Below are positions 1 through 64,000 of a stretch of DNA of 64,000 nt, in pieces. The translations under genes and the position numbers were made by a program. The stretch is from Leptobacterium flavescens (GTDB taxonomy: Bacteria; Bacteroidota; Bacteroidia; Flavobacteriales; Flavobacteriaceae), in contig NZ_JAABOO010000001.1 in the NCBI RefSeq assembly GCF_010671605.1, positions 186,001 to 250,000 on the forward strand, in the 5' to 3' direction. Every line of letters begins with the position of its first letter. The stretch's first letter is position 1. Under the pieces are notes generated by a model. It worked only from the letters and a program-made list of their open reading frames with translations, was not told the origin of the DNA and ran no database searches.

Positions 1-42
1 AATTTAAAAGACTTTCGTTAATAAATCCAGATTAACACCAAT

Positions 43-78
43 AAAAAAGCCCTGACTAAGTATGTCAGGGCTTTTTTT
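43..78. terminator. Rho-independent terminator, probably bidirectional
   Basis: Stem GCCCTGAC (49-56) pairs with GTCAGGGC (64-71). A-tract 43-48 and T-tract 72-78 allow termination in both directions. It lies just past the stop of the minus-strand btuB gene and would end that transcript. Confidence 0.85.
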
Positions 79-127
79 GAGGATAAAATTCAACTAACTC
101 TAAAAAATTGACCCTCCCTCAATATTC

Positions 128-2011
128 TTATAAATTGAGTAACATTCCGATTCTCACGTTTCTTCCACGTGTTGTGAAACCAATGATCTCAGTATATTCT
201 TCATCAAAAAGGTTGCCCACGTTAGCAAATACCTTTAGCTTGTTTTCAAGCACTTGATGGCTGAAATAAAGGTCCAGAATAGAAAAAGATTCTAATTCGA
301 CATTCTCAAAGGTTGAAAAATCGGTATCTATACGGTTTCCGGTATACTGATAATTTACAGAAGCAAAAGTCCTTTCGGTAAAGTTGTAACCAAAAGAAGC
401 ATTGGCCTTGTGTTTCGGGATACGAACAGCTACCCTGTCTTTTTGTTCCGTAAAGGTGTAGTTTGCACTAAATGTAGCCTTGTCAAAAGGTTTAGCCGAT
501 AACTCAACCTCAGCTCCCTGTACTGTAAATTCGGTAGCTACATTCTGATATTCTCCCTGGAAAGTATTGAAATCGATGATCACGAAATCAATGAAGTTCT
601 CCTCATTTCTGTTAAAATAAAGAGCACTGATACGTACTTTATCTCCAAAACTGTACTCCGCTCCTCCTTCTATAGTCCTGTCTTCTTCCGGTTCAAGATT
701 CGGATTAGGTCCGAAATTCCCGAACAACTGGGTTAAAGAAGGTGAAATATAGGAAGTACTGAAAGATCCGAAAAGCTTCAGATAATCTCCGTTAAATTTA
801 AAAAGATAAGACGGGTTCAGGTTATACGTAAGATTTGTGCCATACTCACTGTGGTTGTTCAATCTGGCTCCGGCATTCAGCGTCAGCCCGAAATCCGATA
901 CCCAGACAAAATTGGCGTAGGGATCTACAATAGAGAAATCTGTTTCTTCACTAAAAGTAGCAGAGTTCCTTATATAATTCAGTCCCACGATGGTATAGAA
1001 CTTATCGTTAAAATTGTATTTATTGAATACATCAATAACATAACTGTCTCCTTCAAGTTCCGATGGGAAATTCGATTCAAATATCCTTTCAATAGTGTTA
1101 TATGCTGCGTTTAAGGTAACACTCCCCTTTCCGTAATTGAATTCGGAAGACAATCCCGTTCTGAACTGTCTGCTTTCAAAATTAAAATCGGCGTCCTCAA
1201 TCGGAAAGGCATTATCGAAAGCAGCATCAAATCTGTCGTAATTTCCATAGACATTCAGGGAGAAACGCTCGCTGAAGCGGTATCCGAATCTAAGATTTGT
1301 ATTCACCCTGGAAAAAGGATCGCGCTCATTGTTAGGATCGGTCACTGCAGACAGTCCGTCCGTGTATTGAGTGCTAACTCCACCCAAATAATTAAATTTT
1401 CCGGCTGTACCGCTGATCGTTGCTGCATGGGAAAAATCAGCAATATTATAATCGCTGTCTTCCTGAGATCTGTTTGTTCCTATGCTCGTTCTTAGGGTGG
1501 CAGCAATTTTTTTACCGGATGCTTTCTTGGTCGTGATATTGATCACCGCGGTTGCCGCAGAATTCCCGTAAAGCGTACTGGCCGCTCCTTTAATGATCTC
1601 TATAGATTCTATCTGATCCAGAGAGATAAGGCGGAGGTCATATTCCGCTCCAATATTCGACGGATCCGAAACCTGGATCCCGTCTATAAGTACCAAAACC
1701 TGACGGTTGTTTCCACCCCTTACAAAAGAATTGAGGTTCTGACCCGCATTGCTGCGGCTTCCGTTGATCTCAAATCCACTCTTGGCATTGATGATCTCGG
1801 AAATAGACTTCCCCTGGTTCTTTTCTAATTCTTCTGCGGTGATCTTAATGACCGTTTTTCCTGAGTTTTCCCTCTTTAGTTCAAAACGGGAATCGGTAAC
1901 GACCACTTCGTCAAGTTGTTCCACTTTTTTCTTTTCCTGCTCCTTTTCCTGAGCAAAAATACCGGCGCTTAGCAAAGCCAGGACACCAAAAGAAATACTT
2001 CTTTTATTCAT
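128..2011 (-). CDS. btuB: TonB-dependent outer-membrane receptor, BtuB-type (corrinoid uptake)
   Basis: 627-residue outer-membrane beta-barrel receptor that should import cobalamin or other corrinoids using TonB energy. A Sec signal peptide (about residues 1-20, ending FAQ) is followed by a Ton-box-like stretch (LDEVVVTDSR, about 33-42), a plug domain with the typical FVRGGNNRQVLVLIDG motif near residue 100, and a barrel of alternating aromatic strands ending in an RIGMLLNL terminal strand. The length is normal for BtuB. The assignment to corrinoids rests on the cobalamin riboswitch in its own leader and the divergent cob/btu genes. Family membership is certain. Substrate is inferred from context. 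Confidence 0.9.
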   Translation of the reverse strand: MNKRSISFGVLALLSAGIFAQEKEQEKKKVEQLDEVVVTDSRFELKRENSGKTVIKITAEELEKNQGKSISEIINAKSGFEINGSRSNAGQNLNSFVRGGNNRQVLVLIDGIQVSDPSNIGAEYDLRLISLDQIESIEIIKGAASTLYGNSAATAVINITTKKASGKKIAATLRTSIGTNRSQEDSDYNIADFSHAATISGTAGKFNYLGGVSTQYTDGLSAVTDPNNERDPFSRVNTNLRFGYRFSERFSLNVYGNYDRFDAAFDNAFPIEDADFNFESRQFRTGLSSEFNYGKGSVTLNAAYNTIERIFESNFPSELEGDSYVIDVFNKYNFNDKFYTIVGLNYIRNSATFSEETDFSIVDPYANFVWVSDFGLTLNAGARLNNHSEYGTNLTYNLNPSYLFKFNGDYLKLFGSFSTSYISPSLTQLFGNFGPNPNLEPEEDRTIEGGAEYSFGDKVRISALYFNRNEENFIDFVIIDFNTFQGEYQNVATEFTVQGAEVELSAKPFDKATFSANYTFTEQKDRVAVRIPKHKANASFGYNFTERTFASVNYQYTGNRIDTDFSTFENVELESFSILDLYFSHQVLENKLKVFANVGNLFDEEYTEIIGFTTRGRNVRIGMLLNL

Positions 2012-2057
2012 TTTTTTAGCGTTAAAAGGGAAAAAAAGTATGCAGTTTACCCATACC

Positions 2058-2080
2058 CAAACTTTTATCCCGAAAGTTTG
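2058..2080 (-). promoter_or_regulatory. Hairpin downstream of the riboswitch aptamer (possible expression platform)
   Basis: On the minus strand CAAACTTT and AAAGTTTG form an 8-bp stem with a 7-nt loop, between the B12 box and the btuB start. No U-tract follows, so it does not look like a terminator. It could control access to the translation start. This role is inferred. Confidence 0.4.
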
Positions 2081-2095
2081 ACAATTCTTATGAAT

Positions 2096-2256
2096 CGAGG
2101 CAGGTCTCCTGGCTTGCGTTTTGCTGAAACCTTCCCATCCGTATGGACAGTGGTCTTAGATATTCAGCAAACATCCCAAAGGGACTGAGCTTACAGTTGC
2201 GGGAACAGCTCCGGTTTTTAACCGGATTCCCTTTTAATCCGATATTTTAAGTGATA
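2096..2256 (-). promoter_or_regulatory. Cobalamin riboswitch (btuB leader)
   Basis: Read on the minus strand, the leader has the classic cobalamin aptamer blocks in order: AAAAGGGAATCCGGT, GCTGTTCCCGCAACTGTAAGC, GACCACTGT, GGATGGGAAGG, and the B12 box AAGCCAGGAGACCTGCCTC at about 2098-2116. It lies between a TATATTTG promoter and the btuB start codon, so adenosylcobalamin binding should reduce receptor expression. The orientation is unambiguous and serves btuB only, not the divergent cob genes. Confidence 0.95.
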
Positions 2257-2281
2257 AAAATATCAGAACCTAAATTCGCAG

Positions 2282-2289
2282 CAAATATA
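2282..2289 (-). promoter_or_regulatory. Bacteroidota -7 box for the btuB riboswitch transcript
   Basis: TATATTTG on the minus strand matches the TAnnTTTG -7 consensus and lies about 25-30 nt before the aptamer. No clear -33 TTTG is seen. Confidence 0.6.
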
Positions 2290-2376
2290 CTATCAATTTC
2301 ATAATTAAAAATTCTTTCTTGCACTTTGGCCCGAAAAAATATAATCTTTGCAGTAAAATCAACAAAAAAGGAAAGA

Positions 2377-2880
2377 ATGATCCATTATATAACAGGAGGG
2401 GAACGTTCGGGCAAAAGCAGCTATGCCCAAAACCTGGCCCTCTCGCTTTCTTCCTCCCCTAAATATATTGCCACTTCCCGTATCTGGGATGAAGATCACC
2501 AAAAAAGGATCGATCGTCATAAGGATGACCGTGATAAACGGTGGACCTCTGTAGAGGAAGAAAAATTCCTCTCCGGTGTGATAGAGGAAAATGAAGTGGT
2601 GGTCATCGATTGTGTCACCCTCTGGCTCACTAACTTTTTTGTGGATTGTAAAAACGATACGGAGCTTTCCCTTCAACAGGCAAAAGAAGAATTAAATAAA
2701 CTTTTCTCTGTCAAAGCCGAGATTATTATCATTTCCAACGAAATAGGTATGGGAGTACATGCCCAAACAGAGGTAGGCAGAAAATTCACAGAATTACAGG
2801 GTTGGGTCAATCAGTATATTGCTCAGCACGCAGATACCGCAGTACTCATGGTTTCCGGTCTTCCATTAAAACTAAAATAA
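2377..2880 (+). CDS. cobU: Bifunctional adenosylcobinamide kinase / adenosylcobinamide-phosphate guanylyltransferase
   Basis: CobU phosphorylates adenosylcobinamide and transfers GMP to give AdoCbi-GDP, the first activation step of lower-ligand assembly. The ATG at 2377 (167 residues) is preferred over an in-frame TTG at 2326, because the P-loop GGERSGKS then falls at residues 7-14 as in CobU proteins. RIDRHKDDR supplies the conserved guanylylated-histidine region (H48). WLTNFF near residue 85 and NEIGMGVHA near residue 120 are also family motifs. It is the first gene of a tight cobU-cobT-cobS-cobC run, three nucleotides before cobT. A weak AATCTTTG -7 box at 2343-2350 may drive the operon. 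Confidence 0.93.
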   Translation: MIHYITGGERSGKSSYAQNLALSLSSSPKYIATSRIWDEDHQKRIDRHKDDRDKRWTSVEEEKFLSGVIEENEVVVIDCVTLWLTNFFVDCKNDTELSLQQAKEELNKLFSVKAEIIIISNEIGMGVHAQTEVGRKFTELQGWVNQYIAQHADTAVLMVSGLPLKLK

Positions 2881-2883
2881 ATA

Positions 2884-3921
2884 ATGATCCAATACGATAT
2901 ACAACCCACGCAAAACACCAAATTAGAGGCAGAGCTTCAGCAAAAAATAGATATGAAGACCAAACCGGTAGGTGCCCTGGGTTTCCTGGAGAATATAGCT
3001 CATCAGACAGGGCTTATTCAGCAAACACTCTCTCCCGAGATAAAAAAACCTGTAATTGTAGTTTTTGCAGGAGATCACGGAATAGCCAAAAAAGGCGAAG
3101 TAAATCCTTTTCCACAGGAAGTCACCTCCCAGATGGTGTATAATTTTATCAACGGAGGGGCTGCCATTAATGTCTTCAGTCGTACGAATAATGCGGATTT
3201 AAAGATCGTAGATGCCGGAGTGAATCACAATTTCGATACTCCCCATCTTATCGATTGTAAAATAGATTACGGGACGAAGAATTATCAGGAAGAATCTGCC
3301 ATGAGTGCAGAGCAATGCGAAAAGGCTTTGAGAAAGGGAGGTGAGATCGTAGAACAGGCATTTAAGAACGGAAGCAATACTATTGGTTTTGGTGAAATGG
3401 GAATAGCCAATACATCTTCCGCATCCTTGTTAATGAGCTATTTTACCGGAATTCCCATAGAGGAATGTGTGGGCGCAGGAACGGGTTTAAACTCTGAAGG
3501 GATCTCAAAAAAGAGAGAGATTCTTACCTCCGTTTTTAATAAACATCAACCTTCTTCTCCTCTGGAAGCTTTAGCAATGTTCGGAGGGTTTGAAATAGCC
3601 ATGTTATGTGGAGCAATTTTAAAAGCTGCCGAGTTAAAAATGATCGTTCTGATAGATGGATTTATTGTTAGTTCCGCTCTCCTGGCAGCCAGGGCCATGC
3701 ATCCGAATTGTATGGACTATTGTATGTTTGCGCACACCTCCAGCGAAAAAGGGCATGAAAGTATCCTTTCATTTTTAGGGGTCAGACCTGTTTTAAATTT
3801 AGGCCTTCGTTTGGGAGAAGGAACAGGAGCCGCCTTATGCCTGCCATTACTGCGATCTGCCGTTAATTTTTTAAATGAAATGGCCAGTTTTGACAGTGCC
3901 GGAGTAAGTACAAAATCATAG
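2884..3921 (+). CDS. cobT: Nicotinate-nucleotide--dimethylbenzimidazole phosphoribosyltransferase
   Basis: CobT makes alpha-ribazole phosphate from nicotinate mononucleotide and the lower-ligand base. The 345-residue length is normal. Family motifs include TKPVGALG near residue 21, FAGDHGIAKKG near 60, GFGEMGIANTSSA near 165 and LRLGEGTGAALCLPLL near 305; the glutamate in the last motif is the catalytic base region. It starts three nucleotides after cobU and is 11 nt from cobS, so it is co-transcribed. The base it activates cannot be told from sequence alone. Confidence 0.95.
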   Translation: MIQYDIQPTQNTKLEAELQQKIDMKTKPVGALGFLENIAHQTGLIQQTLSPEIKKPVIVVFAGDHGIAKKGEVNPFPQEVTSQMVYNFINGGAAINVFSRTNNADLKIVDAGVNHNFDTPHLIDCKIDYGTKNYQEESAMSAEQCEKALRKGGEIVEQAFKNGSNTIGFGEMGIANTSSASLLMSYFTGIPIEECVGAGTGLNSEGISKKREILTSVFNKHQPSSPLEALAMFGGFEIAMLCGAILKAAELKMIVLIDGFIVSSALLAARAMHPNCMDYCMFAHTSSEKGHESILSFLGVRPVLNLGLRLGEGTGAALCLPLLRSAVNFLNEMASFDSAGVSTKS

Positions 3922-3932
3922 ATTCAGAACCA

Positions 3933-4694
3933 ATGAAAAAAGAGATCCATATTTTCCTGACCGCTATAATGTTCTTTACCCGTATCCCCTGCCCTAAATG
4001 GGTGGATCACTCTCCGGAATACCTGTCAAAAAGTTCCAGGTATTTTTCGTTGGTTGGGCTTATTGTGGGAGGTCTCGGAGCTCTTGTTTTTTACGGTTCT
4101 TCCTTTGTTTTTCCGGTCTCTGTTTCGGTATTGCTAAGTATGGTAGCCACCATCTATCTTACCGGAGCTTTTCACGAAGACGGGTTTGCAGATGTATGCG
4201 ATGGTTTCGGAGGCGGATGGACCAAAGAAAAGATCCTGCTTATCATGAAAGATTCCCGTTTGGGAACTTACGGGGTAATGGGGCTCAGTCTGCTGTTACT
4301 TATCAAGTTTACAGCTTTGCAGGAGATAGATCCTTCTTATATTCCTTTAAGTATCATTGCAGGTCACAGCCTGAGCAGGTTTATAGCTACTACCCTGATC
4401 TTTACACATCCCTATGTAAGGGACACGGATGACAGCAAGGCAAAACCCGCCGCTAAAAGCATGACGGTTTCCATGTTACTGGTAAGCGCTTTATTCGGTA
4501 TTCTTCCACTCTTCTTTTTTAAAAGCCCGTTTATTTTTGTGGTTCTTATTCCGGTTTACCTCTCCAAAATGTACCTGGGTGGTAAGTTTAAAAAATGGCT
4601 TGGAGGCCAGACCGGCGATTGTGCGGGGGCAGTACAGCAATTAAGCGAAGTAGTTTTTTACCTCAGTCTCATAGCATTATGGAAATTTATCTGA
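3933..4694 (+). CDS. cobS: Adenosylcobinamide-GDP ribazoletransferase (cobalamin synthase)
   Basis: Integral membrane enzyme that joins AdoCbi-GDP and alpha-ribazole (phosphate) to complete the cobalamin nucleotide loop. The 253-residue protein shows the CobS signatures FFTRIPCP near residue 16, a GAFHEDGFADVCDGFGGG acidic metal-binding motif near residue 80, and LGTYGVMGL near residue 107. A terminal GQTGDCAGA(V)QQ motif is also present, and about six hydrophobic helices. The next gene, cobC, starts inside its 3' end, so the two are translationally coupled. Confidence 0.95.
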   Translation: MKKEIHIFLTAIMFFTRIPCPKWVDHSPEYLSKSSRYFSLVGLIVGGLGALVFYGSSFVFPVSVSVLLSMVATIYLTGAFHEDGFADVCDGFGGGWTKEKILLIMKDSRLGTYGVMGLSLLLLIKFTALQEIDPSYIPLSIIAGHSLSRFIATTLIFTHPYVRDTDDSKAKPAAKSMTVSMLLVSALFGILPLFFFKSPFIFVVLIPVYLSKMYLGGKFKKWLGGQTGDCAGAVQQLSEVVFYLSLIALWKFI

Positions 4695-5248
4695 TAAGAC
4701 ACACTACTCCCCGGATAGAAAAAGGGACCTGTTACGGACAAGCCGACCTGGAACTGGAGGAAACCTTTAAGCAGGAAGCAGGTGATGTTCTTTCCCGAAT
4801 AACGATGTCTCCCGATAATCTGATCTATTCAAGTCCGTTGAAACGTTGCTACAAACTGGCTGAAAAGATCGGGAGTACTATTATTACCGATAAGCGTTTA
4901 ATGGAACTCAATTTCGGCGAATGGGAGCTTAAGAACTGGGATGCGATCAATAAAAAGGAGCTCGATAAATGGATGACTGATTTTGTTGATGAAATCGTCC
5001 CCGGAGGAGAATCTTATACGCAACTGGCTTCCAGAAGTATTTCTTTTCTGAATGAAGTGATGCAAAAACAGGATACAAATGTCATTATAGTAACTCATGC
5101 CGGGGTGATAAGGGCATTGCTCTCTCACATTCTCAGAATAGAGTTAAAAGATTCCTTTCAAATAAAACTCACTTATGGCGATGTCATAAAACTCAAAAAG
5201 GAAGAAGGAAATTTAACTGTAGTATCCAAATTATCTATTAGAGAATAA
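4679..5248 (+). CDS. cobC: Alpha-ribazole-5'-phosphate phosphatase, histidine phosphatase family
   Basis: Removes the phosphate from alpha-ribazole phosphate or cobalamin phosphate in the last step of loop assembly. The ATG at 4679 (189 residues) puts the catalytic RHTTP motif near residue 7. This start overlaps cobS by 16 nt; an upstream GTG-type extension would add unrelated sequence. Other phosphoglycerate-mutase-fold features are LKRCYKLAEKI near residue 50, ELNFGEWE near 75, and a second histidine in THAGVIRALL near 140. The name cobC is justified by position. By sequence alone it is a generic histidine phosphatase. Confidence 0.88.
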   Translation: MEIYLIRHTTPRIEKGTCYGQADLELEETFKQEAGDVLSRITMSPDNLIYSSPLKRCYKLAEKIGSTIITDKRLMELNFGEWELKNWDAINKKELDKWMTDFVDEIVPGGESYTQLASRSISFLNEVMQKQDTNVIIVTHAGVIRALLSHILRIELKDSFQIKLTYGDVIKLKKEEGNLTVVSKLSIRE

Positions 5249-5255
5249 ATTTATG

Positions 5256-5263
5256 TAGTTTTG
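5256..5263 (+). promoter_or_regulatory. Possible -7 box for the cyanophycinase-btuFCD genes
   Basis: TAGTTTTG matches TAnnTTTG 22 nt before the ATG at 5285. It suggests the S51 peptidase and btuFCD can be transcribed apart from cobUTSC. No -33 element is evident. Confidence 0.4.
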
Positions 5264-5284
5264 ATAACACTAAAATCCAACGCT

Positions 5285-6145
5285 ATGAAATTAAAAACAA
5301 ATATTCTGTCTATAGCATTTTCCCTGATCGGGATCCTTGCTTTAAATGCCCAGAACGGCAGTACCGCAACCGTAAAAGGTCCTGAAAAGGGAAGTCTTGT
5401 AATTGTTGGAGGCGGAAGGCTTTCAAGTAATATTATTGAGCGCTTTATTGAGCTGGCCGGAGGGAAAGATGCTCCTATAGTGGTGATTCCCACAGCTGCC
5501 GGAAGAGATAGTTACGACGAACGTTCGGCGGCATTTTTAAAGAGGCACGGAGCTACCAATGTAACGGTACTTCACACTGCGGATCCGAAAGTTGCCAATA
5601 CAGATGCTTTTGTTGCTCCTTTAAAAAATGCAAAGGGAGTCTGGTTCGGAGGCGGGCGCCAGTGGAGACTGGTTGATTCCTATGCAGGGACAAAGGCAGA
5701 GAAATTATTCTGGGAAGTCCTGGAACGCGGTGGAGTGATCGGAGGTTCATCTGCCGGGGCAACTATTCAGGGGTCTTACCTGGCAAGAGGTGACACCAGA
5801 AATAATCAGATCATGATGGGAGATCACGAAGCAGGCTTCGGTTTCCTGCAAAACGTAGCCATAGATCAGCATGTGCTGGCAAGAAACCGCCAGTTCGATC
5901 TTTTTACGATCTTAAAGAAAAAACCTGAGTTATTGGGGATAGGGATCGATGAAAATACGGCGATAATTGTTCAGAACGACCAGTTTGAAGTTCTGGGTGC
6001 CAGTTATGTTCTGATGTACGACAGCTCCTTCTGGTCGCGCGAAGGCAGCAATCTTAAGAATTTGCCAGAAAAAAACGCACAGTTCTATTTCCTGAGATCC
6101 GGAGACAAATACGATCTTAAAAACAGAAAAGTAATAACCAATTAA
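5285..6145 (+). CDS. Secreted cyanophycinase-like peptidase, family S51
   Basis: 286-residue protein with a Sec signal peptide (about residues 1-22, ending LNA/Q) and a peptidase S51 fold. VIVGGGRL lies near residue 40, FGGGRQWRLVD near 121 and the nucleophile elbow GGSSAGA at 153-159, with Ser156 as the probable nucleophile. DQHVLARNRQFDL near residue 195 matches the conserved histidine/arginine motif of cyanophycinases. The ATG at 5285 is chosen because it gives a clean signal peptide. The family cleaves cyanophycin or aspartyl dipeptides. The signal peptide and position between cobC and btuF are unusual for that role, so the physiological substrate is uncertain. The gap to btuF is only 22 nt. 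Confidence 0.85.
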   Translation: MKLKTNILSIAFSLIGILALNAQNGSTATVKGPEKGSLVIVGGGRLSSNIIERFIELAGGKDAPIVVIPTAAGRDSYDERSAAFLKRHGATNVTVLHTADPKVANTDAFVAPLKNAKGVWFGGGRQWRLVDSYAGTKAEKLFWEVLERGGVIGGSSAGATIQGSYLARGDTRNNQIMMGDHEAGFGFLQNVAIDQHVLARNRQFDLFTILKKKPELLGIGIDENTAIIVQNDQFEVLGASYVLMYDSSFWSREGSNLKNLPEKNAQFYFLRSGDKYDLKNRKVITN

Positions 6146-6167
6146 ATAAAGCATTCGCAGTATATCA

Positions 6168-7325
6168 ATGAGAGCATTCCTGACCATTATTCCTGTCTTC
6201 TTTCTTCTTTTTTCATGTAAGACCGAAAAAAAAGAAGATACGGAAAGCCTGTTACCTTCTACTGAAACAGAAGTTATTGCAGTAGAATACGCCAAAGGGT
6301 TTACTATAGAGAAATACGCTCATATGACGGTAATCGAAGTAAAGTCTCCCTGGCCGAACAGTAACAGAAGTTTTAAATATGCACTTGTGGAGCGGGATAA
6401 ACTTGCAGCTATGACACTTCCAAAGGATGCTTATGATGCTATTGTTCCCATTCCGGTTGAGAAACTGGTAGTTACTTCAACCACTCATATCCCTTCTCTG
6501 GAAGCCCTGGGTATTGAAGATAAACTTGTAGGTTTTCCATCAACCAAATACATCTCATCCGAAAAAACGCGTCAGAATGTGTATAGTGGAAAAGTAAAGG
6601 AGATCGGAAGCAATGAATCTATCAATACGGAGGTTCTGATCGATCTTCAACCGGATCTGGTCGTTGGTTTTTCCATCAACGATCAGAACAAAACCTATGA
6701 AACTATCCAGAAATCAGGCATTCCGGTGCTTTACAACGGCGATTGGGTTGAGGAGACCCCTTTAGGTAAAGCCGAATGGATCAAGTTCTTTGCTCCTTTC
6801 TTTAAGCTGGAGGATAAAGCAGACAGTATTTTTAATAATATAGAATCCGAATACCAGAAGGCCAGGGAGCTGGCCAAAATGGCAACCAGCAAACCAACAG
6901 TAATCAGCGGGGCCATGTATAGGGATATCTGGTATATTCCTGCCGGGGATAGCTGGGCTGCCTCCTTTCTTGCAGATGCCAATTGTGATTATCTCTGGAA
7001 GGATACCAGCGGAACGGGAAGCCTGTCATTAAGTATAGAAAGTGTATTGGAAAAAGGAGAAGGTGCCGAATACTGGATTGCACCGAACAGCTTTAATTCC
7101 TACGATCAGCTTAGAGAAACCAATGAGCACTATACGCGTTTTGAAGCATTTAAAAATAAAAAGGTATACACTTTCAGTCTTACTACAGGAGATACGGGAG
7201 GCATTCTGTATTATGAATTAGGTCCCAACAGACCTGATATTATCCTGAAAGACCTGATCAGTATCCTGCATCCGGGCATTCTTCCGGATTACCAGCCATA
7301 TTTCTTTAAGCCGCTTAATCCTTGA
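6168..7325 (+). CDS. btuF: ABC transporter substrate-binding lipoprotein, BtuF-like
   Basis: 385-residue periplasmic-binding protein of the helical-backbone (FecB/BtuF) type. The lipobox LLFSC gives an acylated cysteine at residue 17. VVTSTTHIPSLEALGIEDKLVGFPS (about 100-125) and TEVLIDLQPDLVVGF (about 145-160) are characteristic of the two-lobed PBP-like domain. It should deliver corrinoid to the BtuCD permease. btuC starts within its stop codon region. The same family also includes iron-siderophore binders. The cobalamin assignment comes from the surrounding cob genes and the riboswitch. Confidence 0.88.
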   Translation: MRAFLTIIPVFFLLFSCKTEKKEDTESLLPSTETEVIAVEYAKGFTIEKYAHMTVIEVKSPWPNSNRSFKYALVERDKLAAMTLPKDAYDAIVPIPVEKLVVTSTTHIPSLEALGIEDKLVGFPSTKYISSEKTRQNVYSGKVKEIGSNESINTEVLIDLQPDLVVGFSINDQNKTYETIQKSGIPVLYNGDWVEETPLGKAEWIKFFAPFFKLEDKADSIFNNIESEYQKARELAKMATSKPTVISGAMYRDIWYIPAGDSWAASFLADANCDYLWKDTSGTGSLSLSIESVLEKGEGAEYWIAPNSFNSYDQLRETNEHYTRFEAFKNKKVYTFSLTTGDTGGILYYELGPNRPDIILKDLISILHPGILPDYQPYFFKPLNP

Positions 7326-8353
7326 GATCGACATTAACATACAGGTATTGGTTTTTGTTCCTGACAATTATACTGGTTGTGGTTGCTTTTATCAATATCA
7401 GCCTGGGTTCGGTATCCATTCCCGTAAAAGCCGTTTTTAACGCACTTACCGGAGGAGAAGTCGAAAAAGAGACCTGGCGATATATTATTACCGACTACCG
7501 TGTTCCCAAAGCTATAACAGCCATTCTGGTTGGAGGAGGCCTGTCTTTGAGTGGTTTGCTTATGCAGACACTTTTCAGGAACCCGCTGGCCGGGCCTTTT
7601 GTACTGGGGATCAGCTCCGGTGCCGGTCTGGGAGTAGCTTTACTTATTTTGGGATCCTCGCTTTTCGGAACCTGGTTTTCATTTACCCTCACCGGGAGTT
7701 TCTCTCTGGCGGCCGCAGCCAGTATCGGGAGTTTTGTAGTTCTGATGGCAGCTATGCTGGTGGCAGGCCGGGTACGGGATACCATGGCTATCCTGATCAT
7801 CGGGCTTATGTTCGGAAGTATTACCACTGCTGTGGTAAACGTCCTTTCGCATTTTAGTGATTCGGAACGCCTTCAACAATATATTTTCTGGTCGCTGGGA
7901 AGCCTGGGGAACCTCAGCTGGGTACAATTGGGAGTATTTTCAATTATCATCATCGCAGGCCTTCTTTTAAGTATTTTTTCCCTGAAAGCCTTAAATACTT
8001 TGCTATTGGGAGAGAACTATGCCAAAAGCCTTGGGTTGAATATCAGAAGGTCACGTTATATGATCATTATTGCTACCAGTCTGCTGGCCGGAAGTGTTAC
8101 AGCTTTTGCCGGCCCTATAGCGTTTATCGGGCTTGCGGTTCCGCATCTTACCAGGCAGATATTCAATACGCCGAATCATAAGGTATTGGTTCCCGCTGTT
8201 CTGTTGTATGGAGCTATTCTGATGCTGGTATGTGATACTATTGCACAGTTACCTAACAGCCAATTTACCCTGCCTATAAATGCTATTACCTCCCTGGTAG
8301 GAGCTCCGGTAGTTATCTGGTTGCTGATAAGGAAAAGAAAAATGATATTTTAG
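7322..8353 (+). CDS. btuC: ABC transporter permease, FecCD/BtuC family
   Basis: 343-residue inner-membrane permease with about nine or ten helices. It has the FecCD signatures YRVPKAITAILVGGGLSLSG near residue 55 and MQTLFRNPLAGPFVLGISSGAG near residue 80. The cytoplasmic coupling region GLAVPHLTRQ is near residue 275. The start is a TTG overlapping the btuF stop (TTGA), which implies translational coupling; no ATG is available near it. It should form the corrinoid channel with the ATPase encoded next. Confidence 0.9.
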   Translation: MRSTLTYRYWFLFLTIILVVVAFINISLGSVSIPVKAVFNALTGGEVEKETWRYIITDYRVPKAITAILVGGGLSLSGLLMQTLFRNPLAGPFVLGISSGAGLGVALLILGSSLFGTWFSFTLTGSFSLAAAASIGSFVVLMAAMLVAGRVRDTMAILIIGLMFGSITTAVVNVLSHFSDSERLQQYIFWSLGSLGNLSWVQLGVFSIIIIAGLLLSIFSLKALNTLLLGENYAKSLGLNIRRSRYMIIIATSLLAGSVTAFAGPIAFIGLAVPHLTRQIFNTPNHKVLVPAVLLYGAILMLVCDTIAQLPNSQFTLPINAITSLVGAPVVIWLLIRKRKMIF

Positions 8354-8381
8354 ATATATAAATCGTTCAGTTTTTAATTTT

Positions 8382-9182
8382 ATACCGATCGAAAAAGAAA
8401 AGGGACATAGCGTTTTAAAAGTAGAAGGACTTTCTATAGGGTACAAAAGCCGGAAAAGCAGCTCGGAAATAGCAGCTGATATTCACTTTTCCCTGGAAGA
8501 AGGAGAACTGGTTTCTGTTGTGGGAGCTAACGGAGTGGGAAAATCTACGCTTTTACGAACCCTGGCCAGGGTGCAGCCAAAACTAGGCGGTAGTATAGAT
8601 CTGAAAGGAAGAGGCCTGGAAAATTACAAGCCCACAGAGCTGGCTTCGCAATTAAGCCTGGTACTTACCGAACAGATCCCTTCCAAAAATTTAACGGTCA
8701 CCGAAGTGGTTGCCCTTGGAAGGCAGCCTTATACCAACTGGATAGGTTCTCTGACCGGGAATGATAAAGAAAAAATTAAAAATGCCCTGAGTCTGGTCAA
8801 TATCGAAGCGATCAAAAATAAAAAGTGCTTTGAGCTCAGTGACGGTCAGTTGCAAAAGACCATGATCGCAAGAGCCCTGGCCCAGGATACGGCTCTTATT
8901 ATCCTGGATGAACCCACAACCCACCTCGATATCTATCACAAAGCTTATATCCTTAAGCTCCTAAAAGAAATTGCACATAAAACTCAAAAGACCATTCTCT
9001 ATTCTTCTCACGAAATAGACCTGGCCATACAGTTATGTGATAAAATGCTGGTCATGACCGAAGACAAGATCAGCTTTGGAAAACCTGCAACTCTTATTGA
9101 AAGCGGGAGTTTCTCAGAGTTATTCCCCACAGATCTGATCAACTTCGATAAAGCTTCCGGAACTTTTAAAGTTAATAAGTAA
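8382..9182 (+). CDS. btuD: ABC transporter ATP-binding protein, BtuD-like (start codon non-canonical)
   Basis: ATPase partner of btuC. Walker A GANGVGKST, signature LSDGQLQ, Walker B IILDEPTTHLD and the switch histidine in SSHE are all present. The first ATG/GTG/TTG in frame is GTG at 8520. That codon lies directly at Walker A and would remove the first strands of the fold. Upstream of it the frame stays open back to a TGA at 8342 and encodes normal ABC sequence (VLKVEGLSIGYKS, then IHFSLEEGELVSVV). I therefore place the start at ATA 8382 (266 residues, usual length), although an ATA start is rare. A base error or mutation of ATG to ATA is possible. Confidence 0.8.
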   Translation: MPIEKEKGHSVLKVEGLSIGYKSRKSSSEIAADIHFSLEEGELVSVVGANGVGKSTLLRTLARVQPKLGGSIDLKGRGLENYKPTELASQLSLVLTEQIPSKNLTVTEVVALGRQPYTNWIGSLTGNDKEKIKNALSLVNIEAIKNKKCFELSDGQLQKTMIARALAQDTALIILDEPTTHLDIYHKAYILKLLKEIAHKTQKTILYSSHEIDLAIQLCDKMLVMTEDKISFGKPATLIESGSFSELFPTDLINFDKASGTFKVNK

Positions 9183-9244
9183 GCACTTTTTGGGTAGAAA
9201 AAATAATTACAATCTTCTATCTTTACATCAAATCAAAATATCTA

Positions 9245-10567
9245 ATGTCCGAATCTGTTTTACTAATTATTGTCGCTTTTATTTCCATAGGCCTGGGAGT
9301 TTTACTGGGGATTTATATTCAGCGTTTAAAAACCGGATCCAGTCAGAGCATGTTACAGGAAAGGGAATCTCAACTGAGGTCTTCTGTAAATAACCTGGAG
9401 ACTAAAGTGAATGAGGAGTTACGGGAGAAGGAAGAGATCAGAAAGGAGAAGGATTTTTTAAACCTGGAGCTCGCCAGAAGGAATACCGAATTCGAGAACC
9501 TGATGGCCAAGAACAGGGAGCAAAAGGAAGAAGTAGAGCAACTCCAGGAAAAATTTACCAAGGATTTTCAGATCCTGGCCAATAAGATCCTGGAAGAGAA
9601 ATCGGCTAAGTTCACGGAACAGAATAAGGAAAATATCAAGACGATCCTGAATCCCCTTCAGGAAAAAATACAATTGTTTGAAAAGAAGGTCGAGGAAACT
9701 CACAAGGAGAGTATAGATTATCATGCAGCTCTGAGGCAGCAGATCCTGGGTTTAAAGGACCTTAATGAACAAATGAGCAAAGAGGCCATCAACCTTACCA
9801 AAGCCCTGAAAGGCGACAGCAAGATGCAGGGTAACTGGGGAGAATTGGTGCTGGAGCGGGTATTGGAGAAGAGTGGACTTGAAAGGGACAGGGAGTACAC
9901 TGTACAACAGAGTTTTACAAGAGACGATGGCAGCAGGGTCCTTCCCGATGTGATTATTAATCTGCCTGACGGGAAGAAAATGATCGTCGATTCTAAGGTA
10001 TCCCTTACCGCCTATGAGCGATACGCCAATACCGAAGGTAATGAGAAACAGGAATATCTCAAGGAACATATTTCCTCCATTAAACGCCATATAGAGCAGC
10101 TTTCCGAAAAGAAATACGAAGACCTCTACGAAATGGAAAGTCCGGATTTTGTATTGATGTTCATTCCGATAGAGCCTGCATTTGCCGTGGCACTGGACCA
10201 GGAAAATGCACTCTATTCCAGGGCTTTTGAGAAAAATATCGTGATCGTTACCCCCACTACCCTTTTAGCCACATTAAGGACGATAGATTCTATGTGGAAT
10301 AACGAGAAACAACAGCGAAATGCTATAGAAATTGCCCGACAAGCAGGAGCGCTTTATGATAAATTCCATAATCTTATGGTCGATCTTACGGCTGTAGGGA
10401 AAGATATGGACAGAGCAAAAGGCAATTACGCCGCAGCGATGAACAAATTGTTCGAAGGAAGAGGAAACCTGATCACTTCGGTGGAAAAACTTAAAAAAAT
10501 GGGAGCTAAAGCCAAGAAAGCGCTTCCGGAACAGTATTTAAAGAAGGCCAACGAAAACGACGATTAA
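9245..10567 (+). CDS. rmuC: DNA recombination protein RmuC
   Basis: 440-residue RmuC homologue, a family linked to limiting inversions at short inverted repeats. An N-terminal membrane anchor (about residues 4-26) is followed by a long charged coiled coil (about 35-175). The conserved nuclease-like core includes GNWGELVLERVLEKSGL near residue 197, RVLPDVIINLPDGKKMIVDSKVSL near 230 and TPTTLLATLRTI near 335. It is monocistronic, 62 nt after btuD. A weak TATCTTTA at 9218-9225 could be its -7 box. Confidence 0.93.
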   Translation: MSESVLLIIVAFISIGLGVLLGIYIQRLKTGSSQSMLQERESQLRSSVNNLETKVNEELREKEEIRKEKDFLNLELARRNTEFENLMAKNREQKEEVEQLQEKFTKDFQILANKILEEKSAKFTEQNKENIKTILNPLQEKIQLFEKKVEETHKESIDYHAALRQQILGLKDLNEQMSKEAINLTKALKGDSKMQGNWGELVLERVLEKSGLERDREYTVQQSFTRDDGSRVLPDVIINLPDGKKMIVDSKVSLTAYERYANTEGNEKQEYLKEHISSIKRHIEQLSEKKYEDLYEMESPDFVLMFIPIEPAFAVALDQENALYSRAFEKNIVIVTPTTLLATLRTIDSMWNNEKQQRNAIEIARQAGALYDKFHNLMVDLTAVGKDMDRAKGNYAAAMNKLFEGRGNLITSVEKLKKMGAKAKKALPEQYLKKANENDD

Positions 10568-10613
10568 AGGTTCCCTGTCTTTTTACGACTAGTTTAGCAA
10601 ATACCTCAAAAAG

Positions 10614-11165
10614 ATGAAACCTAATTTCAGTCATAAGACGGTTGAAGCATCTCAGGTTACTATTTCCGAGCTGATGCTTCCTTCACATTCCAATTTTAGC
10701 GGGAAGATCCATGGGGGTTATATCCTCTCCCTTCTGGATCAGATTGCTTTTGCCTGTGCTTCCAAACATTCGGGAGCCTATTGCGTTACTGCTTCGGTAG
10801 ATACGGTAGATTTCCTTAATCCTATAGAGATCGGGGAACTGGTCACTATGAAAGCCTCCGTTAATTACGTGGGTAGAAGTTCTATGGTGGTAGGAATTCG
10901 CGTAGAATCAGAAAATATACAGAGCGGATACGTTAAGCATTGTAATTCCTCCTATTTTACCATGGTCGCTAAAAATGAAGATGGCAAGACCACTCAGGTA
11001 CCCGGACTTATCCTCAAAAATGAAAAAGAAGTTCACCGCTTCCTGAAAGCCATAAAACGGATGGAATCTAAAAAAGAGCGCAAGCAAAGTAACACCAGGC
11101 TTGATCTAAGCTCGGAAGAATCCCTTAACAAATTATCTGATTATAATATTAAGATTGATTTTTAA
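10614..11165 (+). CDS. Acyl-CoA thioesterase, hotdog fold (YciA/BACH type)
   Basis: 183-residue hotdog-fold hydrolase expected to hydrolyse acyl-CoA to free acid and CoA in the cytoplasm. HSNFSGKIHGGYILSLLDQIAFACA (about residues 25-49) contains the catalytic-helix asparagine/aspartate pattern. ASVDTVDFLNPIEIGELVTMKASVNYVGRSSM (about 62-93) is typical of the acyl-CoA hydrolase subgroup. It is a single gene, and its 3' end runs into the palindromic hairpin at 11199-11267. Chain-length specificity cannot be read from the sequence. Confidence 0.9.
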   Translation: MKPNFSHKTVEASQVTISELMLPSHSNFSGKIHGGYILSLLDQIAFACASKHSGAYCVTASVDTVDFLNPIEIGELVTMKASVNYVGRSSMVVGIRVESENIQSGYVKHCNSSYFTMVAKNEDGKTTQVPGLILKNEKEVHRFLKAIKRMESKKERKQSNTRLDLSSEESLNKLSDYNIKIDF

Positions 11166-11198
11166 AACGATAAAAAATCAATTTGAAGTGTTTTAGGT

Positions 11199-11267
11199 GT
11201 CAGTTCGAGCGCAGTCGAGAACTTTACAGGCCTTTTTTTAAGGCATCTCGACTGCGCTCGATGTGAC
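11199..11267. repeat. Long palindromic hairpin between convergent genes (TCGAGCGCAGTCGAG family)
   Basis: TCGAGCGCAGTCGAGA (11205-11220) pairs perfectly with TCTCGACTGCGCTCGA (11246-11261). Flanking GTCA/TGAC adds four more pairs after a two-base mismatch, and an inner GCCTT/AAGGC hairpin sits in the loop. It separates the convergent thioesterase and carB genes and could act as a bidirectional terminator. The same core occurs near 58064-58081, and related cores occur at 35790 and 52490. Confidence 0.8.
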
Positions 11268-11270
11268 TTT

Positions 11271-14123
11271 TTATTTACTCAAATACATCTTCCTTCTGGA
11301 GTAAAGATTGTAAAAATCGTCATCTTTAAGGCTGTCAATAAAGAGGATACTCTCTCCGGTACTCTTCATTTCAGGTCCGAGCTTTTTGTTTACTCTCGGG
11401 AATTTATTAAAAGAGAATACCGGTTGTTTGATGGCATAACCTTCCAGTTCAGGCTTAAAGTCAAAATCGGTAACTTTTTTATCGCCCAGCATCACCTTGG
11501 TAGCGTAATTCACATAAGGCTCTTTATATGCTTTGGCAATAAAAGGTACCGTTCTCGAAGCCCTCGGATTTGCTTCAATGATATAAACAACATCATCTTT
11601 TATAGCAAACTGTATATTAATAAGTCCCACCGTATTCAATGCCAGGGCAATCTTTTTGGTGTGATCTTTTATCTGTTGCATTACAAACTCTCCGATGTTG
11701 AACGGTGGTAGGGTTGCATTTGAATCTCCGGAATGTATTCCACAGGGCTCTATATGCTCCATGATCCCGATAATATAAACGTTCTCCCCGTCGCAGATCG
11801 CATCAGCTTCCGCTTCGATCGCTCCGTCAAGGTAGTGATCCAGCAGGAGTTTGTTATTCGGTATCTTACGAAGCAGGTCTACCACATGCTCTTCCAGTTC
11901 GTTTTTATTGATCACGATCTTCATTCCCTGTCCTCCCAATACATATGAAGGTCTTACCAGGATCGGGAAATCAAGTTCATCTGCAAGTGCCAGGGCTTCG
12001 TCTGCCGTTTCAGCCACTCCGAATTCCGGATAAGGAATATCATTTGCTTTCAGCAGGGTTGAGAAATTCCCCCTGTCTTCTGCCAGGTCCAGAGAATCAA
12101 AGCTGGTACCGATAATGTTGATCCCGTATTTATTAAGTTTCTCCGCCAGCTTAAGAGCTGTTTGCCCTCCTAGCTGTACAATAACCCCTTCGGGTTTTTC
12201 ATGGCGGATGATATCGTAAATATGCTCCCAGAAAACAGGTTCGAAATACAGCTTGTCTGCAGTATCAAAATCGGTGGAAACCGTTTCAGGGTTACAATTG
12301 ATCATGATGGTTTCATATCCGCATTCGGCAGCCGCCAGAACTCCGTGAACACAGCAGTAATCGAATTCTATCCCCTGTCCTATCCTGTTAGGTCCGGAAC
12401 CGAGAACTACAATTTTCTTTTTATCGCTTACCTCACTTTCGTTATGTACATATCTTTTTCCGTCTGTGGTTTCGATATCAGCTTCGAAAGTCGAATAGTA
12501 GTAAGGTGTCATCGCTTTAAACTCAGCGGCACAGGTATCTACCAGTTTGTACACCCTGTTTACCCCGACTTCTTCTCTTTTCTTATACACTTCGCTTTCC
12601 CAGCATCCCAGCATATGGGCGATCTGTCTGTCGGCAAAACCTTTTTGCTTGGCTTCCAGTAAAAGATCTTTCGGAAGGGATTCTATGGTGTAAGTATTTA
12701 TTTCTTTTTCCAGATAGTGCAGTTCTTCGTATTGTTTCAGGAACCACATATCTATTTTGGTGATCTCGTGTATCCTGCTAAGCGGGATCCCCATTTGAAT
12801 GGCATCGTAGATCACAAACACCCTGTCCCAACTGGCATAGGTTAATTTATCAATGATCTGATCGTAGTCCTTATATCCTTTTCCGTCTGCTCCGAGTCCG
12901 TTTCTCTTTATTTCAAGTGATTGGGTGGCTTTATGCAGGGCTTCCTGGAAAGAACGCCCTATCCCCATTACTTCTCCAACAGATTTCATCTGAAGTCCAA
13001 GTACCCTTTCAGATCCTTCAAACTTATCGAAATTCCATCTCGGGATCTTAACGATCACATAATCCAGGGTAGGCTCAAATAAAGCTGAAGTAGATTTGGT
13101 GATCTGGTTATCCAACTCATCCAGGGTATAACCGATAGCTAGTTTGGTTGCTATCTTGGCGATCGGATATCCGGTTGCTTTAGATGCCAGTGCGGAAGAT
13201 CTGGAAACCCTCGGGTTGATCTCGATCGCAATAATATCTTCTTTTTCGTCCGGGCTCACTGCAAACTGTACGTTACATCCTCCGGCAAAATCCCCGATAC
13301 TTCTCATCATTTTAATGGCCATATCCCTCATTCTCTGATAGGTCGTATCAGAAAGTGTCATTGCAGGTGCCACAGTGATGGAATCACCGGTATGTATCCC
13401 CATGGGATCCATATTTTCTATACTACAGATAATAACAACATTATCGTTATTATCCCTTAATAATTCCAATTCGTATTCCTTCCATCCTAACAGGGCTTTA
13501 TCGATAAGCACCTCGTGAATGGGTGAAGCTTCCAGGCCGCGGGTCAGTAATTCATCAAACTGATCCTCCGTGTGAACAAAAGAAGCTCCTGTTCCTCCCA
13601 GGGTAAAGGAAGGTCGAATAACTAGGGGAAATCCGAATTCCTGCGCAACTTCTTTTCCTTTAAGGAAGGAAGTAGCAATTCTTGCAGGTGCCACAGGAAT
13701 ATCGATAGTCTTTAATAGTTCCTTAAACTTTTCCCTGTCTTCTGTTATTTCGATCGCGTCTATATCTACTCCTATGATCTCTACTCCGAAATCTTCCCAG
13801 ATCCCTTTCTCTCCTGCCTCAATACAGAGGTTAAGAGCCGTTTGCCCTCCCATGGTTGGCAAAACTGCATCTATTTCGGGGTGTTCCTTTAAGATCTCAA
13901 TAATAGATTTAGTGGTAAGCGGTTTGAGGTAAACATGATCGGCCATAGATGGGTCGGTCATGATCGTTGCCGGATTACTGTTAATAAGAATCGTTTTTAT
14001 TCCATCTTCTCTCAGGGAACGTAAAGATTGAGAACCGGAATAATCAAATTCACATGCCTGACCAATGATGATAGGGCCAGAACCAATAATTAAAACGGAA
14101 TTGAGATCTTTTCTTTTTGGCAT
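11271..14123 (-). CDS. carB: Carbamoyl-phosphate synthase large subunit (short form)
   Basis: Makes carbamoyl phosphate from ammonia, bicarbonate and two ATP for pyrimidine and arginine synthesis. Two ATP-grasp halves are evident: IIIGQACEFDYSGSQS near residue 13 begins the first, and GSGPNRIGQGIEFDYCCVHG near 570 begins the second. The metal-binding motifs INPRVSRSSALASKATGYP and IEANPRASRTVPFIAKA are also present. At 950 residues it is about 120 shorter than enterobacterial CarB and ends just after EMKSTGES, so the C-terminal MGS-like allosteric domain is largely missing. No carA is nearby. Confidence 0.96.
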   Translation of the reverse strand: MPKRKDLNSVLIIGSGPIIIGQACEFDYSGSQSLRSLREDGIKTILINSNPATIMTDPSMADHVYLKPLTTKSIIEILKEHPEIDAVLPTMGGQTALNLCIEAGEKGIWEDFGVEIIGVDIDAIEITEDREKFKELLKTIDIPVAPARIATSFLKGKEVAQEFGFPLVIRPSFTLGGTGASFVHTEDQFDELLTRGLEASPIHEVLIDKALLGWKEYELELLRDNNDNVVIICSIENMDPMGIHTGDSITVAPAMTLSDTTYQRMRDMAIKMMRSIGDFAGGCNVQFAVSPDEKEDIIAIEINPRVSRSSALASKATGYPIAKIATKLAIGYTLDELDNQITKSTSALFEPTLDYVIVKIPRWNFDKFEGSERVLGLQMKSVGEVMGIGRSFQEALHKATQSLEIKRNGLGADGKGYKDYDQIIDKLTYASWDRVFVIYDAIQMGIPLSRIHEITKIDMWFLKQYEELHYLEKEINTYTIESLPKDLLLEAKQKGFADRQIAHMLGCWESEVYKKREEVGVNRVYKLVDTCAAEFKAMTPYYYSTFEADIETTDGKRYVHNESEVSDKKKIVVLGSGPNRIGQGIEFDYCCVHGVLAAAECGYETIMINCNPETVSTDFDTADKLYFEPVFWEHIYDIIRHEKPEGVIVQLGGQTALKLAEKLNKYGINIIGTSFDSLDLAEDRGNFSTLLKANDIPYPEFGVAETADEALALADELDFPILVRPSYVLGGQGMKIVINKNELEEHVVDLLRKIPNNKLLLDHYLDGAIEAEADAICDGENVYIIGIMEHIEPCGIHSGDSNATLPPFNIGEFVMQQIKDHTKKIALALNTVGLINIQFAIKDDVVYIIEANPRASRTVPFIAKAYKEPYVNYATKVMLGDKKVTDFDFKPELEGYAIKQPVFSFNKFPRVNKKLGPEMKSTGESILFIDSLKDDDFYNLYSRRKMYLSK

Positions 14124-14178
14124 TTTTCTGTGTGTCTGTAAATTATAAAAATTAGGAACTTAAAAAGTATAAAAAAAA

Positions 14179-14202
14179 GGTGTTACTAAAAAAAGTAACA
14201 CC
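14179..14202 (-). terminator. Rho-independent terminator of rpmH
   Basis: GGTGTTAC (14179-14186) pairs with GTAACACC (14195-14202). An A8 run at 14171-14178 becomes the U-tract on the minus strand. It sits 27 nt past the rpmH stop and before the carB leader. Confidence 0.88.
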
Positions 14203-14228
14203 TTTATATTATAAAAATCTATTGATCA

Positions 14229-14387
14229 TTATTTCTTATGTCTTGGCTCAGAGGAAACACTTAATTTCTTTCTTCCTTTTGCTCTCCTGCGAGCAAGCAC
14301 TTTTCTTCCGTTTGCAGAAGCCATTCTTTCTCTGAAACCGTGTTTATTTCTTCTCTTTCTCTTTGAGGGCTGAAATGTTCTTTTCAT
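14229..14387 (-). CDS. rpmH: 50S ribosomal protein L34
   Basis: 52-residue basic protein beginning [18 protein letters not shown] and containing [19 protein letters not shown], which is the L34 signature. It is too short for most ORF filters, but the match runs end to end. It is monocistronic, with its own promoter at 14464-14494 and terminator at 14179-14202. dnaA, rnpA and the usual rpmH neighbours are absent. Confidence 0.97.
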
Positions 14388-14463
14388 TTTAAAATATCTT
14401 AAATCTTCTTAAAAATTTCTTATCCGAATTATGTGTCGAGATTCCTTCACTAAAAGTGCGGCG

Positions 14464-14494
14464 CAAATATACAAAGAGTTTTTACTTTGACAAA
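14464..14494 (-). promoter_or_regulatory. Complete Bacteroidota promoter for rpmH
   Basis: On the minus strand TTTG (14494-14491) is followed after 19 nt by TATATTTG (14471-14464), matching the TTTG-N17-23-TAnnTTTG consensus. The start site would be near 14457, giving a leader of about 70 nt. Confidence 0.8.
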
Positions 14495-14527
14495 CCTAAT
14501 TTAAAAAATATTTACATTAGTTTTTCT

Positions 14528-14535
14528 TACCTTTG
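14528..14535 (+). promoter_or_regulatory. -7 box for the gene at 14561
   Basis: TACCTTTG matches TAnnTTTG and lies 25 nt before the ATG at 14561. It is back to back with the rpmH promoter. Confidence 0.65.
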
Positions 14536-14560
14536 CACTCCGAAATACATCCCTATTTTT

Positions 14561-15445
14561 ATGAACATTCAGAAAATATACTTTTTTCTGTTGGCAGGTC
14601 TTCTTTTTTTACAAGGAAATGCCCAGGTTTCTCTTTGCTATAAGCTAAAGAAGAACGATGTTTTTAAAGTACAGCAACACTCCATGCAAGTAATTACCCA
14701 GGAGATCCTCGGCAATAAGCAAGAGGTTACCAATAATATAGTAGGGACCATGAATTTTACCGTAAAGGAAGTCCTGGATGATAGTTATGAAATAGAGATG
14801 GTTTTTCTGGATCTTAAACTCTCTATGCGATCGAGTGAATTAGGTGAAATGGTTAAAATAGATGCCACCGCCTCTAATGAAGATCCGCAGGCAAAAGTAT
14901 TTAACGGGTTGATCAATTATCCCATTACCATAAAAATGAAAACGAACGGGGACATCCTTTCTGTAGAGAACAGTGATTCCCTGATCGAAAATATGCTGAC
15001 ATCTGCAGATATCAAGGACGAATTTATCCGGGAGCTTATGAAAACTTCCCTGGAAAAAGAATACGGTTCCAAAGCCTTGTCTGAAAGTTATAAGCAAATG
15101 ACGTTTTTCTACCCGGACAAGGAAGTCAAGGTAAACGACCGGTGGGAGAACACCTATACAGGTCAGCTTTCAGCCAATAGTACATGGAAACTGCATTCGG
15201 TAGATTCTATCGAAGCCGTGATCACCGGAAAAGCCAAAGTAAAAATGAACCTGGAGGAACCGGATGTAAGTATGGTGCTTGAAGGGACACAGGAGACCAA
15301 ACTCATTACAAATCTTAAAAACGGATTCCTGAAGGAAATGGTGGTAGAAGCCTTTGCTAAAGGGAGTTCAAAAATATCACAGATCGGGGATAAAGATATT
15401 CCCACTACAATTAAATCGAAAATCACGTACAATTTGATCAAATAA
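14561..15445 (+). CDS. Secreted conserved protein, DUF6263-like
   Basis: 294-residue exported protein with a signal peptide at about residues 1-20 (LLFLQGNAQ). The rest is beta-rich with the pattern YKLKKNDVFKVQQ...TMNFTVKEVLDDSYEIEMVF...WENTYTG. This resembles the DUF6263 family of Bacteroidota envelope proteins of unknown function. The ATG at 14561 is selected because the upstream extension to 14456 is rich in K/Y, lies before the promoter and lacks export features. The next gene starts only 5 nt downstream, so they are probably co-transcribed. No enzymatic motif is seen. Confidence 0.7.
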   Translation: MNIQKIYFFLLAGLLFLQGNAQVSLCYKLKKNDVFKVQQHSMQVITQEILGNKQEVTNNIVGTMNFTVKEVLDDSYEIEMVFLDLKLSMRSSELGEMVKIDATASNEDPQAKVFNGLINYPITIKMKTNGDILSVENSDSLIENMLTSADIKDEFIRELMKTSLEKEYGSKALSESYKQMTFFYPDKEVKVNDRWENTYTGQLSANSTWKLHSVDSIEAVITGKAKVKMNLEEPDVSMVLEGTQETKLITNLKNGFLKEMVVEAFAKGSSKISQIGDKDIPTTIKSKITYNLIK

Positions 15446-15450
15446 TTTTT

Positions 15451-15966
15451 ATGTTCAACAAGAATTTTAAATTAATCATTGCTGCTATTATTATAGGGCT
15501 TGCCGTATGGCAATTTATTGAGGGAAGTATTGGCAATGGTATCTTTCTTATCTTAATTTCTTTGGTATTCGTATTCCTTTACTTTAGAAATGAATTTATT
15601 TTACTCGCTTTCCTGAGAATGAGAAAGCAGGACTTTGAAGGGGTACAAAAATGGCTCAATAAGATCAAGAATCCCGAAACGGCTTTAATTACCAAGCAGC
15701 AGGGATACTACAACTATATGCACGGGATCATCTATTCCCAAACCAATCTGACCCAGGCTGAAAAATATTTCAGAAAAGCGCTTAAACTCGGCCTCACCAT
15801 GGATTACGACGTTGCAATGGCAAAGCTTAGTCTTGCCGGGATTGCGATGCAGAAAAGACGCAAAAGAGAGGCCACTACTCTTCTTAACGAAGCAAAAAAA
15901 CTGGATAAACAGAATATGCTGACCGATCAGATAAAAATGATGCAGCAGCAAATGAAGCGTATCTAA
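15451..15966 (+). CDS. Membrane-anchored TPR-like protein
   Basis: 171-residue protein with two N-terminal membrane helices (about residues 7-25 and 29-48). A cytoplasmic helical region follows that contains a TPR-like unit (YYNYMHGIIYSQTNLTQAEKYFRKALKLG, about 90-118) and a second partial repeat. Such proteins scaffold protein-protein contacts. No specific partner is recognisable. It lies between the secreted DUF6263-like gene and the gene at 15978 with gaps of 5 and 11 nt, which suggests a three-gene operon. Confidence 0.65.
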   Translation: MFNKNFKLIIAAIIIGLAVWQFIEGSIGNGIFLILISLVFVFLYFRNEFILLAFLRMRKQDFEGVQKWLNKIKNPETALITKQQGYYNYMHGIIYSQTNLTQAEKYFRKALKLGLTMDYDVAMAKLSLAGIAMQKRRKREATTLLNEAKKLDKQNMLTDQIKMMQQQMKRI

Positions 15967-15977
15967 GACTCAACCTC

Positions 15978-16787
15978 ATGAGTTCGGGCAGCTATAATTT
16001 TGATGCGGAAAAAATTGCCGGGTATCTCCGGCGATTTGTTGAAAACCTGCCCAAAGTTTATAGCTGGACAGCAGACCTTCAGGGATTAAATCGCCTTGAA
16101 GTACTTTCCTATGAGGAGATCTACGAGCTCAATCAATTAAGTCTTTATGAAAAAGAGGTGAAGCTTAAATTTATCCTGCGCGATAAGCTACAGGAGAATT
16201 TTGAGTATAATCCTTCTCTTTTCAATGCACTCTGCATGTGGATCATCAGGGATTGGGGAGGAATAAAAGGTGCTAAAGAAGAAAGCACGATCCCATCGCT
16301 TATAAAGTTTATCAACAGTGAAAAGCCTGCTTATGACCGCCTGCCCAGTTTATCTAAAGCAGGAATGTTCATGTTTCCCGAGAAGAATATTATTTACGAC
16401 AGCAGGGTGATCTATTCTTTAAATTGGGTATTGCTCTCACAGGAGGCAGGTTCTCATTTTTTCCCCATCCCCGGTGGAAGGAATTCCAAAATGAATGCCT
16501 TTGATATGAATGTACTGATCCGGCTTTTTAATGCGGAAAAGTACAAGCCTGAAAAACGATCCCAGCTCAAAAACCGGAATTATATTTCCGAAATAGATAA
16601 GTCGCTTTACGTCGATGAGAAGGATGCTTACTTTGAAGCGATCTCTCTGATCAAAAAAGTTAACCAGTTGTTATGGGATGACGAAAGAAGTGAGTTTCCG
16701 TTCTACACAGAAATGATCCTGTTTTCTGCCGCAGATGTCGAGATCTTTCACGATATCACCAGCAAACTAAAAGTCCGTATTTCCTGA
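15978..16787 (+). CDS. Conserved protein of unknown function
   Basis: 269-residue soluble, largely helical protein without signal peptide or membrane segment. The most distinctive stretch is LSKAGMFMFPEKNIIYDSRVIYSLNW near residues 128-153, followed by HFFPIPGGRN. An IYDSRV-type motif of this kind occurs in a loose group of uncharacterised bacterial proteins, but I cannot name a domain with confidence. It is the last gene of the 14561-16787 run and is convergent with the transglycosylase gene at 16804. Confidence 0.55.
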   Translation: MSSGSYNFDAEKIAGYLRRFVENLPKVYSWTADLQGLNRLEVLSYEEIYELNQLSLYEKEVKLKFILRDKLQENFEYNPSLFNALCMWIIRDWGGIKGAKEESTIPSLIKFINSEKPAYDRLPSLSKAGMFMFPEKNIIYDSRVIYSLNWVLLSQEAGSHFFPIPGGRNSKMNAFDMNVLIRLFNAEKYKPEKRSQLKNRNYISEIDKSLYVDEKDAYFEAISLIKKVNQLLWDDERSEFPFYTEMILFSAADVEIFHDITSKLKVRIS

Positions 16788-16803
16788 AAACCGGTAAGCG
16801 GTC

Positions 16804-17745
16804 TTATTGCCCCAGCTGATAATATCCCTTTTCCGGGATCTCAATCTTGTATTTCTTACGGGACTTATTGTTAAGGAAAGCTTCCCTTAACCAGGGGTTA
16901 TGGATCTTTAATATTTTATAATTGATCTCGAACTTCTGTGCAAAATCCGCAAAATTCGTCACTGCCGTATCTACTTCCACCTCGAAGGTAGGAATAGCCG
17001 AATAGTAGTGATCTTTTTCCAGGTAAAAACCGTATTTCTCCGGATTGGAAAGGATCTCTTTCATAGCCAGGATCCTGAACACATATCGTCCGGTTTCCTC
17101 TCCCAGTAAAAGATCGTAATAATTGGTTGCTTGTTGTCTTTGCTGCTGATTGATCACTCCTCCCCTTCCGGCATTATAGGCTGCTGCGGCTAATGTCCAG
17201 CTTCCGAATTTTTCTTTTGCCTTCTTGAGATATCTGCAGGCAACCTCAGTAGATTTTTTTATGTGATAGCGCTCATCAACATTGGTATTGACCTCCAGGC
17301 CGTATTCACGGGCTGTTGTTTTCAGTATCTGCCAGTAACCGGTTGCTCTTGCCGGAGAAACTACATTCTGAAGTCCGCTTTCCGCCACAGCCAGATATTT
17401 AAAATCGTCCGGTATTCCGTGTTCTTTAAGGATAGGCTCAATAATCGGGAAGTATTTTTTTGATCTCTTCATGAGAAGCAACGCATTGGACTGCCAATAG
17501 GTATTTACCAAAAGCTCTTTATCGATACGTTCTCTTATGTCCGGGTTATCAATAGGCACCTCTTCTCCCGCAAAGTTCATTTGTTCCGGAATATCCAGTG
17601 CATACACACTGTATTTACCTTCTGCATCCTGCTTTTCTTCTACTACTTTCTTTTCCTGAAGCTCATCGGTCTGTACAGCATTTATGAGTATTGAGGCAAT
17701 AAACAAAACGCCTAACAGCATCAAACCATTTTTAACAAATCTCAT
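16804..17745 (-). CDS. MltD-like lytic transglycosylase (SLT domain)
   Basis: 313-residue murein transglycosylase expected to cleave glycan strands of peptidoglycan from the periplasmic side. An N-terminal signal anchor (about residues 5-23) precedes a short linker and an SLT domain. The catalytic glutamate is E122 in AVAESGLQNVVSPARATGYWQ. AAAAYNAGRGGV near residue 188 is the second family motif. The C-terminus (EINYKILKIHNPWLRE...KIEIPEKG) looks like a degenerate LysM-type wall-binding unit. It is transcribed alone on the minus strand. Confidence 0.9.
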   Translation of the reverse strand: MRFVKNGLMLLGVLFIASILINAVQTDELQEKKVVEEKQDAEGKYSVYALDIPEQMNFAGEEVPIDNPDIRERIDKELLVNTYWQSNALLLMKRSKKYFPIIEPILKEHGIPDDFKYLAVAESGLQNVVSPARATGYWQILKTTAREYGLEVNTNVDERYHIKKSTEVACRYLKKAKEKFGSWTLAAAAYNAGRGGVINQQQRQQATNYYDLLLGEETGRYVFRILAMKEILSNPEKYGFYLEKDHYYSAIPTFEVEVDTAVTNFADFAQKFEINYKILKIHNPWLREAFLNNKSRKKYKIEIPEKGYYQLGQ

Positions 17746-17785
17746 ACTTCTTTTCGTTTTAAGGTTAATTAAGATAACGACTCCT

Positions 17786-18448
17786 CTAAGATAAAATTAT
17801 TTTTGGAAGATTTTCGTTAAACCACTTGTATTTATTGATGATCATGATATGCGTCCCTTCTTTCAGGCCAACGTAGTCATCAATATACACACTTGGAAAC
17901 ACGGCATCTTTCTCTCCGTGGATATGGACAATGTTCTCCGGAGGGCTGCTTTGTTTCCAGTTCACGATCTGATCTATCGACCAATCTATATAATATTTAT
18001 TCCTCACCGACAGGTATTTCTCGTAAAGGGATAATCTTTTTGTTACCGTCTCTCCAAACGCGTATTTTGCAAGGAGCTCTACGTTGTTCACCAGGCCGGT
18101 AGGTAATAATTTATGCACTTTGGTGTATTTGGCGAATATCATTCTCTTGGGGAGTTCCTTATTGGATTTCACACTGGAGATAATGATAAGTTTTCGCACT
18201 TCAATATGCTTTGCCATCTCCTGTACCAGTATTCCCCCAAAGGAAACACCAATTAGTACCGGCGACGGATGTTTTATACGTGCGGTCATCCTTTTTGCAT
18301 AATTCTGAATAGATTCTGCCTTTTCCGGGATGATCCATTCCAGGAGGTGTATTTCATAGCTTTCTTCGGGGAGACTGATATTCTCAAAAATGGAAGGATT
18401 TGCGGCCATTCCGGGCATAAAATACACATGAATTTTCTCTTTACCCAT
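17786..18448 (-). CDS. Alpha/beta hydrolase
   Basis: 220-residue cytoplasmic alpha/beta-hydrolase-fold protein. The nucleophile elbow is GVSFGG (near residue 86), the acid is probably the Asp in HGEKDAVFP (near 178), and the histidine is in GTHIMI (near 200). The ATG at 18448 is preferred over an upstream TTG at 18484. The extension to 18484 would reach the opposing promoter region and adds only polar residues. Substrate is unknown. Confidence 0.7.
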   Translation of the reverse strand: MGKEKIHVYFMPGMAANPSIFENISLPEESYEIHLLEWIIPEKAESIQNYAKRMTARIKHPSPVLIGVSFGGILVQEMAKHIEVRKLIIISSVKSNKELPKRMIFAKYTKVHKLLPTGLVNNVELLAKYAFGETVTKRLSLYEKYLSVRNKYYIDWSIDQIVNWKQSSPPENIVHIHGEKDAVFPSVYIDDYVGLKEGTHIMIINKYKWFNENLPKIILS

Positions 18449-18493
18449 AGATAGTTTATTACTTGTAAAAGAGGATGTTATCAATATTTTTTG

Positions 18494-18501
18494 TACCTTT
18501 G
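18494..18501 (+). promoter_or_regulatory. -7 box for the acetyltransferase gene, followed by a long leader
   Basis: TACCTTTG matches TAnnTTTG. The transcript would begin near 18508, leaving a leader of about 160 nt before the ATG at 18670. In it GCAACT (18549-18554) can pair with AGTTGT (18592-18597) around a G/C-rich interior. Confidence 0.55.
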
Positions 18502-18669
18502 CGCAGACAAAAATAAGGATTTCTTCCCCAATTCATTAAAACTTCAGAGCAACTGTAGGCAATCAGGGACCATCGGTAGGTTTCCAGCCCGAGTTGTGCC
18601 GAAGAAGCAAAAAGAGCAAAACAAACAGTTATCAATTGTTTAATTGTGAGCGAAATAAATAATAGAGTA

Positions 18670-18963
18670 ATGAACGACTTAAAAATTCAGAACAACAGTT
18701 TCTTAAGACAATTTGAAACTCAAGTGGATGGACAACTAGCTAAAGTGGAGTATTCATCTCAGGAAAGGAAAATTTTCTTAACAAAATTAGTTATTCCGGA
18801 AGGAGTTACCGACGCAAATTTCACGGAAGATTTTATCAAAGCTGTCTTAAAGGATATTGAAGAGCAAAACCTAAGGGTAGTGCCTACAAGTCCGCAGATA
18901 GCAGGTTTCCTCAGAAAACACAAAGAGTACAAAGAATTACTTCCTGTTGGAATCAGAATCTAA
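18670..18963 (+). CDS. GNAT-like N-acetyltransferase, short form
   Basis: 97-residue protein resembling the small YjdJ/At1g21770-type GNAT family. FLRQFETQVDGQLAKVEYSSQERKIFLTKLVIPEG forms the first strands and FIKAVLKDIEEQNLRVVPTSPQIAGFLRKHKEY the acetyl-CoA-binding half. The ATG at 18670 is favoured, but a GTG at 18646 in the same frame would add eight residues. The substrate is unknown. It ends three nucleotides before a strong bidirectional terminator. Confidence 0.7.
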   Translation: MNDLKIQNNSFLRQFETQVDGQLAKVEYSSQERKIFLTKLVIPEGVTDANFTEDFIKAVLKDIEEQNLRVVPTSPQIAGFLRKHKEYKELLPVGIRI

Positions 18964-18998
18964 AAAAAAAGCCCTGGCAATGATGTCAGGGCTTTTTT
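18962..18998. terminator. Bidirectional rho-independent terminator
   Basis: GCCCTGGCA (18971-18979) pairs with TGTCAGGGC (18984-18992), one G-U pair included. An A-tract precedes and T6 follows. It separates the convergent GNAT and mtaB genes. Confidence 0.88.
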
Positions 18999-19014
18999 AT
19001 TTTATTTATGCTAT

Positions 19015-20349
19015 TTAGGCTATTGCTTTCTCTTCTATAAAATCAAAACGCACCAGTCCGTCTTCATCTATCTTCGTCAGCTCTACCTGATGTAAAGTAT
19101 TGACCAATTCCGGATTCCATGGAGCCTTTACCTTTACGTAGTTTTCGGTAAAGCCGTGAATATAACCTTCCTTGTTCTCTCCTTCAAAAAGTACGGTCCT
19201 TCTGGTACCGATCTGGCTTTCGTAAAAAGCTCTTCTCTTTTTTGCAGAAAGACCTCTGAGCATTTTACTTCTCTTGGCCCTGACATTTTTAGGTACTACC
19301 TCCTCCATTTCTGCAGCCAGCGTATTATCGCGCTCCGAATAAGTAAATACATGAAGGTATGAGATATCCAGTTCGTTCAGGAAATTATAGGTATCCAGGA
19401 AATACTCATCGGTTTCACCCGGGAAACCAACGATAACATCCACTCCAATGCAGGCATGAGGCATTACTTCCTTAATTCTGTTCACCCTGTCTGTATAAAG
19501 TTCACGCAAATACCTTCTGCGCATTAATTTCAATATCGTATTGTTTCCACTCTGAAGCGGAATATGAAAGTGAGGAACAAAGGTCCTGCTATCGGCAACA
19601 AAATCAATTGTTTCATTCTTCAACAGGTTGGGTTCGATAGAGGAGATCCTCAAACGTTCGATCCCTTCAACCTTATCGAGAGCCTGAACCAGTTCAAAAA
19701 AGGTGTGTTCGTGTTTCTTATTTCCGAACTCCCCTTTTCCGTAATCGCCAATATTCACACCCGTAAGAACAATCTCCCTGATCCCCTTCTCACTGATCTC
19801 TTTGGCATTCTTTAAAACATTTTCCAGGGTATCACTTCTGGAAATTCCCCTTGCCAGTGGGATTGTACAATAGGTACACTTATAATCACATCCGTCCTGC
19901 ACCTTAAGGAACGCCCGTGTTCTGTCGCCGATCGAATAACTACCCACATAAAAATCTGCTTCGGAGATCTCGCAGGAATGCACTTCTCCAAAGTCATTTT
20001 TGGAAAGGTCATTCAGGTAATCGGTGATCTTGAATTTTTCGGTTGCTCCCAGAACCAGGTCAACTCCGTCAACGGCAGCCAGTTCTTCGGGTTTTAGCTG
20101 AGCGTAACACCCTACCGCAGCAACAAAGGCTTTTTCATTGGCCTTCTGTGCCTGTTTCACTATAGTTTTAAAACGCTTATCTGCATTATCGGTTACCGAG
20201 CAGGTATTAATTACATAGATATCTGCCTCCTCGCTAAAATCCACTCTGTCAAAGCCTTCATCCTTAAAACTTCTGGCAATGGTAGAAGTTTCTGAGAAAT
20301 TCAGCTTGCATCCCAATGTATAAAAAGCAACTTTTTTCCTGTCTGCCAT
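19015..20349 (-). CDS. mtaB: tRNA (N6-threonylcarbamoyladenosine(37)-C2)-methylthiotransferase MtaB
   Basis: Radical-SAM enzyme that adds a methylthio group to t6A37 of ANN-decoding tRNAs. The 444-residue protein has the UPF0004 domain cysteines C14, C50 and C81 for the auxiliary cluster. The radical-SAM motif CDYKCTYC is at 154-161 (C154, C158, C161), and a C-terminal TRAM-like region follows. TLGCKLNFSE near the start and DVIVGFPGETDE near residue 305 are characteristic of MtaB rather than MiaB. It is monocistronic. Confidence 0.93.
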   Translation of the reverse strand: MADRKKVAFYTLGCKLNFSETSTIARSFKDEGFDRVDFSEEADIYVINTCSVTDNADKRFKTIVKQAQKANEKAFVAAVGCYAQLKPEELAAVDGVDLVLGATEKFKITDYLNDLSKNDFGEVHSCEISEADFYVGSYSIGDRTRAFLKVQDGCDYKCTYCTIPLARGISRSDTLENVLKNAKEISEKGIREIVLTGVNIGDYGKGEFGNKKHEHTFFELVQALDKVEGIERLRISSIEPNLLKNETIDFVADSRTFVPHFHIPLQSGNNTILKLMRRRYLRELYTDRVNRIKEVMPHACIGVDVIVGFPGETDEYFLDTYNFLNELDISYLHVFTYSERDNTLAAEMEEVVPKNVRAKRSKMLRGLSAKKRRAFYESQIGTRRTVLFEGENKEGYIHGFTENYVKVKAPWNPELVNTLHQVELTKIDEDGLVRFDFIEEKAIA

Positions 20350-20402
20350 AATTATTGTTAAAGCGTTCTTCTATTGGTGAAACATTTTTAACTTTAAGGC
20401 TG

Positions 20403-20410
20403 CAAATATA
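20403..20410 (-). promoter_or_regulatory. -7 box for mtaB
   Basis: TATATTTG on the minus strand matches TAnnTTTG, 54 nt before the mtaB ATG. A -33 TTTG is not clear. Confidence 0.5.
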
Positions 20411-20425
20411 CTTACTTATTTTCGC

Positions 20426-22057
20426 ATGGTAAAATATCGGGGGAGCACATTAAAAGGAATAGCAGCTTGTATTTCAGCGAGTTGCATTCTTCTCTTATTC
20501 CTAAGTTGCGACAGCAGCGAATCGAAGGAACGGGATCATCTGGTTTTCAGGTATAACGAACACAGTAATATTACTTCCCTGGATCCGGCTTTTGCCAGAA
20601 ATCCTCCGAATATCTGGCCCATAAATCAAATTTTTAACGGCCTGGTGCAGCTCGATGATTCTTTGCTTATCAAACCGGAGATAGCCAAAAAGTGGACCGT
20701 CTCCGAAGATGCGCTGACCTATACTTTTGAACTCAGGAAAGATGTGTATTTCCACAAATCTCCCCTATTCGGAAAAGACAGTACCCGCACCGTAAAAGCC
20801 AGCGATTTTGTGTATAGTTTTAACCGGCTAAAAGACGAAAATGTAGCCTCTCCCGGAAGCTGGGTGCTTTCGAATGTTGCAGGCTATGAAGCTTTGAACG
20901 ATTCTGTTTTACAGATCCGGCTAAAACAACCTTTCCCGGCTTTTCTGGGGTTAATGAGTATGCGCTATTGTGCAGTGGTCCCCAAAGAGGTAGCCGATCA
21001 TTACGGAAGTGATTTCAGGTCGCATCCTATCGGTACTGGGCCCTTCAAATTTAAAAGATGGGATGAAAATATTAAACTGGTACTCAGAAAGAACGAACTC
21101 TATTTTGAAAAGGACAGGAACGGAAAACAACTTCCCTACCTGGAAGCGGTAGCCGTAACCTTTCTACCGGATAAACAGAGTGAATTTCTCCAGTTTGTTC
21201 AGGGTAACCTGGATTTTTTAAACAGCCTCGATAACTCTTATAAGGATGAGATCCTTACCTCCAGCGGAAGTCTAAGTGATAAATATTCCGGAGAAGTTAA
21301 CCTTATCAGCGGACCCTATCTCAATACCGAATATCTCGGTTTTTTCCTCGGAAGTGAAAATTCCGAAGTGAATTCGGAATTACTCCGTAAAGCCGTAAAC
21401 TATGGTTTTGACAGAGACAAAATGATGAAGTTCCTGCGTAACGGGATCGGTTTTCCTGCCGTTAACGGTTTTATTCCCAAGGGAATGCCAGGTTTTGACA
21501 ATATCGAAGGATATACCTATCAACCTCAAAAAGCCAAAGAACTGATTGAGGAATACAAAAAGCTAAGTGGTAATCCTAAACCCGCTATTTCCATAGGCAC
21601 GAACAGTAATTACCTGGATTTTTGTGAATATATTCAGAGAGAGCTTCAGAAAATAGGTCTGGAAGTCAAGATAGACGTCATGCCGCCATCTACCCTCCGG
21701 CAGTTGAAATCGACAGGAAAACTGGATGCTTTCAGGGCAAGCTGGATCGCCGATTATCCGGATGCTGAGAACTATCTGTCATTGTACTACAGTGGAAATT
21801 TTACTCCCAACGGCCCTAATTACACACATTTCAGCAATTCACTTTACGATAACTGGTATAAGACCGCCATGCAGGAAGTAGATCTTGAGAAGCGTCTTAA
21901 CCTCTACAGAAAAATGGATTCCCTTATCATCGACAAGGCCCCCATTGTCCCTCTTTATTACGATGAGATCACCCGTTTTACAAGGAAAAATGTAAAAGGA
22001 CTGGGAATTAACCCTATCAATCTGCTCGTCCTAAAACATGTAAGTAAGGAAGAATAA
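20426..22057 (+). CDS. Peptide/oligopeptide ABC transporter substrate-binding lipoprotein (family 5)
   Basis: 543-residue solute-binding lipoprotein of the DppA/OppA family. The lipobox LLLFLSC gives the acylated cysteine near residue 28. YNEHSNITSLDPAFARNP (about 42-60) and WTVSEDALTYTFELRKDVYFH (about 92-112) are the family-5 signatures, as is SHPIGTGPFKFKRWDENIKLVL near residue 195. ADYPDAENYLSLYYS near residue 445 is typical of the third domain. No permease or ATPase genes are adjacent, so it is an orphan binding protein and its ligand is uncertain. Confidence 0.9.
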   Translation: MVKYRGSTLKGIAACISASCILLLFLSCDSSESKERDHLVFRYNEHSNITSLDPAFARNPPNIWPINQIFNGLVQLDDSLLIKPEIAKKWTVSEDALTYTFELRKDVYFHKSPLFGKDSTRTVKASDFVYSFNRLKDENVASPGSWVLSNVAGYEALNDSVLQIRLKQPFPAFLGLMSMRYCAVVPKEVADHYGSDFRSHPIGTGPFKFKRWDENIKLVLRKNELYFEKDRNGKQLPYLEAVAVTFLPDKQSEFLQFVQGNLDFLNSLDNSYKDEILTSSGSLSDKYSGEVNLISGPYLNTEYLGFFLGSENSEVNSELLRKAVNYGFDRDKMMKFLRNGIGFPAVNGFIPKGMPGFDNIEGYTYQPQKAKELIEEYKKLSGNPKPAISIGTNSNYLDFCEYIQRELQKIGLEVKIDVMPPSTLRQLKSTGKLDAFRASWIADYPDAENYLSLYYSGNFTPNGPNYTHFSNSLYDNWYKTAMQEVDLEKRLNLYRKMDSLIIDKAPIVPLYYDEITRFTRKNVKGLGINPINLLVLKHVSKEE

Positions 22058-22173
22058 GTTTAGACCCATCCCTATTCTACTCACAGGTTTTTTGCGTTCA
22101 ATTTTATTTGCGTAACATTTACACAATTTTGTATACTAATATTATAAGTAGATGTTTAACTAAAACCAAAATT

Positions 22174-22440
22174 ATGAGCGCAGGAATTTCAGGAATGATC
22201 ATTAGCCTCCGGGCTAACAGGATCATCACAAGAAAACATGAGCCTTTCCGTAAGGATCTTTACAGCCGAAACGGAAAAGGACGGACGAATGAATTTGATT
22301 TTCCTTCTGCTTCAGAAAAGGAGTTGAAGAAGATCAGGAAAGAAATGATCAGAGAGAACAGGAAACTTGTATTAAAAAGAACCATAAGCTTCATCCTGAT
22401 CATGGGGGTATTATTATTTACAATCTATAAAATCGTTTAA
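22174..22440 (+). CDS. Small basic protein with C-terminal membrane helix
   Basis: 88-residue protein. A basic, charged N-terminal two-thirds (SEKELKKIRKEMIRENRK) is followed by one hydrophobic helix (about residues 68-85) near the C-terminus. The ATG at 22174 is chosen over one at 22108 because the longer form begins in the likely promoter region. It is one nucleotide from the next gene, which has the same layout. Function is unknown. Confidence 0.6.
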   Translation: MSAGISGMIISLRANRIITRKHEPFRKDLYSRNGKGRTNEFDFPSASEKELKKIRKEMIRENRKLVLKRTISFILIMGVLLFTIYKIV

Positions 22441-22441
22441 A

Positions 22442-22714
22442 ATGGCAGGATTTGCATCATGGGCGAATAGTATTATCCGCCTTAACCGAAGAGAGAGAAC
22501 AGATAAATTAGGGAGACTTGAGAATTACATTCATAATTCCAGTCTGCAAAAACCTGAGTATAAGGCTGCTTCCGAAATGTTGTTAAAGAGGATCCGGAAA
22601 AGGATACGGCGGGAACAGTCTTTATACAGGAAAAGAGAATTAATTGTTTTTATTTTTCTCTGCCTGTTGTTGTTTATCAGTTTATCTGTAATTCTATTTA
22701 CCGTAAAAATTTAA
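22442..22714 (+). CDS. Small basic protein with C-terminal membrane helix
   Basis: 90-residue protein with a basic helical body (KRIRKRIRREQSLYRKRE) and a C-terminal hydrophobic segment (about residues 67-86). This is the same architecture as the gene before it, from which it is separated by one base. They may be distant paralogues acting as a pair at the inner membrane. Its TAA overlaps the stop of the convergent gene at 22711. Function is unknown. Confidence 0.6.
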   Translation: MAGFASWANSIIRLNRRERTDKLGRLENYIHNSSLQKPEYKAASEMLLKRIRKRIRREQSLYRKRELIVFIFLCLLLFISLSVILFTVKI

Positions 22715-23064
22715 CCCGCCTTGTCTTCAGGGTCGGGTTCTATTCCTATTTGTGCTATCTCATTCTCCGGCTTCACTATATTCTTTTTCCACTGTTTTTT
22801 CAGAATTGTATACAATCCCCAGCAGGAAAGTAATCCGAAAGGTAATGCCATCAAACTCAAAACGATGTCCGGAGTATTTTCCAGACCTGAAAGGTCGTTA
22901 GCGATCAAAACATAAAGTATTCCGATAAGAATTCCGGCAATAAAGGTACCGACATAATAAGACACAACTCCGATAATAGCATATAGCCATTTGTTCTGTT
23001 GATATTCCTCGGCTAGCTGATAAAAGTATTTCCCGATAAAGAAAATGAGTATAAGTCCAAGCAT
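22711..23064 (-). CDS. Integral membrane protein of unknown function
   Basis: 117-residue protein with three hydrophobic helices (about residues 1-12, 26-54 and 66-88) and a charged, acidic-ended cytoplasmic tail. No known domain is recognised. The stop codon shares a TTAA with the opposing gene, so the genes are fully convergent with no terminator between. Confidence 0.6.
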   Translation of the reverse strand: MLGLILIFFIGKYFYQLAEEYQQNKWLYAIIGVVSYYVGTFIAGILIGILYVLIANDLSGLENTPDIVLSLMALPFGLLSCWGLYTILKKQWKKNIVKPENEIAQIGIEPDPEDKAG

Positions 23065-23106
23065 ATTTACGTCTTTGTTTTGTTTCGTTAATCTAAGGTT
23101 TTCGGA

Positions 23107-24282
23107 TTATTCCTTACGCCATCGTTTTGTCTGTTCGAAGATCTCTTCCAGGATCGCAGCATCCTGAGCTGTAAACTCCATATTTCTTCTGGACATAACC
23201 ACTTTGGCTACTTCAAAGGCTTTTTTGGTAAGATAGGTTGTAAAACCTCCTGAACCTCCCCAGCTAAAACTGGGTACGAAATTACGAGGAAAACCACTGC
23301 CAAAAACATTAGCACTTACACCTATCACGGTACCGGTATTGAACATGGTATTGATACCGCATTTGCTGTGGTCTCCCATCATCAGGCCGCAGAATTGCAG
23401 TCCGGTGCGAGCAAAGCTTTCGGTTTCATAACTCCAAAGGCGAACTTCTGCATAATTGTTTTTAAGATTGGATGTATTGGTATCCGCTCCAATATTGCAC
23501 CACTCTCCCAAAACGGAATTCCCCAGGAATCCGTCATGGCCTTTATTTGAATATCCGAATAAGACGGAATTATTTACTTCCCCTCCTATTTTACTGTACG
23601 GTCCTACCGTAGTAGGTCCATAGATCTTTGATGCCATTTTTATGACCCCTCCTTCACAAAGTGCCAGTCCTCCGCGGATAACACTTCCTTCCATGATTTC
23701 GGAGTCCTTCCCCAAATAGATAGGTCCTGAAGATGCATTTAATGTACAGAAGGCCAGTTTAGCACCTTCTTCTATAAAAATATTCTCTCCTCCTATTACA
23801 TTTACCCCGGCAGGAATAGGCATACTTTTTCTTCCGTTGGTGATCAGTTCGAAATCTGCTTCCATGGCTTCTCCATTCTTCGAAAAGATATCCCAGGTAT
23901 TTTCTATTCTGAGAACATCGGCTTCATACTCAATAGCTTCATAAGCATCGAAATCTACTTCCTCCTGAGCATCGGTCGTATAAAATGCAATCACCTCATC
24001 TTTGTAAAAAATGGCCTGATTCTCTTCCAGGTTCTTTACAAGAGCTGCTAATTCCGGATTGGGTAAGAAGGAAGCATTGATCAATACATTGCGCTCCATC
24101 TCCACCATTGGAAATTTATCAGAAAGGTATTCTTCTGTAATTGTAGTGGTTGTAAATCCCAGGAATTTTTCCCATTTCTCCCTTATGGTCAGGATACCTA
24201 CACGGATATCCGCAACAGGCCGGGTATAGGTAAAAGGCAACAGTGCATTTCTCACCGTACCGTCAAAAAGGATATAGTTCAT
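23107..24282 (-). CDS. GlmU-like putative sugar-nucleotidyl transferase / hexapeptide acyltransferase
   Basis: 391-residue protein of a Bacteroidota-typical GlmU-related family. The N-terminal domain (FTYTRPVADIRVGILTIREKWE, about 17-38) resembles a nucleotidyltransferase but lacks the LxxGxGTRM pyrophosphorylase loop. The C-terminal half carries left-handed beta-helix hexapeptide repeats (IYLGKDSEIMEGSVIRG, IYGPTTVGPYSKIGGEVNNSV, MGDHSKCGINTMFNTGTVIG). It may act in UDP-GlcNAc metabolism, but loss of the loop makes the uridylyl activity doubtful. It lies downstream of rpmE2 past a terminator. Confidence 0.8.
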   Translation of the reverse strand: MNYILFDGTVRNALLPFTYTRPVADIRVGILTIREKWEKFLGFTTTTITEEYLSDKFPMVEMERNVLINASFLPNPELAALVKNLEENQAIFYKDEVIAFYTTDAQEEVDFDAYEAIEYEADVLRIENTWDIFSKNGEAMEADFELITNGRKSMPIPAGVNVIGGENIFIEEGAKLAFCTLNASSGPIYLGKDSEIMEGSVIRGGLALCEGGVIKMASKIYGPTTVGPYSKIGGEVNNSVLFGYSNKGHDGFLGNSVLGEWCNIGADTNTSNLKNNYAEVRLWSYETESFARTGLQFCGLMMGDHSKCGINTMFNTGTVIGVSANVFGSGFPRNFVPSFSWGGSGGFTTYLTKKAFEVAKVVMSRRNMEFTAQDAAILEEIFEQTKRWRKE

Positions 24283-24311
24283 TAAGCAGTCAGTTTTTGT
24301 AAAAATAAAAA

Positions 24312-24335
24312 AAGCCTTCTGAAATCAGAAGGCTT
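24312..24335 (-). terminator. Rho-independent terminator of rpmE2
   Basis: AAGCCTTCTGA (24312-24322) pairs with TCAGAAGGCTT (24325-24335). The A-rich stretch at 24301-24313 gives the U-tract on the minus strand, 22 nt past the rpmE2 stop. Confidence 0.85.
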
Positions 24336-24356
24336 AATGTATATCTTTTAATAAAA

Positions 24357-24608
24357 TTATTTCTTGAACTTAGCGTATTTGTTCTTGAATTTATCAATAC
24401 GCCCGGCAGTATCAACCAATTTGGATTTACCGGTATAGTAAGGATGCGATGTCCTTGAAATTTCCATCTTTACAAGTGGATACTCAACACCGTCAACTTC
24501 AATAGTCTCTTTTGTTTCAGCAGTTGATTTTGTAATGAAGACATCGTCGTTTGACATATCTTTAAAAGCAACTAATCTATAATTTTCTGGATGTATATCT
24601 TTTCTCAT
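24357..24608 (-). CDS. rpmE2: 50S ribosomal protein L31, type B (zinc-independent)
   Basis: 83-residue L31 starting [17 protein letters not shown] and containing [24 protein letters not shown], the type B signature. The zinc-binding cysteines of type A L31 are absent, so it should function without zinc. It has its own promoter and terminator. Confidence 0.96.
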
Positions 24609-24645
24609 CGCTAATAACTTTTATACGCTCGTAAATTTCGAGCTG

Positions 24646-24653
24646 CAAAGTTA
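24646..24653 (-). promoter_or_regulatory. -7 box for rpmE2
   Basis: TAACTTTG on the minus strand fits TAnnTTTG, 37 nt before the ATG. A TTGG about 19 nt upstream (near 24673) may serve as -33. Confidence 0.6.
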
Positions 24654-24782
24654 ATCATATTTTGTAATTTACCAATAAGATTTATAAAAAATCCTCGGCT
24701 TTTTAAAAAAGCTCTCAAATATATGTAACAAAAACAAATCACAGGATACTAAATATGTATTACTAACTAAATTAATCAGACA

Positions 24783-25313
24783 ATGGAAGATCAAGAAATC
24801 CAAGCACCAAAAACCAGAAAGTTCAGTATTAATTACGGATTACTCCTAGGAGGAATTAATATTGTTTTTGCCATTATGCTTGCGGTAATGGAGTTACATT
24901 ACCAAAGAGATATCTCACAACAAATAATCGGAGTTGTTATCCTTGCAGCTGTAATAGGGATTGCTATTTATCAGTTTAAAAAAGCAAATGCCAGCTTCTT
25001 ATCACTGGGGCAGGCAATCAAGATCGGATTAGGAGTAGCACTGATCGCTTCGTTAATGATCATCGTTTACTCTATCATTTATACTTCTTTTATCGAGCCG
25101 GAGTTCTACGATAAATTTTTCGAGCAACTTCGTCCGCAGATCGCAGAACAGAATCCAAGTTTAACAACAGAACAAATAGATAATGTCATTCAAACGCAAA
25201 GGCAATTTGCATGGATCGGTTATCCTGTTATCCTCATCATTAATTTAATTATTGCATTAATTATTTCATTGATCGTAGGTTTAATAATGAAAAAAGACAA
25301 AAGTGATTACTAA
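24783..25313 (+). CDS. DUF4199 family membrane protein
   Basis: 176-residue protein with four predicted helices (about residues 17-37, 47-64, 77-104 and 141-168). It matches the DUF4199 pattern, with a cytoplasmic start, a GxxIKIGLGVALIASLMIIVYSIIY central helix and a conserved aromatic/acidic region between helices 3 and 4. The family is widespread in Bacteroidota and of unknown role. It sits directly before a family-2 glycosyltransferase gene, an arrangement I regard as typical for flavobacteria. Confidence 0.85.
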   Translation: MEDQEIQAPKTRKFSINYGLLLGGINIVFAIMLAVMELHYQRDISQQIIGVVILAAVIGIAIYQFKKANASFLSLGQAIKIGLGVALIASLMIIVYSIIYTSFIEPEFYDKFFEQLRPQIAEQNPSLTTEQIDNVIQTQRQFAWIGYPVILIINLIIALIISLIVGLIMKKDKSDY

Positions 25314-25348
25314 TTTGTATTTTTGGCATTATTTCAGATACAAACCGA

Positions 25349-26296
25349 ATGAACATATCAGTAGTCATACCACTACTTAACGAACAAGAATCATTATTAG
25401 AATTACACGATTGGATTGCAGAAGTTATGCAGTCCAATCGTTTTTCGTATGAAATACTTTTTATCGATGACGGTAGTACCGATGACTCCTGGAAGACTAT
25501 TCAATCGATGGCTTCGGCCAACGGCCATATAAAAGGGATCCGCTTTCCGAAGAATTTCGGAAAATCCCAGGCTTTGCATGCAGGCTTTGAAATTGCCCAG
25601 GGAGATGTTATTATCACCATGGATGCAGATCTGCAGGACAATCCCGAAGAGATCCCGGAATTATACAATCTTGTTAAAAATGGAGGCTTCGACCTTATTT
25701 CCGGCTGGAAAAAGAAGAGGTACGACTCCTTTTTTATGAAAAACCTTCCTTCAAAACTGTTTAACTGGGCGGCACGAAGGACTTCGGGCGTTAGATTGCA
25801 CGATTTTAATTGTGGCCTGAAGGCTTATAAGAACCAGGTAATCAAAAATATTGATGTATACGGTGAAATGCACCGCTATATTCCTGTATTGGCTAAGAAT
25901 GCCGGTTTTTCCAAAATTGATGAAAAAATCGTCAAGCATCAGGCCAGAAAATACGGGAAGACCAAATTCGGGATGGAGCGCTTTATCAATGGCTTTCTCG
26001 ATCTTATTACCATCTGGTTTATCTCTAAGTTCGGAAAACGCCCTATGCACCTTTTCGGTGCCCTCGGAGTACTGATGTTCTTTATCGGACTGGTTTTTGC
26101 CGTTTACCTGGGAGTCGATAAGTTATTTATCAATCCTGCAGGGCGACTTATCACTCAAAGACCTCAGTTCTTTATCTCACTCACCACAATGATCCTGGGG
26201 ACCCAGCTCTTTATTGCAGGTTTTCTGGGAGAAATGCTCCTTCGTTCCCGAAGAAAAGATCAGCGTTACAAAATATCTGAAAAAATAAATCTTTAA
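25349..26296 (+). CDS. Glycosyltransferase family 2, DPM1/ArnC-like
   Basis: 315-residue membrane glycosyltransferase expected to move a sugar from a nucleotide donor to a polyprenyl-phosphate carrier. The GT-A domain begins ISVVIPLLNEQESL, with FIDDGSTDDSW near residue 40 and the metal-binding DADLQDNPEE near residue 92. Two C-terminal membrane helices (about 233-255 and 267-297) are typical of ArnC/DPM-like enzymes. It is upstream of the phosphosugar mutase and MsbA-like genes, which suggests a role in envelope glycan building. Confidence 0.9.
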   Translation: MNISVVIPLLNEQESLLELHDWIAEVMQSNRFSYEILFIDDGSTDDSWKTIQSMASANGHIKGIRFPKNFGKSQALHAGFEIAQGDVIITMDADLQDNPEEIPELYNLVKNGGFDLISGWKKKRYDSFFMKNLPSKLFNWAARRTSGVRLHDFNCGLKAYKNQVIKNIDVYGEMHRYIPVLAKNAGFSKIDEKIVKHQARKYGKTKFGMERFINGFLDLITIWFISKFGKRPMHLFGALGVLMFFIGLVFAVYLGVDKLFINPAGRLITQRPQFFISLTTMILGTQLFIAGFLGEMLLRSRRKDQRYKISEKINL

Positions 26297-26358
26297 TCCC
26301 CTCAATTACTCATATTAGAACTTAAAGCTTGTAAATTTGTCAAACAATTAAAGTACCA

Positions 26359-28083
26359 ATGGAAAACACTCTAGACGTAGTTCAGCAAAACGCTCATGCA
26401 TGGTTAAATGATTTTTTTGATAGCGATACTCAAAAAGAGGTAAGGGAGCTGATTGAAAAAGATCCGGAAGAGCTCAAGGAACGCTTTTATAAGAACCTTG
26501 AATTCGGAACCGGAGGAATGAGGGGTGTAATGGGGGTTGGAACCAACAGAATTAATAAATATACCCTTGGTAAAAATACTCAGGGAATCAGTAATTATCT
26601 CAAAAAAATATATCCGACCGAAGAGCTGAAAGTAGCTATTGCCTATGATTGCAGGCACAATAGCGATACCCTGGCACAGACGGTTGCCAATGTCTTTTCT
26701 GCCAACGGAATAAAAGTCTTTCTGTTTTCCAGTCTCAGACCCACTCCCGAACTCTCATTTACATTGAAGCATCTCGGTTGTCATTGCGGGGTGGTGCTCA
26801 CCGCTTCTCATAATCCGCCGGAATACAATGGTTATAAGGTGTACTGGACAGATGGAGGGCAGATCGTTCCTCCTCAGGACGGAGAGATCATAGAGGAGAT
26901 CAATAATCTGGATATTACAACAGTAAAGTTTGAGGCGAACCCGCAGCTTATTCAGCTTATCGATAAAGAAGTAGATGAAGTTTTTATTGAGGCTTCCGTA
27001 CAAAACGGGAATTTTAATGTTGAAGGGAAGGATGATTTCAGCATTGTTTTCACTTCCCTGCATGGAACTTCCATCACTATTCTGCCGGAAGTACTGAAAA
27101 GAGCAGGTTATAAAAATATACATATAGTAGAGGAGCAGGCAGAACCCAACGGGGATTTCCCAACAGTTGCCTCTCCCAATCCGGAAGAACCGGAGGCCCT
27201 GGCTATGGCTTTAAAAAAAGCAGAAGAGATCGGTGCAGATATGGTCATAGGAACCGATCCCGACAGTGATCGCCTGGGTATAGCTGTTCGTAACAGGGAA
27301 CATAAAATGCAATTGCTTAACGGGAACCAGACCATGGTAATGATGACCCGTTTCCTTCTGGATCAATGGAAAAACAGAGGAAAGATCAAAGGAAATGAAT
27401 TTATCGGATCGACCATCGTTTCTACTCCCATGATGAATGATCTTGCAAACGGATATGGGGTGGAATGCAAGGTAGGCCTTACCGGCTTTAAGTGGATCGC
27501 CAAAATGATCATGGACCATCCTTCTCAGCCATTTATCGGTGGAGGTGAAGAAAGTTTCGGTTTTATGGTCGGCGATTTCGTAAGAGATAAAGATGCGGTT
27601 ACTTCTTCCCTGCTCGCCTGTGAAATTGCTGCAAAAGCAAAGGCGGAAGGAAGCTCTTTCTTTGAAGAACTCATACAGTGTTACCTGGATTTCGGTTTTT
27701 ATAAAGAACGTTTGATCTCGCTTACCAAAAAAGGGATCAGCGGTTCGGAGGAGATCAGGCAGATGATGATAGACCTCAGGGAGAATCCACTAAAAGCCAT
27801 AGACGGTCAGAAAGTAGTTATGATCGAGGATTACCAGGCTTCTGTTGCCAGGAATATGATCACCGGAAATGAGGAAAGCATCAGCATCCCCAAATCCAAT
27901 GTGCTTATTTACTATACCGAAGACGGTACCAAAATAGCAGCCAGACCCAGTGGGACTGAGCCCAAAATAAAATTCTATTTTAGTGTGAACACAACTCTTG
28001 AAAATGCAGATGATTTTGAAAGAGTAAATAGGACTTTAGAAGAGAAAATAGATAGAATTATCAGTGAACTGAAATTGAATTAA
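26359..28083 (+). CDS. Phospho-sugar mutase (phosphoglucomutase/phosphomannomutase)
   Basis: 574-residue alpha-D-phosphohexomutase interconverting 1- and 6-phosphosugars. [18 protein letters not shown] (about 49-66) begins domain 1, and [16 protein letters not shown] (about 147) holds the phosphoserine. [10 protein letters not shown] near residue 300 is the metal loop. GGGEESFGF near 393 is the sugar-binding loop, and [12 protein letters not shown] near 532 is the phosphate-binding loop. The length fits the long PGM2-like type. Its stop overlaps the next gene's ATG. Confidence 0.94.
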
Positions 28084-29906
28084 TGAATTATTTCAAGAAA
28101 ATACTCCATTTTGCCAGGCCTTATAAGAGGTTTGCCATTTTAAATATTTTTTTTAATATCCTTTACGCGCTTTTTAGCGCACTGTCTTTTGTGGCATTAA
28201 TACCTATGCTGGATGTACTCTTTAAGGAAAGTCAGCGGGTTTATACAAAACCTGAATATCAGGGAGTAGGACAACTGGACAGCTATTTAAAGGAATACCT
28301 GAACTACAAGGTAACACAGATTGCCGGAGAAGATGAGATGACTGCACTGGTGCTGGTTATCGGCCTGGTTATCTTTCTCTTTTTCTTTAAGAACGTCTTT
28401 AATTACCTGGCCATGTATTTCATCACCTTCTTAAGGAACGGGGTATTAAGAGATCTTAGAAATAAGCTCTATCATAAAATTGTTGAGCTTCCTATTTCCT
28501 ATTTTTCGGAAAAACGCAAGGGAGATATTATTGCAAGGATCACTTCAGATGTACTGGAGATCCAGCATTCCTTTTTATCGATCCTCGAACTGATCGTCAG
28601 GGAACCGTTAACTATTGTGTTTACTATCCTTGTGATGTTCGGAATAAGTACCAAACTCACTTTATTCGTGTTTATTTTTATTCCGATCTCGGGGGTTATC
28701 ATTTCCAGAATTGGAAAATCCCTGAAACGAAAATCCGACAGGGTACAGAAAGAACAGGGAAGCTTTCTTTCTATTGTTGAAGAAACCCTCGGAGGCCTTA
28801 GGGTGATAAAAGCGTTTAATGCAGAAAAGATATTCAATAATCGTTTCAGCAACTCCACCAACCGGTTCTTCAGGTTTTCGAACAGCCTGTTAAACAGGCA
28901 GAACCTTGCATCTCCAACCAGTGAATTCCTCGGGATCCTGGTTATCGGGATCCTTCTGTGGTTCGGAGGGAAAATGGTTCTGATCGATAAGACCCTCGAC
29001 GCTTCTTCCTTTATTGCGTATATGGGACTCGCTTACAATATCCTTACTCCTGCCAAAGCTATTTCCAAAGCATCATATAATGTTAAGAAAGGAAACGCTG
29101 CAGCAGAACGTGTGATGGATATCCTCGAAACAGAAAACACCATTACAGAGATAGAAAACCCTGTAGAAAAAGAAAGTTTTGAGCAGGCTATCTCCTTAAA
29201 GAATATTTCTTTTAAATACGAAAACAATTATATCCTGAACAATTTCTCCCTGGAGATCCCCAAAGGAAAAATGATAGCTTTAGTAGGGCCTTCCGGAAGT
29301 GGAAAAAGTACTATTGCCAACCTTTTAATGCGTTTTTATGATGTAAATGAAGGTAATATCGAAATAGACGGGGTAAATATTAAGGACCTGTCTAAAAAAT
29401 CTCTTAGAGGTCTGATGGGTATTGTTACTCAGGATTCTATCCTCTTTAACGATTCGGTAAGGAACAACCTTACGCTGGGTAAAGAAGATGCGAATGAACA
29501 GGAGATCCTTGATGCTTCTAAGATCGCCAATGCCTACGAATTCATTAAAGACCTGGACGATCAGTTCGATACCAATATCGGTGATTCGGGAGGAAAGATA
29601 AGCGGCGGACAAAAACAGCGATTGTCTATTGCCCGTGCAGTTATTAAAAACCCTCCGATCATGATCCTCGACGAGGCAACCTCTGCCCTGGATACCGAAA
29701 GCGAAAAACTGGTTCAGGAAGCCCTGGAGAATATGATGCAAAACAGGACTTCTGTAGTTATTGCTCACCGTCTCTCCACTATTCAGAAAGCAGATCTTAT
29801 TGTGGTAATGCAAAAGGGTGAGATAGTAGAACAGGGGACCCATTCGGAACTTCTGGCAAAAGAGGGGGTTTACAAGAAATTAGTGGGGATGCAGTCTTTT
29901 GAATGA
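28083..29906 (+). CDS. ABC exporter, MsbA-like lipid/multidrug transporter (fused TM-ATPase)
   Basis: 607-residue half-transporter. Six membrane helices (residues about 15-330) precede an ATPase with Walker A GPSGSGKST near residue 404, signature ISGGQKQRLSIARA near 509, Walker B ILDEATSALD near 532 and the switch histidine in IAHRLSTIQ. The ATG overlaps the mutase stop by one nucleotide, so the two are coupled. By family it may flip lipid A or another lipid-linked glycan. The glycosyltransferase and mutase context supports an envelope role, but the substrate is not proven. Confidence 0.9.
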   Translation: MNYFKKILHFARPYKRFAILNIFFNILYALFSALSFVALIPMLDVLFKESQRVYTKPEYQGVGQLDSYLKEYLNYKVTQIAGEDEMTALVLVIGLVIFLFFFKNVFNYLAMYFITFLRNGVLRDLRNKLYHKIVELPISYFSEKRKGDIIARITSDVLEIQHSFLSILELIVREPLTIVFTILVMFGISTKLTLFVFIFIPISGVIISRIGKSLKRKSDRVQKEQGSFLSIVEETLGGLRVIKAFNAEKIFNNRFSNSTNRFFRFSNSLLNRQNLASPTSEFLGILVIGILLWFGGKMVLIDKTLDASSFIAYMGLAYNILTPAKAISKASYNVKKGNAAAERVMDILETENTITEIENPVEKESFEQAISLKNISFKYENNYILNNFSLEIPKGKMIALVGPSGSGKSTIANLLMRFYDVNEGNIEIDGVNIKDLSKKSLRGLMGIVTQDSILFNDSVRNNLTLGKEDANEQEILDASKIANAYEFIKDLDDQFDTNIGDSGGKISGGQKQRLSIARAVIKNPPIMILDEATSALDTESEKLVQEALENMMQNRTSVVIAHRLSTIQKADLIVVMQKGEIVEQGTHSELLAKEGVYKKLVGMQSFE

Positions 29907-30332
29907 TCAGGCTCTTGCCCGTATCAATCCGTACCTGAGCAGAACAGTACCGATAAAGATCAGTCCTATTAAGGAAGCAATAAGATCGTAGGGGTCGTAC
30001 ACGTTTCTGCCTCCCAGGTTGTGTATCTTTAACTCCTGGGTAATAACGAATACGGCGGCAAGCATTACTGCTATTAAAAATAGTGTGTTCTCCTTAAACT
30101 TATTCATGCTATTCGGAAAACGCTGTCTGGTAAAAAGCAGCAGGCCCGATATGACCGTAGTTCCTATCACCGCTTCCAGAAAGTTGGGGACCGAATTCAC
30201 GAAAAGGACCAAAAACCGTGGGGAATTGTTCTCCAACATCCACGGCCTTATCACAAATTTGTTTAATGAATGGAATACCAGGGTTCCCCAGTAAACATAT
30301 CGTATATATGTTTTAAATACCAATCCGTTCAT
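29907..30332 (-). CDS. Integral membrane protein, four helices
   Basis: 141-residue protein with about four hydrophobic segments. A polar loop, NLGGRNVYDPYDLIASLIGLI near residues 109-129, loosely resembles the end of VanZ-like proteins. That is only a hint. It is the last gene of a minus-strand run from 33115 and starts immediately after the stop of the gene at 30333. Its stop abuts the convergent exporter gene. Function is unknown. Confidence 0.55.
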   Translation of the reverse strand: MNGLVFKTYIRYVYWGTLVFHSLNKFVIRPWMLENNSPRFLVLFVNSVPNFLEAVIGTTVISGLLLFTRQRFPNSMNKFKENTLFLIAVMLAAVFVITQELKIHNLGGRNVYDPYDLIASLIGLIFIGTVLLRYGLIRARA

Positions 30333-30545
30333 TTATCTCCTTTTTCTGAAAAAACGAGGCATTACCAGCACGTAAAATAAGATCAGAAACACTTTTACCG
30401 CAATTATTTTCTTAAAACTAATTGCTTCGTATCCTCCACCAAATAAAATGGTAATTACAGAAGCCGCTAAACCCGCAAGGAACAGAACGAACAGCGAGGG
30501 TCCGGTACCTGGTCTCTTCAATTTATCATCAATATTCTTTTCCAT
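30333..30545 (-). CDS. Small membrane protein
   Basis: 70-residue protein with two hydrophobic helices (about 16-35 and 47-63) and a basic C-terminus (RFFRKRR). It sits four nucleotides from the hydrolase gene upstream and abuts the membrane gene downstream, so it belongs to the same operon. No family is recognised. Confidence 0.5.
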   Translation of the reverse strand: MEKNIDDKLKRPGTGPSLFVLFLAGLAASVITILFGGGYEAISFKKIIAVKVFLILFYVLVMPRFFRKRR

Positions 30546-30549
30546 ATTC

Positions 30550-31869
30550 TTATTTTGAATACACCTTATTTAAAAATCCTGTCAGGGCAGTCCAGTATTC
30601 CTCTGCTCCCTTCTGTCCTTCCCAAAGTGCTCTGGAACCATGAAACCCATCAGAAGAAGGTATGAATTGCTGCTGGTTTTCTTTTAGTTTGATGTCACCT
30701 ATCAAAGCTCCTAACTGCTTAGCTTCTTCTTTGGAAGAAGTTATAAAGAAAGGAACTTTCAGGTCTTTAATAGCCTTAGCAATGGAAGGTTTCTGATCTC
30801 CGAAATAGTTACCCGGGCTAAAAGAAATTACGGCGTTTACCGATTTATTTCCTTCTGCTGCAAAAAGTGCCAGGCTGGAAGAGTACGAACTTCCCCAAAC
30901 CGTAACTTTCTTATTGTATTTCTTATGAAGGTAATTTATTGCAGCACGGATATCCTGTTCGGCATCTGTCATGTCTATGTTCTTAATTCCTTTTTGTATA
31001 GCGGCTTCATTGGTTTCATTCTTATGTCCTGCAAAAGGTCCTCCCGATCTCTGGTCTATGGCCAGGCAGTTAAAACCCATTTCATTCAGCTTAGGAGCAA
31101 TATCTGCATACTCATACTTATTATATCCGGCCTGATGGCAAAGCAGGATAAACGGTTTATCCGGATCTACCTCGTAAAGGTTAGCTGTTACGGAAAGGCC
31201 GTCTTCCGAAGGGAATGTTACTTTTTTAAAGCTGTGTTTTTTAGCTAATTCTCCCGGAACCGGTTGTTGCACGCTATTTCTCAATGCCTGTTGCGCTTTA
31301 AGTTCCTGGAGAATAATGTTCTCTATAAATTCTATTTTAGTAATCTTGCCCGAACTATCGAAGAACACCGAAGATTCTCCCGCTCCCAGGCCTTCAAATT
31401 CATGCTTGATCCGGGCCTCTCCTTTTTTATTCTCCACGATTTCCATCACTTTTAATTTGGGAAACCTGGCAAATACATTCGCCAGAACTGCAGGGGTGTT
31501 CTGCACAGGAATGGGGCCAAATTTAAGCTCAGTGCTGATATATTCTTTTAAATGCTCTGCACTTTTCTTCTCAAAACTCTGCTTAAATGCTGTGATCTGC
31601 TTGCTGTAATCTGCCTGCTGGGCATTCAGTCCGGTTGAAAATGACAAAAACATAAAAACCCCCAGGCCAACTGCGGCAAGTCCGTTTTTACGCTCTCTTC
31701 TTTTATTTCTTATTATGGATATTCCATACATGGCAAAACCTATAGCCTGAAGTATGATTGCTGTCTCCTTCATCATTTCGTTACCTAATGGCAGCCACCT
31801 TATAAGCCCTATAATAATAAGAACCGTAGCTATTGATCTTAGCATGCCTGAATCTTTCATTTTTTTCAT
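30550..31869 (-). CDS. Membrane-anchored alpha/beta hydrolase (dienelactone-hydrolase-like)
   Basis: 439-residue composite protein. Two N-terminal membrane helices (about residues 8-28 and 35-52) are followed by a third hydrophobic segment ending LNAQ (about 63-84). A DUF3887-like region then covers about residues 90-195, and an alpha/beta-hydrolase domain about 210-437. The hydrolase nucleophile is the serine in GSSYSS (near residue 325). The oxyanion motif is LLCHQAGYNKYE near 242, and the catalytic histidine is probably DGFHGS near 409. Membrane helices fused to this domain pair are unusual. Substrate is unknown. Confidence 0.72.
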   Translation of the reverse strand: MKKMKDSGMLRSIATVLIIIGLIRWLPLGNEMMKETAIILQAIGFAMYGISIIRNKRRERKNGLAAVGLGVFMFLSFSTGLNAQQADYSKQITAFKQSFEKKSAEHLKEYISTELKFGPIPVQNTPAVLANVFARFPKLKVMEIVENKKGEARIKHEFEGLGAGESSVFFDSSGKITKIEFIENIILQELKAQQALRNSVQQPVPGELAKKHSFKKVTFPSEDGLSVTANLYEVDPDKPFILLCHQAGYNKYEYADIAPKLNEMGFNCLAIDQRSGGPFAGHKNETNEAAIQKGIKNIDMTDAEQDIRAAINYLHKKYNKKVTVWGSSYSSSLALFAAEGNKSVNAVISFSPGNYFGDQKPSIAKAIKDLKVPFFITSSKEEAKQLGALIGDIKLKENQQQFIPSSDGFHGSRALWEGQKGAEEYWTALTGFLNKVYSK

Positions 31870-31950
31870 TTGTCTAAACTTTTTGATTATCGTTAATGTA
31901 TTCAGTAGGTTAAAATGAAGAGATCAGAATTACACTTTTCTTCATTTTTT

Positions 31951-32613
31951 TTATTCCGAATCATTATTGACAACCTCAAGTTCGTCTCTGCACTCTTTAA
32001 GGATCTTAACGTATTTCCCGTATTTTCTCTCCTGCACCCAGGTTTCAAGAAGGGATAGTAATTTATAGCTTACAGCAGCTATAGCTATTAGATACAGGAT
32101 CCTCAGGTCAAATGCAAAAGGATCATTTTTGTAAAGAACGGCATAGGCGATCCAGATAATAATTGCCGTGCTCATCCTGGCTCCGATCTTAACAGCCAGT
32201 TTCATTATTCTATGCATCAGTTGAATGATCTCTTCAATTGCAGTTTTAAGATCTGATGAAGAATTCTGATAGTTGCTTATTTTATCGTGTGTATCTTTTA
32301 TCAGCCTGGAAAAGGTGAAGATAATTGCAGACATCAGGAAATAGAGAATACTGATCTCAACCCGCGAGAGAATTCCATCCAACGGAAGGTCTTCCACATC
32401 GAGGATCAGCATTAAAGGCGACATAACCATACCAACAACTCCAATGATTCCCATAAACCATATCTTAAACCTCATTTCCCTTTTAATTCTGGAAATAGCA
32501 GTATTAGACCGCTTTTTGATCAGCCTGTGCACTTCTTCCGCGCTCACCTCATGGTCTGCGGTCTGCAGCATATTTGCCTTTTTCCAAATGGATTTTAATT
32601 CTACAAGCTCCAT
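31951..32613 (-). CDS. Membrane protein paired with an ECF sigma factor
   Basis: 220-residue protein. A short soluble start (ELKSIWKKANMLQTADHEVSAEEVHRLIKKRS) is followed by four helices (about residues 48-70, 83-102, 136-165 and 170-190) and a charged tail. It follows the sigma factor by four nucleotides. This position and layout suggest an anti-sigma-like partner, though no canonical anti-sigma domain is visible. Confidence 0.6.
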   Translation of the reverse strand: MELVELKSIWKKANMLQTADHEVSAEEVHRLIKKRSNTAISRIKREMRFKIWFMGIIGVVGMVMSPLMLILDVEDLPLDGILSRVEISILYFLMSAIIFTFSRLIKDTHDKISNYQNSSSDLKTAIEEIIQLMHRIMKLAVKIGARMSTAIIIWIAYAVLYKNDPFAFDLRILYLIAIAAVSYKLLSLLETWVQERKYGKYVKILKECRDELEVVNNDSE

Positions 32614-32617
32614 CCTC

Positions 32618-33115
32618 TCAAGGGTTTAATATTTTTTTCAGTTTCGTCTTGACCCGGTTCATTTTCACCCGCACATAATTTTGAGTGATCCCCGTAATTT
32701 CGGCTATCTCTTCATTGGTCTTCTCTTCGAGATACAGCATGACTATGGCCTTTTCAATATCGTTCAACGTATTGATCGCCTTGTATAACAAGCGTATTTC
32801 TTCTTCTAAACTGTCGTCTTTTTTTAACTCGGGAAGATTCTGAAGTTTTGCTGAAAGTTCTGTTTCCTCAGGTCTTTTTTTTCCCTTCCGAAAATACTGA
32901 ATGGCCACGTTAAGTCCCACTCTGTACATCCAGGTAGAGAATTTTGCCTCACCTCTGAAAGAGGTATAGGATTTCCATAGTTGAATAAGAATCTCCTGGA
33001 ACAAATCCTTTCGATGCTCTTCATCTTTACAATATATATTACATATTTTGTGAACGATCCCTTGTGATTCGGTTACCCGGGCCACAAACTCCTGTTCCAG
33101 ATTATCTTTCTTCAA
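32618..33115 (-). CDS. ECF-type RNA polymerase sigma factor
   Basis: 165-residue sigma-70-family protein. Region 2 is present as CKDEEHRKDLFQEILIQLWKSYTSFRGEAKFSTWMYRVGLNVAIQYFRK (about residues 30-80). Region 4 is present as LNDIEKAIVMLYLEEKTNEEIAEITGITQNYVRVKMNRVKTKLKK (about 117-162). The start is a TTG at 33115, because no ATG or GTG precedes an in-frame stop at 33127. It heads a minus-strand operon with the membrane protein at 31951 and probably the hydrolase. Confidence 0.9.
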   Translation of the reverse strand: MKKDNLEQEFVARVTESQGIVHKICNIYCKDEEHRKDLFQEILIQLWKSYTSFRGEAKFSTWMYRVGLNVAIQYFRKGKKRPEETELSAKLQNLPELKKDDSLEEEIRLLYKAINTLNDIEKAIVMLYLEEKTNEEIAEITGITQNYVRVKMNRVKTKLKKILNP

Positions 33116-33254
33116 CAGGTTTACCTATTTGCTTTAAAATAGTAAGTTACAATATTGACTACAGAATTACAGTTTCCATAAATTATTTTTTGTTTCCTTT
33201 ATCTGCGGGCAGTAATTATTACTTAATTTTATTTACTAACTATTAAAAAGCATT

Positions 33255-33677
33255 ATGGCAGGTGAAACAAACCTCAGCGAGCTTATCCGAAATATGAAAC
33301 CGTTATTGCAGGACGGAGAGTACATTTTTTCTACTCTATCGCAGAGAGATCATATTCCGGAAGAACATATCCTTGCCATGTTTAAAGAAAAAGAAGGTAT
33401 TACTATTGTCCTGGAGCGTTCGCAAGCCGACTTGTTTAAAATTAAATACGAATCGGTTTTCTCATGGATCACTTTGGAAGTACATTCCTCGCTTGATGCT
33501 GTCGGGCTTACGGCTGCGTTTTCATCCGCACTTGCAAAAAAAGGTATCAGTTGTAATGTTATGGCTGCTTATTATCACGATCATATCTTTGTAAACACAA
33601 AAGATAAAGACAAGGCAATAGAGGTATTGATCTCGCTTTCAGAAGAGTATAAAAACAGAATGGAAAAGCAGGGATAA
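33255..33677 (+). CDS. ACT-domain protein (DUF2241-like)
   Basis: 140-residue protein made of two ACT-like halves. LIRNMKPLLQDGEYIFSTL at the start and HSSLDAVGLTAAFSSALAKKGISCNVMAAYYHDHIFV (about 78-115) match the family of small ACT proteins with unknown ligand. These usually bind amino acids or related metabolites. It is monocistronic, between two divergently oriented ECF sigma clusters. Confidence 0.8.
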   Translation: MAGETNLSELIRNMKPLLQDGEYIFSTLSQRDHIPEEHILAMFKEKEGITIVLERSQADLFKIKYESVFSWITLEVHSSLDAVGLTAAFSSALAKKGISCNVMAAYYHDHIFVNTKDKDKAIEVLISLSEEYKNRMEKQG

Positions 33678-33808
33678 AAAAAAAGACACCCGCATAGAGT
33701 GTCTGTTTGATAGATAAGATTTGAGAATTGTAAGTTCTGTTAAGTTGGGGCAAAAAAAGAACGTCGTTTGTCTTATCGTGATGAGTCAAATGTATAATAA
33801 AAATCATA

Positions 33809-33841
33809 TTCATCGATTAAAAGCACGAAATAATCGATGAA
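33809..33841. promoter_or_regulatory. Perfect 11-bp inverted repeat upstream of an ECF sigma gene
   Basis: TTCATCGATTA (33809-33819) and TAATCGATGAA (33831-33841) are separated by 11 nt. The repeat lies 88 nt before the sigma gene at 33929 in an otherwise AT-rich spacer. It could be an operator for a dimeric regulator. No T-tract follows, so it is not a terminator. Confidence 0.5.
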
Positions 33842-33928
33842 ATGCACTAAATTTTAACATTTCGAATATAATAAGGTATATTTTAAACCTTTTAATAATT
33901 TATAAGTCTAAGAGAAAAACGCCATTTT

Positions 33929-34471
33929 TTGATATCAGAAGCCTCACTTATCCAGCAATTAAAGAATAAGGAAACGCAATCTAAAGCGTTCAGACTCCTT
34001 GTGGGTACCTATAAGGAGAAACTTTATTGGCATATACGGCGTATGGTACTCAATCATGACGATACAGATGACGTACTTCAGAATACCTTTATCAAGGTTT
34101 TCAGGAATATTCAGAATTTTAAAGGAGAAAGTGCTCTGTATAGCTGGATATACAGGATAGCAACCAATGAGTCTATTAGTTTTTTAAACTCGAGAGCCAA
34201 AAAATACGGTATCAGTAATGAAGAACTTCAATCCAAAATGTTAGATCGGCTGGAAGCCGATGTATATTTTGAAGGAAATGATATAGAGTTGAAACTCCAG
34301 CGGGCCATTGCCTCTTTACCTGAAAAACAGCGTATCGTTTTTAATATGAAGTATTTTGAAGAAATGAAGTATGAAGATATTTCCGAAGTTCTGGACACTT
34401 CGGTCGGAGCGCTGAAGGCGTCCTATCATCATGCAACTAAGAAAATTGAAGAATATTTATTGAGTAATTAA
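33929..34471 (+). CDS. ECF-type RNA polymerase sigma factor
   Basis: 180-residue sigma-70-family protein. Region 2 is MVLNHDDTDDVLQNTFIKVFRNIQNFKGESALYSWIYRIATNESISFLN (about residues 42-90). Region 4 is LPEKQRIVFNMKYFEEMKYEDISEVLDTSVGALKASYHHATKKIEEYL (about 130-178). The start is TTG at 33929; no ATG is available in frame nearby. The two downstream genes encode a single-pass anti-sigma-like protein and a periplasmic helical protein, the usual layout of an envelope-stress ECF module. Confidence 0.9.
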   Translation: MISEASLIQQLKNKETQSKAFRLLVGTYKEKLYWHIRRMVLNHDDTDDVLQNTFIKVFRNIQNFKGESALYSWIYRIATNESISFLNSRAKKYGISNEELQSKMLDRLEADVYFEGNDIELKLQRAIASLPEKQRIVFNMKYFEEMKYEDISEVLDTSVGALKASYHHATKKIEEYLLSN

Positions 34472-34504
34472 ACCTTTTGACATGTTTAATGTCTTATAAA
34501 TGTG

Positions 34505-35038
34505 ATGGATAAAAAGAAGAAATATACGGAGCAGGAAGGATTTAAAGTCCCGGAAGATTATTTTACATCTTTTGAGGATAAGCTATTTGCCGGATTGGAG
34601 GATGCCTCTACCGATGCGAAGGACGGGTTTAAAGTACCCAAAGCTTATTTTGAAAGCCTTGAAGATCGTATACTCGATTCCATAGATAAAGAAAATAACG
34701 AGGAAGAAGTTAAGGTCATTAAACTTTCCTCCTATAAAAAATATTTTTACGCAAGCATTGCGGTAGCGGCCGGATTATTTTTATTTTTCGGAACCGATTT
34801 ATTCACCATCGAAGCAACTGTTCCCCAAACAACGGTAGCAGAAGTAGAAAATGAAGATATCGATAGTTTTATTGATGAAGGATTACTCACATTAAGCACC
34901 TATGATATCTCAATGTTGTTTGAGGATGTAAACCTGGAAGATATTACGGTTGCTCCGGAAGAAATTGAAGACAATGCACTCATTGAGTATTTATCCGATA
35001 AGCTTGAGGATTACGATGAGTTAATTATTGATAATTAA
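34505..35038 (+). CDS. Anti-sigma-like single-pass membrane protein with duplicated motif
   Basis: 177-residue acidic protein. The cytoplasmic part contains two copies of a GFKVPxxYFxSxED unit (about residues 11-25 and 41-55). One membrane helix follows at about 78-94, then an acidic periplasmic tail. It lies 33 nt after the ECF sigma gene and 12 nt before the Spy-like gene. The duplicated unit could bind the sigma factor, but there is no recognised zinc anti-sigma domain. An adjoining GTG at 34502 is an alternative start. Confidence 0.65.
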   Translation: MDKKKKYTEQEGFKVPEDYFTSFEDKLFAGLEDASTDAKDGFKVPKAYFESLEDRILDSIDKENNEEEVKVIKLSSYKKYFYASIAVAAGLFLFFGTDLFTIEATVPQTTVAEVENEDIDSFIDEGLLTLSTYDISMLFEDVNLEDITVAPEEIEDNALIEYLSDKLEDYDELIIDN

Positions 35039-35050
35039 AAGACACTGTTT

Positions 35051-35524
35051 ATGAAAAAGTACAAAAGCGTAATCTTTTTAGTCTTTGCCATGATACTATG
35101 GGTGAATTCCTATGGGCAAAGAGGTGGGAATTACGAGAAGATCAAAAGCCTGAAAGTGGCCTATATAACGGAAAAGTTGTCCCTTACTGCAGATGAAGCT
35201 GAAAAATTCTGGCCCATTTATAACAGTTTTGAAAAGAATATGCATCGCCTGAAAAGAGAAGATCTCGGAAAGGTGAGAAACAGGTTTAAAGAACAGAATT
35301 TTGCAGATATATCCGATAAGGAAGCAAAAGAAGTGCTGGACGAGATAAATAATATTGAAAGACAAATGTTCGAGTTGAAACAATCCCTGAACAACGATCT
35401 GTTAAGGGTTATTTCTCCCAAGAAGGTCATTCTTTTGAAAAAAGTGGAGGAGGATTTTAACCGGGATCTGCTGAGGAAATTCCGCGAAAGACGGAAACAA
35501 CAATTCAAAGAAAGAAGAAATTAA
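35051..35524 (+). CDS. Periplasmic helical protein, Spy/CpxP-like
   Basis: 157-residue exported protein with a signal peptide (about residues 1-22, VNSYGQ). Its all-helical basic body includes ITEKLSLTADEAEKFWPIYNSFEKNMHRLKREDLG and a terminal RERRKQQFKERRN. LxLTxxEAxxFWPxYNxxE is a pattern common in Bacteroidota proteins next to ECF sigma genes and resembles the LTxxQ helices of CpxP/Spy. It may sense or buffer misfolded envelope proteins. It is the last gene of the operon, followed by a terminator. Confidence 0.7.
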   Translation: MKKYKSVIFLVFAMILWVNSYGQRGGNYEKIKSLKVAYITEKLSLTADEAEKFWPIYNSFEKNMHRLKREDLGKVRNRFKEQNFADISDKEAKEVLDEINNIERQMFELKQSLNNDLLRVISPKKVILLKKVEEDFNRDLLRKFRERRKQQFKERRN

Positions 35525-35525
35525 G

Positions 35526-35550
35526 AAGAGGCGAAAGCCTCTTTTTTTTG
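35526..35550 (+). terminator. Rho-independent terminator of the ECF sigma operon
   Basis: AAGAGGC (35526-35532) pairs with GCCTCTT (35537-35543) around a GAAA loop, followed by a run of T ending at 35549. Confidence 0.9.
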
Positions 35551-35561
35551 GCAAAAAAATT

Positions 35562-35638
35562 TCAATTATCAATGAACAGTGAGCAATTACCAATAAGCAA
35601 TTATACTTAATCTTAATACTTTGTACTCAATACTCACT
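35562..35638. repeat. Heptad-word array (11 units in register)
   Basis: Seven-base words run in perfect phase: TCAATTA, TCAATGA, ACAGTGA, GCAATTA, CCAATAA, GCAATTA, TACTTAA, TCTTAAT, ACTTTGT, ACTCAAT, ACTCACT. No reading frame or promoter is apparent. It begins just after the operon terminator and runs into the hairpin element at 35597-35746. Confidence 0.75.
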
Positions 35639-35746
35639 TCTCCGTACTCCGAAGTAAAACGAAGGAGTATCGAGAATCAAATTTTGTGTTTGCCTTTATA
35701 ACTGTTCTCGATACTTTTTCCTGCGGAAAAAACTCGAACTGACATT
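35597..35746. repeat. 150-nt composite hairpin element, copy A
   Basis: This is the near-exact inverse of 53445-53595: eight differences, one of them a 1-nt indel. It holds three hairpins: ACTCC/GGAGT (35646-35668), AGTATCGAGAA/TTCTCGATACT (35666-35676 with 35705-35715) and TTTTTCC/GGAAAAA (35715-35731). All differences inside the hairpin core fall in loops. Confidence 0.85.
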
Positions 35747-35782
35747 TCCTAAATACTCCATGATCCAACTCCACCTCTTGAT

Positions 35783-35823
35783 GAGCCTGTATCGAGCGTA
35801 GTCGAGATGCTCGAAGTGACATT
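35783..35823. repeat. 41-nt palindromic repeat, copy A
   Basis: Identical to the reverse complement of 52481-52521 over 41 nt. It contains the self-complementary words ATCGAGCGTAGTCGAGAT and CGAGATGCTCG. It is followed by further heptads (TCTCAGT, ACTTAAT, ACTAATC, ACTAAAA). Confidence 0.85.
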
Positions 35824-35886
35824 CATCTCAGTACTTAATACTAATCACTAAAAGCCACCCTCCTACATAAAGCGTTAGCGTAGATG

Positions 35887-35966
35887 AACAACAAACAACC
35901 ATCAACCATCAACCAACAACCAACAACAACTTCTCAATACTCAATACTTTGTACTAAATACCATTT
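35887..35966. repeat. Heptad-word arrays AACAACC/ATCAACC and ACTCAAT
   Basis: 35887-35928 is six 7-mers (AACAACA, AACAACC, ATCAACC, ATCAACC, AACAACC, AACAACA), the complement of the GGTTGTT arrays at 54488 and 57981. 35932-35966 continues with TCTCAAT, ACTCAAT, ACTTTGT, ACTAAAT, ACCATTT. The rest of the 35525-36022 spacer holds no gene that I can support. Confidence 0.75.
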
Positions 35967-36022
35967 AAACCATTCGGTTTTTTATCAGTCTAATAATTGA
36001 GAACATATTAAAACCATAGATT

Positions 36023-36370
36023 ATGAAACTATTAAAAAACTTAGGCCTGGTGATGTTGGTTTCTTTTGCCCTGAGTTCGTGTTCGGCAAAGGCGACAGTA
36101 AGAGTAGCTCCTGCACAGGGAGTGGTTATCACCAAATTACACAAGCCCCGCGTGGTAGTACATAAAAGAGTTACTTATTACTGCTCCAAAGGAGTTTGGT
36201 ACAAGAAAAAAGCAAATAGATATGTTGTGGTAAGGCCACCTGCCGGTATTAAGGTAACTGTATTACCCAGAGGCTATAAAGTGGTTAGCATACGCAAAAA
36301 GAGATATTATACCTACAATGGGATTTACTACCAAAAAAGAGGTAGATCCTACGTAGTAGTTCATGTATAG
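36023..36370 (+). CDS. Small lipoprotein, DUF6515-like
   Basis: 115-residue protein with lipobox LSSC (cysteine near residue 20). A beta-rich, basic, tyrosine-rich body contains two similar YY-x-x-G-x-W/Y-Y units: VTYYCSKGVWYKKKANRYVVVRPPAG and KKRYYTYNGIYYQKRGRSYVVVHV. PPAGIKVTVLPRGYKVV between them is the hallmark of DUF6515 proteins, which are envelope proteins of unknown function. It is monocistronic with its own terminator. Confidence 0.75.
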   Translation: MKLLKNLGLVMLVSFALSSCSAKATVRVAPAQGVVITKLHKPRVVVHKRVTYYCSKGVWYKKKANRYVVVRPPAGIKVTVLPRGYKVVSIRKKRYYTYNGIYYQKRGRSYVVVHV

Positions 36371-36401
36371 TTAGTTTAGTTGGTTTGATTTAGTCAGGAA
36401 A

Positions 36402-36437
36402 GATTCAGGATTTAATACAGTTCTGAATCTTTTTTTA
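36402..36437 (+). terminator. Rho-independent terminator
   Basis: AGATTCAG (36402-36409) pairs with CTGAATCT (36424-36431), followed by T7. It ends the DUF6515-like gene transcript and abuts the convergent gene at 36435. Confidence 0.85.
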
Positions 36438-37469
36438 TTTAAATCTCAACCGGGCAATGCGGTTCCTACCGGCCGCGTATGCCGTACTGTCGTTCAAAAA
36501 CTTAATTGTATAGAACCCTTCATCCGAAAGTTTCTTCCAGCTATTACCCGAATCATTTGAAAATGATATCCCCGTAAAACCAACGGCAACCATTTCGTTG
36601 GCCTGACTTCCCGGGATGTATTGTACACAACTCTTATAAACAGCACCTCCTCCATCACTTACAAGGGTCCATGTTTTTCCCCCGTCTGTAGTGACAGCCT
36701 TATTTTTTTCATTTCCTTCAGGCTTGGTATAATCTCCTCCGATAACCACCCCATTATTCTCATCGTAAAAATCGACCGAATAGATCCCCTGAGTTGCTAC
36801 TCCCTGGATAATCGGGGTTTCATAAACTTCCCAGCTCTCCCCCCTATCGAGCGAATAAAATACCCTGCTTCGCATTCCTCCGGAAACGATCCAGGTATGA
36901 TCTCCATAGATCGCAATATTGGTATCACTGGCAGCAAAAGCAGCTTCCCCTTCCCCACTCTGAGGTAGTTTATCGCAACTCAGCTTGGTCCATGTATCTC
37001 CGCCATCTCTTGTAATTATTATCGACAGGCAATTATCTGTAGGATCTCCCATGGCAATTCCCTCCTTTTCATTCCAGAAGGTCATGGAATCGTAAAACAC
37101 ATTTTCATGTACCTCTTTATACACCATTTTTAGTTCGGGAGTAAGCTTAAAGAGCAGTGCCGGATTAGCAATACTAAGGGCAAAAGCATCTTTCCCGTTG
37201 TATGCCACCGATCTGAAAGCCGGATAGATCGTATCGACGGAAATCCTCTCGGTGATCATTGCACCTTCTTTGGTATATCTTCCGTAGATCCCTTTATTGG
37301 CAGCAAACCACAACTCTCCTTCATCTGTCAGTTCTATGGCCCGGATGCTGATAGAATCGCTGTAGATCTCCTCAACATCTACCGTATTAAATTCTCTGGG
37401 TATATATTCTTTTTTAGTGTTACAGGAAAAAAGGAACAAACCCGCCAGCAGATAAAGAAAGTTTTTCAT
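36435..37469 (-). CDS. BNR/Asp-box repeat lipoprotein (YCF48/HCF136-like beta-propeller)
   Basis: 344-residue exported lipoprotein (lipobox LFSC, cysteine at residue 16). At least four Asp-box repeats are visible: TRDGGDTWTKL, SLDRGESWEVY, TTDGGKTWTLV and SNDSGNSWKKL. This predicts a six- or seven-bladed propeller similar to photosystem-II assembly factor YCF48 and sialidase-like folds. Flavobacterial relatives are often annotated as oxidoreductases without evidence. No catalytic sialidase residues are evident, and the function is unknown. Confidence 0.8.
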   Translation of the reverse strand: MKNFLYLLAGLFLFSCNTKKEYIPREFNTVDVEEIYSDSISIRAIELTDEGELWFAANKGIYGRYTKEGAMITERISVDTIYPAFRSVAYNGKDAFALSIANPALLFKLTPELKMVYKEVHENVFYDSMTFWNEKEGIAMGDPTDNCLSIIITRDGGDTWTKLSCDKLPQSGEGEAAFAASDTNIAIYGDHTWIVSGGMRSRVFYSLDRGESWEVYETPIIQGVATQGIYSVDFYDENNGVVIGGDYTKPEGNEKNKAVTTDGGKTWTLVSDGGGAVYKSCVQYIPGSQANEMVAVGFTGISFSNDSGNSWKKLSDEGFYTIKFLNDSTAYAAGRNRIARLRFK

Positions 37470-37652
37470 CTATTTAAAATTTTTATTTCGCTGCAACCAA
37501 ACAAATAAAAATTATTTGCACGGATGCAACCGTTTTACTTTCGCATAAAAAATTTAATTCTTCGGGTTGGTATACAAACAATTAATTTTATTTATGCTTA
37601 TTTCATCTATTTAAAATTTTATCAAAAATAAAAGTATTCCTTTCTAAAACAA

Positions 37653-37660
37653 TACCTTTG
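37653..37660 (+). promoter_or_regulatory. -7 box for the RsmB-like gene
   Basis: TACCTTTG fits TAnnTTTG and lies 18 nt before the ATG at 37678, implying a very short leader. The 208-nt spacer also carries a 20-nt direct repeat around TTTCATCTATTTAAAATTTT (near 37465 and 37601). Confidence 0.6.
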
Positions 37661-37677
37661 CATCCCAATTTTGTGAA

Positions 37678-38892
37678 ATGAGGTTACACAGGAATTTAGT
37701 TTTTGCAGTTATTGACGGTTTACACCAGATCTTTAACGAAAATAAATACGCCGATAAGGTCGTAGAGCAGTTATTAAAAAGAGATAAGCGATGGGGAGCC
37801 AGAGATCGGGCTTTTATTGCCGAAACCACCTACGATATAGTTCGGTGGCGGCGTCTCTATGCGGAAATTGCCGGAGCCGGATCGCATTTCAGCAGAGAAA
37901 ACCTTTGGAAGATCTTTGCAGTATGGGCTGTTATGAGAGGAATTCAGTTACCCGACTGGAAACAATTTTACGGAACCCCCGTACGGAGGATCAAGGGGAA
38001 ATTCGATGAACTTTCCAGGCAACGTATATATCGTGAATCTGTTCCCGATTGGATGGATCAGTTGGGTGAAAAAGAATTGGGTCAGGAGACCTGGGATAAG
38101 GAAATTGCAGCTCTTAACCGTCAGGCCGATGTGATCCTGAGAGTAAATACGCTTAAAACCAATAAAAAAAACCTTCAGTTCAGTCTCAGGGATCAGGATA
38201 TAGAAACCACAGAAATAAAAGGATATCCTCATGCTCTTAAACTAAAGGAAAGAGCCAATATCTTTAAAACAGAAGCTTTTCAGAACGGCTGGTTTGAAGT
38301 TCAGGATGCATCTTCTCAACTGGTAGCTTCCCTTTTGGATGTCAAATCCGGAATGAGAGTAGTTGATGCCTGTGCCGGAGCCGGAGGAAAAAGTTTGCAC
38401 CTGGCCTCCCTCATGGAGAACAAGGGGCAGATAATTGCCATGGATATTTATGAAAATAAATTAAAGGAATTAAAACGAAGGGCAAAACGCAATGGTGCCC
38501 ACAATATAGAAACCCGGGTAATAGACGGTTCCAAAACTGTCAAAAAATTAATTAATTCGGCAGACCGATTGCTGATAGATGCTCCCTGTAGCGGTCTTGG
38601 GGTCCTGAGAAGAAATCCGGATGCCAAGTGGAAACTAAAGCCGGAATTTATTGAGGAGATCAAAAAAACACAGGCCGATATTCTTCAGTCCTATTCCAGA
38701 ATGGTAAAAGAAGGTGGGAAAATGATCTATGCCACCTGTTCTGTTCTTCCATCTGAGAATCAGCAGCAGGTAAAGGATTTCCTTGCTTCGGAAGCCGGGA
38801 AAGACTTTAAATTTAAAAAGGAAAATATCATTCTGGCCTCCGATTCGGGCTTCGATGGTTTTTATATGGCGTTGCTGGAAAAAAGCAAATAA
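37678..38892 (+). CDS. RsmB/NOP-family RNA 5-methylcytosine methyltransferase
   Basis: 404-residue SAM-dependent enzyme. The N-terminal half resembles the NusB-like RNA-binding region (RWGARDRAFIAETTYDIVRWRRLY, about 37-60). The methyltransferase core contains DACAGAGGKSLHLA near residue 225 (SAM binding), DAPCSGLGVLRRNPD near 303 and YATCSVLPSENQQQV near 350. The two cysteines of the latter motifs are the paired catalytic residues. It probably methylates 16S rRNA C967 or a similar site. Confidence 0.9.
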   Translation: MRLHRNLVFAVIDGLHQIFNENKYADKVVEQLLKRDKRWGARDRAFIAETTYDIVRWRRLYAEIAGAGSHFSRENLWKIFAVWAVMRGIQLPDWKQFYGTPVRRIKGKFDELSRQRIYRESVPDWMDQLGEKELGQETWDKEIAALNRQADVILRVNTLKTNKKNLQFSLRDQDIETTEIKGYPHALKLKERANIFKTEAFQNGWFEVQDASSQLVASLLDVKSGMRVVDACAGAGGKSLHLASLMENKGQIIAMDIYENKLKELKRRAKRNGAHNIETRVIDGSKTVKKLINSADRLLIDAPCSGLGVLRRNPDAKWKLKPEFIEEIKKTQADILQSYSRMVKEGGKMIYATCSVLPSENQQQVKDFLASEAGKDFKFKKENIILASDSGFDGFYMALLEKSK

Positions 38893-38956
38893 TAAGACTG
38901 TCGAAAAGCCTGTTAAAAACTAATCGATTTTCGTCCTATTTTAGAAGCGATTTGTG

Positions 38957-38964
38957 TAAATTTG
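38957..38964 (+). promoter_or_regulatory. -7 box for purL
   Basis: TAAATTTG fits TAnnTTTG, 55 nt before the selected purL start. Confidence 0.5.
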
Positions 38965-39019
38965 CATTTTCTATAATCATCTGTTTATTGTATTGATAAA
39001 CAAAAACGAATTTCGATTT

Positions 39020-42000
39020 ATGATTCTTTTCTTCGGAGACCTAACGTCTAAGATCTACGCGCTCCAGACGAGCGAGGAACTTTCAGCAGAAGACCTAAAA
39101 AAATTAAACTGGCTTTTCGGAAATCAACCACAGATAAAACAACCTTCACTCGAAGGTTTTTTTGTTGGTCCACGTGCCACTATGATCACTCCCTGGAGTA
39201 CAAATGCTACAGAGATCACTCAGAATATGGGGATCAGGGGGATTGTGAGAATAGAAGAGTACATCAATATTGATAAAGATTCCACCGATTTCGATCCGAT
39301 GCTATCACAGAAATACGAAGGGCTGGATCAGGAGATCTTTACCATCAACATAGAGCCGGAAGCTGTAATAGATATTAAAGATATTGCCGCTTATAATGAA
39401 AAAGAAGGGCTGGCACTTAGTGAGGAAGAGATAGAATACCTGGAAAAACTTGCGGAAAGGCTGGGAAGAAAACTAACCGATTCTGAAGTTTTCGGTTTTT
39501 CTCAGGTAAACAGTGAACACTGCAGACATAAAATATTTAACGGAACATTTGTCATTGATGGGGAAGAACAACCGAGTTCTCTGTTTAAAATGATAAAAAA
39601 GACCTCGGAAACCCATCCTAATGGTATTGTTTCCGCTTATAAAGACAATGTAGCCTTTGTTAAGGGGCCCAAAGTAGAGCAATTTGCTCCGGATAGAGCT
39701 GATGAACCCGATTTCTATCAGATAAAAGAGTTTGACAGCGTGATCTCCCTTAAAGCGGAGACCCATAACTTCCCAACTACGGTAGAACCTTTTAACGGGG
39801 CTGCTACGGGATCGGGAGGAGAGATCAGAGACCGGCTTGCAGGTGGAAAAGGTTCCTTACCCCTGGCAGGTACAGCCGTATATATGACTTCTTATTCCAG
39901 GCTGGAAGAAAATCGCCCCTGGGAAAAAGGAATGAAAGAGCGCAAATGGCTTTACCAGACTCCGATGGATATTCTGATCAAAGCTTCTAACGGAGCATCT
40001 GATTTCGGAAACAAATTCGGACAACCCCTTATTGCGGGATCCGTATTGACATTCGAACATGAAGAGGATGCCCGTAAACTTGGTTTCGACAAGGTAATTA
40101 TGCTTGCCGGCGGAGTGGGTTACGGAAAAGAAGATGAGAGTCTGAAGGACAGCCCGCAGGAAAGCGATCAGATCGTGATCCTCGGAGGAGAAAATTACCG
40201 TATCGGAATGGGAGGAGCAGCAGTTTCTTCTGCAGATACCGGAGAATTCAGCTCGGGGATAGAATTAAATGCCATCCAGCGTTCCAATCCTGAAATGCAG
40301 AAGCGTGCAGCAAATGCTATCAGAGGGATGATAGAGAGCGAGAACACTATCGTTTCCATTCACGATCACGGAGCAGGAGGTCACCTCAACTGTTTATCCG
40401 AACTGGTTGAAGAGACCGGAGGAAAGATAGATCTGGATAAATTACCGGTTGGAGATCCTACGCTTTCGGCCAAAGAGATCATCGGTAACGAATCTCAGGA
40501 AAGAATGGGCTTGGTGATCTCTAAGGAACATACAGCACAGTTACGCAAAATTGCAGACAGGGAGCGATCTCCTATGTATGAAGTTGGAGAAGTTACCAAC
40601 GATCATCAGTTTACCTTCAAATCGAAAAAGACAGGAGAAAAACCAATGGATCTTTCTCTGAACGATATGTTCGGTAGTTCTCCCAAGACTATTATGTCCG
40701 ATAAAAAAATATCCAGGGCATATCAGGATAGTACCTATAAAACAGAGAATATCAATCAGTATCTTGAGCAGTTGCTTCAGCTGGAAGCTGTTGCCTGTAA
40801 AGACTGGCTGACCAACAAAGTAGACCGTTGCGTTGGAGGAAAAGTGGCTAAGCAGCAATGTGCCGGCCCTCTTCAACTTCCTCTTAATAATGTGGGGGTA
40901 ATGGCCATGGACTACAACGGAAAAGAAGGGGTTGCCACTTCTATAGGGCATTCTCCGGTAAGTGCACTTATCGATCCGGTGGCCGGGAGTAGAAATTCAA
41001 TTGCCGAAGCACTGACAAACCTCGTTTGGGCACCTTTAAATAGCGACCTGAAAGGAGTAAGTCTTTCTGCTAACTGGATGTGGCCCTGTAAAAATGAAGG
41101 AGAAGATGCAAGATTATATGATGCGGTTAAAGGATGTTCTGATTTTGCGATCGAGCTGGGGATCAATATCCCAACCGGGAAAGATTCGCTTTCCATGAAG
41201 CAAAAATATCCGAATGAGGAAGTTATAGCACCCGGTACCGTTATTATCTCTTCTGTTGCGCATTGTAATGATATTAATGCCATTGTAGAACCGGTTCTTA
41301 AGAAAAACGGAGGAAATATCTATTATATCAATATTTCCAAAGATGATTTTAAACTGGGAGGTTCTTCTTTTGCTCAGATCCTGAACAATATCGGAAGCCA
41401 GGCACCTACGATTAAGGATGCTGCTTATTTTAAATTGGTTTTTAATACGATACAGCAGGCAATTAAAGAAGGAAAGATACAGGCGGGGCATGATATTGCT
41501 TCCGGAGGATTTATTACCAGTCTGCTGGAGATGTGTTTTGCAGACAACGATCTGGGAGCAGAAATCGACCTTAGCACACTTGGAGAAAAAGATTCTGCAA
41601 AAGTTCTCTTCCATGAGAATGCAGGTCTGATCTTCCAGGCTGATGCTTCTGTGGAAGCTTTACTGAAAGAAAATAATATTGATTTTGCGAACATAGGAAA
41701 GGTCAATGAATCAGGTGTACTAATTGTAAAGAATCAGGAAGATACTTTTGATTTCGACATTGAAAAATGGAGAGATACCTGGTATAAGACCTCTTATTTA
41801 CTGGATAAGAAGCAAACGGCAAACGAGCTGGCCGAAGCCAGATTCAGCAATTATAAATCTCAGCCGTTAAACTATAACTTCCCTTCTCAGTTTACAGGTA
41901 AAAGACCGGAGATCGATGGTAGCAAACAAAGACCAAAAGCTGCGATACTAAGGGAAAAAGGAAGTAATTCGGAAAGGGAGATGGCCAATGCGATGTACCT

Positions 42001-42679
42001 GGCCGGTTTTGATGTGAAAGATGTACATATGACCGATCTGATCTCCGGAAGAGAAACCCTTGAGGATATCCAGTTTATCGGTGCAGTTGGAGGTTTTTCA
42101 AACTCAGATGTACTGGGCTCTGCCAAAGGATGGGCCGGAGCATTCCTTTATAATGAAAAGGCCAATACCGCTTTAAAGAATTTCTTTGCAAGAGAAGATA
42201 CGCTTTCTGTTGGGATCTGTAACGGATGTCAGCTCTTTGTGGAGCTCGACCTTATTAATCCGGAGCATGAATTAAAATCGAAAATGCTTCACAACGATTC
42301 CCATAAACACGAGAGTGCGTTTACTTCCGTTAAAGTAGAAGAGAATAATTCTGTTATGTTATCCAGCCTGGCCGGAACAACTTTGGGAGTATGGATCTCT
42401 CATGGTGAGGGTAAGTTCTCCCTGCCTATGTCTGAAGACCAATATGACATAGTAGCCAAATATGGGTATGACGCCTATCCCTCCAACCCTAACGGAAGTG
42501 ATTACAATACGGCAATGATGTGCGATAAAACAGGAAGGCACCTGGTAACCATGCCACATATAGAGCGTTCTATTTTTCAATGGAACTGGGCCAATTATCC
42601 TGAGGGTAGAAAAGATGAAGTTTCTCCATGGATAGAAGCTTTTGTCAATGCAAGAAAGTGGATTGAAGAACACAAATAA
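39020..42679 (+). CDS. purL: Phosphoribosylformylglycinamidine synthase (large, fused form)
   Basis: 1219-residue FGAM synthase, the fourth step of purine synthesis, with synthetase and glutaminase parts fused in one chain. Synthetase motifs include SEVFGFSQVNSEHCRHKIF near residue 155 and KAETHNFPTTVEPFNGAATGSGGEIRDR near 245. The glutaminase domain ends the protein with the catalytic cysteine in GICNGCQLF near 1070 and a histidine in WISHGEGKF near 1128. The ATG at 39020 is chosen over an upstream TTG at 38993 because homologues begin MIxFFG. Length is typical. Confidence 0.96.
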   Translation: MILFFGDLTSKIYALQTSEELSAEDLKKLNWLFGNQPQIKQPSLEGFFVGPRATMITPWSTNATEITQNMGIRGIVRIEEYINIDKDSTDFDPMLSQKYEGLDQEIFTINIEPEAVIDIKDIAAYNEKEGLALSEEEIEYLEKLAERLGRKLTDSEVFGFSQVNSEHCRHKIFNGTFVIDGEEQPSSLFKMIKKTSETHPNGIVSAYKDNVAFVKGPKVEQFAPDRADEPDFYQIKEFDSVISLKAETHNFPTTVEPFNGAATGSGGEIRDRLAGGKGSLPLAGTAVYMTSYSRLEENRPWEKGMKERKWLYQTPMDILIKASNGASDFGNKFGQPLIAGSVLTFEHEEDARKLGFDKVIMLAGGVGYGKEDESLKDSPQESDQIVILGGENYRIGMGGAAVSSADTGEFSSGIELNAIQRSNPEMQKRAANAIRGMIESENTIVSIHDHGAGGHLNCLSELVEETGGKIDLDKLPVGDPTLSAKEIIGNESQERMGLVISKEHTAQLRKIADRERSPMYEVGEVTNDHQFTFKSKKTGEKPMDLSLNDMFGSSPKTIMSDKKISRAYQDSTYKTENINQYLEQLLQLEAVACKDWLTNKVDRCVGGKVAKQQCAGPLQLPLNNVGVMAMDYNGKEGVATSIGHSPVSALIDPVAGSRNSIAEALTNLVWAPLNSDLKGVSLSANWMWPCKNEGEDARLYDAVKGCSDFAIELGINIPTGKDSLSMKQKYPNEEVIAPGTVIISSVAHCNDINAIVEPVLKKNGGNIYYINISKDDFKLGGSSFAQILNNIGSQAPTIKDAAYFKLVFNTIQQAIKEGKIQAGHDIASGGFITSLLEMCFADNDLGAEIDLSTLGEKDSAKVLFHENAGLIFQADASVEALLKENNIDFANIGKVNESGVLIVKNQEDTFDFDIEKWRDTWYKTSYLLDKKQTANELAEARFSNYKSQPLNYNFPSQFTGKRPEIDGSKQRPKAAILREKGSNSEREMANAMYLAGFDVKDVHMTDLISGRETLEDIQFIGAVGGFSNSDVLGSAKGWAGAFLYNEKANTALKNFFAREDTLSVGICNGCQLFVELDLINPEHELKSKMLHNDSHKHESAFTSVKVEENNSVMLSSLAGTTLGVWISHGEGKFSLPMSEDQYDIVAKYGYDAYPSNPNGSDYNTAMMCDKTGRHLVTMPHIERSIFQWNWANYPEGRKDEVSPWIEAFVNARKWIEEHK

Positions 42680-42687
42680 ATTTACCA

Positions 42688-43137
42688 ATGATCGATAACC
42701 TGGAACAAGGCTTTTTCGGTATCGGGATCCAGAATGGAAAGACTCCCGAAAATCTTGGTGTTTTATGGCGTTCTGCCCAGAATATGGGTGCCAGCTTTAT
42801 TTTTACCATCGGTAATCGCTACGCCAAACAGGCTTGTGATACACATAAAGCGGTTGGGGCCATGCCCTATTTTCATTACGATACCTTTAAAGATTTTTAT
42901 CATCATCTCCCTAAGGGAGCCATGTTAGTAGGTGTTGAGCTGACAGACGAAGCGGAAGCTCTTGAAACTTTCAAACATCCCAGAAGGTGCGTATATCTTT
43001 TGGGAGCTGAAGATCATGGCTTGTCTAAAGAAGCGATCGAAAAATCTCATTTCCTGGTAAAATTTAAATCCACATTAAGCATTAATGTAGCGGTGGCCGG
43101 AAGTATTATCATGTATGACAGAGGTTTAAAAAAATAA
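42688..43137 (+). CDS. SpoU/TrmH-type RNA methyltransferase
   Basis: 149-residue SPOUT-class methyltransferase. IGIQNGKTPENLGVLWRSAQNMGASFIFTIG (about 11-41) forms motif 1, YLLGAEDHGLSKEAIEKS (about 107-124) motif 2 and STLSINVAVAGSIIMYDRG (about 129-147) the SAM-binding knot. It starts eight nucleotides after purL and ends at a strong hairpin, so it shares the purL transcript. The target (tRNA or rRNA) cannot be set from sequence. Confidence 0.9.
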   Translation: MIDNLEQGFFGIGIQNGKTPENLGVLWRSAQNMGASFIFTIGNRYAKQACDTHKAVGAMPYFHYDTFKDFYHHLPKGAMLVGVELTDEAEALETFKHPRRCVYLLGAEDHGLSKEAIEKSHFLVKFKSTLSINVAVAGSIIMYDRGLKK

Positions 43138-43151
43138 TTCCCCTTATATGA

Positions 43152-43185
43152 CAAAACCCTGTGACCAGAAACACACAGGGTTTTG
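43152..43185. terminator. Terminator hairpin after purL-spoU
   Basis: CAAAACCCTGTG (43152-43163) pairs with CACAGGGTTTTG (43174-43185). The 12-bp stem includes the T4 run. Confidence 0.85.
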
Positions 43186-43354
43186 CAATTAAAAAACATC
43201 TCAAACTATCTAACAACCAGTTTTGTAGTATAAACATAGTTTATCCTGCAGCTAAAAAGTGCTGTATTTCGATTAAGCCAGGGTAATGCTCTTTAAGCGG
43301 TAGATATCCTTCGACGAATGGAAAGCAGTAAATTTTTAATCCCGGAGGAAGTTG

Positions 43355-43362
43355 TATTTTTG
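43355..43362 (+). promoter_or_regulatory. -7 box for the DUF985 cupin gene
   Basis: TATTTTTG fits TAnnTTTG, 15 nt before the ATG at 43377. Confidence 0.5.
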
Positions 43363-43376
43363 GAAGAAAATAAAAA

Positions 43377-43883
43377 ATGCATCCTGAAGTAAAGAAATTA
43401 GTTGAGAGTCTTGAATTACTCCCTCACCCGGAAGGAGGTTTTTACAAGGAAGTTTACAGAAGTAACGATAGTATATCTAGGGTAGCTCTCCCAAATAAAT
43501 TTAATGGAAAACGCAGTTATGCCACCAGTATCTATTTTCTCATTACTTCCGGGAATTTTTCAGCTTTTCACAGGATAAAACAGGATGAGATCTGGCATTT
43601 TTATGGAGGCTCTCCCCTCTATGTTCATTGCATTGATGAAAACGGTAATTATATCAGAAATGAGGTTGGAATGGACATCGAAAACGGGCAGGCTCCTCAG
43701 TTGGTTGTTCCTGCCGGAGTTTGGTTTGGGTCCAGTGTAAAAGACGACAATTCTTATTCATTAGTAGGTTGCACTGTTGCTCCCGGCTTTGATTTTGACG
43801 ATTTCGAACTTGCAGAAAGAGAAGCTTTAAGTACTGAGTTCCCGCAACATTCTAATATAATTTCAGATCTTACCCGGATCTGA
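43377..43883 (+). CDS. Cupin-fold protein, DUF985 family
   Basis: 168-residue single-domain cupin. LLPHPEGGFYKEVYRS at the start, ATSIYFLITSGNFSAFHRIKQDEIWHFYGGSPLYVH (about 50-85) and VGCTVAPGFDFDDFELAERE near the C-terminus are the DUF985 signature. The histidines in FHRI and WHFY are the likely metal ligands. The family is of unknown activity. It has its own promoter and is not obviously linked to its neighbours. Confidence 0.88.
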   Translation: MHPEVKKLVESLELLPHPEGGFYKEVYRSNDSISRVALPNKFNGKRSYATSIYFLITSGNFSAFHRIKQDEIWHFYGGSPLYVHCIDENGNYIRNEVGMDIENGQAPQLVVPAGVWFGSSVKDDNSYSLVGCTVAPGFDFDDFELAEREALSTEFPQHSNIISDLTRI

Positions 43884-44025
43884 ACTGTCTGCCTAACAAC
43901 CAATAATTTAAATCGGATTTCCCGCTTTTTTTACAGGGAGATACTCTCCTCTTTTTATTTCATCATTTGATTAATCCCTTCAATTTTTATACTTTGCAAT
44001 ACTATCACAGAATAATGAACGGAGC

Positions 44026-45807
44026 ATGACAAACATAACTCGCCTTTTTGATTTTCCATATCACCAGTTAAAAGAATTCGACTTAGAAAAGTCATTAGTA
44101 ACCAAATATAAGGGTGAGTGGATAGCTACTTCCACTAAGGAATATATTGAGAAAGCAAACCAGATAAGTCGGGGCCTGCTAAGGCTTGGTGTAGGACCAA
44201 ACGATAAGGTTGCAGTCATTTCCATGACCAACAGAACGGAGTGGAATATTGTAGATATAGGGATACTTCAGATAGGGGCACAGAACGTTCCTGTTTACCC
44301 AACGATCTCTGAGGAAGATTACGAATACGTCCTCAATCATTCTGAATCTGTTTACTGTTTTGTTTCCTGTACGGAGGTCCTGGGAAAAGTAGACGCGGTC
44401 AAAGCAAATATCCCTTCGCTTAAAGGTGTTTATTCCTTTGATGAGATCGGCAGTTGTCAGAACTGGGAGGAAGTACTTAAACTGGGAGAGGATGACAGCA
44501 ATCAGGATGAAGTTGAAAAATTAAAAGATGCGGTAAAGACAGACGATCTGGCTACCATTATTTATACTTCCGGAACAACCGGACGCCCCAAAGGGGTTAT
44601 GCTTACTCACAGAAATATTGTCAGTAATGCTATAAACAGCTCTGTTCGCTTCCCTATTCATGACGGAGAGGCAAAAGCCCTGAGTTTTTTACCGGTATGC
44701 CATATTTACGAGCGTATGCTTATTTATCTGTATCAGTACAGGGGAGTAAGTATTTATTTTGCAGAATCTATAGAAGCGATCAGTGATAACCTTAAAGAAG
44801 TTAAACCCGATGTAATGACAGCGGTTCCGCGATTGCTCGAAAAAGTATATGACAAGATCTACGCCAAGGGTGCAGAACTTACCGGAATTAAAAAGAAGCT
44901 CTTTTTCTGGGCTCTTGATCTCGGGCTAAAGTATGAACCTTACGGTAAGAACGGATGGTGGTATGAATTTAAATTGAAGATCGCCCGAAAGCTGATCTTT
45001 GTAAAATGGCAGGAAGCTCTTGGGGGGAATATAAAAGTAGTAGCCTCGGGAAGTGCTGCACTTCAACCAAGATTGGCAAGGGTTTTTAACGCAGCCGGTA
45101 TTCCTATCATGGAAGGTTACGGACTTACCGAAACCTCTCCGGTGATCTCGGTTAACGATGTTAGGAATAATGGAATGAAGATAGGTACCGTAGGGAAACT
45201 GATCCCCGAATGCGAAGTAAAGATCGCCGAAGACGGAGAGATCCTCGCAAAGGGCCCTAACGTTATGGTAGGTTATTACAAGGACCCGGAAAAGACCGCT
45301 GAAGTTTTGCAGGACGGATATTTTCACACGGGAGATATCGGAGAACTTGATAACGAAGGCTTTCTGAAAATTACCGACAGGAAAAAAGAAATGTTCAAGA
45401 CATCCGGAGGAAAATATGTGGCTCCGCAGCTTATAGAAAATGAGATGAAGCAATCCCGTTTTATCGAACAGATCATGGTTATAGGCGATGGAGAAAAAAT
45501 GCCTGCGGCACTTGTACAACCTAACTTTGAGTTTGTAGAAGACTGGGCGGAACGTCACGATCTTAATCTCGGGAATAATGCTGAAGAAATTGTTTCCAAT
45601 CCTAAATTAGTGGAACGTATACAGGAAGAGATAGATACCTATAACGAGCGCTTCGGAAAATGGGAAAAAATCAAACGTTTTGAACTTACTCCGGATGTAT
45701 GGAGTATAGACGGAGGGCACCTCACTCCTACTATGAAACTTAAAAGAAGAGTGATCAAACAGAAATATATAGATCTCTATAATAAGATCTATGAGCACAA
45801 CATATAA
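44026..45807 (+). CDS. Long-chain fatty-acid--CoA ligase (AMP-forming)
   Basis: 593-residue acyl-CoA synthetase that activates fatty acids before beta-oxidation or lipid synthesis. The AMP-binding motif IIYTSGTTGRPKGVMLTHRN is near residue 180, YGLTETSPV near 365, the adenylation aspartate motif GYFHTGDIGELD near 430, and KITDRKKEMFKTSGGKYVAP near 448. The type is the FadD15/FACL-like long form. It ends at a terminator and lies directly upstream of the MarR-fadNAE operon on the same strand, fitting a fatty-acid use cluster. Confidence 0.92.
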   Translation: MTNITRLFDFPYHQLKEFDLEKSLVTKYKGEWIATSTKEYIEKANQISRGLLRLGVGPNDKVAVISMTNRTEWNIVDIGILQIGAQNVPVYPTISEEDYEYVLNHSESVYCFVSCTEVLGKVDAVKANIPSLKGVYSFDEIGSCQNWEEVLKLGEDDSNQDEVEKLKDAVKTDDLATIIYTSGTTGRPKGVMLTHRNIVSNAINSSVRFPIHDGEAKALSFLPVCHIYERMLIYLYQYRGVSIYFAESIEAISDNLKEVKPDVMTAVPRLLEKVYDKIYAKGAELTGIKKKLFFWALDLGLKYEPYGKNGWWYEFKLKIARKLIFVKWQEALGGNIKVVASGSAALQPRLARVFNAAGIPIMEGYGLTETSPVISVNDVRNNGMKIGTVGKLIPECEVKIAEDGEILAKGPNVMVGYYKDPEKTAEVLQDGYFHTGDIGELDNEGFLKITDRKKEMFKTSGGKYVAPQLIENEMKQSRFIEQIMVIGDGEKMPAALVQPNFEFVEDWAERHDLNLGNNAEEIVSNPKLVERIQEEIDTYNERFGKWEKIKRFELTPDVWSIDGGHLTPTMKLKRRVIKQKYIDLYNKIYEHNI

Positions 45808-45831
45808 ATAAGATACTTCTTAAATTAATGA

Positions 45832-45860
45832 AAACTCCCTAATCTCCAGGGAGTTTTTTT
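45832..45860 (+). terminator. Rho-independent terminator
   Basis: AAACTCCCT (45832-45840) pairs with AGGGAGTTT (45848-45856), followed by T to 45860. It separates the ligase from the regulator operon. Confidence 0.9.
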
Positions 45861-45913
45861 ATGGATATAAGCGAGATTCACGCCGGGTATTATCTTTTCC
45901 TTAAATTTTTATT

Positions 45914-45939
45914 AATTTATTATGCATGCATAATAAATT
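45914..45939. promoter_or_regulatory. 26-bp perfect palindrome, probable MarR operator
   Basis: A perfect inverted repeat centred between 45926 and 45927 with core TTATTATGCATGCATAATAA. It is 32 nt before the MarR start codon and ends 4 nt before the -7 box, so a bound dimer would block the -33 region and polymerase. This fits autoregulation and control of the downstream fad genes. Confidence 0.85.
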
Positions 45940-45943
45940 TTCA

Positions 45944-45951
45944 TATATTTG
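45944..45951 (+). promoter_or_regulatory. -7 box for the MarR-fadNAE operon
   Basis: TATATTTG fits TAnnTTTG, 19 nt before the ATG at 45971 and immediately downstream of the palindromic operator. Confidence 0.75.
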
Positions 45952-45970
45952 AAAGCAATTAATTTAAAGA

Positions 45971-46435
45971 ATGAAAGAAAAAACCATCGATTATGCTTTA
46001 AGAGCCACCTGGCAAGCTGTTGCCAGGATGTATAATGAAGAAGCCGGAAAGTTCGAAACTACGATGGCTACAGGTTTTACACTATTAAGTATTGATCCCG
46101 AAAAAGGAACCCCTTCAACGGCCCTTGGTCCCAAGATGGGAATGGAAGCTACCAGTCTTTCCAGAATACTGAAGACTATGGAAGAAAAGGGATTAATTGA
46201 GCGTAAACCAAATCCTGACGACGGCAGGAGTGTACTTATACATCTTACGGAATTTGGCAGGGAAAAACGCGAAGTATCGAAAGGAGTTGTTCTCCAGTTT
46301 AACGATGCCGTAAAGCAGCATATTTCTGCAGAAAAGCTCAAGCATTTCTTTGAAGTAACCGAAATTATAAATGAGCTTATCATTGAAAAGAAAATTTACA
46401 ATCAGGAAATCACTACTAATACTAATATCAGCTAA
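45971..46435 (+). CDS. MarR-family transcriptional regulator
   Basis: 154-residue winged-helix repressor. The DNA-binding region is KMGMEATSLSRILKTMEEKGLIERKPNPDDGRSVLIHLTEFG (about residues 56-97), with the wing at DDGRS. It starts the operon five nucleotides before fadN and follows its own probable operator. By analogy with other fatty-acid-degradation repressors it may respond to acyl-CoA. That ligand is an inference from context. Confidence 0.9.
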   Translation: MKEKTIDYALRATWQAVARMYNEEAGKFETTMATGFTLLSIDPEKGTPSTALGPKMGMEATSLSRILKTMEEKGLIERKPNPDDGRSVLIHLTEFGREKREVSKGVVLQFNDAVKQHISAEKLKHFFEVTEIINELIIEKKIYNQEITTNTNIS

Positions 46436-46440
46436 ATAAA

Positions 46441-48846
46441 ATGATCAGAAGAATTAATAAAGTTGCTGTCATTGGTTCCGGAATTATGGGTAGTGGTATT
46501 GCATGTCATTTTGCAAATATTGGCGTTGAAGTACTACTGCTTGATATAGTCCCCAGAGAATTAAACGACAAGGAAAAAGCCAAAGGGCTTACTTTAGAAG
46601 ATAAAGTCGTAAGAAACAGAATGGTGAACGACCATTTAACAGCTTCATTAAAATCGAAACCCTCTCCTATTTATCACAAGGATTTTGCAAAGAGGATCAC
46701 AACGGGAAACCTGGAAGATGATCTTCACAAGGTTAAAGAGGTAAATTGGATCATTGAGGTAGTTGTGGAGCGTCTCGACATAAAGCAAAAAGTATTTGAA
46801 CAGATCGAAAAGCACCGTAGTCCGGGAACACTGATCACATCAAATACTTCGGGTATTCCGATAAAATTCATGAATGAAGGCAGAAGCGAGGATTTCAGAA
46901 AACATTTTGCGGTTACTCACTTTTTCAACCCTCCGCGATATCTCAAGTTATTTGAGGTGATCCCCGGGCCGGATTGTCTTCCGGAGATCACAGATTTCCT
47001 AATGGGATACGGTGAAAAATTCCTGGGTAAAACTTCTGTTCTTGCAAAAGATACTCCTGCCTTTATCGGTAACAGGATCGGGATATTCGGTATCCAAAGC
47101 CTGTTTCACCAGGTAAAGGAATTAGGGCTTACTATTGAAGAAGTGGACAAGCTTACGGGACCGGTTATCGGAAGACCGAAATCGGCTACTTTCCGTACCG
47201 TTGATGTAGTTGGATTGGATACCCTGGTACATGTTGCCAACGGAATTCATGAAAATTGCCCGGATGATGAAGCTCATGAATTATTCAGGCTTCCCGATTT
47301 TATTGAAAAGATGGTGCAGAACAAATGGCTGGGAAGTAAAACCGGACAAGGATTCTATAAAAAAACAGTGAACGGAGACGGGAAGAAAGAGATCCTTTCA
47401 CTGGATCTGGATACTATGGAATACAGAGCTAAGAAGAGTGCAAAATTTGCTACTCTCGAGTTAACAAAGACCATAGACCGCCCGATAGATCGTTTTAAGG
47501 TACTGGTAGGCGGAAAAGATAAGGCCGGAGAATTCTACAGAAAGAATTTTGCCGCCATGTTCGCCTATGTTCAAAACAGGATCCCTGAGATCTCTGATGA
47601 ACTCTATCGTATAGATGATGCCATGAAAGCCGGCTTCGGATGGGAAAACGGTCCGTTTGAGATCTGGGATTCCATCGGAGTGGAGAAAGGGATAGAATTG
47701 ATGAAAGCCGAAGGCCTGGAAGTTGCGGATTGGGTGAATGAAATGCTTGCCGGAGGAAATAACAGTTTCTATACCGTTAAGGACGGAGCTACCTATTATT
47801 ATGATATTCCGGCCAAGGTTCAGACTAAAAAACCTGGGCAGGATGCCTTTATTATTCTTGATAATATCAGAAAGACCAATGAGGTCTTTAAGAACAGCGG
47901 AGTTGTCATCGAAGATCTTGGAGATGGTATCCTTAACGTAGAATTCCGTTCTAAAATGAATACCATTGGCGGGGACGTTCTCGCCGGTCTGAATAAAGGG
48001 ATCGATCTGGCTGAAAAAGATTTCCAGGGATTGGTGATCGGAAACCAGGGTGCTAATTTCTCTGTAGGAGCCAATATCGGAATGATATTTATGATGGCAG
48101 TAGAGCAGGAATATGACGAATTGAATATGGCCATCAAATATTTCCAGGATACCATGATGCGTATGCGATACTCCTCAATCCCGACCATCTCTGCGCCTCA
48201 TGGAATGTCCCTGGGAGGTGCCTGTGAGCTATCTATGCATGCCGATAAGGTTGTTGCAGCGGCAGAATCATATATAGGATTGGTGGAATTCGGAGTTGGA
48301 GTTATCCCCGGAGGGGGTGGATCCAAAGAGATGGCACTCAGAGCATCGGATACTTTCAGAAAGAATGATGTTGAGTTGAATGTTTTACAGGAATACTTCC
48401 TGACCATCGGAATGGCAAAAGTATCTACTTCTGCTTATGAAGCTTTCGATCTCGGTATTCTTCAGAAAGGAAAAGATATTGTAGTTGTCAATAAGGACCG
48501 TCAGATAGCGCAGGCAAAAAAGCATGCGGTACTTATGGCAGAAGCAGGATATACCAAACCTGTAAAAAGAAAAGATGTAAAAGTACTCGGGAAGCAGGCA
48601 TTGGGAATGTTCCTTGTGGGAACAGACTCGATGGAAGCCGGGCATTTTATTTCAGAGCACGATAAGAAGATCGCCAATAAACTGGCCTATGTCATGGCCG
48701 GAGGAGATCTTTCAGAACCGAATTATGTGAGCGAACAATATCTGCTCGATATAGAACGCGAAGCCTTTCTTTCACTTTGTACGGAAAGAAAAACACTGGA
48801 GCGTATTCAGCATATGTTAAAAACGGGGAAACCATTACGTAATTAA
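46441..48846 (+). CDS. fadN: 3-hydroxyacyl-CoA dehydrogenase / enoyl-CoA hydratase, FadN type
   Basis: 801-residue bifunctional beta-oxidation enzyme. The NAD-binding dehydrogenase domain is N-terminal (VIGSGIMGSGIACHFANIG near residue 10; TSNTSGIPI and HFFNPPRYLKLFEVIPG follow). The crotonase domain is C-terminal (GANFSVGANIGMI near 540, PHGMSLGGACELSMHAD near 583, EFGVGVIPGGGGSKEMALRA near 620). This order is opposite to enterobacterial FadB/FadJ and matches Bacillus FadN. It is followed by fadA and fadE as in the fadNAE operon, with one inserted gene between fadN and fadA. Confidence 0.93.
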   Translation: MIRRINKVAVIGSGIMGSGIACHFANIGVEVLLLDIVPRELNDKEKAKGLTLEDKVVRNRMVNDHLTASLKSKPSPIYHKDFAKRITTGNLEDDLHKVKEVNWIIEVVVERLDIKQKVFEQIEKHRSPGTLITSNTSGIPIKFMNEGRSEDFRKHFAVTHFFNPPRYLKLFEVIPGPDCLPEITDFLMGYGEKFLGKTSVLAKDTPAFIGNRIGIFGIQSLFHQVKELGLTIEEVDKLTGPVIGRPKSATFRTVDVVGLDTLVHVANGIHENCPDDEAHELFRLPDFIEKMVQNKWLGSKTGQGFYKKTVNGDGKKEILSLDLDTMEYRAKKSAKFATLELTKTIDRPIDRFKVLVGGKDKAGEFYRKNFAAMFAYVQNRIPEISDELYRIDDAMKAGFGWENGPFEIWDSIGVEKGIELMKAEGLEVADWVNEMLAGGNNSFYTVKDGATYYYDIPAKVQTKKPGQDAFIILDNIRKTNEVFKNSGVVIEDLGDGILNVEFRSKMNTIGGDVLAGLNKGIDLAEKDFQGLVIGNQGANFSVGANIGMIFMMAVEQEYDELNMAIKYFQDTMMRMRYSSIPTISAPHGMSLGGACELSMHADKVVAAAESYIGLVEFGVGVIPGGGGSKEMALRASDTFRKNDVELNVLQEYFLTIGMAKVSTSAYEAFDLGILQKGKDIVVVNKDRQIAQAKKHAVLMAEAGYTKPVKRKDVKVLGKQALGMFLVGTDSMEAGHFISEHDKKIANKLAYVMAGGDLSEPNYVSEQYLLDIEREAFLSLCTERKTLERIQHMLKTGKPLRN

Positions 48847-48888
48847 TGGTAGGATTTAAGTATTGAGATTTGAGATATTAGATTTAGG
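48847..48888. repeat. Heptad-word array filling the fadN-four-helix-bundle spacer
   Basis: Immediately after the fadN stop codon are six 7-mers in phase: TGGTAGG, ATTTAAG, TATTGAG, ATTTGAG, ATATTAG, ATTTAGG. Two bases later the next gene begins. Confidence 0.75.
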
Positions 48889-48890
48889 AA

Positions 48891-49265
48891 ATGCATAAAG
48901 TAGAAGATTTAAAAATTTGGCAAAAAGCAATTGAACTGGTTAAATTGGTTTATTTGCTAATTGCTGAATTACCTTCCGATGAAAAATACGGTCTGATATC
49001 ACAGATTAAAAGAAGCGCTATTTCTATACCATCTAATATTGCCGAAGGTGCAGGGAGGAATTCTAACAAGGAGTTTATTCACTTTTTAAGTATTGCCAAT
49101 GGTTCAACTTATGAGCTTCAGACTCAACTAATTTTAGTTTTAGAATTAAATCTCTCAACCAAGCAAAAAGTATCTACGCTTATAGATGCGTGTATAGAAA
49201 TACAAAAAATGAATTATTCGTTTCAAAAAACATTAAAAGAAAATGATCTCAATACTCAATACTGA
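48891..49265 (+). CDS. Four-helix-bundle protein (S23 / 23S rRNA intervening-sequence family)
   Basis: 124-residue protein. MHKVEDLKIWQKAIELVKLVY, LPSDEKYGLISQIKRSAISIPSNIAEGAGRNSNKEFIHFLSIANGSTYELQTQL and a final helix are the S23 family signature. Its structural relatives include the Avd accessory protein of diversity-generating retroelements, which binds nucleic acid. Here it interrupts the fadN-fadA gene pair and is flanked by heptad-word arrays on both sides. The right-hand array forms its last codons (DLNTQY). It is not known to function in fatty-acid metabolism and looks inserted. Confidence 0.88.
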   Translation: MHKVEDLKIWQKAIELVKLVYLLIAELPSDEKYGLISQIKRSAISIPSNIAEGAGRNSNKEFIHFLSIANGSTYELQTQLILVLELNLSTKQKVSTLIDACIEIQKMNYSFQKTLKENDLNTQY

Positions 49266-49281
49266 GATCTAAAATCTAAAG
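49247..49281. repeat. Heptad-word array overlapping the 3' end of the four-helix-bundle gene
   Basis: TCTCAAT, ACTCAAT, ACTGAGA, TCTAAAA, TCTAAAG run in phase across the stop codon (49263-49265) and up to the fadA leader. The first words are complements of the TATTGAG words on the left flank. Confidence 0.75.
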
Positions 49282-49286
49282 TAAAA

Positions 49287-50471
49287 ATGAAAACAGCATA
49301 TATAGTTAAAGGATATAGAACAGCAGTGGGAAAGGCTCCCAAAGGTCTGTTCAGATTTAAAAGGCCGGATGAGCTGGCCGCAGAGACTATTGAGCACATG
49401 CTCAAGGATCTTCCGCAATTAGACAAAACACGTATCGATGACGTGATCGTTGGGAATGCAATGCCGGAAGCAGAACAGGGGTTAAACATGGCACGTCTTA
49501 TTTCTCTTATGGGTCTTAAAATTGAAGATGTGCCAGGGGTAACCGTAAACCGTTATTGCGCATCCGGATTGGAAACTATCGGGATTGCAACTGCAAAGAT
49601 CCAGGCGGGAATGGCCGATTGTATTATTGCAGGTGGTGCGGAAAGTATGAGTTATATCCCAATGGGAGGATATAAACCTACGCCGGATTACGGTGTTGCC
49701 AAGGAAGGAAATGAAGATTATTACTGGGGAATGGGCTTAACAGCTGAAGCTGTAGCCAATCAGTTTAAGGTTTCCAGAGAAGACCAGGACGAGTTTGCTT
49801 ATAATTCTCATATGAAAGCCATTAAGGCTATCAAAGAAGGGAAATTTAATGATCAGATCGTACCCATAGATGTGGAACAGGTATATGTTGATGAGAATGG
49901 GAAAAAGGCGAGCAAAAAATATACGGTAGATACGGATGAAGGACCAAGACCGGATACCAATACGGCTGTACTGAATAAGCTTCGCCCTGTATTTGCGGCC
50001 GGAGGAAGCGTAACCGCAGGAAATTCATCACAGATGAGTGATGGGGCTGCTTTTGTACTGGTTATGAGTGAGGAAATGGTAAAAGAATTAAACCTGGAAC
50101 CTATTGCCCGTCTGGTAAACTATGCTGCTGCAGGAGTAGAACCCAGAATTATGGGGATAGGACCTGTAAAAGCTATTCCGAAAGCCTTAAAACAGGCCGG
50201 AATGAAGCTCGAAGATATAGAACTTATAGAACTGAATGAAGCATTCGCTTCCCAATCGCTGGCAGTGATCAGGGAACTGGGGCTCAATCAGGAGATCGTA
50301 AATGTAAACGGTGGGGCTATTGCTTTGGGGCATCCCCTCGGATGTACGGGAGCTAAACTCTCTGTGCAATTGTTCGATGAAATGCGAAAGCGGAAAAATA
50401 AATACGGAATGGTAACCATGTGTGTGGGTACCGGACAGGGAGCCGCCGGGATATTTGAATTTTTAAATTAA
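49287..50471 (+). CDS. fadA: Acetyl-CoA C-acyltransferase (3-ketoacyl-CoA thiolase)
   Basis: 394-residue degradative thiolase that cleaves 3-ketoacyl-CoA with CoA. The nucleophilic cysteine is C91 in [23 protein letters not shown] near residue 312, [17 protein letters not shown] near 341 (catalytic histidine) and [11 protein letters not shown] near 378 (second catalytic cysteine) are intact. It partners FadN in the beta-oxidation spiral and should be co-transcribed with it despite the inserted gene. Confidence 0.94.
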
Positions 50472-50554
50472 ACAGATATGAGAAATGAGGCCTCAGATGT
50501 GAGACATTTATCTGAAATCTCAATACTCCATACTCAATACTAAAATCTACAGAA
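50472..50554. repeat. Heptad-word array occupying the whole fadA-fadE spacer
   Basis: The spacer from the fadA stop to the fadE ATG is 83 nt, eleven 7-mers plus six bases, all in one register. Words include TGAGAAA, TGAGGCC, TCAGATG, TGAGACA, then CAATACT, CCATACT, CAATACT. The centre has a TGAGGCCTCA palindrome, and AGATA/TATCT flank it (50474-50478, 50509-50513). Confidence 0.75.
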
Positions 50555-52363
50555 ATGGAAACAACAGATAAAGAAATATTGCGTGGAGGGCAATTCCTGG
50601 TAAAGGAAACCCAATGTGAGGATGTATTTACTCCGGAAGATTTTTCGGAGGAGCAGCAAATGATGAAAGAATCGGTAAAAGAATTTATCGACCGGGAGGT
50701 ATGGCCTCATAAACCTCGTTTCGAAAAGAAAGATTACGCCTTTACGGAAGAGATCATGACCAAAGCTGCCGAACTTGGCTTCCTGGGAATATCGGTTCCT
50801 GAAGCTTATGGCGGACTGGGAATGGGGTTTGTATCGACTATGCTTACCTGTGATTATATCTCCGGAGCCACAGGGTCTCTGGCAACAGCCTTTGGAGCAC
50901 ATACCGGAATTGGTACTATGCCCATCACCCTCTACGGAACCGAAGAACAAAAGCAAAAATACGTACCTAAACTGGCTTCGGGTGAATGGTTCGGATCTTA
51001 TTGTCTGACAGAGCCCGGTGCAGGTTCTGATGCCAATTCGGGTAAGACAAAAGCTGTATTGAGTGAAGACGGGAAACACTATCTGATCTCCGGTCAGAAA
51101 ATGTGGATCTCCAATGCCGGTTTCTGCCGTTTAATGATCGTTTTTGCACGTATTGAAGACGATAAGAACATCACAGGATTTATTGTAGAATACGATCCTG
51201 AAAATCCAAATGGGATCACTCTCGGGGATGAAGAACACAAATTAGGGATCCACTCCTCCTCTACCCGTCAGGTTTTCTTTAGCGAGACCAAAGTCCCGGT
51301 AGAAAATATGCTTTCCGAAAGAGGTAACGGATTTAAAATAGCGATGAATGCTTTGAATGTCGGGCGTATCAAACTGGCTGCGGCTTGTCTGGACGCACAG
51401 CGACGTGTTATTACCGAAGCTGTAAAATATGCCAACGAAAGAAAGCAGTTTAAAACACCTATCGCACAATTCGGGGCGATTAAGGGAAAAATAGCTCAAA
51501 TGGCTACTGCCGCTTATGTGGGAGAATCTGCCTGCTACAGAGCTGCAAAAAATATTGAAGATCGCATATCTATTCGTGAAGCACAGGGGAATTCACATCA
51601 GGAAGCGGAGCTTAAAGGTGTGGAGGAATACGCTATTGAATGTTCAATCCTGAAAGTGAAGATCTCTGAAGATATACAGGATTGTACAGATGAAGGTATT
51701 CAGATCTTCGGGGGGATGGGCTTTTCGGCAGATACCCCTATGGAAGCTGCCTGGAGAGACGCCCGTATATCCCGTATATATGAAGGGACTAACGAGATTA
51801 ACAGAATGCTTGCTGTTGGAATGCTGATCAAAAAGGCAATGAAGGGACATGTAGATCTTTTAGGACCTGCAATGAAAGTAGCCGATGAGTTAATGGGGAT
51901 CCCTTCTTTTGATACTCCCGATTATTCGGAATTATTCTCAGAGGAAAAGGAAATGATCGCCAAGCTGAAAAAGGCCTTCCTGATGGTAGCCGGTTCTGCA
52001 GTACAGAAATTCGGACCTCAGCTGGAAGAGCATCAGCAATTATTAATGGCGGCTGCCGATATCCTTATTGAGATCTATATGGCCGAATCTGCAATTCTGC
52101 GCACTGAAAAGAATGCAAAACGCTTCGGAGAAGAATCTCAGGAGATCCAGATAGCCATGGCTAAATTAAACTTGTTTAACGCTGTAGAAAAGATCAACAC
52201 CAAAGGAAAAGAAGGAATCGCTTCCTTTGCCGAAGGTGATGAGCAGCGAATGATGCTTATGGGATTAAAACGATTTACCAAATACGCCAATCTTCCTAAT
52301 GTGGTTGGCCTGCGAAATAAAATAGCTGAAAAAGTAACTGCAGAAAATAGTTATTGCTTTTAA
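50555..52363 (+). CDS. fadE: Acyl-CoA dehydrogenase, long FadE type
   Basis: 602-residue FAD enzyme for the first oxidation of acyl-CoA. Domains in order: helical N-terminal (EEQQMMKESVKEFIDREVWP), a beta domain with YCLTEPGAGSDANSGKTKA near residue 148 and GQKMWISNAGFC near 180, and a C-terminal domain with ERKQFKTPIAQFGAIKGKIAQMA near 290. IYEGTNEINRMLAVGML near residue 407 carries the probable catalytic glutamate. A C-terminal extension of about 180 residues resembles very-long-chain dehydrogenases and Bacillus FadE. Confidence 0.93.
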   Translation: METTDKEILRGGQFLVKETQCEDVFTPEDFSEEQQMMKESVKEFIDREVWPHKPRFEKKDYAFTEEIMTKAAELGFLGISVPEAYGGLGMGFVSTMLTCDYISGATGSLATAFGAHTGIGTMPITLYGTEEQKQKYVPKLASGEWFGSYCLTEPGAGSDANSGKTKAVLSEDGKHYLISGQKMWISNAGFCRLMIVFARIEDDKNITGFIVEYDPENPNGITLGDEEHKLGIHSSSTRQVFFSETKVPVENMLSERGNGFKIAMNALNVGRIKLAAACLDAQRRVITEAVKYANERKQFKTPIAQFGAIKGKIAQMATAAYVGESACYRAAKNIEDRISIREAQGNSHQEAELKGVEEYAIECSILKVKISEDIQDCTDEGIQIFGGMGFSADTPMEAAWRDARISRIYEGTNEINRMLAVGMLIKKAMKGHVDLLGPAMKVADELMGIPSFDTPDYSELFSEEKEMIAKLKKAFLMVAGSAVQKFGPQLEEHQQLLMAAADILIEIYMAESAILRTEKNAKRFGEESQEIQIAMAKLNLFNAVEKINTKGKEGIASFAEGDEQRMMLMGLKRFTKYANLPNVVGLRNKIAEKVTAENSYCF

Positions 52364-52418
52364 TAAAGCTTAAGATAGAAGTTTAGTGTAACACCTTTAC
52401 TTAATTTAGTTGATTGAG

Positions 52419-52449
52419 ACCCTGGTATTTATTATCAGGGTTTTCTTTT
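52419..52449 (+). terminator. Rho-independent terminator of the fad operon
   Basis: ACCCTG (52419-52424) pairs with CAGGGT (52436-52441), with additional weak inner pairs, followed by TTTTCTTTT. Confidence 0.75.
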
Positions 52450-52454
52450 GAGTT

Positions 52455-52530
52455 GGTATTGAGTATTGAGTACTGAAAAAAATGTCACTTCGAGCATCTC
52501 GACTACGCTCGATACAGGCTCGTCGAGAAG
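52455..52530. repeat. Heptads plus 41-nt palindromic repeat, copy B
   Basis: 52458-52478 holds TATTGAG, TATTGAG, TACTGAA. 52481-52521 is the exact inverse of 35783-35823 and contains CTCGACTACGCTCGAT and CGAGCATCTCG palindromic words. A further CGTCGAGAAG follows. Confidence 0.85.
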
Positions 52531-52569
52531 TTGTAATTTGAAAATTGGCTAATAACTAATCTACGATTG

Positions 52570-52743
52570 TTGAATACTGAATAACGAATATTGAATGATG
52601 AAGTATTCATTTACAGATAAACATTGGCTTCTGCCTAAATATTATTGGCTATTTAGAACTTACCGGTTACTTAATACTTTGTACTTAATACTTAATACTA
52701 ACTAATGACTAATCGCTAACCACTAAAAGCTAAAAACTAACAT
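52570..52743. repeat. Heptad-word arrays next to paiB
   Basis: 52570-52604 is TTGAATA, CTGAATA, ACGAATA, TTGAATG, ATGAAGT. 52657-52740 is twelve 7-mers in phase, including TTAATAC, TTTGTAC, TTAATAC, TTAATAC, TAACTAA, TGACTAA, TCGCTAA, CCACTAA, AAGCTAA and AAACTAA. It ends at the stop codon of the minus-strand paiB gene. Nothing else is supported in the 52364-52743 spacer. Confidence 0.75.
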
Positions 52744-53364
52744 CTACCCCTTAAAATGCTTTTTCATTTCTTCCGCTATTTTGGCGGAATGATCATCTCC
52801 CCTGTCATTTAGTTTTTCCCTTACCACCGAATGGTTCTTTGCATCCCGGTTCTGGGATAATTTAAAGGCCGCATCCACCGATTCTATCTCTATTTCAATT
52901 CCCTTAATTCCCCTCATTTCCGTTTTAACCATTTTGGACGATAACTCTTCCATCTTTATTGGTTTCTCTGAAGTCTTTTCATATTTATCGATCAGACGCT
53001 TAAGGGCTTGCCACAGTTCCTCATTATCCAGTAATCTCATCTTCCCGTAAACATGTACGGCTATATAATTCCATGTTGGCACATTCTCATGGTCATACCA
53101 GGAAGAGGAAACATAGGTATGAGGGCCGTGAAATATAACAAGTACCTCATTGTCATTTTCCAGGTTTTTCCATTGCAGGTTCCCTCTTGATACATGACCA
53201 ATAAGTACATCCTTTCCCGCTTCATTTTTGGTAAGTTCCAATGGGATATGCGTTGCCCAGAGTTTTTCTCCTGTATGGTTAACAATTATTCCGAATCCGT
53301 TTTCGTGGATAAAATCAGCAATATCCTCCAGATTAGTGTTCCTGTAAATTTCCGGTATATACAT
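52744..53364 (-). CDS. FMN-binding negative transcriptional regulator, PaiB family
   Basis: 206-residue split-barrel protein. MYIPEIYRNTNLEDIADFIHENGFGIIV at the N-terminus, LIGHVSRGNLQWKNL near residue 73, VLVIFHGPHTYVSSSWYDHENVPTWNYIAVHVYGKMRLL (about 91-130) and MRGIKGIEIEIESVDAAFKLSQNRD (about 152-176) are the PaiB signature. These proteins bind FMN or haem-like ligands and are named for a Bacillus regulator, but many are probably oxidoreductases. Heptad arrays flank it on both sides. Confidence 0.9.
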   Translation of the reverse strand: MYIPEIYRNTNLEDIADFIHENGFGIIVNHTGEKLWATHIPLELTKNEAGKDVLIGHVSRGNLQWKNLENDNEVLVIFHGPHTYVSSSWYDHENVPTWNYIAVHVYGKMRLLDNEELWQALKRLIDKYEKTSEKPIKMEELSSKMVKTEMRGIKGIEIEIESVDAAFKLSQNRDAKNHSVVREKLNDRGDDHSAKIAEEMKKHFKG

Positions 53365-53392
53365 AAGTCTTGATTATGGATATAAAGGTATT

Positions 53393-53441
53393 GATTTAGT
53401 TTTTAGAATCGAGTACTGAGTATTAAGTATTGAGTACTGAG
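53393..53441. repeat. Heptad-word array upstream of paiB
   Basis: GATTTAG, TTTTTAG, AATCGAG, TACTGAG, TATTAAG, TATTGAG, TACTGAG run in phase, leading into copy B of the 150-nt element. Confidence 0.8.
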
Positions 53442-53444
53442 ATG

Positions 53445-53595
53445 AATGTCAGTTCGAGTTTTTTCCACAGGAAAAAGTATCGAGAACAGTTATAAAGGAT
53501 AAACACAAAATTTGATTCTCGATACTCCTTCGCTTTACTTCGGAGTACGGAGATGTGAGTATTGAGTATGAAGTATTAAGATTAAGCATAATTGC
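53445..53595. repeat. 150-nt composite hairpin element, copy B (inverse of 35597-35746)
   Basis: This copy is about 95% identical to the reverse complement of copy A. Its hairpins are ACTCC/GGAGT, TTCTCGATACT/AGTATCGAGAA and TTTTTCC/GGAAAAA. Heptads ATGTGAG, TATTGAG, TATGAAG and TATTAAG lie at 53553-53580. Confidence 0.85.
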
Positions 53596-53610
53596 TCATT
53601 GATCATCGAT

Positions 53611-54336
53611 CTAGTAAGGTTCAATCGTAAAGCTCTCCCGTGAGCGTTCTATCAGGGCAGTTTCTATAGATTCAGCTTCTTCTTCCGGAATGGAATTCTC
53701 GAATTCTTCTAATGAATAACCTGTGCTCTTCTGAAGCATTTCCAGATAATAAATAATGATCTCATTTTTCCGGTCTTCACTGGCAAGCCCGACAAATCTC
53801 GACATCATATATTCATCCTCCAGCTTAAACCCCTTTTCCTCCAGGAAAACCCTGGTTCTGGCGCCTTCATTTTGCGGATTTTCCTTTGCCAGCAGGGCAC
53901 TGTCATAAAACCAGGTGTTATGTCTGTATCTGTTATTCCCTATAAATTCGGCGTTGCTGAAATCGTATTTGTAGGTAAATGTATTATTTGATAAAAAACC
54001 TTCAAACTGAACAATAAAAAGTTTCTCCACTTCTTTGGTTTCATCCGCTTTTGCAAAGACAAAGCGCTCTCCGGCAGCAATAGGTTTCCCCAATACTTCT
54101 TCCGCCCACTCGTCTGATGAAGCCACTATCTCAAAATCAAAATTACCGATGTAATCAAACTCCTCATCAACGCGAATATTAACTTTAGGTAATTCTTCAG
54201 ACTTCAGCAGATTATTTTCTACTGATCTCTCCGTTTTATACAGGTTTTTAGCCTGTTCTTCCGTTTTTTCCTTTCCGGAGGACTGGCATCCTAAAATACT
54301 TATCAGGATCCCAAATACGAGGATCTGTTTTTTCAT
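53611..54336 (-). CDS. Lipoprotein of unknown function
   Basis: 241-residue exported lipoprotein with lipobox ILGC (cysteine near residue 17). A lysine/glutamate-rich linker follows, then an acidic globular domain with paired motifs FVFAKADETKEVEKLFIVQFEGFLSNNTFTYKYDFSNAEFIGNNRYRHNTWFYDS. The ATG at 54336 is chosen because it gives the signal peptide; one at 54360 lies before it. No known family is recognised. It is bounded by repeat-rich spacers on both sides. Confidence 0.65.
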   Translation of the reverse strand: MKKQILVFGILISILGCQSSGKEKTEEQAKNLYKTERSVENNLLKSEELPKVNIRVDEEFDYIGNFDFEIVASSDEWAEEVLGKPIAAGERFVFAKADETKEVEKLFIVQFEGFLSNNTFTYKYDFSNAEFIGNNRYRHNTWFYDSALLAKENPQNEGARTRVFLEEKGFKLEDEYMMSRFVGLASEDRKNEIIIYYLEMLQKSTGYSLEEFENSIPEEEAESIETALIERSRESFTIEPY

Positions 54337-54487
54337 GAGAATTTGGTTGTTGGTTGTCAAAATGTTTAAGCAGTCCGGCCAAACGGGGGAGACGGACCAC
54401 CTTTATTTTTAACATAACGTAAATACACACAAACTTAGTACACAGGGTAGTGTCAATTCGTCGATTTAATGTTTTTGACTGGAATTT

Positions 54488-54522
54488 GGTTGGTGGTTGA
54501 TGGTTGTTAGTTGTTGGTTTTT
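54488..54522. repeat. GGTTGKT heptad array (five units)
   Basis: GGTTGGT, GGTTGAT, GGTTGTT, AGTTGTT, GGTTTTT run in phase. It is followed by a CCCCTTGAGGGG palindrome (54531-54542) and then GTTACTCC...GGAGTAC (54554-54582), a further imperfect hairpin. Confidence 0.75.
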
Positions 54523-54583
54523 AGTATTGTCCCCTTGAGGGGACTTTAGGGGTGTTACTCCTTCACCAAGGCCTTGGAGTACA

Positions 54584-54653
54584 TGGGTTATTAGTTGCTA
54601 GCTTTTAGTAATTGCTAATTGTTTATTGTTTATTGGTAATTGCTCATTGTTAT
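54584..54653. repeat. TTGCTAA/TTGTTTA heptad array (ten units)
   Basis: TGGGTTA, TTAGTTG, CTAGCTT, TTAGTAA, TTGCTAA, TTGTTTA, TTGTTTA, TTGGTAA, TTGCTCA, TTGTTAT run in register. The spacer 54337-54695 contains no gene that I can support. Confidence 0.8.
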
Positions 54654-54695
54654 TGCTTCTTCAAAATTCAATCCCACTCTTCAGATCGGAACAAT

Positions 54696-55337
54696 CTACA
54701 TTTTCATCAGCTTCCTTATCATTTTCTCCACTCGTTTCCGTGCGCTTTCTTTTTCCAGGTCTTTAATTCTCGTTTCAAGTATAGATATAAACTTGTCCTT
54801 ATTGTCGTTATTCACAAGATGAGCAGTCCGCTCCATATACATAGGAAATTGGTTGGGAGGACTTTTTAATAATTGCTCTGTCAGAAGGCTGAACATTTGT
54901 GAAGCGTATTCAGGAACAGATCCGAGTTCGATCATGATATTCATTGCATAATCACGGGTAATGACAGAGCCGGCATCTGCGGCATCTATGATTTGCGGGA
55001 GCTTTTCATAGATCTCCCCGGGTTTGACCCTGCTTATGCAACAAAGTGCTGTCATTGCTCCCCATTGAAGGCGGTTATTCTTATGATTTAACAGATGAAG
55101 GAAATCTTCATGGTAAGCAGAGATCAGGGTTGGTTGAAGTTCACCGATTTCATACAATACTTTTATACAATCGTTTTGTACTGCCTTTTCTTTGCCGTTC
55201 AGGTTTTTAACCAGTATTGCAATGGCTTCCGTATTATTGGTTTCCACGATCTCTGCTGCCAGTTCCTGATTGGGAATTTCATCCCTCCTCCCCTGGGCAG
55301 AGGCTAGTTTGTTTAATATATCTTCTGATCTTTCCAT
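54696..55337 (-). CDS. HEAT-repeat-like helical protein
   Basis: 213-residue all-helical cytoplasmic protein with repeated ~36-residue helical pairs (NTEAIAILVKNLNGKEKAVQNDCIKVLYEIGE; NKNNRLQWGAMTALCCISRVKPGEIYEKL; DAGSVITRDYAMNIMIELGS) typical of HEAT/ARM repeats. The C-terminus is basic (RKRVEKMIRKLMKM). No catalytic residues are visible; it is probably a binding scaffold. The start overlaps the zinc-ribbon gene by 25 nt, so the pair is coupled. Confidence 0.7.
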   Translation of the reverse strand: MERSEDILNKLASAQGRRDEIPNQELAAEIVETNNTEAIAILVKNLNGKEKAVQNDCIKVLYEIGELQPTLISAYHEDFLHLLNHKNNRLQWGAMTALCCISRVKPGEIYEKLPQIIDAADAGSVITRDYAMNIMIELGSVPEYASQMFSLLTEQLLKSPPNQFPMYMERTAHLVNNDNKDKFISILETRIKDLEKESARKRVEKMIRKLMKM

Positions 55338-55585
55338 CGTTCCAGATTAGCAATTCTTTTGGTAAAGAATCCTGCCATAAATCCCGGGAAGCCCATCTCC
55401 CTGAGTTTTCCCTTTACAAATTCCTGCATCTGAGGGAGTGTCCAGTCGGCTTGTTTAAACGCTCCTTCCTCAAAACAGTAGCTGCAGTATTTTTCATTAA
55501 GGGTCCCGTCGCTGTTATAGGCACCTCCTTTAGGGTCTTTTTTTAATGGCATTCCACAACTCTGACAATTCTTATAAGTTTTCAT
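55313..55585 (-). CDS. Putative zinc-ribbon protein
   Basis: 90-residue protein with two CxxC knuckles, CQSCGMPLKKD near residue 6 and YCSYCFEEGAF near 34, forming a zinc ribbon as in the PF12674-type family. A C-terminal helical tail follows (MQEFVKGKLREMGFPGFMAGFF). The ATG at 55585 is preferred over one at 55612. It lies 58 nt downstream of the WYL regulator gene on the same strand and overlaps the HEAT gene. Confidence 0.8.
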   Translation of the reverse strand: MKTYKNCQSCGMPLKKDPKGGAYNSDGTLNEKYCSYCFEEGAFKQADWTLPQMQEFVKGKLREMGFPGFMAGFFTKRIANLERWKDQKIY

Positions 55586-55643
55586 TTTGTATTGTTTTTT
55601 GTTCTTCAACACAAAATTAAATAGCGATACTGACAGCCCTATG

Positions 55644-56330
55644 TCAGTCTTGTTCTGCTTCTTCCAATTTTTTAATGTATTCCGATAAACTCAGGCGTTT
55701 CTCGGTTATATATTCATTGCTCAAGCTAATAGCGGTAATCCGGGAAAGTGCAAAATCGCGATAATCCTCTCTTAGCCTGCAATAGGCGATCAAATGCCAG
55801 GTCTGACTATAAAAAGTCATCCCTATGGGCTCTACAGTTCTTTCTGTTCGATTTCCTCTGATATCTTTATAACTAATATTCAGCACTTTTTTATTGCTGA
55901 TAGCCTGCTCAGTCAGATGTATATATTTAGGGGTGTAATTAGAATCTATATAAGTTCCGATGTTGGATTCCAGCAATTCTATATCTTCCAGCTGATAGTG
56001 TTTCAGTTTGTTTTTGATCTTCTCCAGGGCAGAAGAAAAGTGACCAAAAACTTCCTTATCGGTGTATTTCTCCGCCAGACGCTCCATAAAAATAAACGAT
56101 TTGGCCTCATCCAACGTAAAAGCCAGCGGAGGAAGGAAATATTTATCGACAATAAAATATCCTTTGTCCTTTTCGAAAGAAATAGGAACACCTGATTCAT
56201 CCAGAGATCTGAGATCGCGGTAAATCGTACGTTCACTCACCCCGAATTTTTCTTCCAGTTCCCGCACACCTGCATACCTTCTGGATTGCAGAAAAGACAA
56301 CAAAGCCGTAAGTCGCTCTAATCGTTTCAC
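55644..56330 (-). CDS. YafY-family transcriptional regulator (HTH + WYL)
   Basis: 228-residue regulator. An N-terminal winged helix (MKRLERLTALLSFLQSRRYAGVRELEEKFGVSERTIYRDLRSLDESGVPI, about 1-50) is followed by a WYL-type domain (TEQAISNKKVLNISYKDIRGNRTERTVEPIGMTFYSQTWHLIAYCRLREDYRDFALSRI, about 140-200). WYL domains sense small ligands or nucleic acids. The start codon is GTG at 56330. It may control the zinc-ribbon/HEAT genes that follow. Confidence 0.92.
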   Translation of the reverse strand: MKRLERLTALLSFLQSRRYAGVRELEEKFGVSERTIYRDLRSLDESGVPISFEKDKGYFIVDKYFLPPLAFTLDEAKSFIFMERLAEKYTDKEVFGHFSSALEKIKNKLKHYQLEDIELLESNIGTYIDSNYTPKYIHLTEQAISNKKVLNISYKDIRGNRTERTVEPIGMTFYSQTWHLIAYCRLREDYRDFALSRITAISLSNEYITEKRLSLSEYIKKLEEAEQD

Positions 56331-56371
56331 CTCTCCGGGAATTTAAAATTTATTTGTCTTCAACAAAGCGG

Positions 56372-57904
56372 CTAATTTTTCTGCTTACGAGGAACCATTT
56401 CATCTCTGTTAGCCAGAGAATAAAGGGTCCAGGCAAGAATTACCGCATTTTTTTTCATATCGTCTTCGGGCACATATTCCAACACATCCAGATTGGTATG
56501 ATGAGTTACCGTATTGTACGTTAAAGGATCCTGGATAAACTGAAAAGCCGGGATATTATAATGATCAAAAGTCTCATGATCTGTAGACAGGGTATTTTCT
56601 ATGGTCATAGCTCCCGTACCCAGGGAAGAAAGCGGATCCAGGATAGTTTTAAAGACAGGGCGTGCAAATTCATTTCCCTGTAAATATATCCCTCTGATAG
56701 CCCCAGCTCCATTATCCAGGTTCAGGTAAACAGATACTTTTTTAGAACTTGCATTCGGTTTTTTATCCAGTTCTCCGTAATGCTCTCTGGCATAGGCAGC
56801 AGATCCGAGAAAGGCTTGTTCCTCCCCTCCCCAAAGTCCGATCCTGACCGTTCTTTTTAGTTTGAGTCCGTTTTCTTTTAATATTCTTAAAGCCTCCATT
56901 AATACAATAGCGCTGGCAGCATTATCGGTAGCTCCCGTTCCCGAATGCCAGGAATCGAAATGCCCTCCTATCAGTATAACCTCCGATTTGAGCTTAGGGT
57001 CCGTACCGGTAATCTCACTAATGATATTTACATTATTCTGAGGTTCAAAATAGAATTCCGTATCCAGGTTCAGTCTTACTTTTGGTTTTGCATCCCGTTC
57101 CAGCATTCGAAACAATCTTCCAAAGTGTTCGGGCATGATCGTAAAATAAGGCAATGGTTTATAATCGTTTTCCCTGTAATAGTAAGTTCCTCCCGGATGA
57201 AGAATCCCAGGTAAGGTAAGGCGGGTCTTTAACACTGCCAAAGCTCCTTCATTCTCTACAAACTGAAGAAACTCCTGATCATATTTATCTGAGGTTTCCC
57301 AGGATTTAAATAATTCCGGAAGCGGGGTTTGCTTTACTTCCGGTATCAGCTTGTTCTTTAGCTTTTGAAGCTCCTCTTTCTCATATCTCTGAGAGACCGG
57401 TTTAGTCAGATCTCTTTGCCTGGGTTCTCCTCCCAGGATTATTACCCTTCCTCTTAATTTTCCTCCAAAATCCTTTTTTACCGACTCCATATCCCTTAAA
57501 CTCGGAATATGAATCACCTCTCCTTCTACAACACCGTTAGTACTTTTGGCCATTGCCAAAGGATAAGCAGAGATATGCATATAGTTAGGAGCCGTCATTT
57601 CTACATTAAAGGCTTTTATGCCCCATCCGCGGCAGTCATCACAATAGTTTTCGAAATGAACTTTGTTAAATCCAAGTTCTTTCATCTTATCTGAAGCCCA
57701 TTTTGCCGCTTCCAGATATTCCCTGGAGCCCGTAAGCCGCTGACCGTACACATCGGTAAGCTCACTGAGCATTTCCATTGCCTGCGATCGCTGGAATCCT
57801 TCATTTCTAATAGACGCCAGCACAGAAGCGGGAGTAGATTGCGCATAACTCAGCGTGCCCGTTAAAAGAAGAAGTAATGTAAAAATTGTTTTAACCGTTT
57901 TCAT
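56372..57904 (-). CDS. Secreted M28-family aminopeptidase / carboxypeptidase Q-like
   Basis: 510-residue exported di-zinc peptidase. The signal peptide covers about residues 1-21 (LSYAQ). A PA-like insertion region comes first. The catalytic domain then has GGHFDSWHSGTGATDNAASA near residue 307 (histidine and bridging aspartate), GGEEQAFLGSAAYAREH near 350 (catalytic glutamates), STDHETFDHYNIPAFQF near 435 and THHTNLD near 461 (last histidine). All metal ligands appear present. It should degrade peptides in the periplasm. Confidence 0.92.
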   Translation of the reverse strand: MKTVKTIFTLLLLLTGTLSYAQSTPASVLASIRNEGFQRSQAMEMLSELTDVYGQRLTGSREYLEAAKWASDKMKELGFNKVHFENYCDDCRGWGIKAFNVEMTAPNYMHISAYPLAMAKSTNGVVEGEVIHIPSLRDMESVKKDFGGKLRGRVIILGGEPRQRDLTKPVSQRYEKEELQKLKNKLIPEVKQTPLPELFKSWETSDKYDQEFLQFVENEGALAVLKTRLTLPGILHPGGTYYYRENDYKPLPYFTIMPEHFGRLFRMLERDAKPKVRLNLDTEFYFEPQNNVNIISEITGTDPKLKSEVILIGGHFDSWHSGTGATDNAASAIVLMEALRILKENGLKLKRTVRIGLWGGEEQAFLGSAAYAREHYGELDKKPNASSKKVSVYLNLDNGAGAIRGIYLQGNEFARPVFKTILDPLSSLGTGAMTIENTLSTDHETFDHYNIPAFQFIQDPLTYNTVTHHTNLDVLEYVPEDDMKKNAVILAWTLYSLANRDEMVPRKQKN

Positions 57905-57980
57905 ATTTTCAATTTGAGTTTTGTATTTATTTTGGTTAGGGCGTATAAAGAAACAAAAAAGATTGGTAGTAAGTGGTATT

Positions 57981-58022
57981 GGTTGTTGGTTGTTGGTTGG
58001 TGGTTGGTGGTTGGTGGTTGTT
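57981..58022. repeat. GGTTGKT heptad array (six perfect-phase units)
   Basis: GGTTGTT, GGTTGTT, GGTTGGT, GGTTGGT, GGTTGGT, GGTTGTT. It is the cleanest tandem array in the window, and the complement of 35887-35928. Confidence 0.9.
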
Positions 58023-58023
58023 A

Positions 58024-58185
58024 GCCCTTCGCTGAAGCTTTGGACTATGACGATTATTTGTCATCTCGAGCGCAGTCGAGAGGTGGAATTTGGGTATTGA
58101 TTGTTACTCCTTCACCTCATGGTTTCGGAGCACGTAGGTAGTTTTAGTAATTGCTCATTGTTAATTGTTTATTGATCATTGTTCC
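58024..58185. repeat. Palindromic words and TTGTTAA heptads
   Basis: CCCTTCGCTGAAGCTTTGG (58024-58042), CTCGAGCGCAGTCGAGAG (58065-58082) and GTTACTCC...GGAGCAC (58102-58133) are hairpin words. They are followed by heptads TTAGTAA, TTGCTCA, TTGTTAA, TTGTTTA, TTGATCA, TTGTTCC (58144-58185). The last words include the stop codon and final codons of the acetyltransferase gene. Confidence 0.75.
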
Positions 58186-58652
58186 TCTAATTTCCTAAAC
58201 CTGATCCTAACCGCAGATATTTTATCCAATTCCAGGCGGTTATCTGGCAGGATCTCAAAACCATTCTTCAAATAGAAAGCTATGGGCGATCTGTAGGGCT
58301 TTCCGTTTTGTTTTAGATCTTTCTCGTGATCAATGACCCAACCATTCAGCTCTGTTTCTCTATCCATTGCCATTTTCAACAATTTACTCCCCAGGCCTTT
58401 CCCCTGAAGTTCCGAATTCAGGATCATGGCAAACCACCGTTCATCCTCTCTGGAAAAATCAACATACCATCCCTTTAACTCTTTATCGGCATCAATAAGC
58501 AAAATATGGTGGGGATCCTCGAGTTCACTCAGGTAATTTTCAAGATCATTAAAAGTTTCCAGTCTTAATTTTACCGGATACTCTTTATTCCAAAGTTCAC
58601 GTATGGCTATTTTTTGCGGGAAATTTAATTCCCTGGTGTTTACGAACCTCAT
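58176..58652 (-). CDS. GNAT-family N-acetyltransferase
   Basis: 158-residue acetyltransferase. The acetyl-CoA pyrophosphate loop is SELQGKGLGSKLLKMAMDRE (about residues 84-103), preceded by the strand DERWFAMILN. SPIAFYLKNGFEI near residue 127 is the usual final motif. Substrate is unknown. Its 3' end (EEQ and stop) is embedded in a heptad array, suggesting the repeat reached the coding end. The rluE gene lies 18 nt upstream. Confidence 0.85.
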   Translation of the reverse strand: MRFVNTRELNFPQKIAIRELWNKEYPVKLRLETFNDLENYLSELEDPHHILLIDADKELKGWYVDFSREDERWFAMILNSELQGKGLGSKLLKMAMDRETELNGWVIDHEKDLKQNGKPYRSPIAFYLKNGFEILPDNRLELDKISAVRIRFRKLEEQ

Positions 58653-58670
58653 CTTTCCGGCCTTTGTGGT

Positions 58671-59261
58671 TTAGTTTGAAAATACATTGTTAAAATCTCT
58701 TACTTCCATCACCTCTCCTATTTTTAATTTTAATTGATCGAGGCGCATGTTACCTATGCGTACCCGCACCAATCGGAGGGTAGGAAATCCAACAGCTGCC
58801 GTCATTTTCCGTACCTGCCTGAACTTCCCTTCCGTCAGGGTAACGGATGCCCAACTACAGGGTCCGTGTCGTTCATCGCGTATTCTGGCAGCCGGAGGAA
58901 GGAAAGCGGGAGTTTCCTCCAAACGAAATACCTGGCAGGGTTTGGTTGTATATTTTTTTCCGTTAAAACCGATCTCCACGCCTGTTTTCAGGCTTTCTAT
59001 GGCTTCTTCCGTAATGATACCATCCAGCTGGACATAGTATTCTTTTTCTATTTTTCCGCTTCTGATCAATTCGCTCTGCATTCCATCCGTAGTAAGAAAC
59101 AAAAGGCCTTCCGAATTTGCATCCAGGCGTCCAATTGCCATGGTATCCTGAGGGAAATCATAGAGTTCTCCAAGCAACTTTTTCTTCCGTTTTCTGTTAT
59201 TGACAAACTGGGTAAGAACCCCAAAAGGTTTATGGAGAATAAAATGGCGGTGTTGGATCAT
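58671..59261 (-). CDS. rluE: 23S rRNA pseudouridine synthase, RluE-type
   Basis: 196-residue RsuA-family synthase without an S4 domain. HFILHKPFGVLTQF near residue 6, AIGRLDANSEGLLFLTTDG (about 42-60; the aspartate is catalytic), EKEYYVQLDGI near 72 and GKFRQVRKMTAAVGFPTLRLVRVRIG (about 145-170) match RluE, which modifies 23S rRNA U2457 in E. coli. It is followed by the acetyltransferase gene on the same strand. Confidence 0.9.
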   Translation of the reverse strand: MIQHRHFILHKPFGVLTQFVNNRKRKKKLLGELYDFPQDTMAIGRLDANSEGLLFLTTDGMQSELIRSGKIEKEYYVQLDGIITEEAIESLKTGVEIGFNGKKYTTKPCQVFRLEETPAFLPPAARIRDERHGPCSWASVTLTEGKFRQVRKMTAAVGFPTLRLVRVRIGNMRLDQLKLKIGEVMEVRDFNNVFSN

Positions 59262-59316
59262 GCCAATTAAATCGGTTAAAGTTGAAGTAAAAGTACAAAA
59301 GATGACGTAAAGCCTG

Positions 59317-62300
59317 TTATCTGATCAGGCTAAAGTGTCCTTTCATAATATTGTTGTCTTTAAGATGGATCGCAAACCAGTAATCTGATGACGGCATCTG
59401 CCTTCCGTTATACAATCCGTCCCAGCTTTTATCTGTCTCCGTAAGTTGTTTCAGCATTTTACCATAGCGATCGTAAATATAGATATGGCTAAAAGGGATC
59501 TGGCTTTGGTCTACCTCCCATACATCATTATGTCCGTCTCCATTAGGAGTAAAGAAAGGAGGAATACTTATGGTACCGGCACAGGAAGTAATATTCATTT
59601 CATGAGTTTCCCGAATGGTACTATTACATCCATCAACAGTAACCGTTAGAATGTAAACTCCTTCCATAGCATGGGTAAAACCGGTGATATTCAGTATCCG
59701 ATCTGATAAGGTGAAACCGTTTGGTCCCTGCCATTCGTACACCGCATTCTCATAGTCCGGAGCCTCCACATTAAAATTATCTCCCGAACACAAAACAACT
59801 GTATCGGGTATATTGTCAAATCCAATGGCCGGATCAGATTCGACCCTAATATTTACCGAACTTGTTTCCTGAACGGGAGACCCATCACAATTAACAACCG
59901 AAGCAGTAACCGTGTACACTCCTTGTTGCTGGCTTGTGATATTTTCTATGTTCACTTCCCTGGAATCTGCACTAAAGCCATCAGGGCCCGTCCAGCGATA
60001 TGTTGCATTCTCTATTTCATTTACGGTAAGTAATACCGTTTCTCCTTCGCAGGTATCTACATCCGAAGTCACCAATACCAGCTCGATATCGGAATTAACA
60101 GTTACCTGAGTGGTGCTGCTTTTGGTGACTGAAGTTCCGTTACAATCCGGGGCAGTAACACTTACCGTATATTCACCTCCCTGTGCAGGGCTTATATTAT
60201 CAATAGTTATTTGCCTGCTATCGGCTGTAAACCCTCCCGGCCCGGTCCAGGTATACGTGGCACCATTCACTTCATTTACTTCCAATTCAAGTGTTTCTTC
60301 TTCGCATAAAGTAAGTTCATCCGGTGTAGTGACAGTAAAACCATCATCACCTATAATTACTTCTATTTCCCTGGTGATCAGGCATCCGAAAAACAGTATT
60401 TCCAGGATGTAGGTTCCTTCGTGTAAAGCTTTGGTCGGGTTAGGGATGGTATGAGCAGCAGTGGTTGCGATCTCCGTACCTGAAGGATCCAGCCACTTAT
60501 AAGTTACCCTGCTGTCCCCATCCAGGATATCGGGAAAATTATTCTCTACCAGGAGCTCAAGGTCTTCTCCATTACAAACAGATACATCCTGGGTGGTAAA
60601 AATGATATCTTCAAAATCCTCAACGGTAAATAAAAATAACTGAGAGCCTGCAAGACCATCTCCATAACGGATGTTCCTGAAGTCTATTTTAAATTCTTTG
60701 CAATCCTCACTTACGTATATTACATGCACCTTTCCCGGTACCGAATAGCGTCTGTCGTTCCTTCCCCCCTGCCTGTGAGCTTGAGTTTCCAATACGGATG
60801 CCCAGTTTCGCTGCCCGATAAATGCACCATTATTGATAAGAATATCGGCTTCTTCCCCAAAATCCTCATGCTCCACAATAAGTTTCCCACTGATCTGTTT
60901 TGTGTTATCTTCCGATCGAATTCCGCCTATGATCCCATCTTTTTGTACCAGTTCCTGTCCGTGTAACCGATAGTAAGTCCCGCTATAATTAGATCCTTCA
61001 AAAGCAATTTCGTATCTGTAAAGTCCCAACGCACTGAGATCGGAAACTATCTGCGTGGTACGGTCAACCAGGTTATTGGGCAGGTCGCTATGCCCCCGGT
61101 CTGCCGAGGAGGTAGCCCAAAAGTTATGCGTATCTATTCCAACCGGACGTTTCCCGCATCCCGGCTGAGTACAGTCGTTCCTCCCGTCATTTCCTGTAAA
61201 AATACCATTATACCTGAGGAAATTAGGTCCCTGATAGGGTCCAAGGTATTCCGGTCCTCCATCCCGAAGGCTGGATTTGTTATTCCTGATATTTACCGAT
61301 TGATGCAGGCTGTTATTGTAATTAAAGATCTGTAACTGCCCGTTAATATTATTGGTTTGTATGTACCACCGTTTGGAATTATCATCATTTACCGGGTCTA
61401 TCTCATCCCAGGACCATTCGTTTCCATCCGGCAGGTTTTGGGTCTGTACAATATGTATCCTGTTGTCCAGGGTATGAATACGCGGTGGATCTACGCTGTG
61501 AAAAGTGAGCATATGAACTTTGTTTCCGGGGACTACCCTGCAATCAAAGATTCGCTGATCGTTGATCCATTCGGTTATCGGGGTTCTTTCTACCTCCGGA
61601 AGAATTGCATTAAATATCTGTAGTATCAGATCTCTGGAAGGGATCAGATTATGATCCTGATTCATTCTCCTGTAATATTCTGCATTGAACTTTTTAAAGA
61701 TCTCGGGATCTTCCACATACATCTTCTGCATGGCTGCCTGGCTGGTTCCATAACGTTCCCAATGCGCTCCCGTACCTATATCACTCGAGAAAAAATCGGT
61801 GGTTGTCAACTGCTCGTGATTCTGAAAATCATAGTCCCAGTCGAAGGGCATCCCTCTGGCATGTGACCAATGCACTTTAAATTCATCGCCGTTAAAGAAA
61901 TTTGGATAACGCTCAATAAAGATATCCATGACGATCACCCCAACAGCTTCTGCCATTCCCTCTTCAAATCCGCTTAAGGTAGTATCGTAATGCCATTCGT
62001 CATTACTACTCAGGGTTACATTATCCCGGTAGGCATGCACCAGTTCGTGTATCATTAACCTCGGCTGGTCCAGATCGCCGTCACTATTCAGATCGTAGGT
62101 AGTACTTATCTGATTAGGGCCGTTATAAAAAGTATTGGTCCCGACAGCATTCTCATCGTTTACAACATAAACACTGTGATCTCTTGAAGGCGGACCATAT
62201 ACTTCCTTTATGATTGGATTGACCAGCCTGTAAAATTCCATCATCTTATCGCGTTGAAAATCGGCAAAAGGCCCCAATCCGTTCACTCCGTAATTGGTCT

Positions 62301-62811
62301 CTACCTCTATGGTAAGGTCGTTGGCAGTATTCCCCAGGTCTTCCCATTCAAAGCGAAGCGGTTGGGACACCCATGAGTGCGGTGCAGAAGAGCCGTTATT
62401 ATCGTACAGGGAAATATAAAAGGTATCTCCAATATTAAATGTAGTTCCCTGCTCCAGGGCACTTCTTCTCAACTCTTCATAACTATGCCCTCCTGTATGC
62501 TTATCTGTGGTTCTTAATAAATGACCTCTGTTTATATCTCCAAGGCCGGGGCTGGTGCCTATTTCAAAACGGTAAAAGGAACCTCCGTCCCACTTTGCAA
62601 TTACGTTGTGGATACTTTGAGTATAGGCTCTTGTATTAATTCCGGGACGCCCCTGTAGTGCTCTTTCCAGTAAAGCCCTGTTCTTTTTAAAATAAACTTC
62701 ATTTTCATAAATAGCTCTGGAAGGTGACTGACAAGTGGTAGGCGGAGTTTGCTGTGCATAAATAAAACAGCTGATCGCAAGTAAAGTGATGGTTAGGGCA
62801 ATGCGTTTCAT
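59317..62811 (-). CDS. T9SS-exported putative gluzincin metalloprotease with Ig-like domains
   Basis: 1164-residue secreted protein. Signal peptide residues 1-19 (CFIYAQ). The N-terminal domain contains HELVH at 255-259 and, 24 to 29 residues later, EEGMAE (E283/E284/E288), the HExxH...E zinc pattern of gluzincin proteases. A unique middle region follows, then four Ig/PKD-like domains sharing YxWxGPxGFxxxxR...GxYxxxV (about residues 790-1070). The last ~85 residues (FFTPNGDGHNDVWEV...YDRYGKMLKQL) are a type-B T9SS sorting domain, so it is exported by the gliding/type IX system and probably held at the surface. I cannot place the protease domain in a named family. Confidence 0.8.
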   Translation of the reverse strand: MKRIALTITLLAISCFIYAQQTPPTTCQSPSRAIYENEVYFKKNRALLERALQGRPGINTRAYTQSIHNVIAKWDGGSFYRFEIGTSPGLGDINRGHLLRTTDKHTGGHSYEELRRSALEQGTTFNIGDTFYISLYDNNGSSAPHSWVSQPLRFEWEDLGNTANDLTIEVETNYGVNGLGPFADFQRDKMMEFYRLVNPIIKEVYGPPSRDHSVYVVNDENAVGTNTFYNGPNQISTTYDLNSDGDLDQPRLMIHELVHAYRDNVTLSSNDEWHYDTTLSGFEEGMAEAVGVIVMDIFIERYPNFFNGDEFKVHWSHARGMPFDWDYDFQNHEQLTTTDFFSSDIGTGAHWERYGTSQAAMQKMYVEDPEIFKKFNAEYYRRMNQDHNLIPSRDLILQIFNAILPEVERTPITEWINDQRIFDCRVVPGNKVHMLTFHSVDPPRIHTLDNRIHIVQTQNLPDGNEWSWDEIDPVNDDNSKRWYIQTNNINGQLQIFNYNNSLHQSVNIRNNKSSLRDGGPEYLGPYQGPNFLRYNGIFTGNDGRNDCTQPGCGKRPVGIDTHNFWATSSADRGHSDLPNNLVDRTTQIVSDLSALGLYRYEIAFEGSNYSGTYYRLHGQELVQKDGIIGGIRSEDNTKQISGKLIVEHEDFGEEADILINNGAFIGQRNWASVLETQAHRQGGRNDRRYSVPGKVHVIYVSEDCKEFKIDFRNIRYGDGLAGSQLFLFTVEDFEDIIFTTQDVSVCNGEDLELLVENNFPDILDGDSRVTYKWLDPSGTEIATTAAHTIPNPTKALHEGTYILEILFFGCLITREIEVIIGDDGFTVTTPDELTLCEEETLELEVNEVNGATYTWTGPGGFTADSRQITIDNISPAQGGEYTVSVTAPDCNGTSVTKSSTTQVTVNSDIELVLVTSDVDTCEGETVLLTVNEIENATYRWTGPDGFSADSREVNIENITSQQQGVYTVTASVVNCDGSPVQETSSVNIRVESDPAIGFDNIPDTVVLCSGDNFNVEAPDYENAVYEWQGPNGFTLSDRILNITGFTHAMEGVYILTVTVDGCNSTIRETHEMNITSCAGTISIPPFFTPNGDGHNDVWEVDQSQIPFSHIYIYDRYGKMLKQLTETDKSWDGLYNGRQMPSSDYWFAIHLKDNNIMKGHFSLIR

Positions 62812-63176
62812 TGGTTGTTTCTATTAATTGTGTCTAAATACAGTATTAACCGAATAAATATATCTTCTTTATCCTGTTAGTTAAGTATTCAAAATTTCCT
62901 TAATAGCAATAACGCAACTAAGAATAACCGAAATGGGACTCTAAAACGGGGGCAATCCTAAGTTTATATACGTTAAGTATGTTATAAAACGATTAAAAGC
63001 AGGTCTTATTTTTTTAAGATTCTTTTAAGAAAATATAGTATCAGGTTTTGAGAATATCGTATTATTCTCAGAATTTTCGGGAAATGTAGAGGCTTTTTCT
63101 GAGATTTGGAACTTAAAAAATCAGATTCGTATCTTGTTCTCTGAAATCAGATCGCACTAAACCCTGTTATGCTCAT
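62812..63176. other. Intergenic region with divergent promoters, no gene seen
   Basis: The 365-nt AT-rich gap lies between divergently transcribed genes. A TTTG near 63105 followed by TATCTTG near 63130 may be the DASS gene promoter. I see no heptad array, hairpin repeat or RNA gene here. Confidence 0.4.
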
Positions 63177-64000
63177 ATGACAAGTAAGCAATTAAAAAAA
63201 ATCGGCCTGGTAGCCGGTCCGGTATTATTTTTTTATATCCTGTTTTTCTTTCATCCTGAAGGTCTATCCAAAGAAGCCAACGCAGTCCTGGCGTCTACAG
63301 CCTGGGTGGCCATTTGGTGGATCCTCGAGGTAGTACCCATTGCGGTAACAGCTATGCTGCCGATTATTTTGTTTCCTTTGAGCGGGGCTTTGGGATTATC
63401 AGATACTACAACCGCTTACGGGCATAAATATATCTTTCTGTACATAGGTGGGTTTATACTGGCTATTGCCATCGAAAAATGGAATCTTCACCGTCGGATC
63501 GCATTGCATATCATCAACCTGATAGGAACCAGTGTTAGCAGGATCATTTTAGGCTTTATGTGTGCAACTGCATTCCTTTCTATGTGGATCTCCAATACGG
63601 CTACTTCAGTTATGATGTTACCCATTGGAATGGCTATTGTTTCACAGCTGAAAGATAATCCCGATACGGAAGAAAACGAGACGATGATATTCGGGAAGGC
63701 CCTGATGCTGGCAATTGCCTATTCGGCTTCCATAGGTGGAGTGGCAACCCTGATAGGGACTCCACCCAATATTATCCTGGCAGGGATACTTCAGGAAACC
63801 TATGGAATTGAGCTCACTTTTGTACAATGGCTGAGTTTCGGGCTTCCTATTTCCATTATCCTGCTATTTATTTGCTGGAAATACCTCACCCGTTTTGCTT
63901 TTAGTTTTAAACAGAAGGGATTCCCCGGCGGGCAGGCAGAAATAAAACGCCTGATCTCAGAACTTGGAAAAATATCTTTTGAAGAAAAACTGGTATTAGC
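63177..64000 (+). CDS. DASS/SLC13-family sodium:anion (dicarboxylate) symporter, 5' part
   Basis: The first 274 codons of a gene that runs past the window edge. MTSKQLKKIGLVAGPVLFFYILFF is the first helix. The family motifs ASTAWVAIWWILEVVPIAVTAMLP (about 38-61), SMWISNTATSVMMLPIG (about 138-154, sodium-site SNT) and ASIGGVATLIGTPPNII (about 183-199) are clear. It should import C4-dicarboxylates, phosphate or sulfate together with sodium. The exact substrate depends on the missing half. Confidence 0.9.
   Translation, partial: MTSKQLKKIGLVAGPVLFFYILFFFHPEGLSKEANAVLASTAWVAIWWILEVVPIAVTAMLPIILFPLSGALGLSDTTTAYGHKYIFLYIGGFILAIAIEKWNLHRRIALHIINLIGTSVSRIILGFMCATAFLSMWISNTATSVMMLPIGMAIVSQLKDNPDTEENETMIFGKALMLAIAYSASIGGVATLIGTPPNIILAGILQETYGIELTFVQWLSFGLPISIILLFICWKYLTRFAFSFKQKGFPGGQAEIKRLISELGKISFEEKLVL

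What the first reader, a model, noticed from the sequence alone, without database searches (positions are those of the whole stretch)
35562..58185. Degenerate heptanucleotide arrays fill nearly all long spacers in two regions
At 35.56-35.97, 48.85, 49.25, 50.47, 52.46-52.74, 53.39-53.60, 54.49-54.65 and 57.98-58.19 kb the intergenic DNA is built of 7-base words in a fixed register. The word families are TAYTRAG, TTGYTMA, GGTTGKT and complements, and one array usually keeps one family. They are absent from the spacers between 36.4 and 48.8 kb and from 1-35.5 kb. Heptanucleotide tandem repeats (STRR) are known from cyanobacteria; I know of no description of this degenerate multi-family form in flavobacteria. 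The register is seen directly, and biological function is unknown.
Basis: partly seen in the sequence, partly recalled or inferred. Interest (0 to 1): 0.82.

Follow-up and report, generated by a model that had tools for sequence, protein, structure and literature searches.

The report
Seven-letter repeats flank S23 genes
The seven-base repeats are real, and some of them form mirror-image arms on either side of a small gene (the S23 or four-helix-bundle gene) that sits inside operons of many bacteria, which ties a long-puzzling type of repeat to a known but poorly understood gene family.

Summary
In detail: lag-7 identity in the eight named spacers is 0.39-0.60, against 0.17-0.38 at lags 6 and 8; coding DNA shows no excess.

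The arrays at 48.85 and 49.25 kb are arms of one structure. They flank ORF 48891-49265, an S23/23S_rRNA_IVP 'four helix bundle' gene between fadB and thiolase, and are reverse-complementary to each other. The array at 50.47 kb is an ORF-less heptad hairpin at the next operon junction.

The architecture recurs. At 115 S23 loci of Bacteroidota, flanking lag-7 identity is 0.44 against about 0.30. True arm pairs fold better than swapped ones, and 111 of 112 determinable ORFs read with both neighbours. Seventeen cyanobacterial plasmid loci show lag 7 of 0.51. A published Coxiella 23S rRNA intervening sequence (IVS) has heptamers before its S23 ORF, where RNase III cuts.

I infer an IVS-like element whose heptad stem is probably cut from mRNA by RNase III. 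The long one-sided arrays (35.6, 52.5, 53.4, 54.5, 58.0 kb) share words with S23 arms but hold no S23 remnant; descent from such elements is plausible, not shown. New variant of a known kind.

The parts
48847..48890 (+). Upstream heptad arm (GTATTGA/GATTTGA words) of the S23 element
   Evidence: lag 7 0.595, lag 6 0.289, lag 8 0.361; pairs with the downstream arm in the predicted fold
48891..49265 (+). S23 / 23S_rRNA_IVP four-helix-bundle ORF, 124 aa, between a fadB-like gene (46441-48846) and thiolase (49287-50471)
   Evidence: PF05635 1.3e-39; TIGR02436 3.2e-37; solved relatives 2gsc, 2rld
49247..49286 (+). Downstream heptad arm (CTCAATA words), reverse-complementary in type to the upstream arm; overlaps the end of the ORF
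50472..50554 (+). ORF-less heptad hairpin in the thiolase / acyl-CoA dehydrogenase gap
   Evidence: lag 7 0.566 vs 0.208 and 0.173; predicted hairpin -14.6 kcal/mol
35557..35691 (+). Orphan array, CAATTA and TACTTAA words, single polarity
35826..35967 (+). Orphan array, AACAACC and CTCAATA words, single polarity
52418..52742 (.). Orphan arrays of both polarities with a palindromic repeat between them, in a convergent spacer
53395..53441 (-). Orphan array (GAGTATT words on the + strand)
53511..53610 (-). Orphan array (GAGTATT then TTGCTCA words on the + strand); part of a 157-bp repeat, 94% identical, shared with the spacer at 35.5 kb
54479..54528 (-). Orphan array (GGTTGTT words on the + strand)
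54578..54673 (-). Orphan array (TAATTGC/TTTATTG words on the + strand)
57963..58034 (-). Orphan array (GGTTGTT/GGTTGGT words on the + strand)
58148..58184 (-). Orphan array (TAATTGC/TCATTGT words on the + strand); runs a few bases into ORF 58176-58652

Best explanation
The heptad arrays at 48.85 and 49.25 kb are the two arms of an element like the intervening sequences (IVS) of 23S rRNA: an S23/IVP four-helix-bundle ORF enclosed by reverse-complementary arrays of 7-nt words, lying on the sense strand in a gap of the fad operon. SHOWN by computation: the architecture, its recurrence in Bacteroidota and on cyanobacterial plasmids, matching of the two arms of a locus, co-directional operon placement, protein-level constraint on the ORF, and ORF-less heptad hairpins at the same operon gaps in other species. 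INFERRED: in the polycistronic mRNA the arms pair into a long imperfect stem that RNase III cuts, which lets the operon tolerate the insertion, as published for the Coxiella 23S rRNA IVS, whose RNase III cut lies at the first of its tandem heptamers. Because the arms are made of 7-nt words they can pair in several registers, so 7-nt slippage need not destroy the stem. The hairpin at 50.47 kb is a relic or an ORF-less form. The long one-sided arrays at 35.6, 52.5, 53.4, 54.5 and 58.0 kb are probably arm-derived repeats that spread and expanded together with palindromic repeats; that last step is the weakest, about even odds.
For: 115 S23 loci: lag-7 identity 0.441 on both sides, peaks at 14 and 21; flanks of other genes in the same loci 0.33 and 0.31. 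Cognate against swapped arms: -25.5 vs -20.9, -28.6 vs -24.7 and -33.6 vs -22.5 kcal/mol in three site classes, with 0, 6 and 0 of 5000 permutations as low; same-genome control -31.7 (24 pairs) vs -19.7 (50 pairs), p=3e-7; 63 of 115 at z < -2 against dinucleotide shuffles. Neighbours co-directional in 111 of 112. Third codon positions differ 0.46 against 0.24 and 0.13 in 231 pairs. 74 ORF-less fad junctions: lag 7 0.412, mean hairpin z -4.05; 411 other co-directional spacers in the same loci 0.318 against 0.314-0.319. 17 cyanobacterial loci: lag 7 0.508, cognate -48.8 vs -31.5, 0 of 20000 permutations. Own element folds with z -4.64. Coxiella IVS. A 21-mer occurring 14 times in the own genome lies once beside the second S23 gene.
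Against: 28 of 115 loci have no clear heptad in either arm, and 14 of 115 arm pairs fold no better than shuffles. The period-7 cross-correlation did not separate cognate from swapped arms (3.25 vs 2.96). Some fad-junction hairpins are not heptads. L255 and L259 have arrays in direct order by eye, L249 shows none, L254 pairs poorly, and three cyanobacterial ORFs are antisense to both neighbours. Orphan arrays do not scale with S23 number: of 10 S23-bearing genomes sampled, 3 show a clear lag-7 excess outside S23 loci, and genomes with 10-15 S23 genes show none. Two genomes without S23 have an array (G034; G060). No S23 remnant was found in own orphan spacers. RNase III cutting of these mRNAs was not tested.
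Confidence: 0.68

Rival explanations
1. Plain slippage microsatellites: 7-nt units are favoured by the polymerase, arrays grow in any neutral spacer, and S23 genes merely lie in such spacers.
For: Perfect long arrays exist (G077); orphan arrays need no ORF; a polymerase preference for 7 nt has been proposed in print (cited in PMC4679880 and PMC4692102).
Against: Slippage does not explain why the arrays are inverted to each other around S23 ORFs, why the two arms of a locus match, or why other co-directional spacers in the same 80 loci show no lag-7 excess.
Confidence: 0.15
2. REP/BIME-like hairpins: the selected feature is an intercistronic mRNA hairpin that stabilises or punctuates the operon, heptads are how such hairpins grow, and the S23 ORF is a passenger in the loop.
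For: ORF-less heptad hairpins persist at the fad gaps; hairpins of other sequence families occur at the same gaps; own arrays are mixed with palindromic repeats.
Against: The ORF is intact in 113 of 115 loci and constrained at protein level, which a passenger would not need.
Confidence: 0.12
3. Binding sites for a translational regulator, as proposed for TAACTGA repeats of marine Beggiatoaceae.
For: Heptads close to start codons are reported there (PMC4679880). S23 upstream arms end near the S23 start codon.
Against: The heptads lie equally behind the stop codon, words differ from locus to locus, and several own orphan arrays lie far from the next gene or between convergent genes.
Confidence: 0.05

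Closest known systems
23S rRNA intervening sequences (IVS) with S23p / 23S_rRNA_IVP ORF, e.g. Coxiella (PMC4990558: abstract, passages and Discussion read)
   Same: Small S23 ORF on the sense strand enclosed by complementary ends that can form a stem; in Coxiella also tandem heptamers before the ORF, two or three by strain, at the RNase III site
   Different: Here the element lies in a protein-coding operon, not in 23S rRNA; both arms are heptad arrays and their words differ between loci
Heptanucleotide repeats of cyanobacteria (STRR; seen here through citing papers, word families recalled)
   Same: Intergenic tandem 7-mers; the 17 cyanobacterial S23 loci carry such arrays as arms
   Different: Other words; STRR are described as repeats, not as arms of a gene, in the papers whose passages I saw
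TAACTGA repeats (MacGregor 2015, PMC4679880)
   Same: Intergenic 7-mers, including flavobacteria
   Different: One fixed word, mostly just upstream of start codons in the Beggiatoaceae genome studied; no S23 gene mentioned in the passages searched
GGGAATC heptamers of Xanthomonas and GGGGA(T/C)T of Nostoc (PMC4692102, passages read)
   Same: Intergenic heptamers; 70 and 75 inverted pairs in two Xanthomonas genomes
   Different: Studied as G-quadruplex sequences; no four-helix protein mentioned (0 occurrences of 'four-helix')
S23/IVP genes in cas loci (PMC3936711, passages read)
   Same: S23 genes inside operons of unrelated function, 18 found in cas loci
   Different: Listed there among functions associated with CRISPR-Cas; here cas6/cas4 and cas10/cmr3 gaps look like further insertion sites

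Membership tests
23S rRNA intervening sequence (IVS) | Lies within a 23S rRNA gene | tested here: not met
   Lies between fadB-like and thiolase genes; no rRNA in the window at Rfam gathering scores
[quoted passage not shown]
   Own element fold z -4.64; arms of 115 loci
23S rRNA intervening sequence (IVS) | Encodes an S23p-family protein (in some IVS) | tested here: met
   PF05635 and TIGR02436
23S rRNA intervening sequence (IVS) | Excised from the precursor RNA by RNase III, leaving the RNA in pieces | not testable with these tools
   Needs RNA; shown for Coxiella in print
Heptanucleotide STRR | Tandem 7-nt units in intergenic DNA | tested here: met
Heptanucleotide STRR | Words of the described cyanobacterial STRR families | not tested
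   No STRR word list was fetched; words recalled only
TAACTGA repeats | TAACTGA word in tandem | tested here: not met
   None of the array units listed for the window is TAACTGA
REP/BIME | Dispersed palindromic units in spacers | tested here: inconclusive
   Palindromic repeats lie among the arrays: 13 copies of one core in 450 kb, 8 within 60 nt of an array; no transposase of the REP-associated kind was searched for
Diversity-generating retroelement (Avd relative) | Avd protein above the curated cut-off | tested here: not met
   23.2 bits against a cut-off of 80; reverse transcriptase and template repeats were not searched for

The most novel reading that the evidence does not exclude
Heptanucleotide repeats of Bacteroidota, cyanobacteria and perhaps Xanthomonas are in origin the arms and debris of one old family of S23-encoding intervening elements that live in mRNA operons as well as in 23S rRNA, and the pentameric S23 protein acts on the heptad stem (RNA or DNA) to copy, move or protect the element. 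This would give the S23 family its first function and the repeats their first source.
Probability: 0.4. Interest if true: 0.9.

Novelty: new variant of a known kind. Interest (0 to 1): 0.78.

Why it matters
Heptanucleotide arrays have no accepted origin that I know of, and the S23/IVP proteins have solved structures but no established function. Finding them as one matched structure in Bacteroidota and on cyanobacterial plasmids makes both questions testable with RNA end mapping and one deletion. It also suggests that S23 genes in cas and other operons are insertions rather than functional partners.

Tried and rejected
Whole-window lag statistics mix the arrays with codon signals at lags 3, 6 and 9; spacers had to be separated from genes.

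Period-7 cross-correlation of the two arms was meant to show the same word in both arms directly. Cognate and swapped pairs gave similar ratios (3.25 and 2.96), so I rely on duplex energies.

S23 copy number as predictor of orphan arrays: rejected as a simple rule. A weaker statement survives: at least one lag-7 segment outside S23 loci in 10 of 10 sampled genomes with S23 and in 1 of 7 without (p=0.0006). One search printed a Fisher value for 0 of 7, typed in before its own output showed an array in G034; one search corrects it. In G131 lag 7 does not exceed control lags (1 segment against 2 at lag 8). Two tandem-word patterns occur in 16 and 13 of 149 family genomes, 26 in all, of which 25 have S23 against 113 of 149 overall (p=0.004; singly 0.06 and 0.02). 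The second pattern also matches when read backwards, so its built-in control is not informative.

Orphan arrays as decayed S23 elements: no ORF remnant (best E 0.014, in a spacer without array). The only congener found (G077) gave 67 orthologous spacers in the stretches taken, but only one long orphan spacer, which is 2745 bp there against 380. Own S23 arms share 44% of their 8-mers with own orphan arrays, 20% with equal lengths of other spacers, but 41% with orphan arrays of G071, so the vocabulary is not specific to the genome.

Phage carriage of S23: 1 of 50,697 phage records at E 1e-3. Known RNA family: none over the arrays at gathering scores.

Rows dropped and sampling: of 137 S23 hits in loci L021-L248, 115 were kept (ORF of 300-480 nt, 130 nt flanks, no duplicates). 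55 of the 115 lie at the fad operon. Loci are the best-scoring ones offered, not random. One search left four truncated hits in its 33 rows. In one search L137-L139 were not found by tblastn and four partial hits were skipped. In the first fad test L021 and L023 pair poorly with their own partners. Of 32 plasmid records with S23 20 were fetched and 17 cyanobacterial ones analysed; L259 and L282 belong to other phyla and L280 has a truncated ORF. The six cyanobacterial loci added last show a weaker lag-7 signal (0.407), and several of the 17 are relatives of one another.
Full report
OBSERVATION. The heptad register is real. Each of the eight named spacers has lag-7 identity of 0.39-0.60 while lags 6 and 8 give 0.17-0.38. 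In 450 kb of the same genome the excess is in the longer spacers and absent from coding DNA. Of spacers of 250 bp or more 18 of 48 hold an array, of shorter ones (60-249 bp) 4 of 130. In co-directional spacers with arrays, the arrays read G-poor in the sense of the genes in 12 of 14 (my count from the table; p=0.006).

THE LEAD. The arrays at 48.85 and 49.25 kb face each other across ORF 48891-49265, an S23/23S_rRNA_IVP 'four helix bundle' protein with solved relatives. It sits between a fadB-like gene and a thiolase gene. A scan of named genomes anchored on the neighbouring acyl-CoA dehydrogenase gave 80 loci, nearly all flavobacterial by title. Together with the window's own locus (L102), the fadB/thiolase gap holds an S23 ORF in 18 of 79 rows, is 30 bp or less in 19, and is longer without S23 in 42; for the thiolase/dehydrogenase gap the counts are 23, 20 and 37 of 80. 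In Kordia one species has the S23 ORF (L021) and another an ORF-less heptad hairpin (L022) in the same gap.

THE ARCHITECTURE RECURS. S23 genes were found in 113 of 149 family genomes and 232 of 296 phylum genomes. At 115 S23 loci the 60-nt flanks have lag-7 identity 0.441 on both sides with peaks at 14 and 21; flanks of other genes in the same loci have 0.33 and 0.31, close to their other lags. The signal is strongest within about 50 nt of the ORF and lingers weakly to about 100 nt upstream. The upstream arm is G-rich and C-poor, the downstream arm the reverse. By a cut-off set on control lags, 87 of 115 loci have a heptad array in at least one arm and 45 in both. Words differ between loci, but the two arms of a locus match: cognate duplexes beat swapped ones in each of three site classes, in a same-genome control (24 against 50 pairs, p=3e-7), and at z < -2 against dinucleotide shuffles in 63 of 115 loci, with 14 above zero. 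Earlier, less tidy tests agree: 35 fad loci, 33 family hits, 33 phylum and congener rows, each with 0 of 20000 permutations as low; these sets overlap with the 115.

PLACEMENT AND CODING. In 111 of 112 determinable loci both neighbours read in the S23 direction. Third codon positions differ 0.46 against 0.24 and 0.13 at first and second positions in 231 pairs, which are not independent, and 113 of 115 ORFs are free of stops. On a tree of 113 S23 proteins the insertion-site label changes 11 times where shuffled labels need 46 on average. Sites are thus mostly inherited, with more than one arrival or loss at each fad gap; the tree has few columns and 46 of 110 inner branches are open.

ORF-LESS FORMS. 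The 74 fad gaps of 30-250 bp without S23 show lag 7 of 0.412 (other lags from 4 to 13: 0.307-0.345) and strong hairpins (51 of 74 at z < -2, mononucleotide shuffles), while 411 other co-directional spacers in the same named loci show no excess. Window 50472-50554 is such a hairpin. Several gap hairpins are not heptads at all, so these gaps tolerate or favour hairpins in general.

OTHER PHYLA. S23 hits on plasmids are mostly cyanobacterial. In 17 analysed cyanobacterial loci lag 7 is 0.508 and cognate arms give -48.8 against -31.5 kcal/mol, 0 of 20000 permutations; the true partner ranks first in 9 of 17. L250, L251, L256, L257 and L258, for example, carry plainly inverted G-rich and C-rich heptads. 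Exceptions: L255 has direct arrays by eye, L249 none, L254 pairs poorly, and L249, L250 and L252 are antisense to both annotated neighbours. A Gemmatimonadota locus has heptads on both sides, in direct order by eye. In print, the Coxiella 23S rRNA IVS has tandem heptamers before its S23 ORF, two or three by strain, with the RNase III cut at the first repeat (PMC4990558; abstract, passages and Discussion read). Two Xanthomonas genomes have 70 and 75 inverted pairs of heptamers (PMC4692102, passages read).

MECHANISM. Shown: architecture, matched arms, placement, constraint. Inferred: RNase III cutting of the mRNA stem, which would let an operon tolerate the insertion. The own element folds better than shuffles with the arms paired (z -4.64, 0 of 100), but a predicted fold is no proof. 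Why seven is unknown; a repeat register keeps arms pairable after slippage, and a polymerase preference for 7-nt slippage has been proposed in print (cited in PMC4679880 and PMC4692102).

ORPHAN ARRAYS. The long arrays at 35.6, 52.5, 53.4, 54.5 and 58.0 kb contain no S23 remnant. Array spacers are mosaics with palindromic repeats and dispersed copies: 22 of 22 match another spacer, against 14 of 156 others. A 21-mer with an off-consensus unit occurs 14 times in the genome (control 0), once beside the second S23 gene. Of ten sampled genomes with S23, three show a clear lag-7 excess outside S23 loci (G000, G077, G071); of four without S23 none does. I put descent of the orphan arrays from S23-element arms at about even odds.

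LITERATURE. Ten library searches brought up no title or abstract that links heptanucleotide arrays to S23/IVP genes in general; the Coxiella paper records heptamers for its one element. Beyond the six papers named in this report or opened in part (PMC4679880, PMC4990558, PMC4692102, PMC3936711, PMC11637426, PMC5524665) I saw listings only. The library lacks most subscription journals, so priority cannot be claimed. What I say of STRR word families is recalled.

VERDICT.

Noticed in passing
window 2082-2288, - strand: Cobalamin riboswitch, 112.5 bits, the only Rfam match in the window at gathering scores.
   Followed up: no
window about 35790-35823, 52483-52531, 58060-58085: Palindromic REP-like repeats (core CGAGCGYAGTCGAGA) mixed with the arrays: 13 copies in 450 kb, all noncoding, 8 within 60 nt of an array.
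   Followed up: partly
L253, L255, L276: S23 genes sit in gaps of CRISPR operons: cas6/cas4 on two cyanobacterial plasmids and cas10/cmr3 on a third.
   Followed up: partly
L280, about 1477-2040: A Nostoc plasmid S23 ORF annotated as truncated; the DNA behind its stop holds further heptad stretches of opposite polarity, which looks like a nested insertion.
   Followed up: no
L032, L059, L074, L076, L079, L090, L093 fad gaps: Another, non-heptad family of long hairpins rich in CCCCT/AGGGG occupies the same operon gaps in these species.
   Followed up: no
L143 14937-15085 and L153 19442-19507 (G077): Near-perfect long heptad arrays (TCCTGAC and AACCTGA units) in the congener, suggesting recent expansion.
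   Followed up: no
window 53611-54360 and 35051-35524: Two ORFs next to arrays without any Pfam or NCBIfam match at E 1e-3.
   Followed up: no
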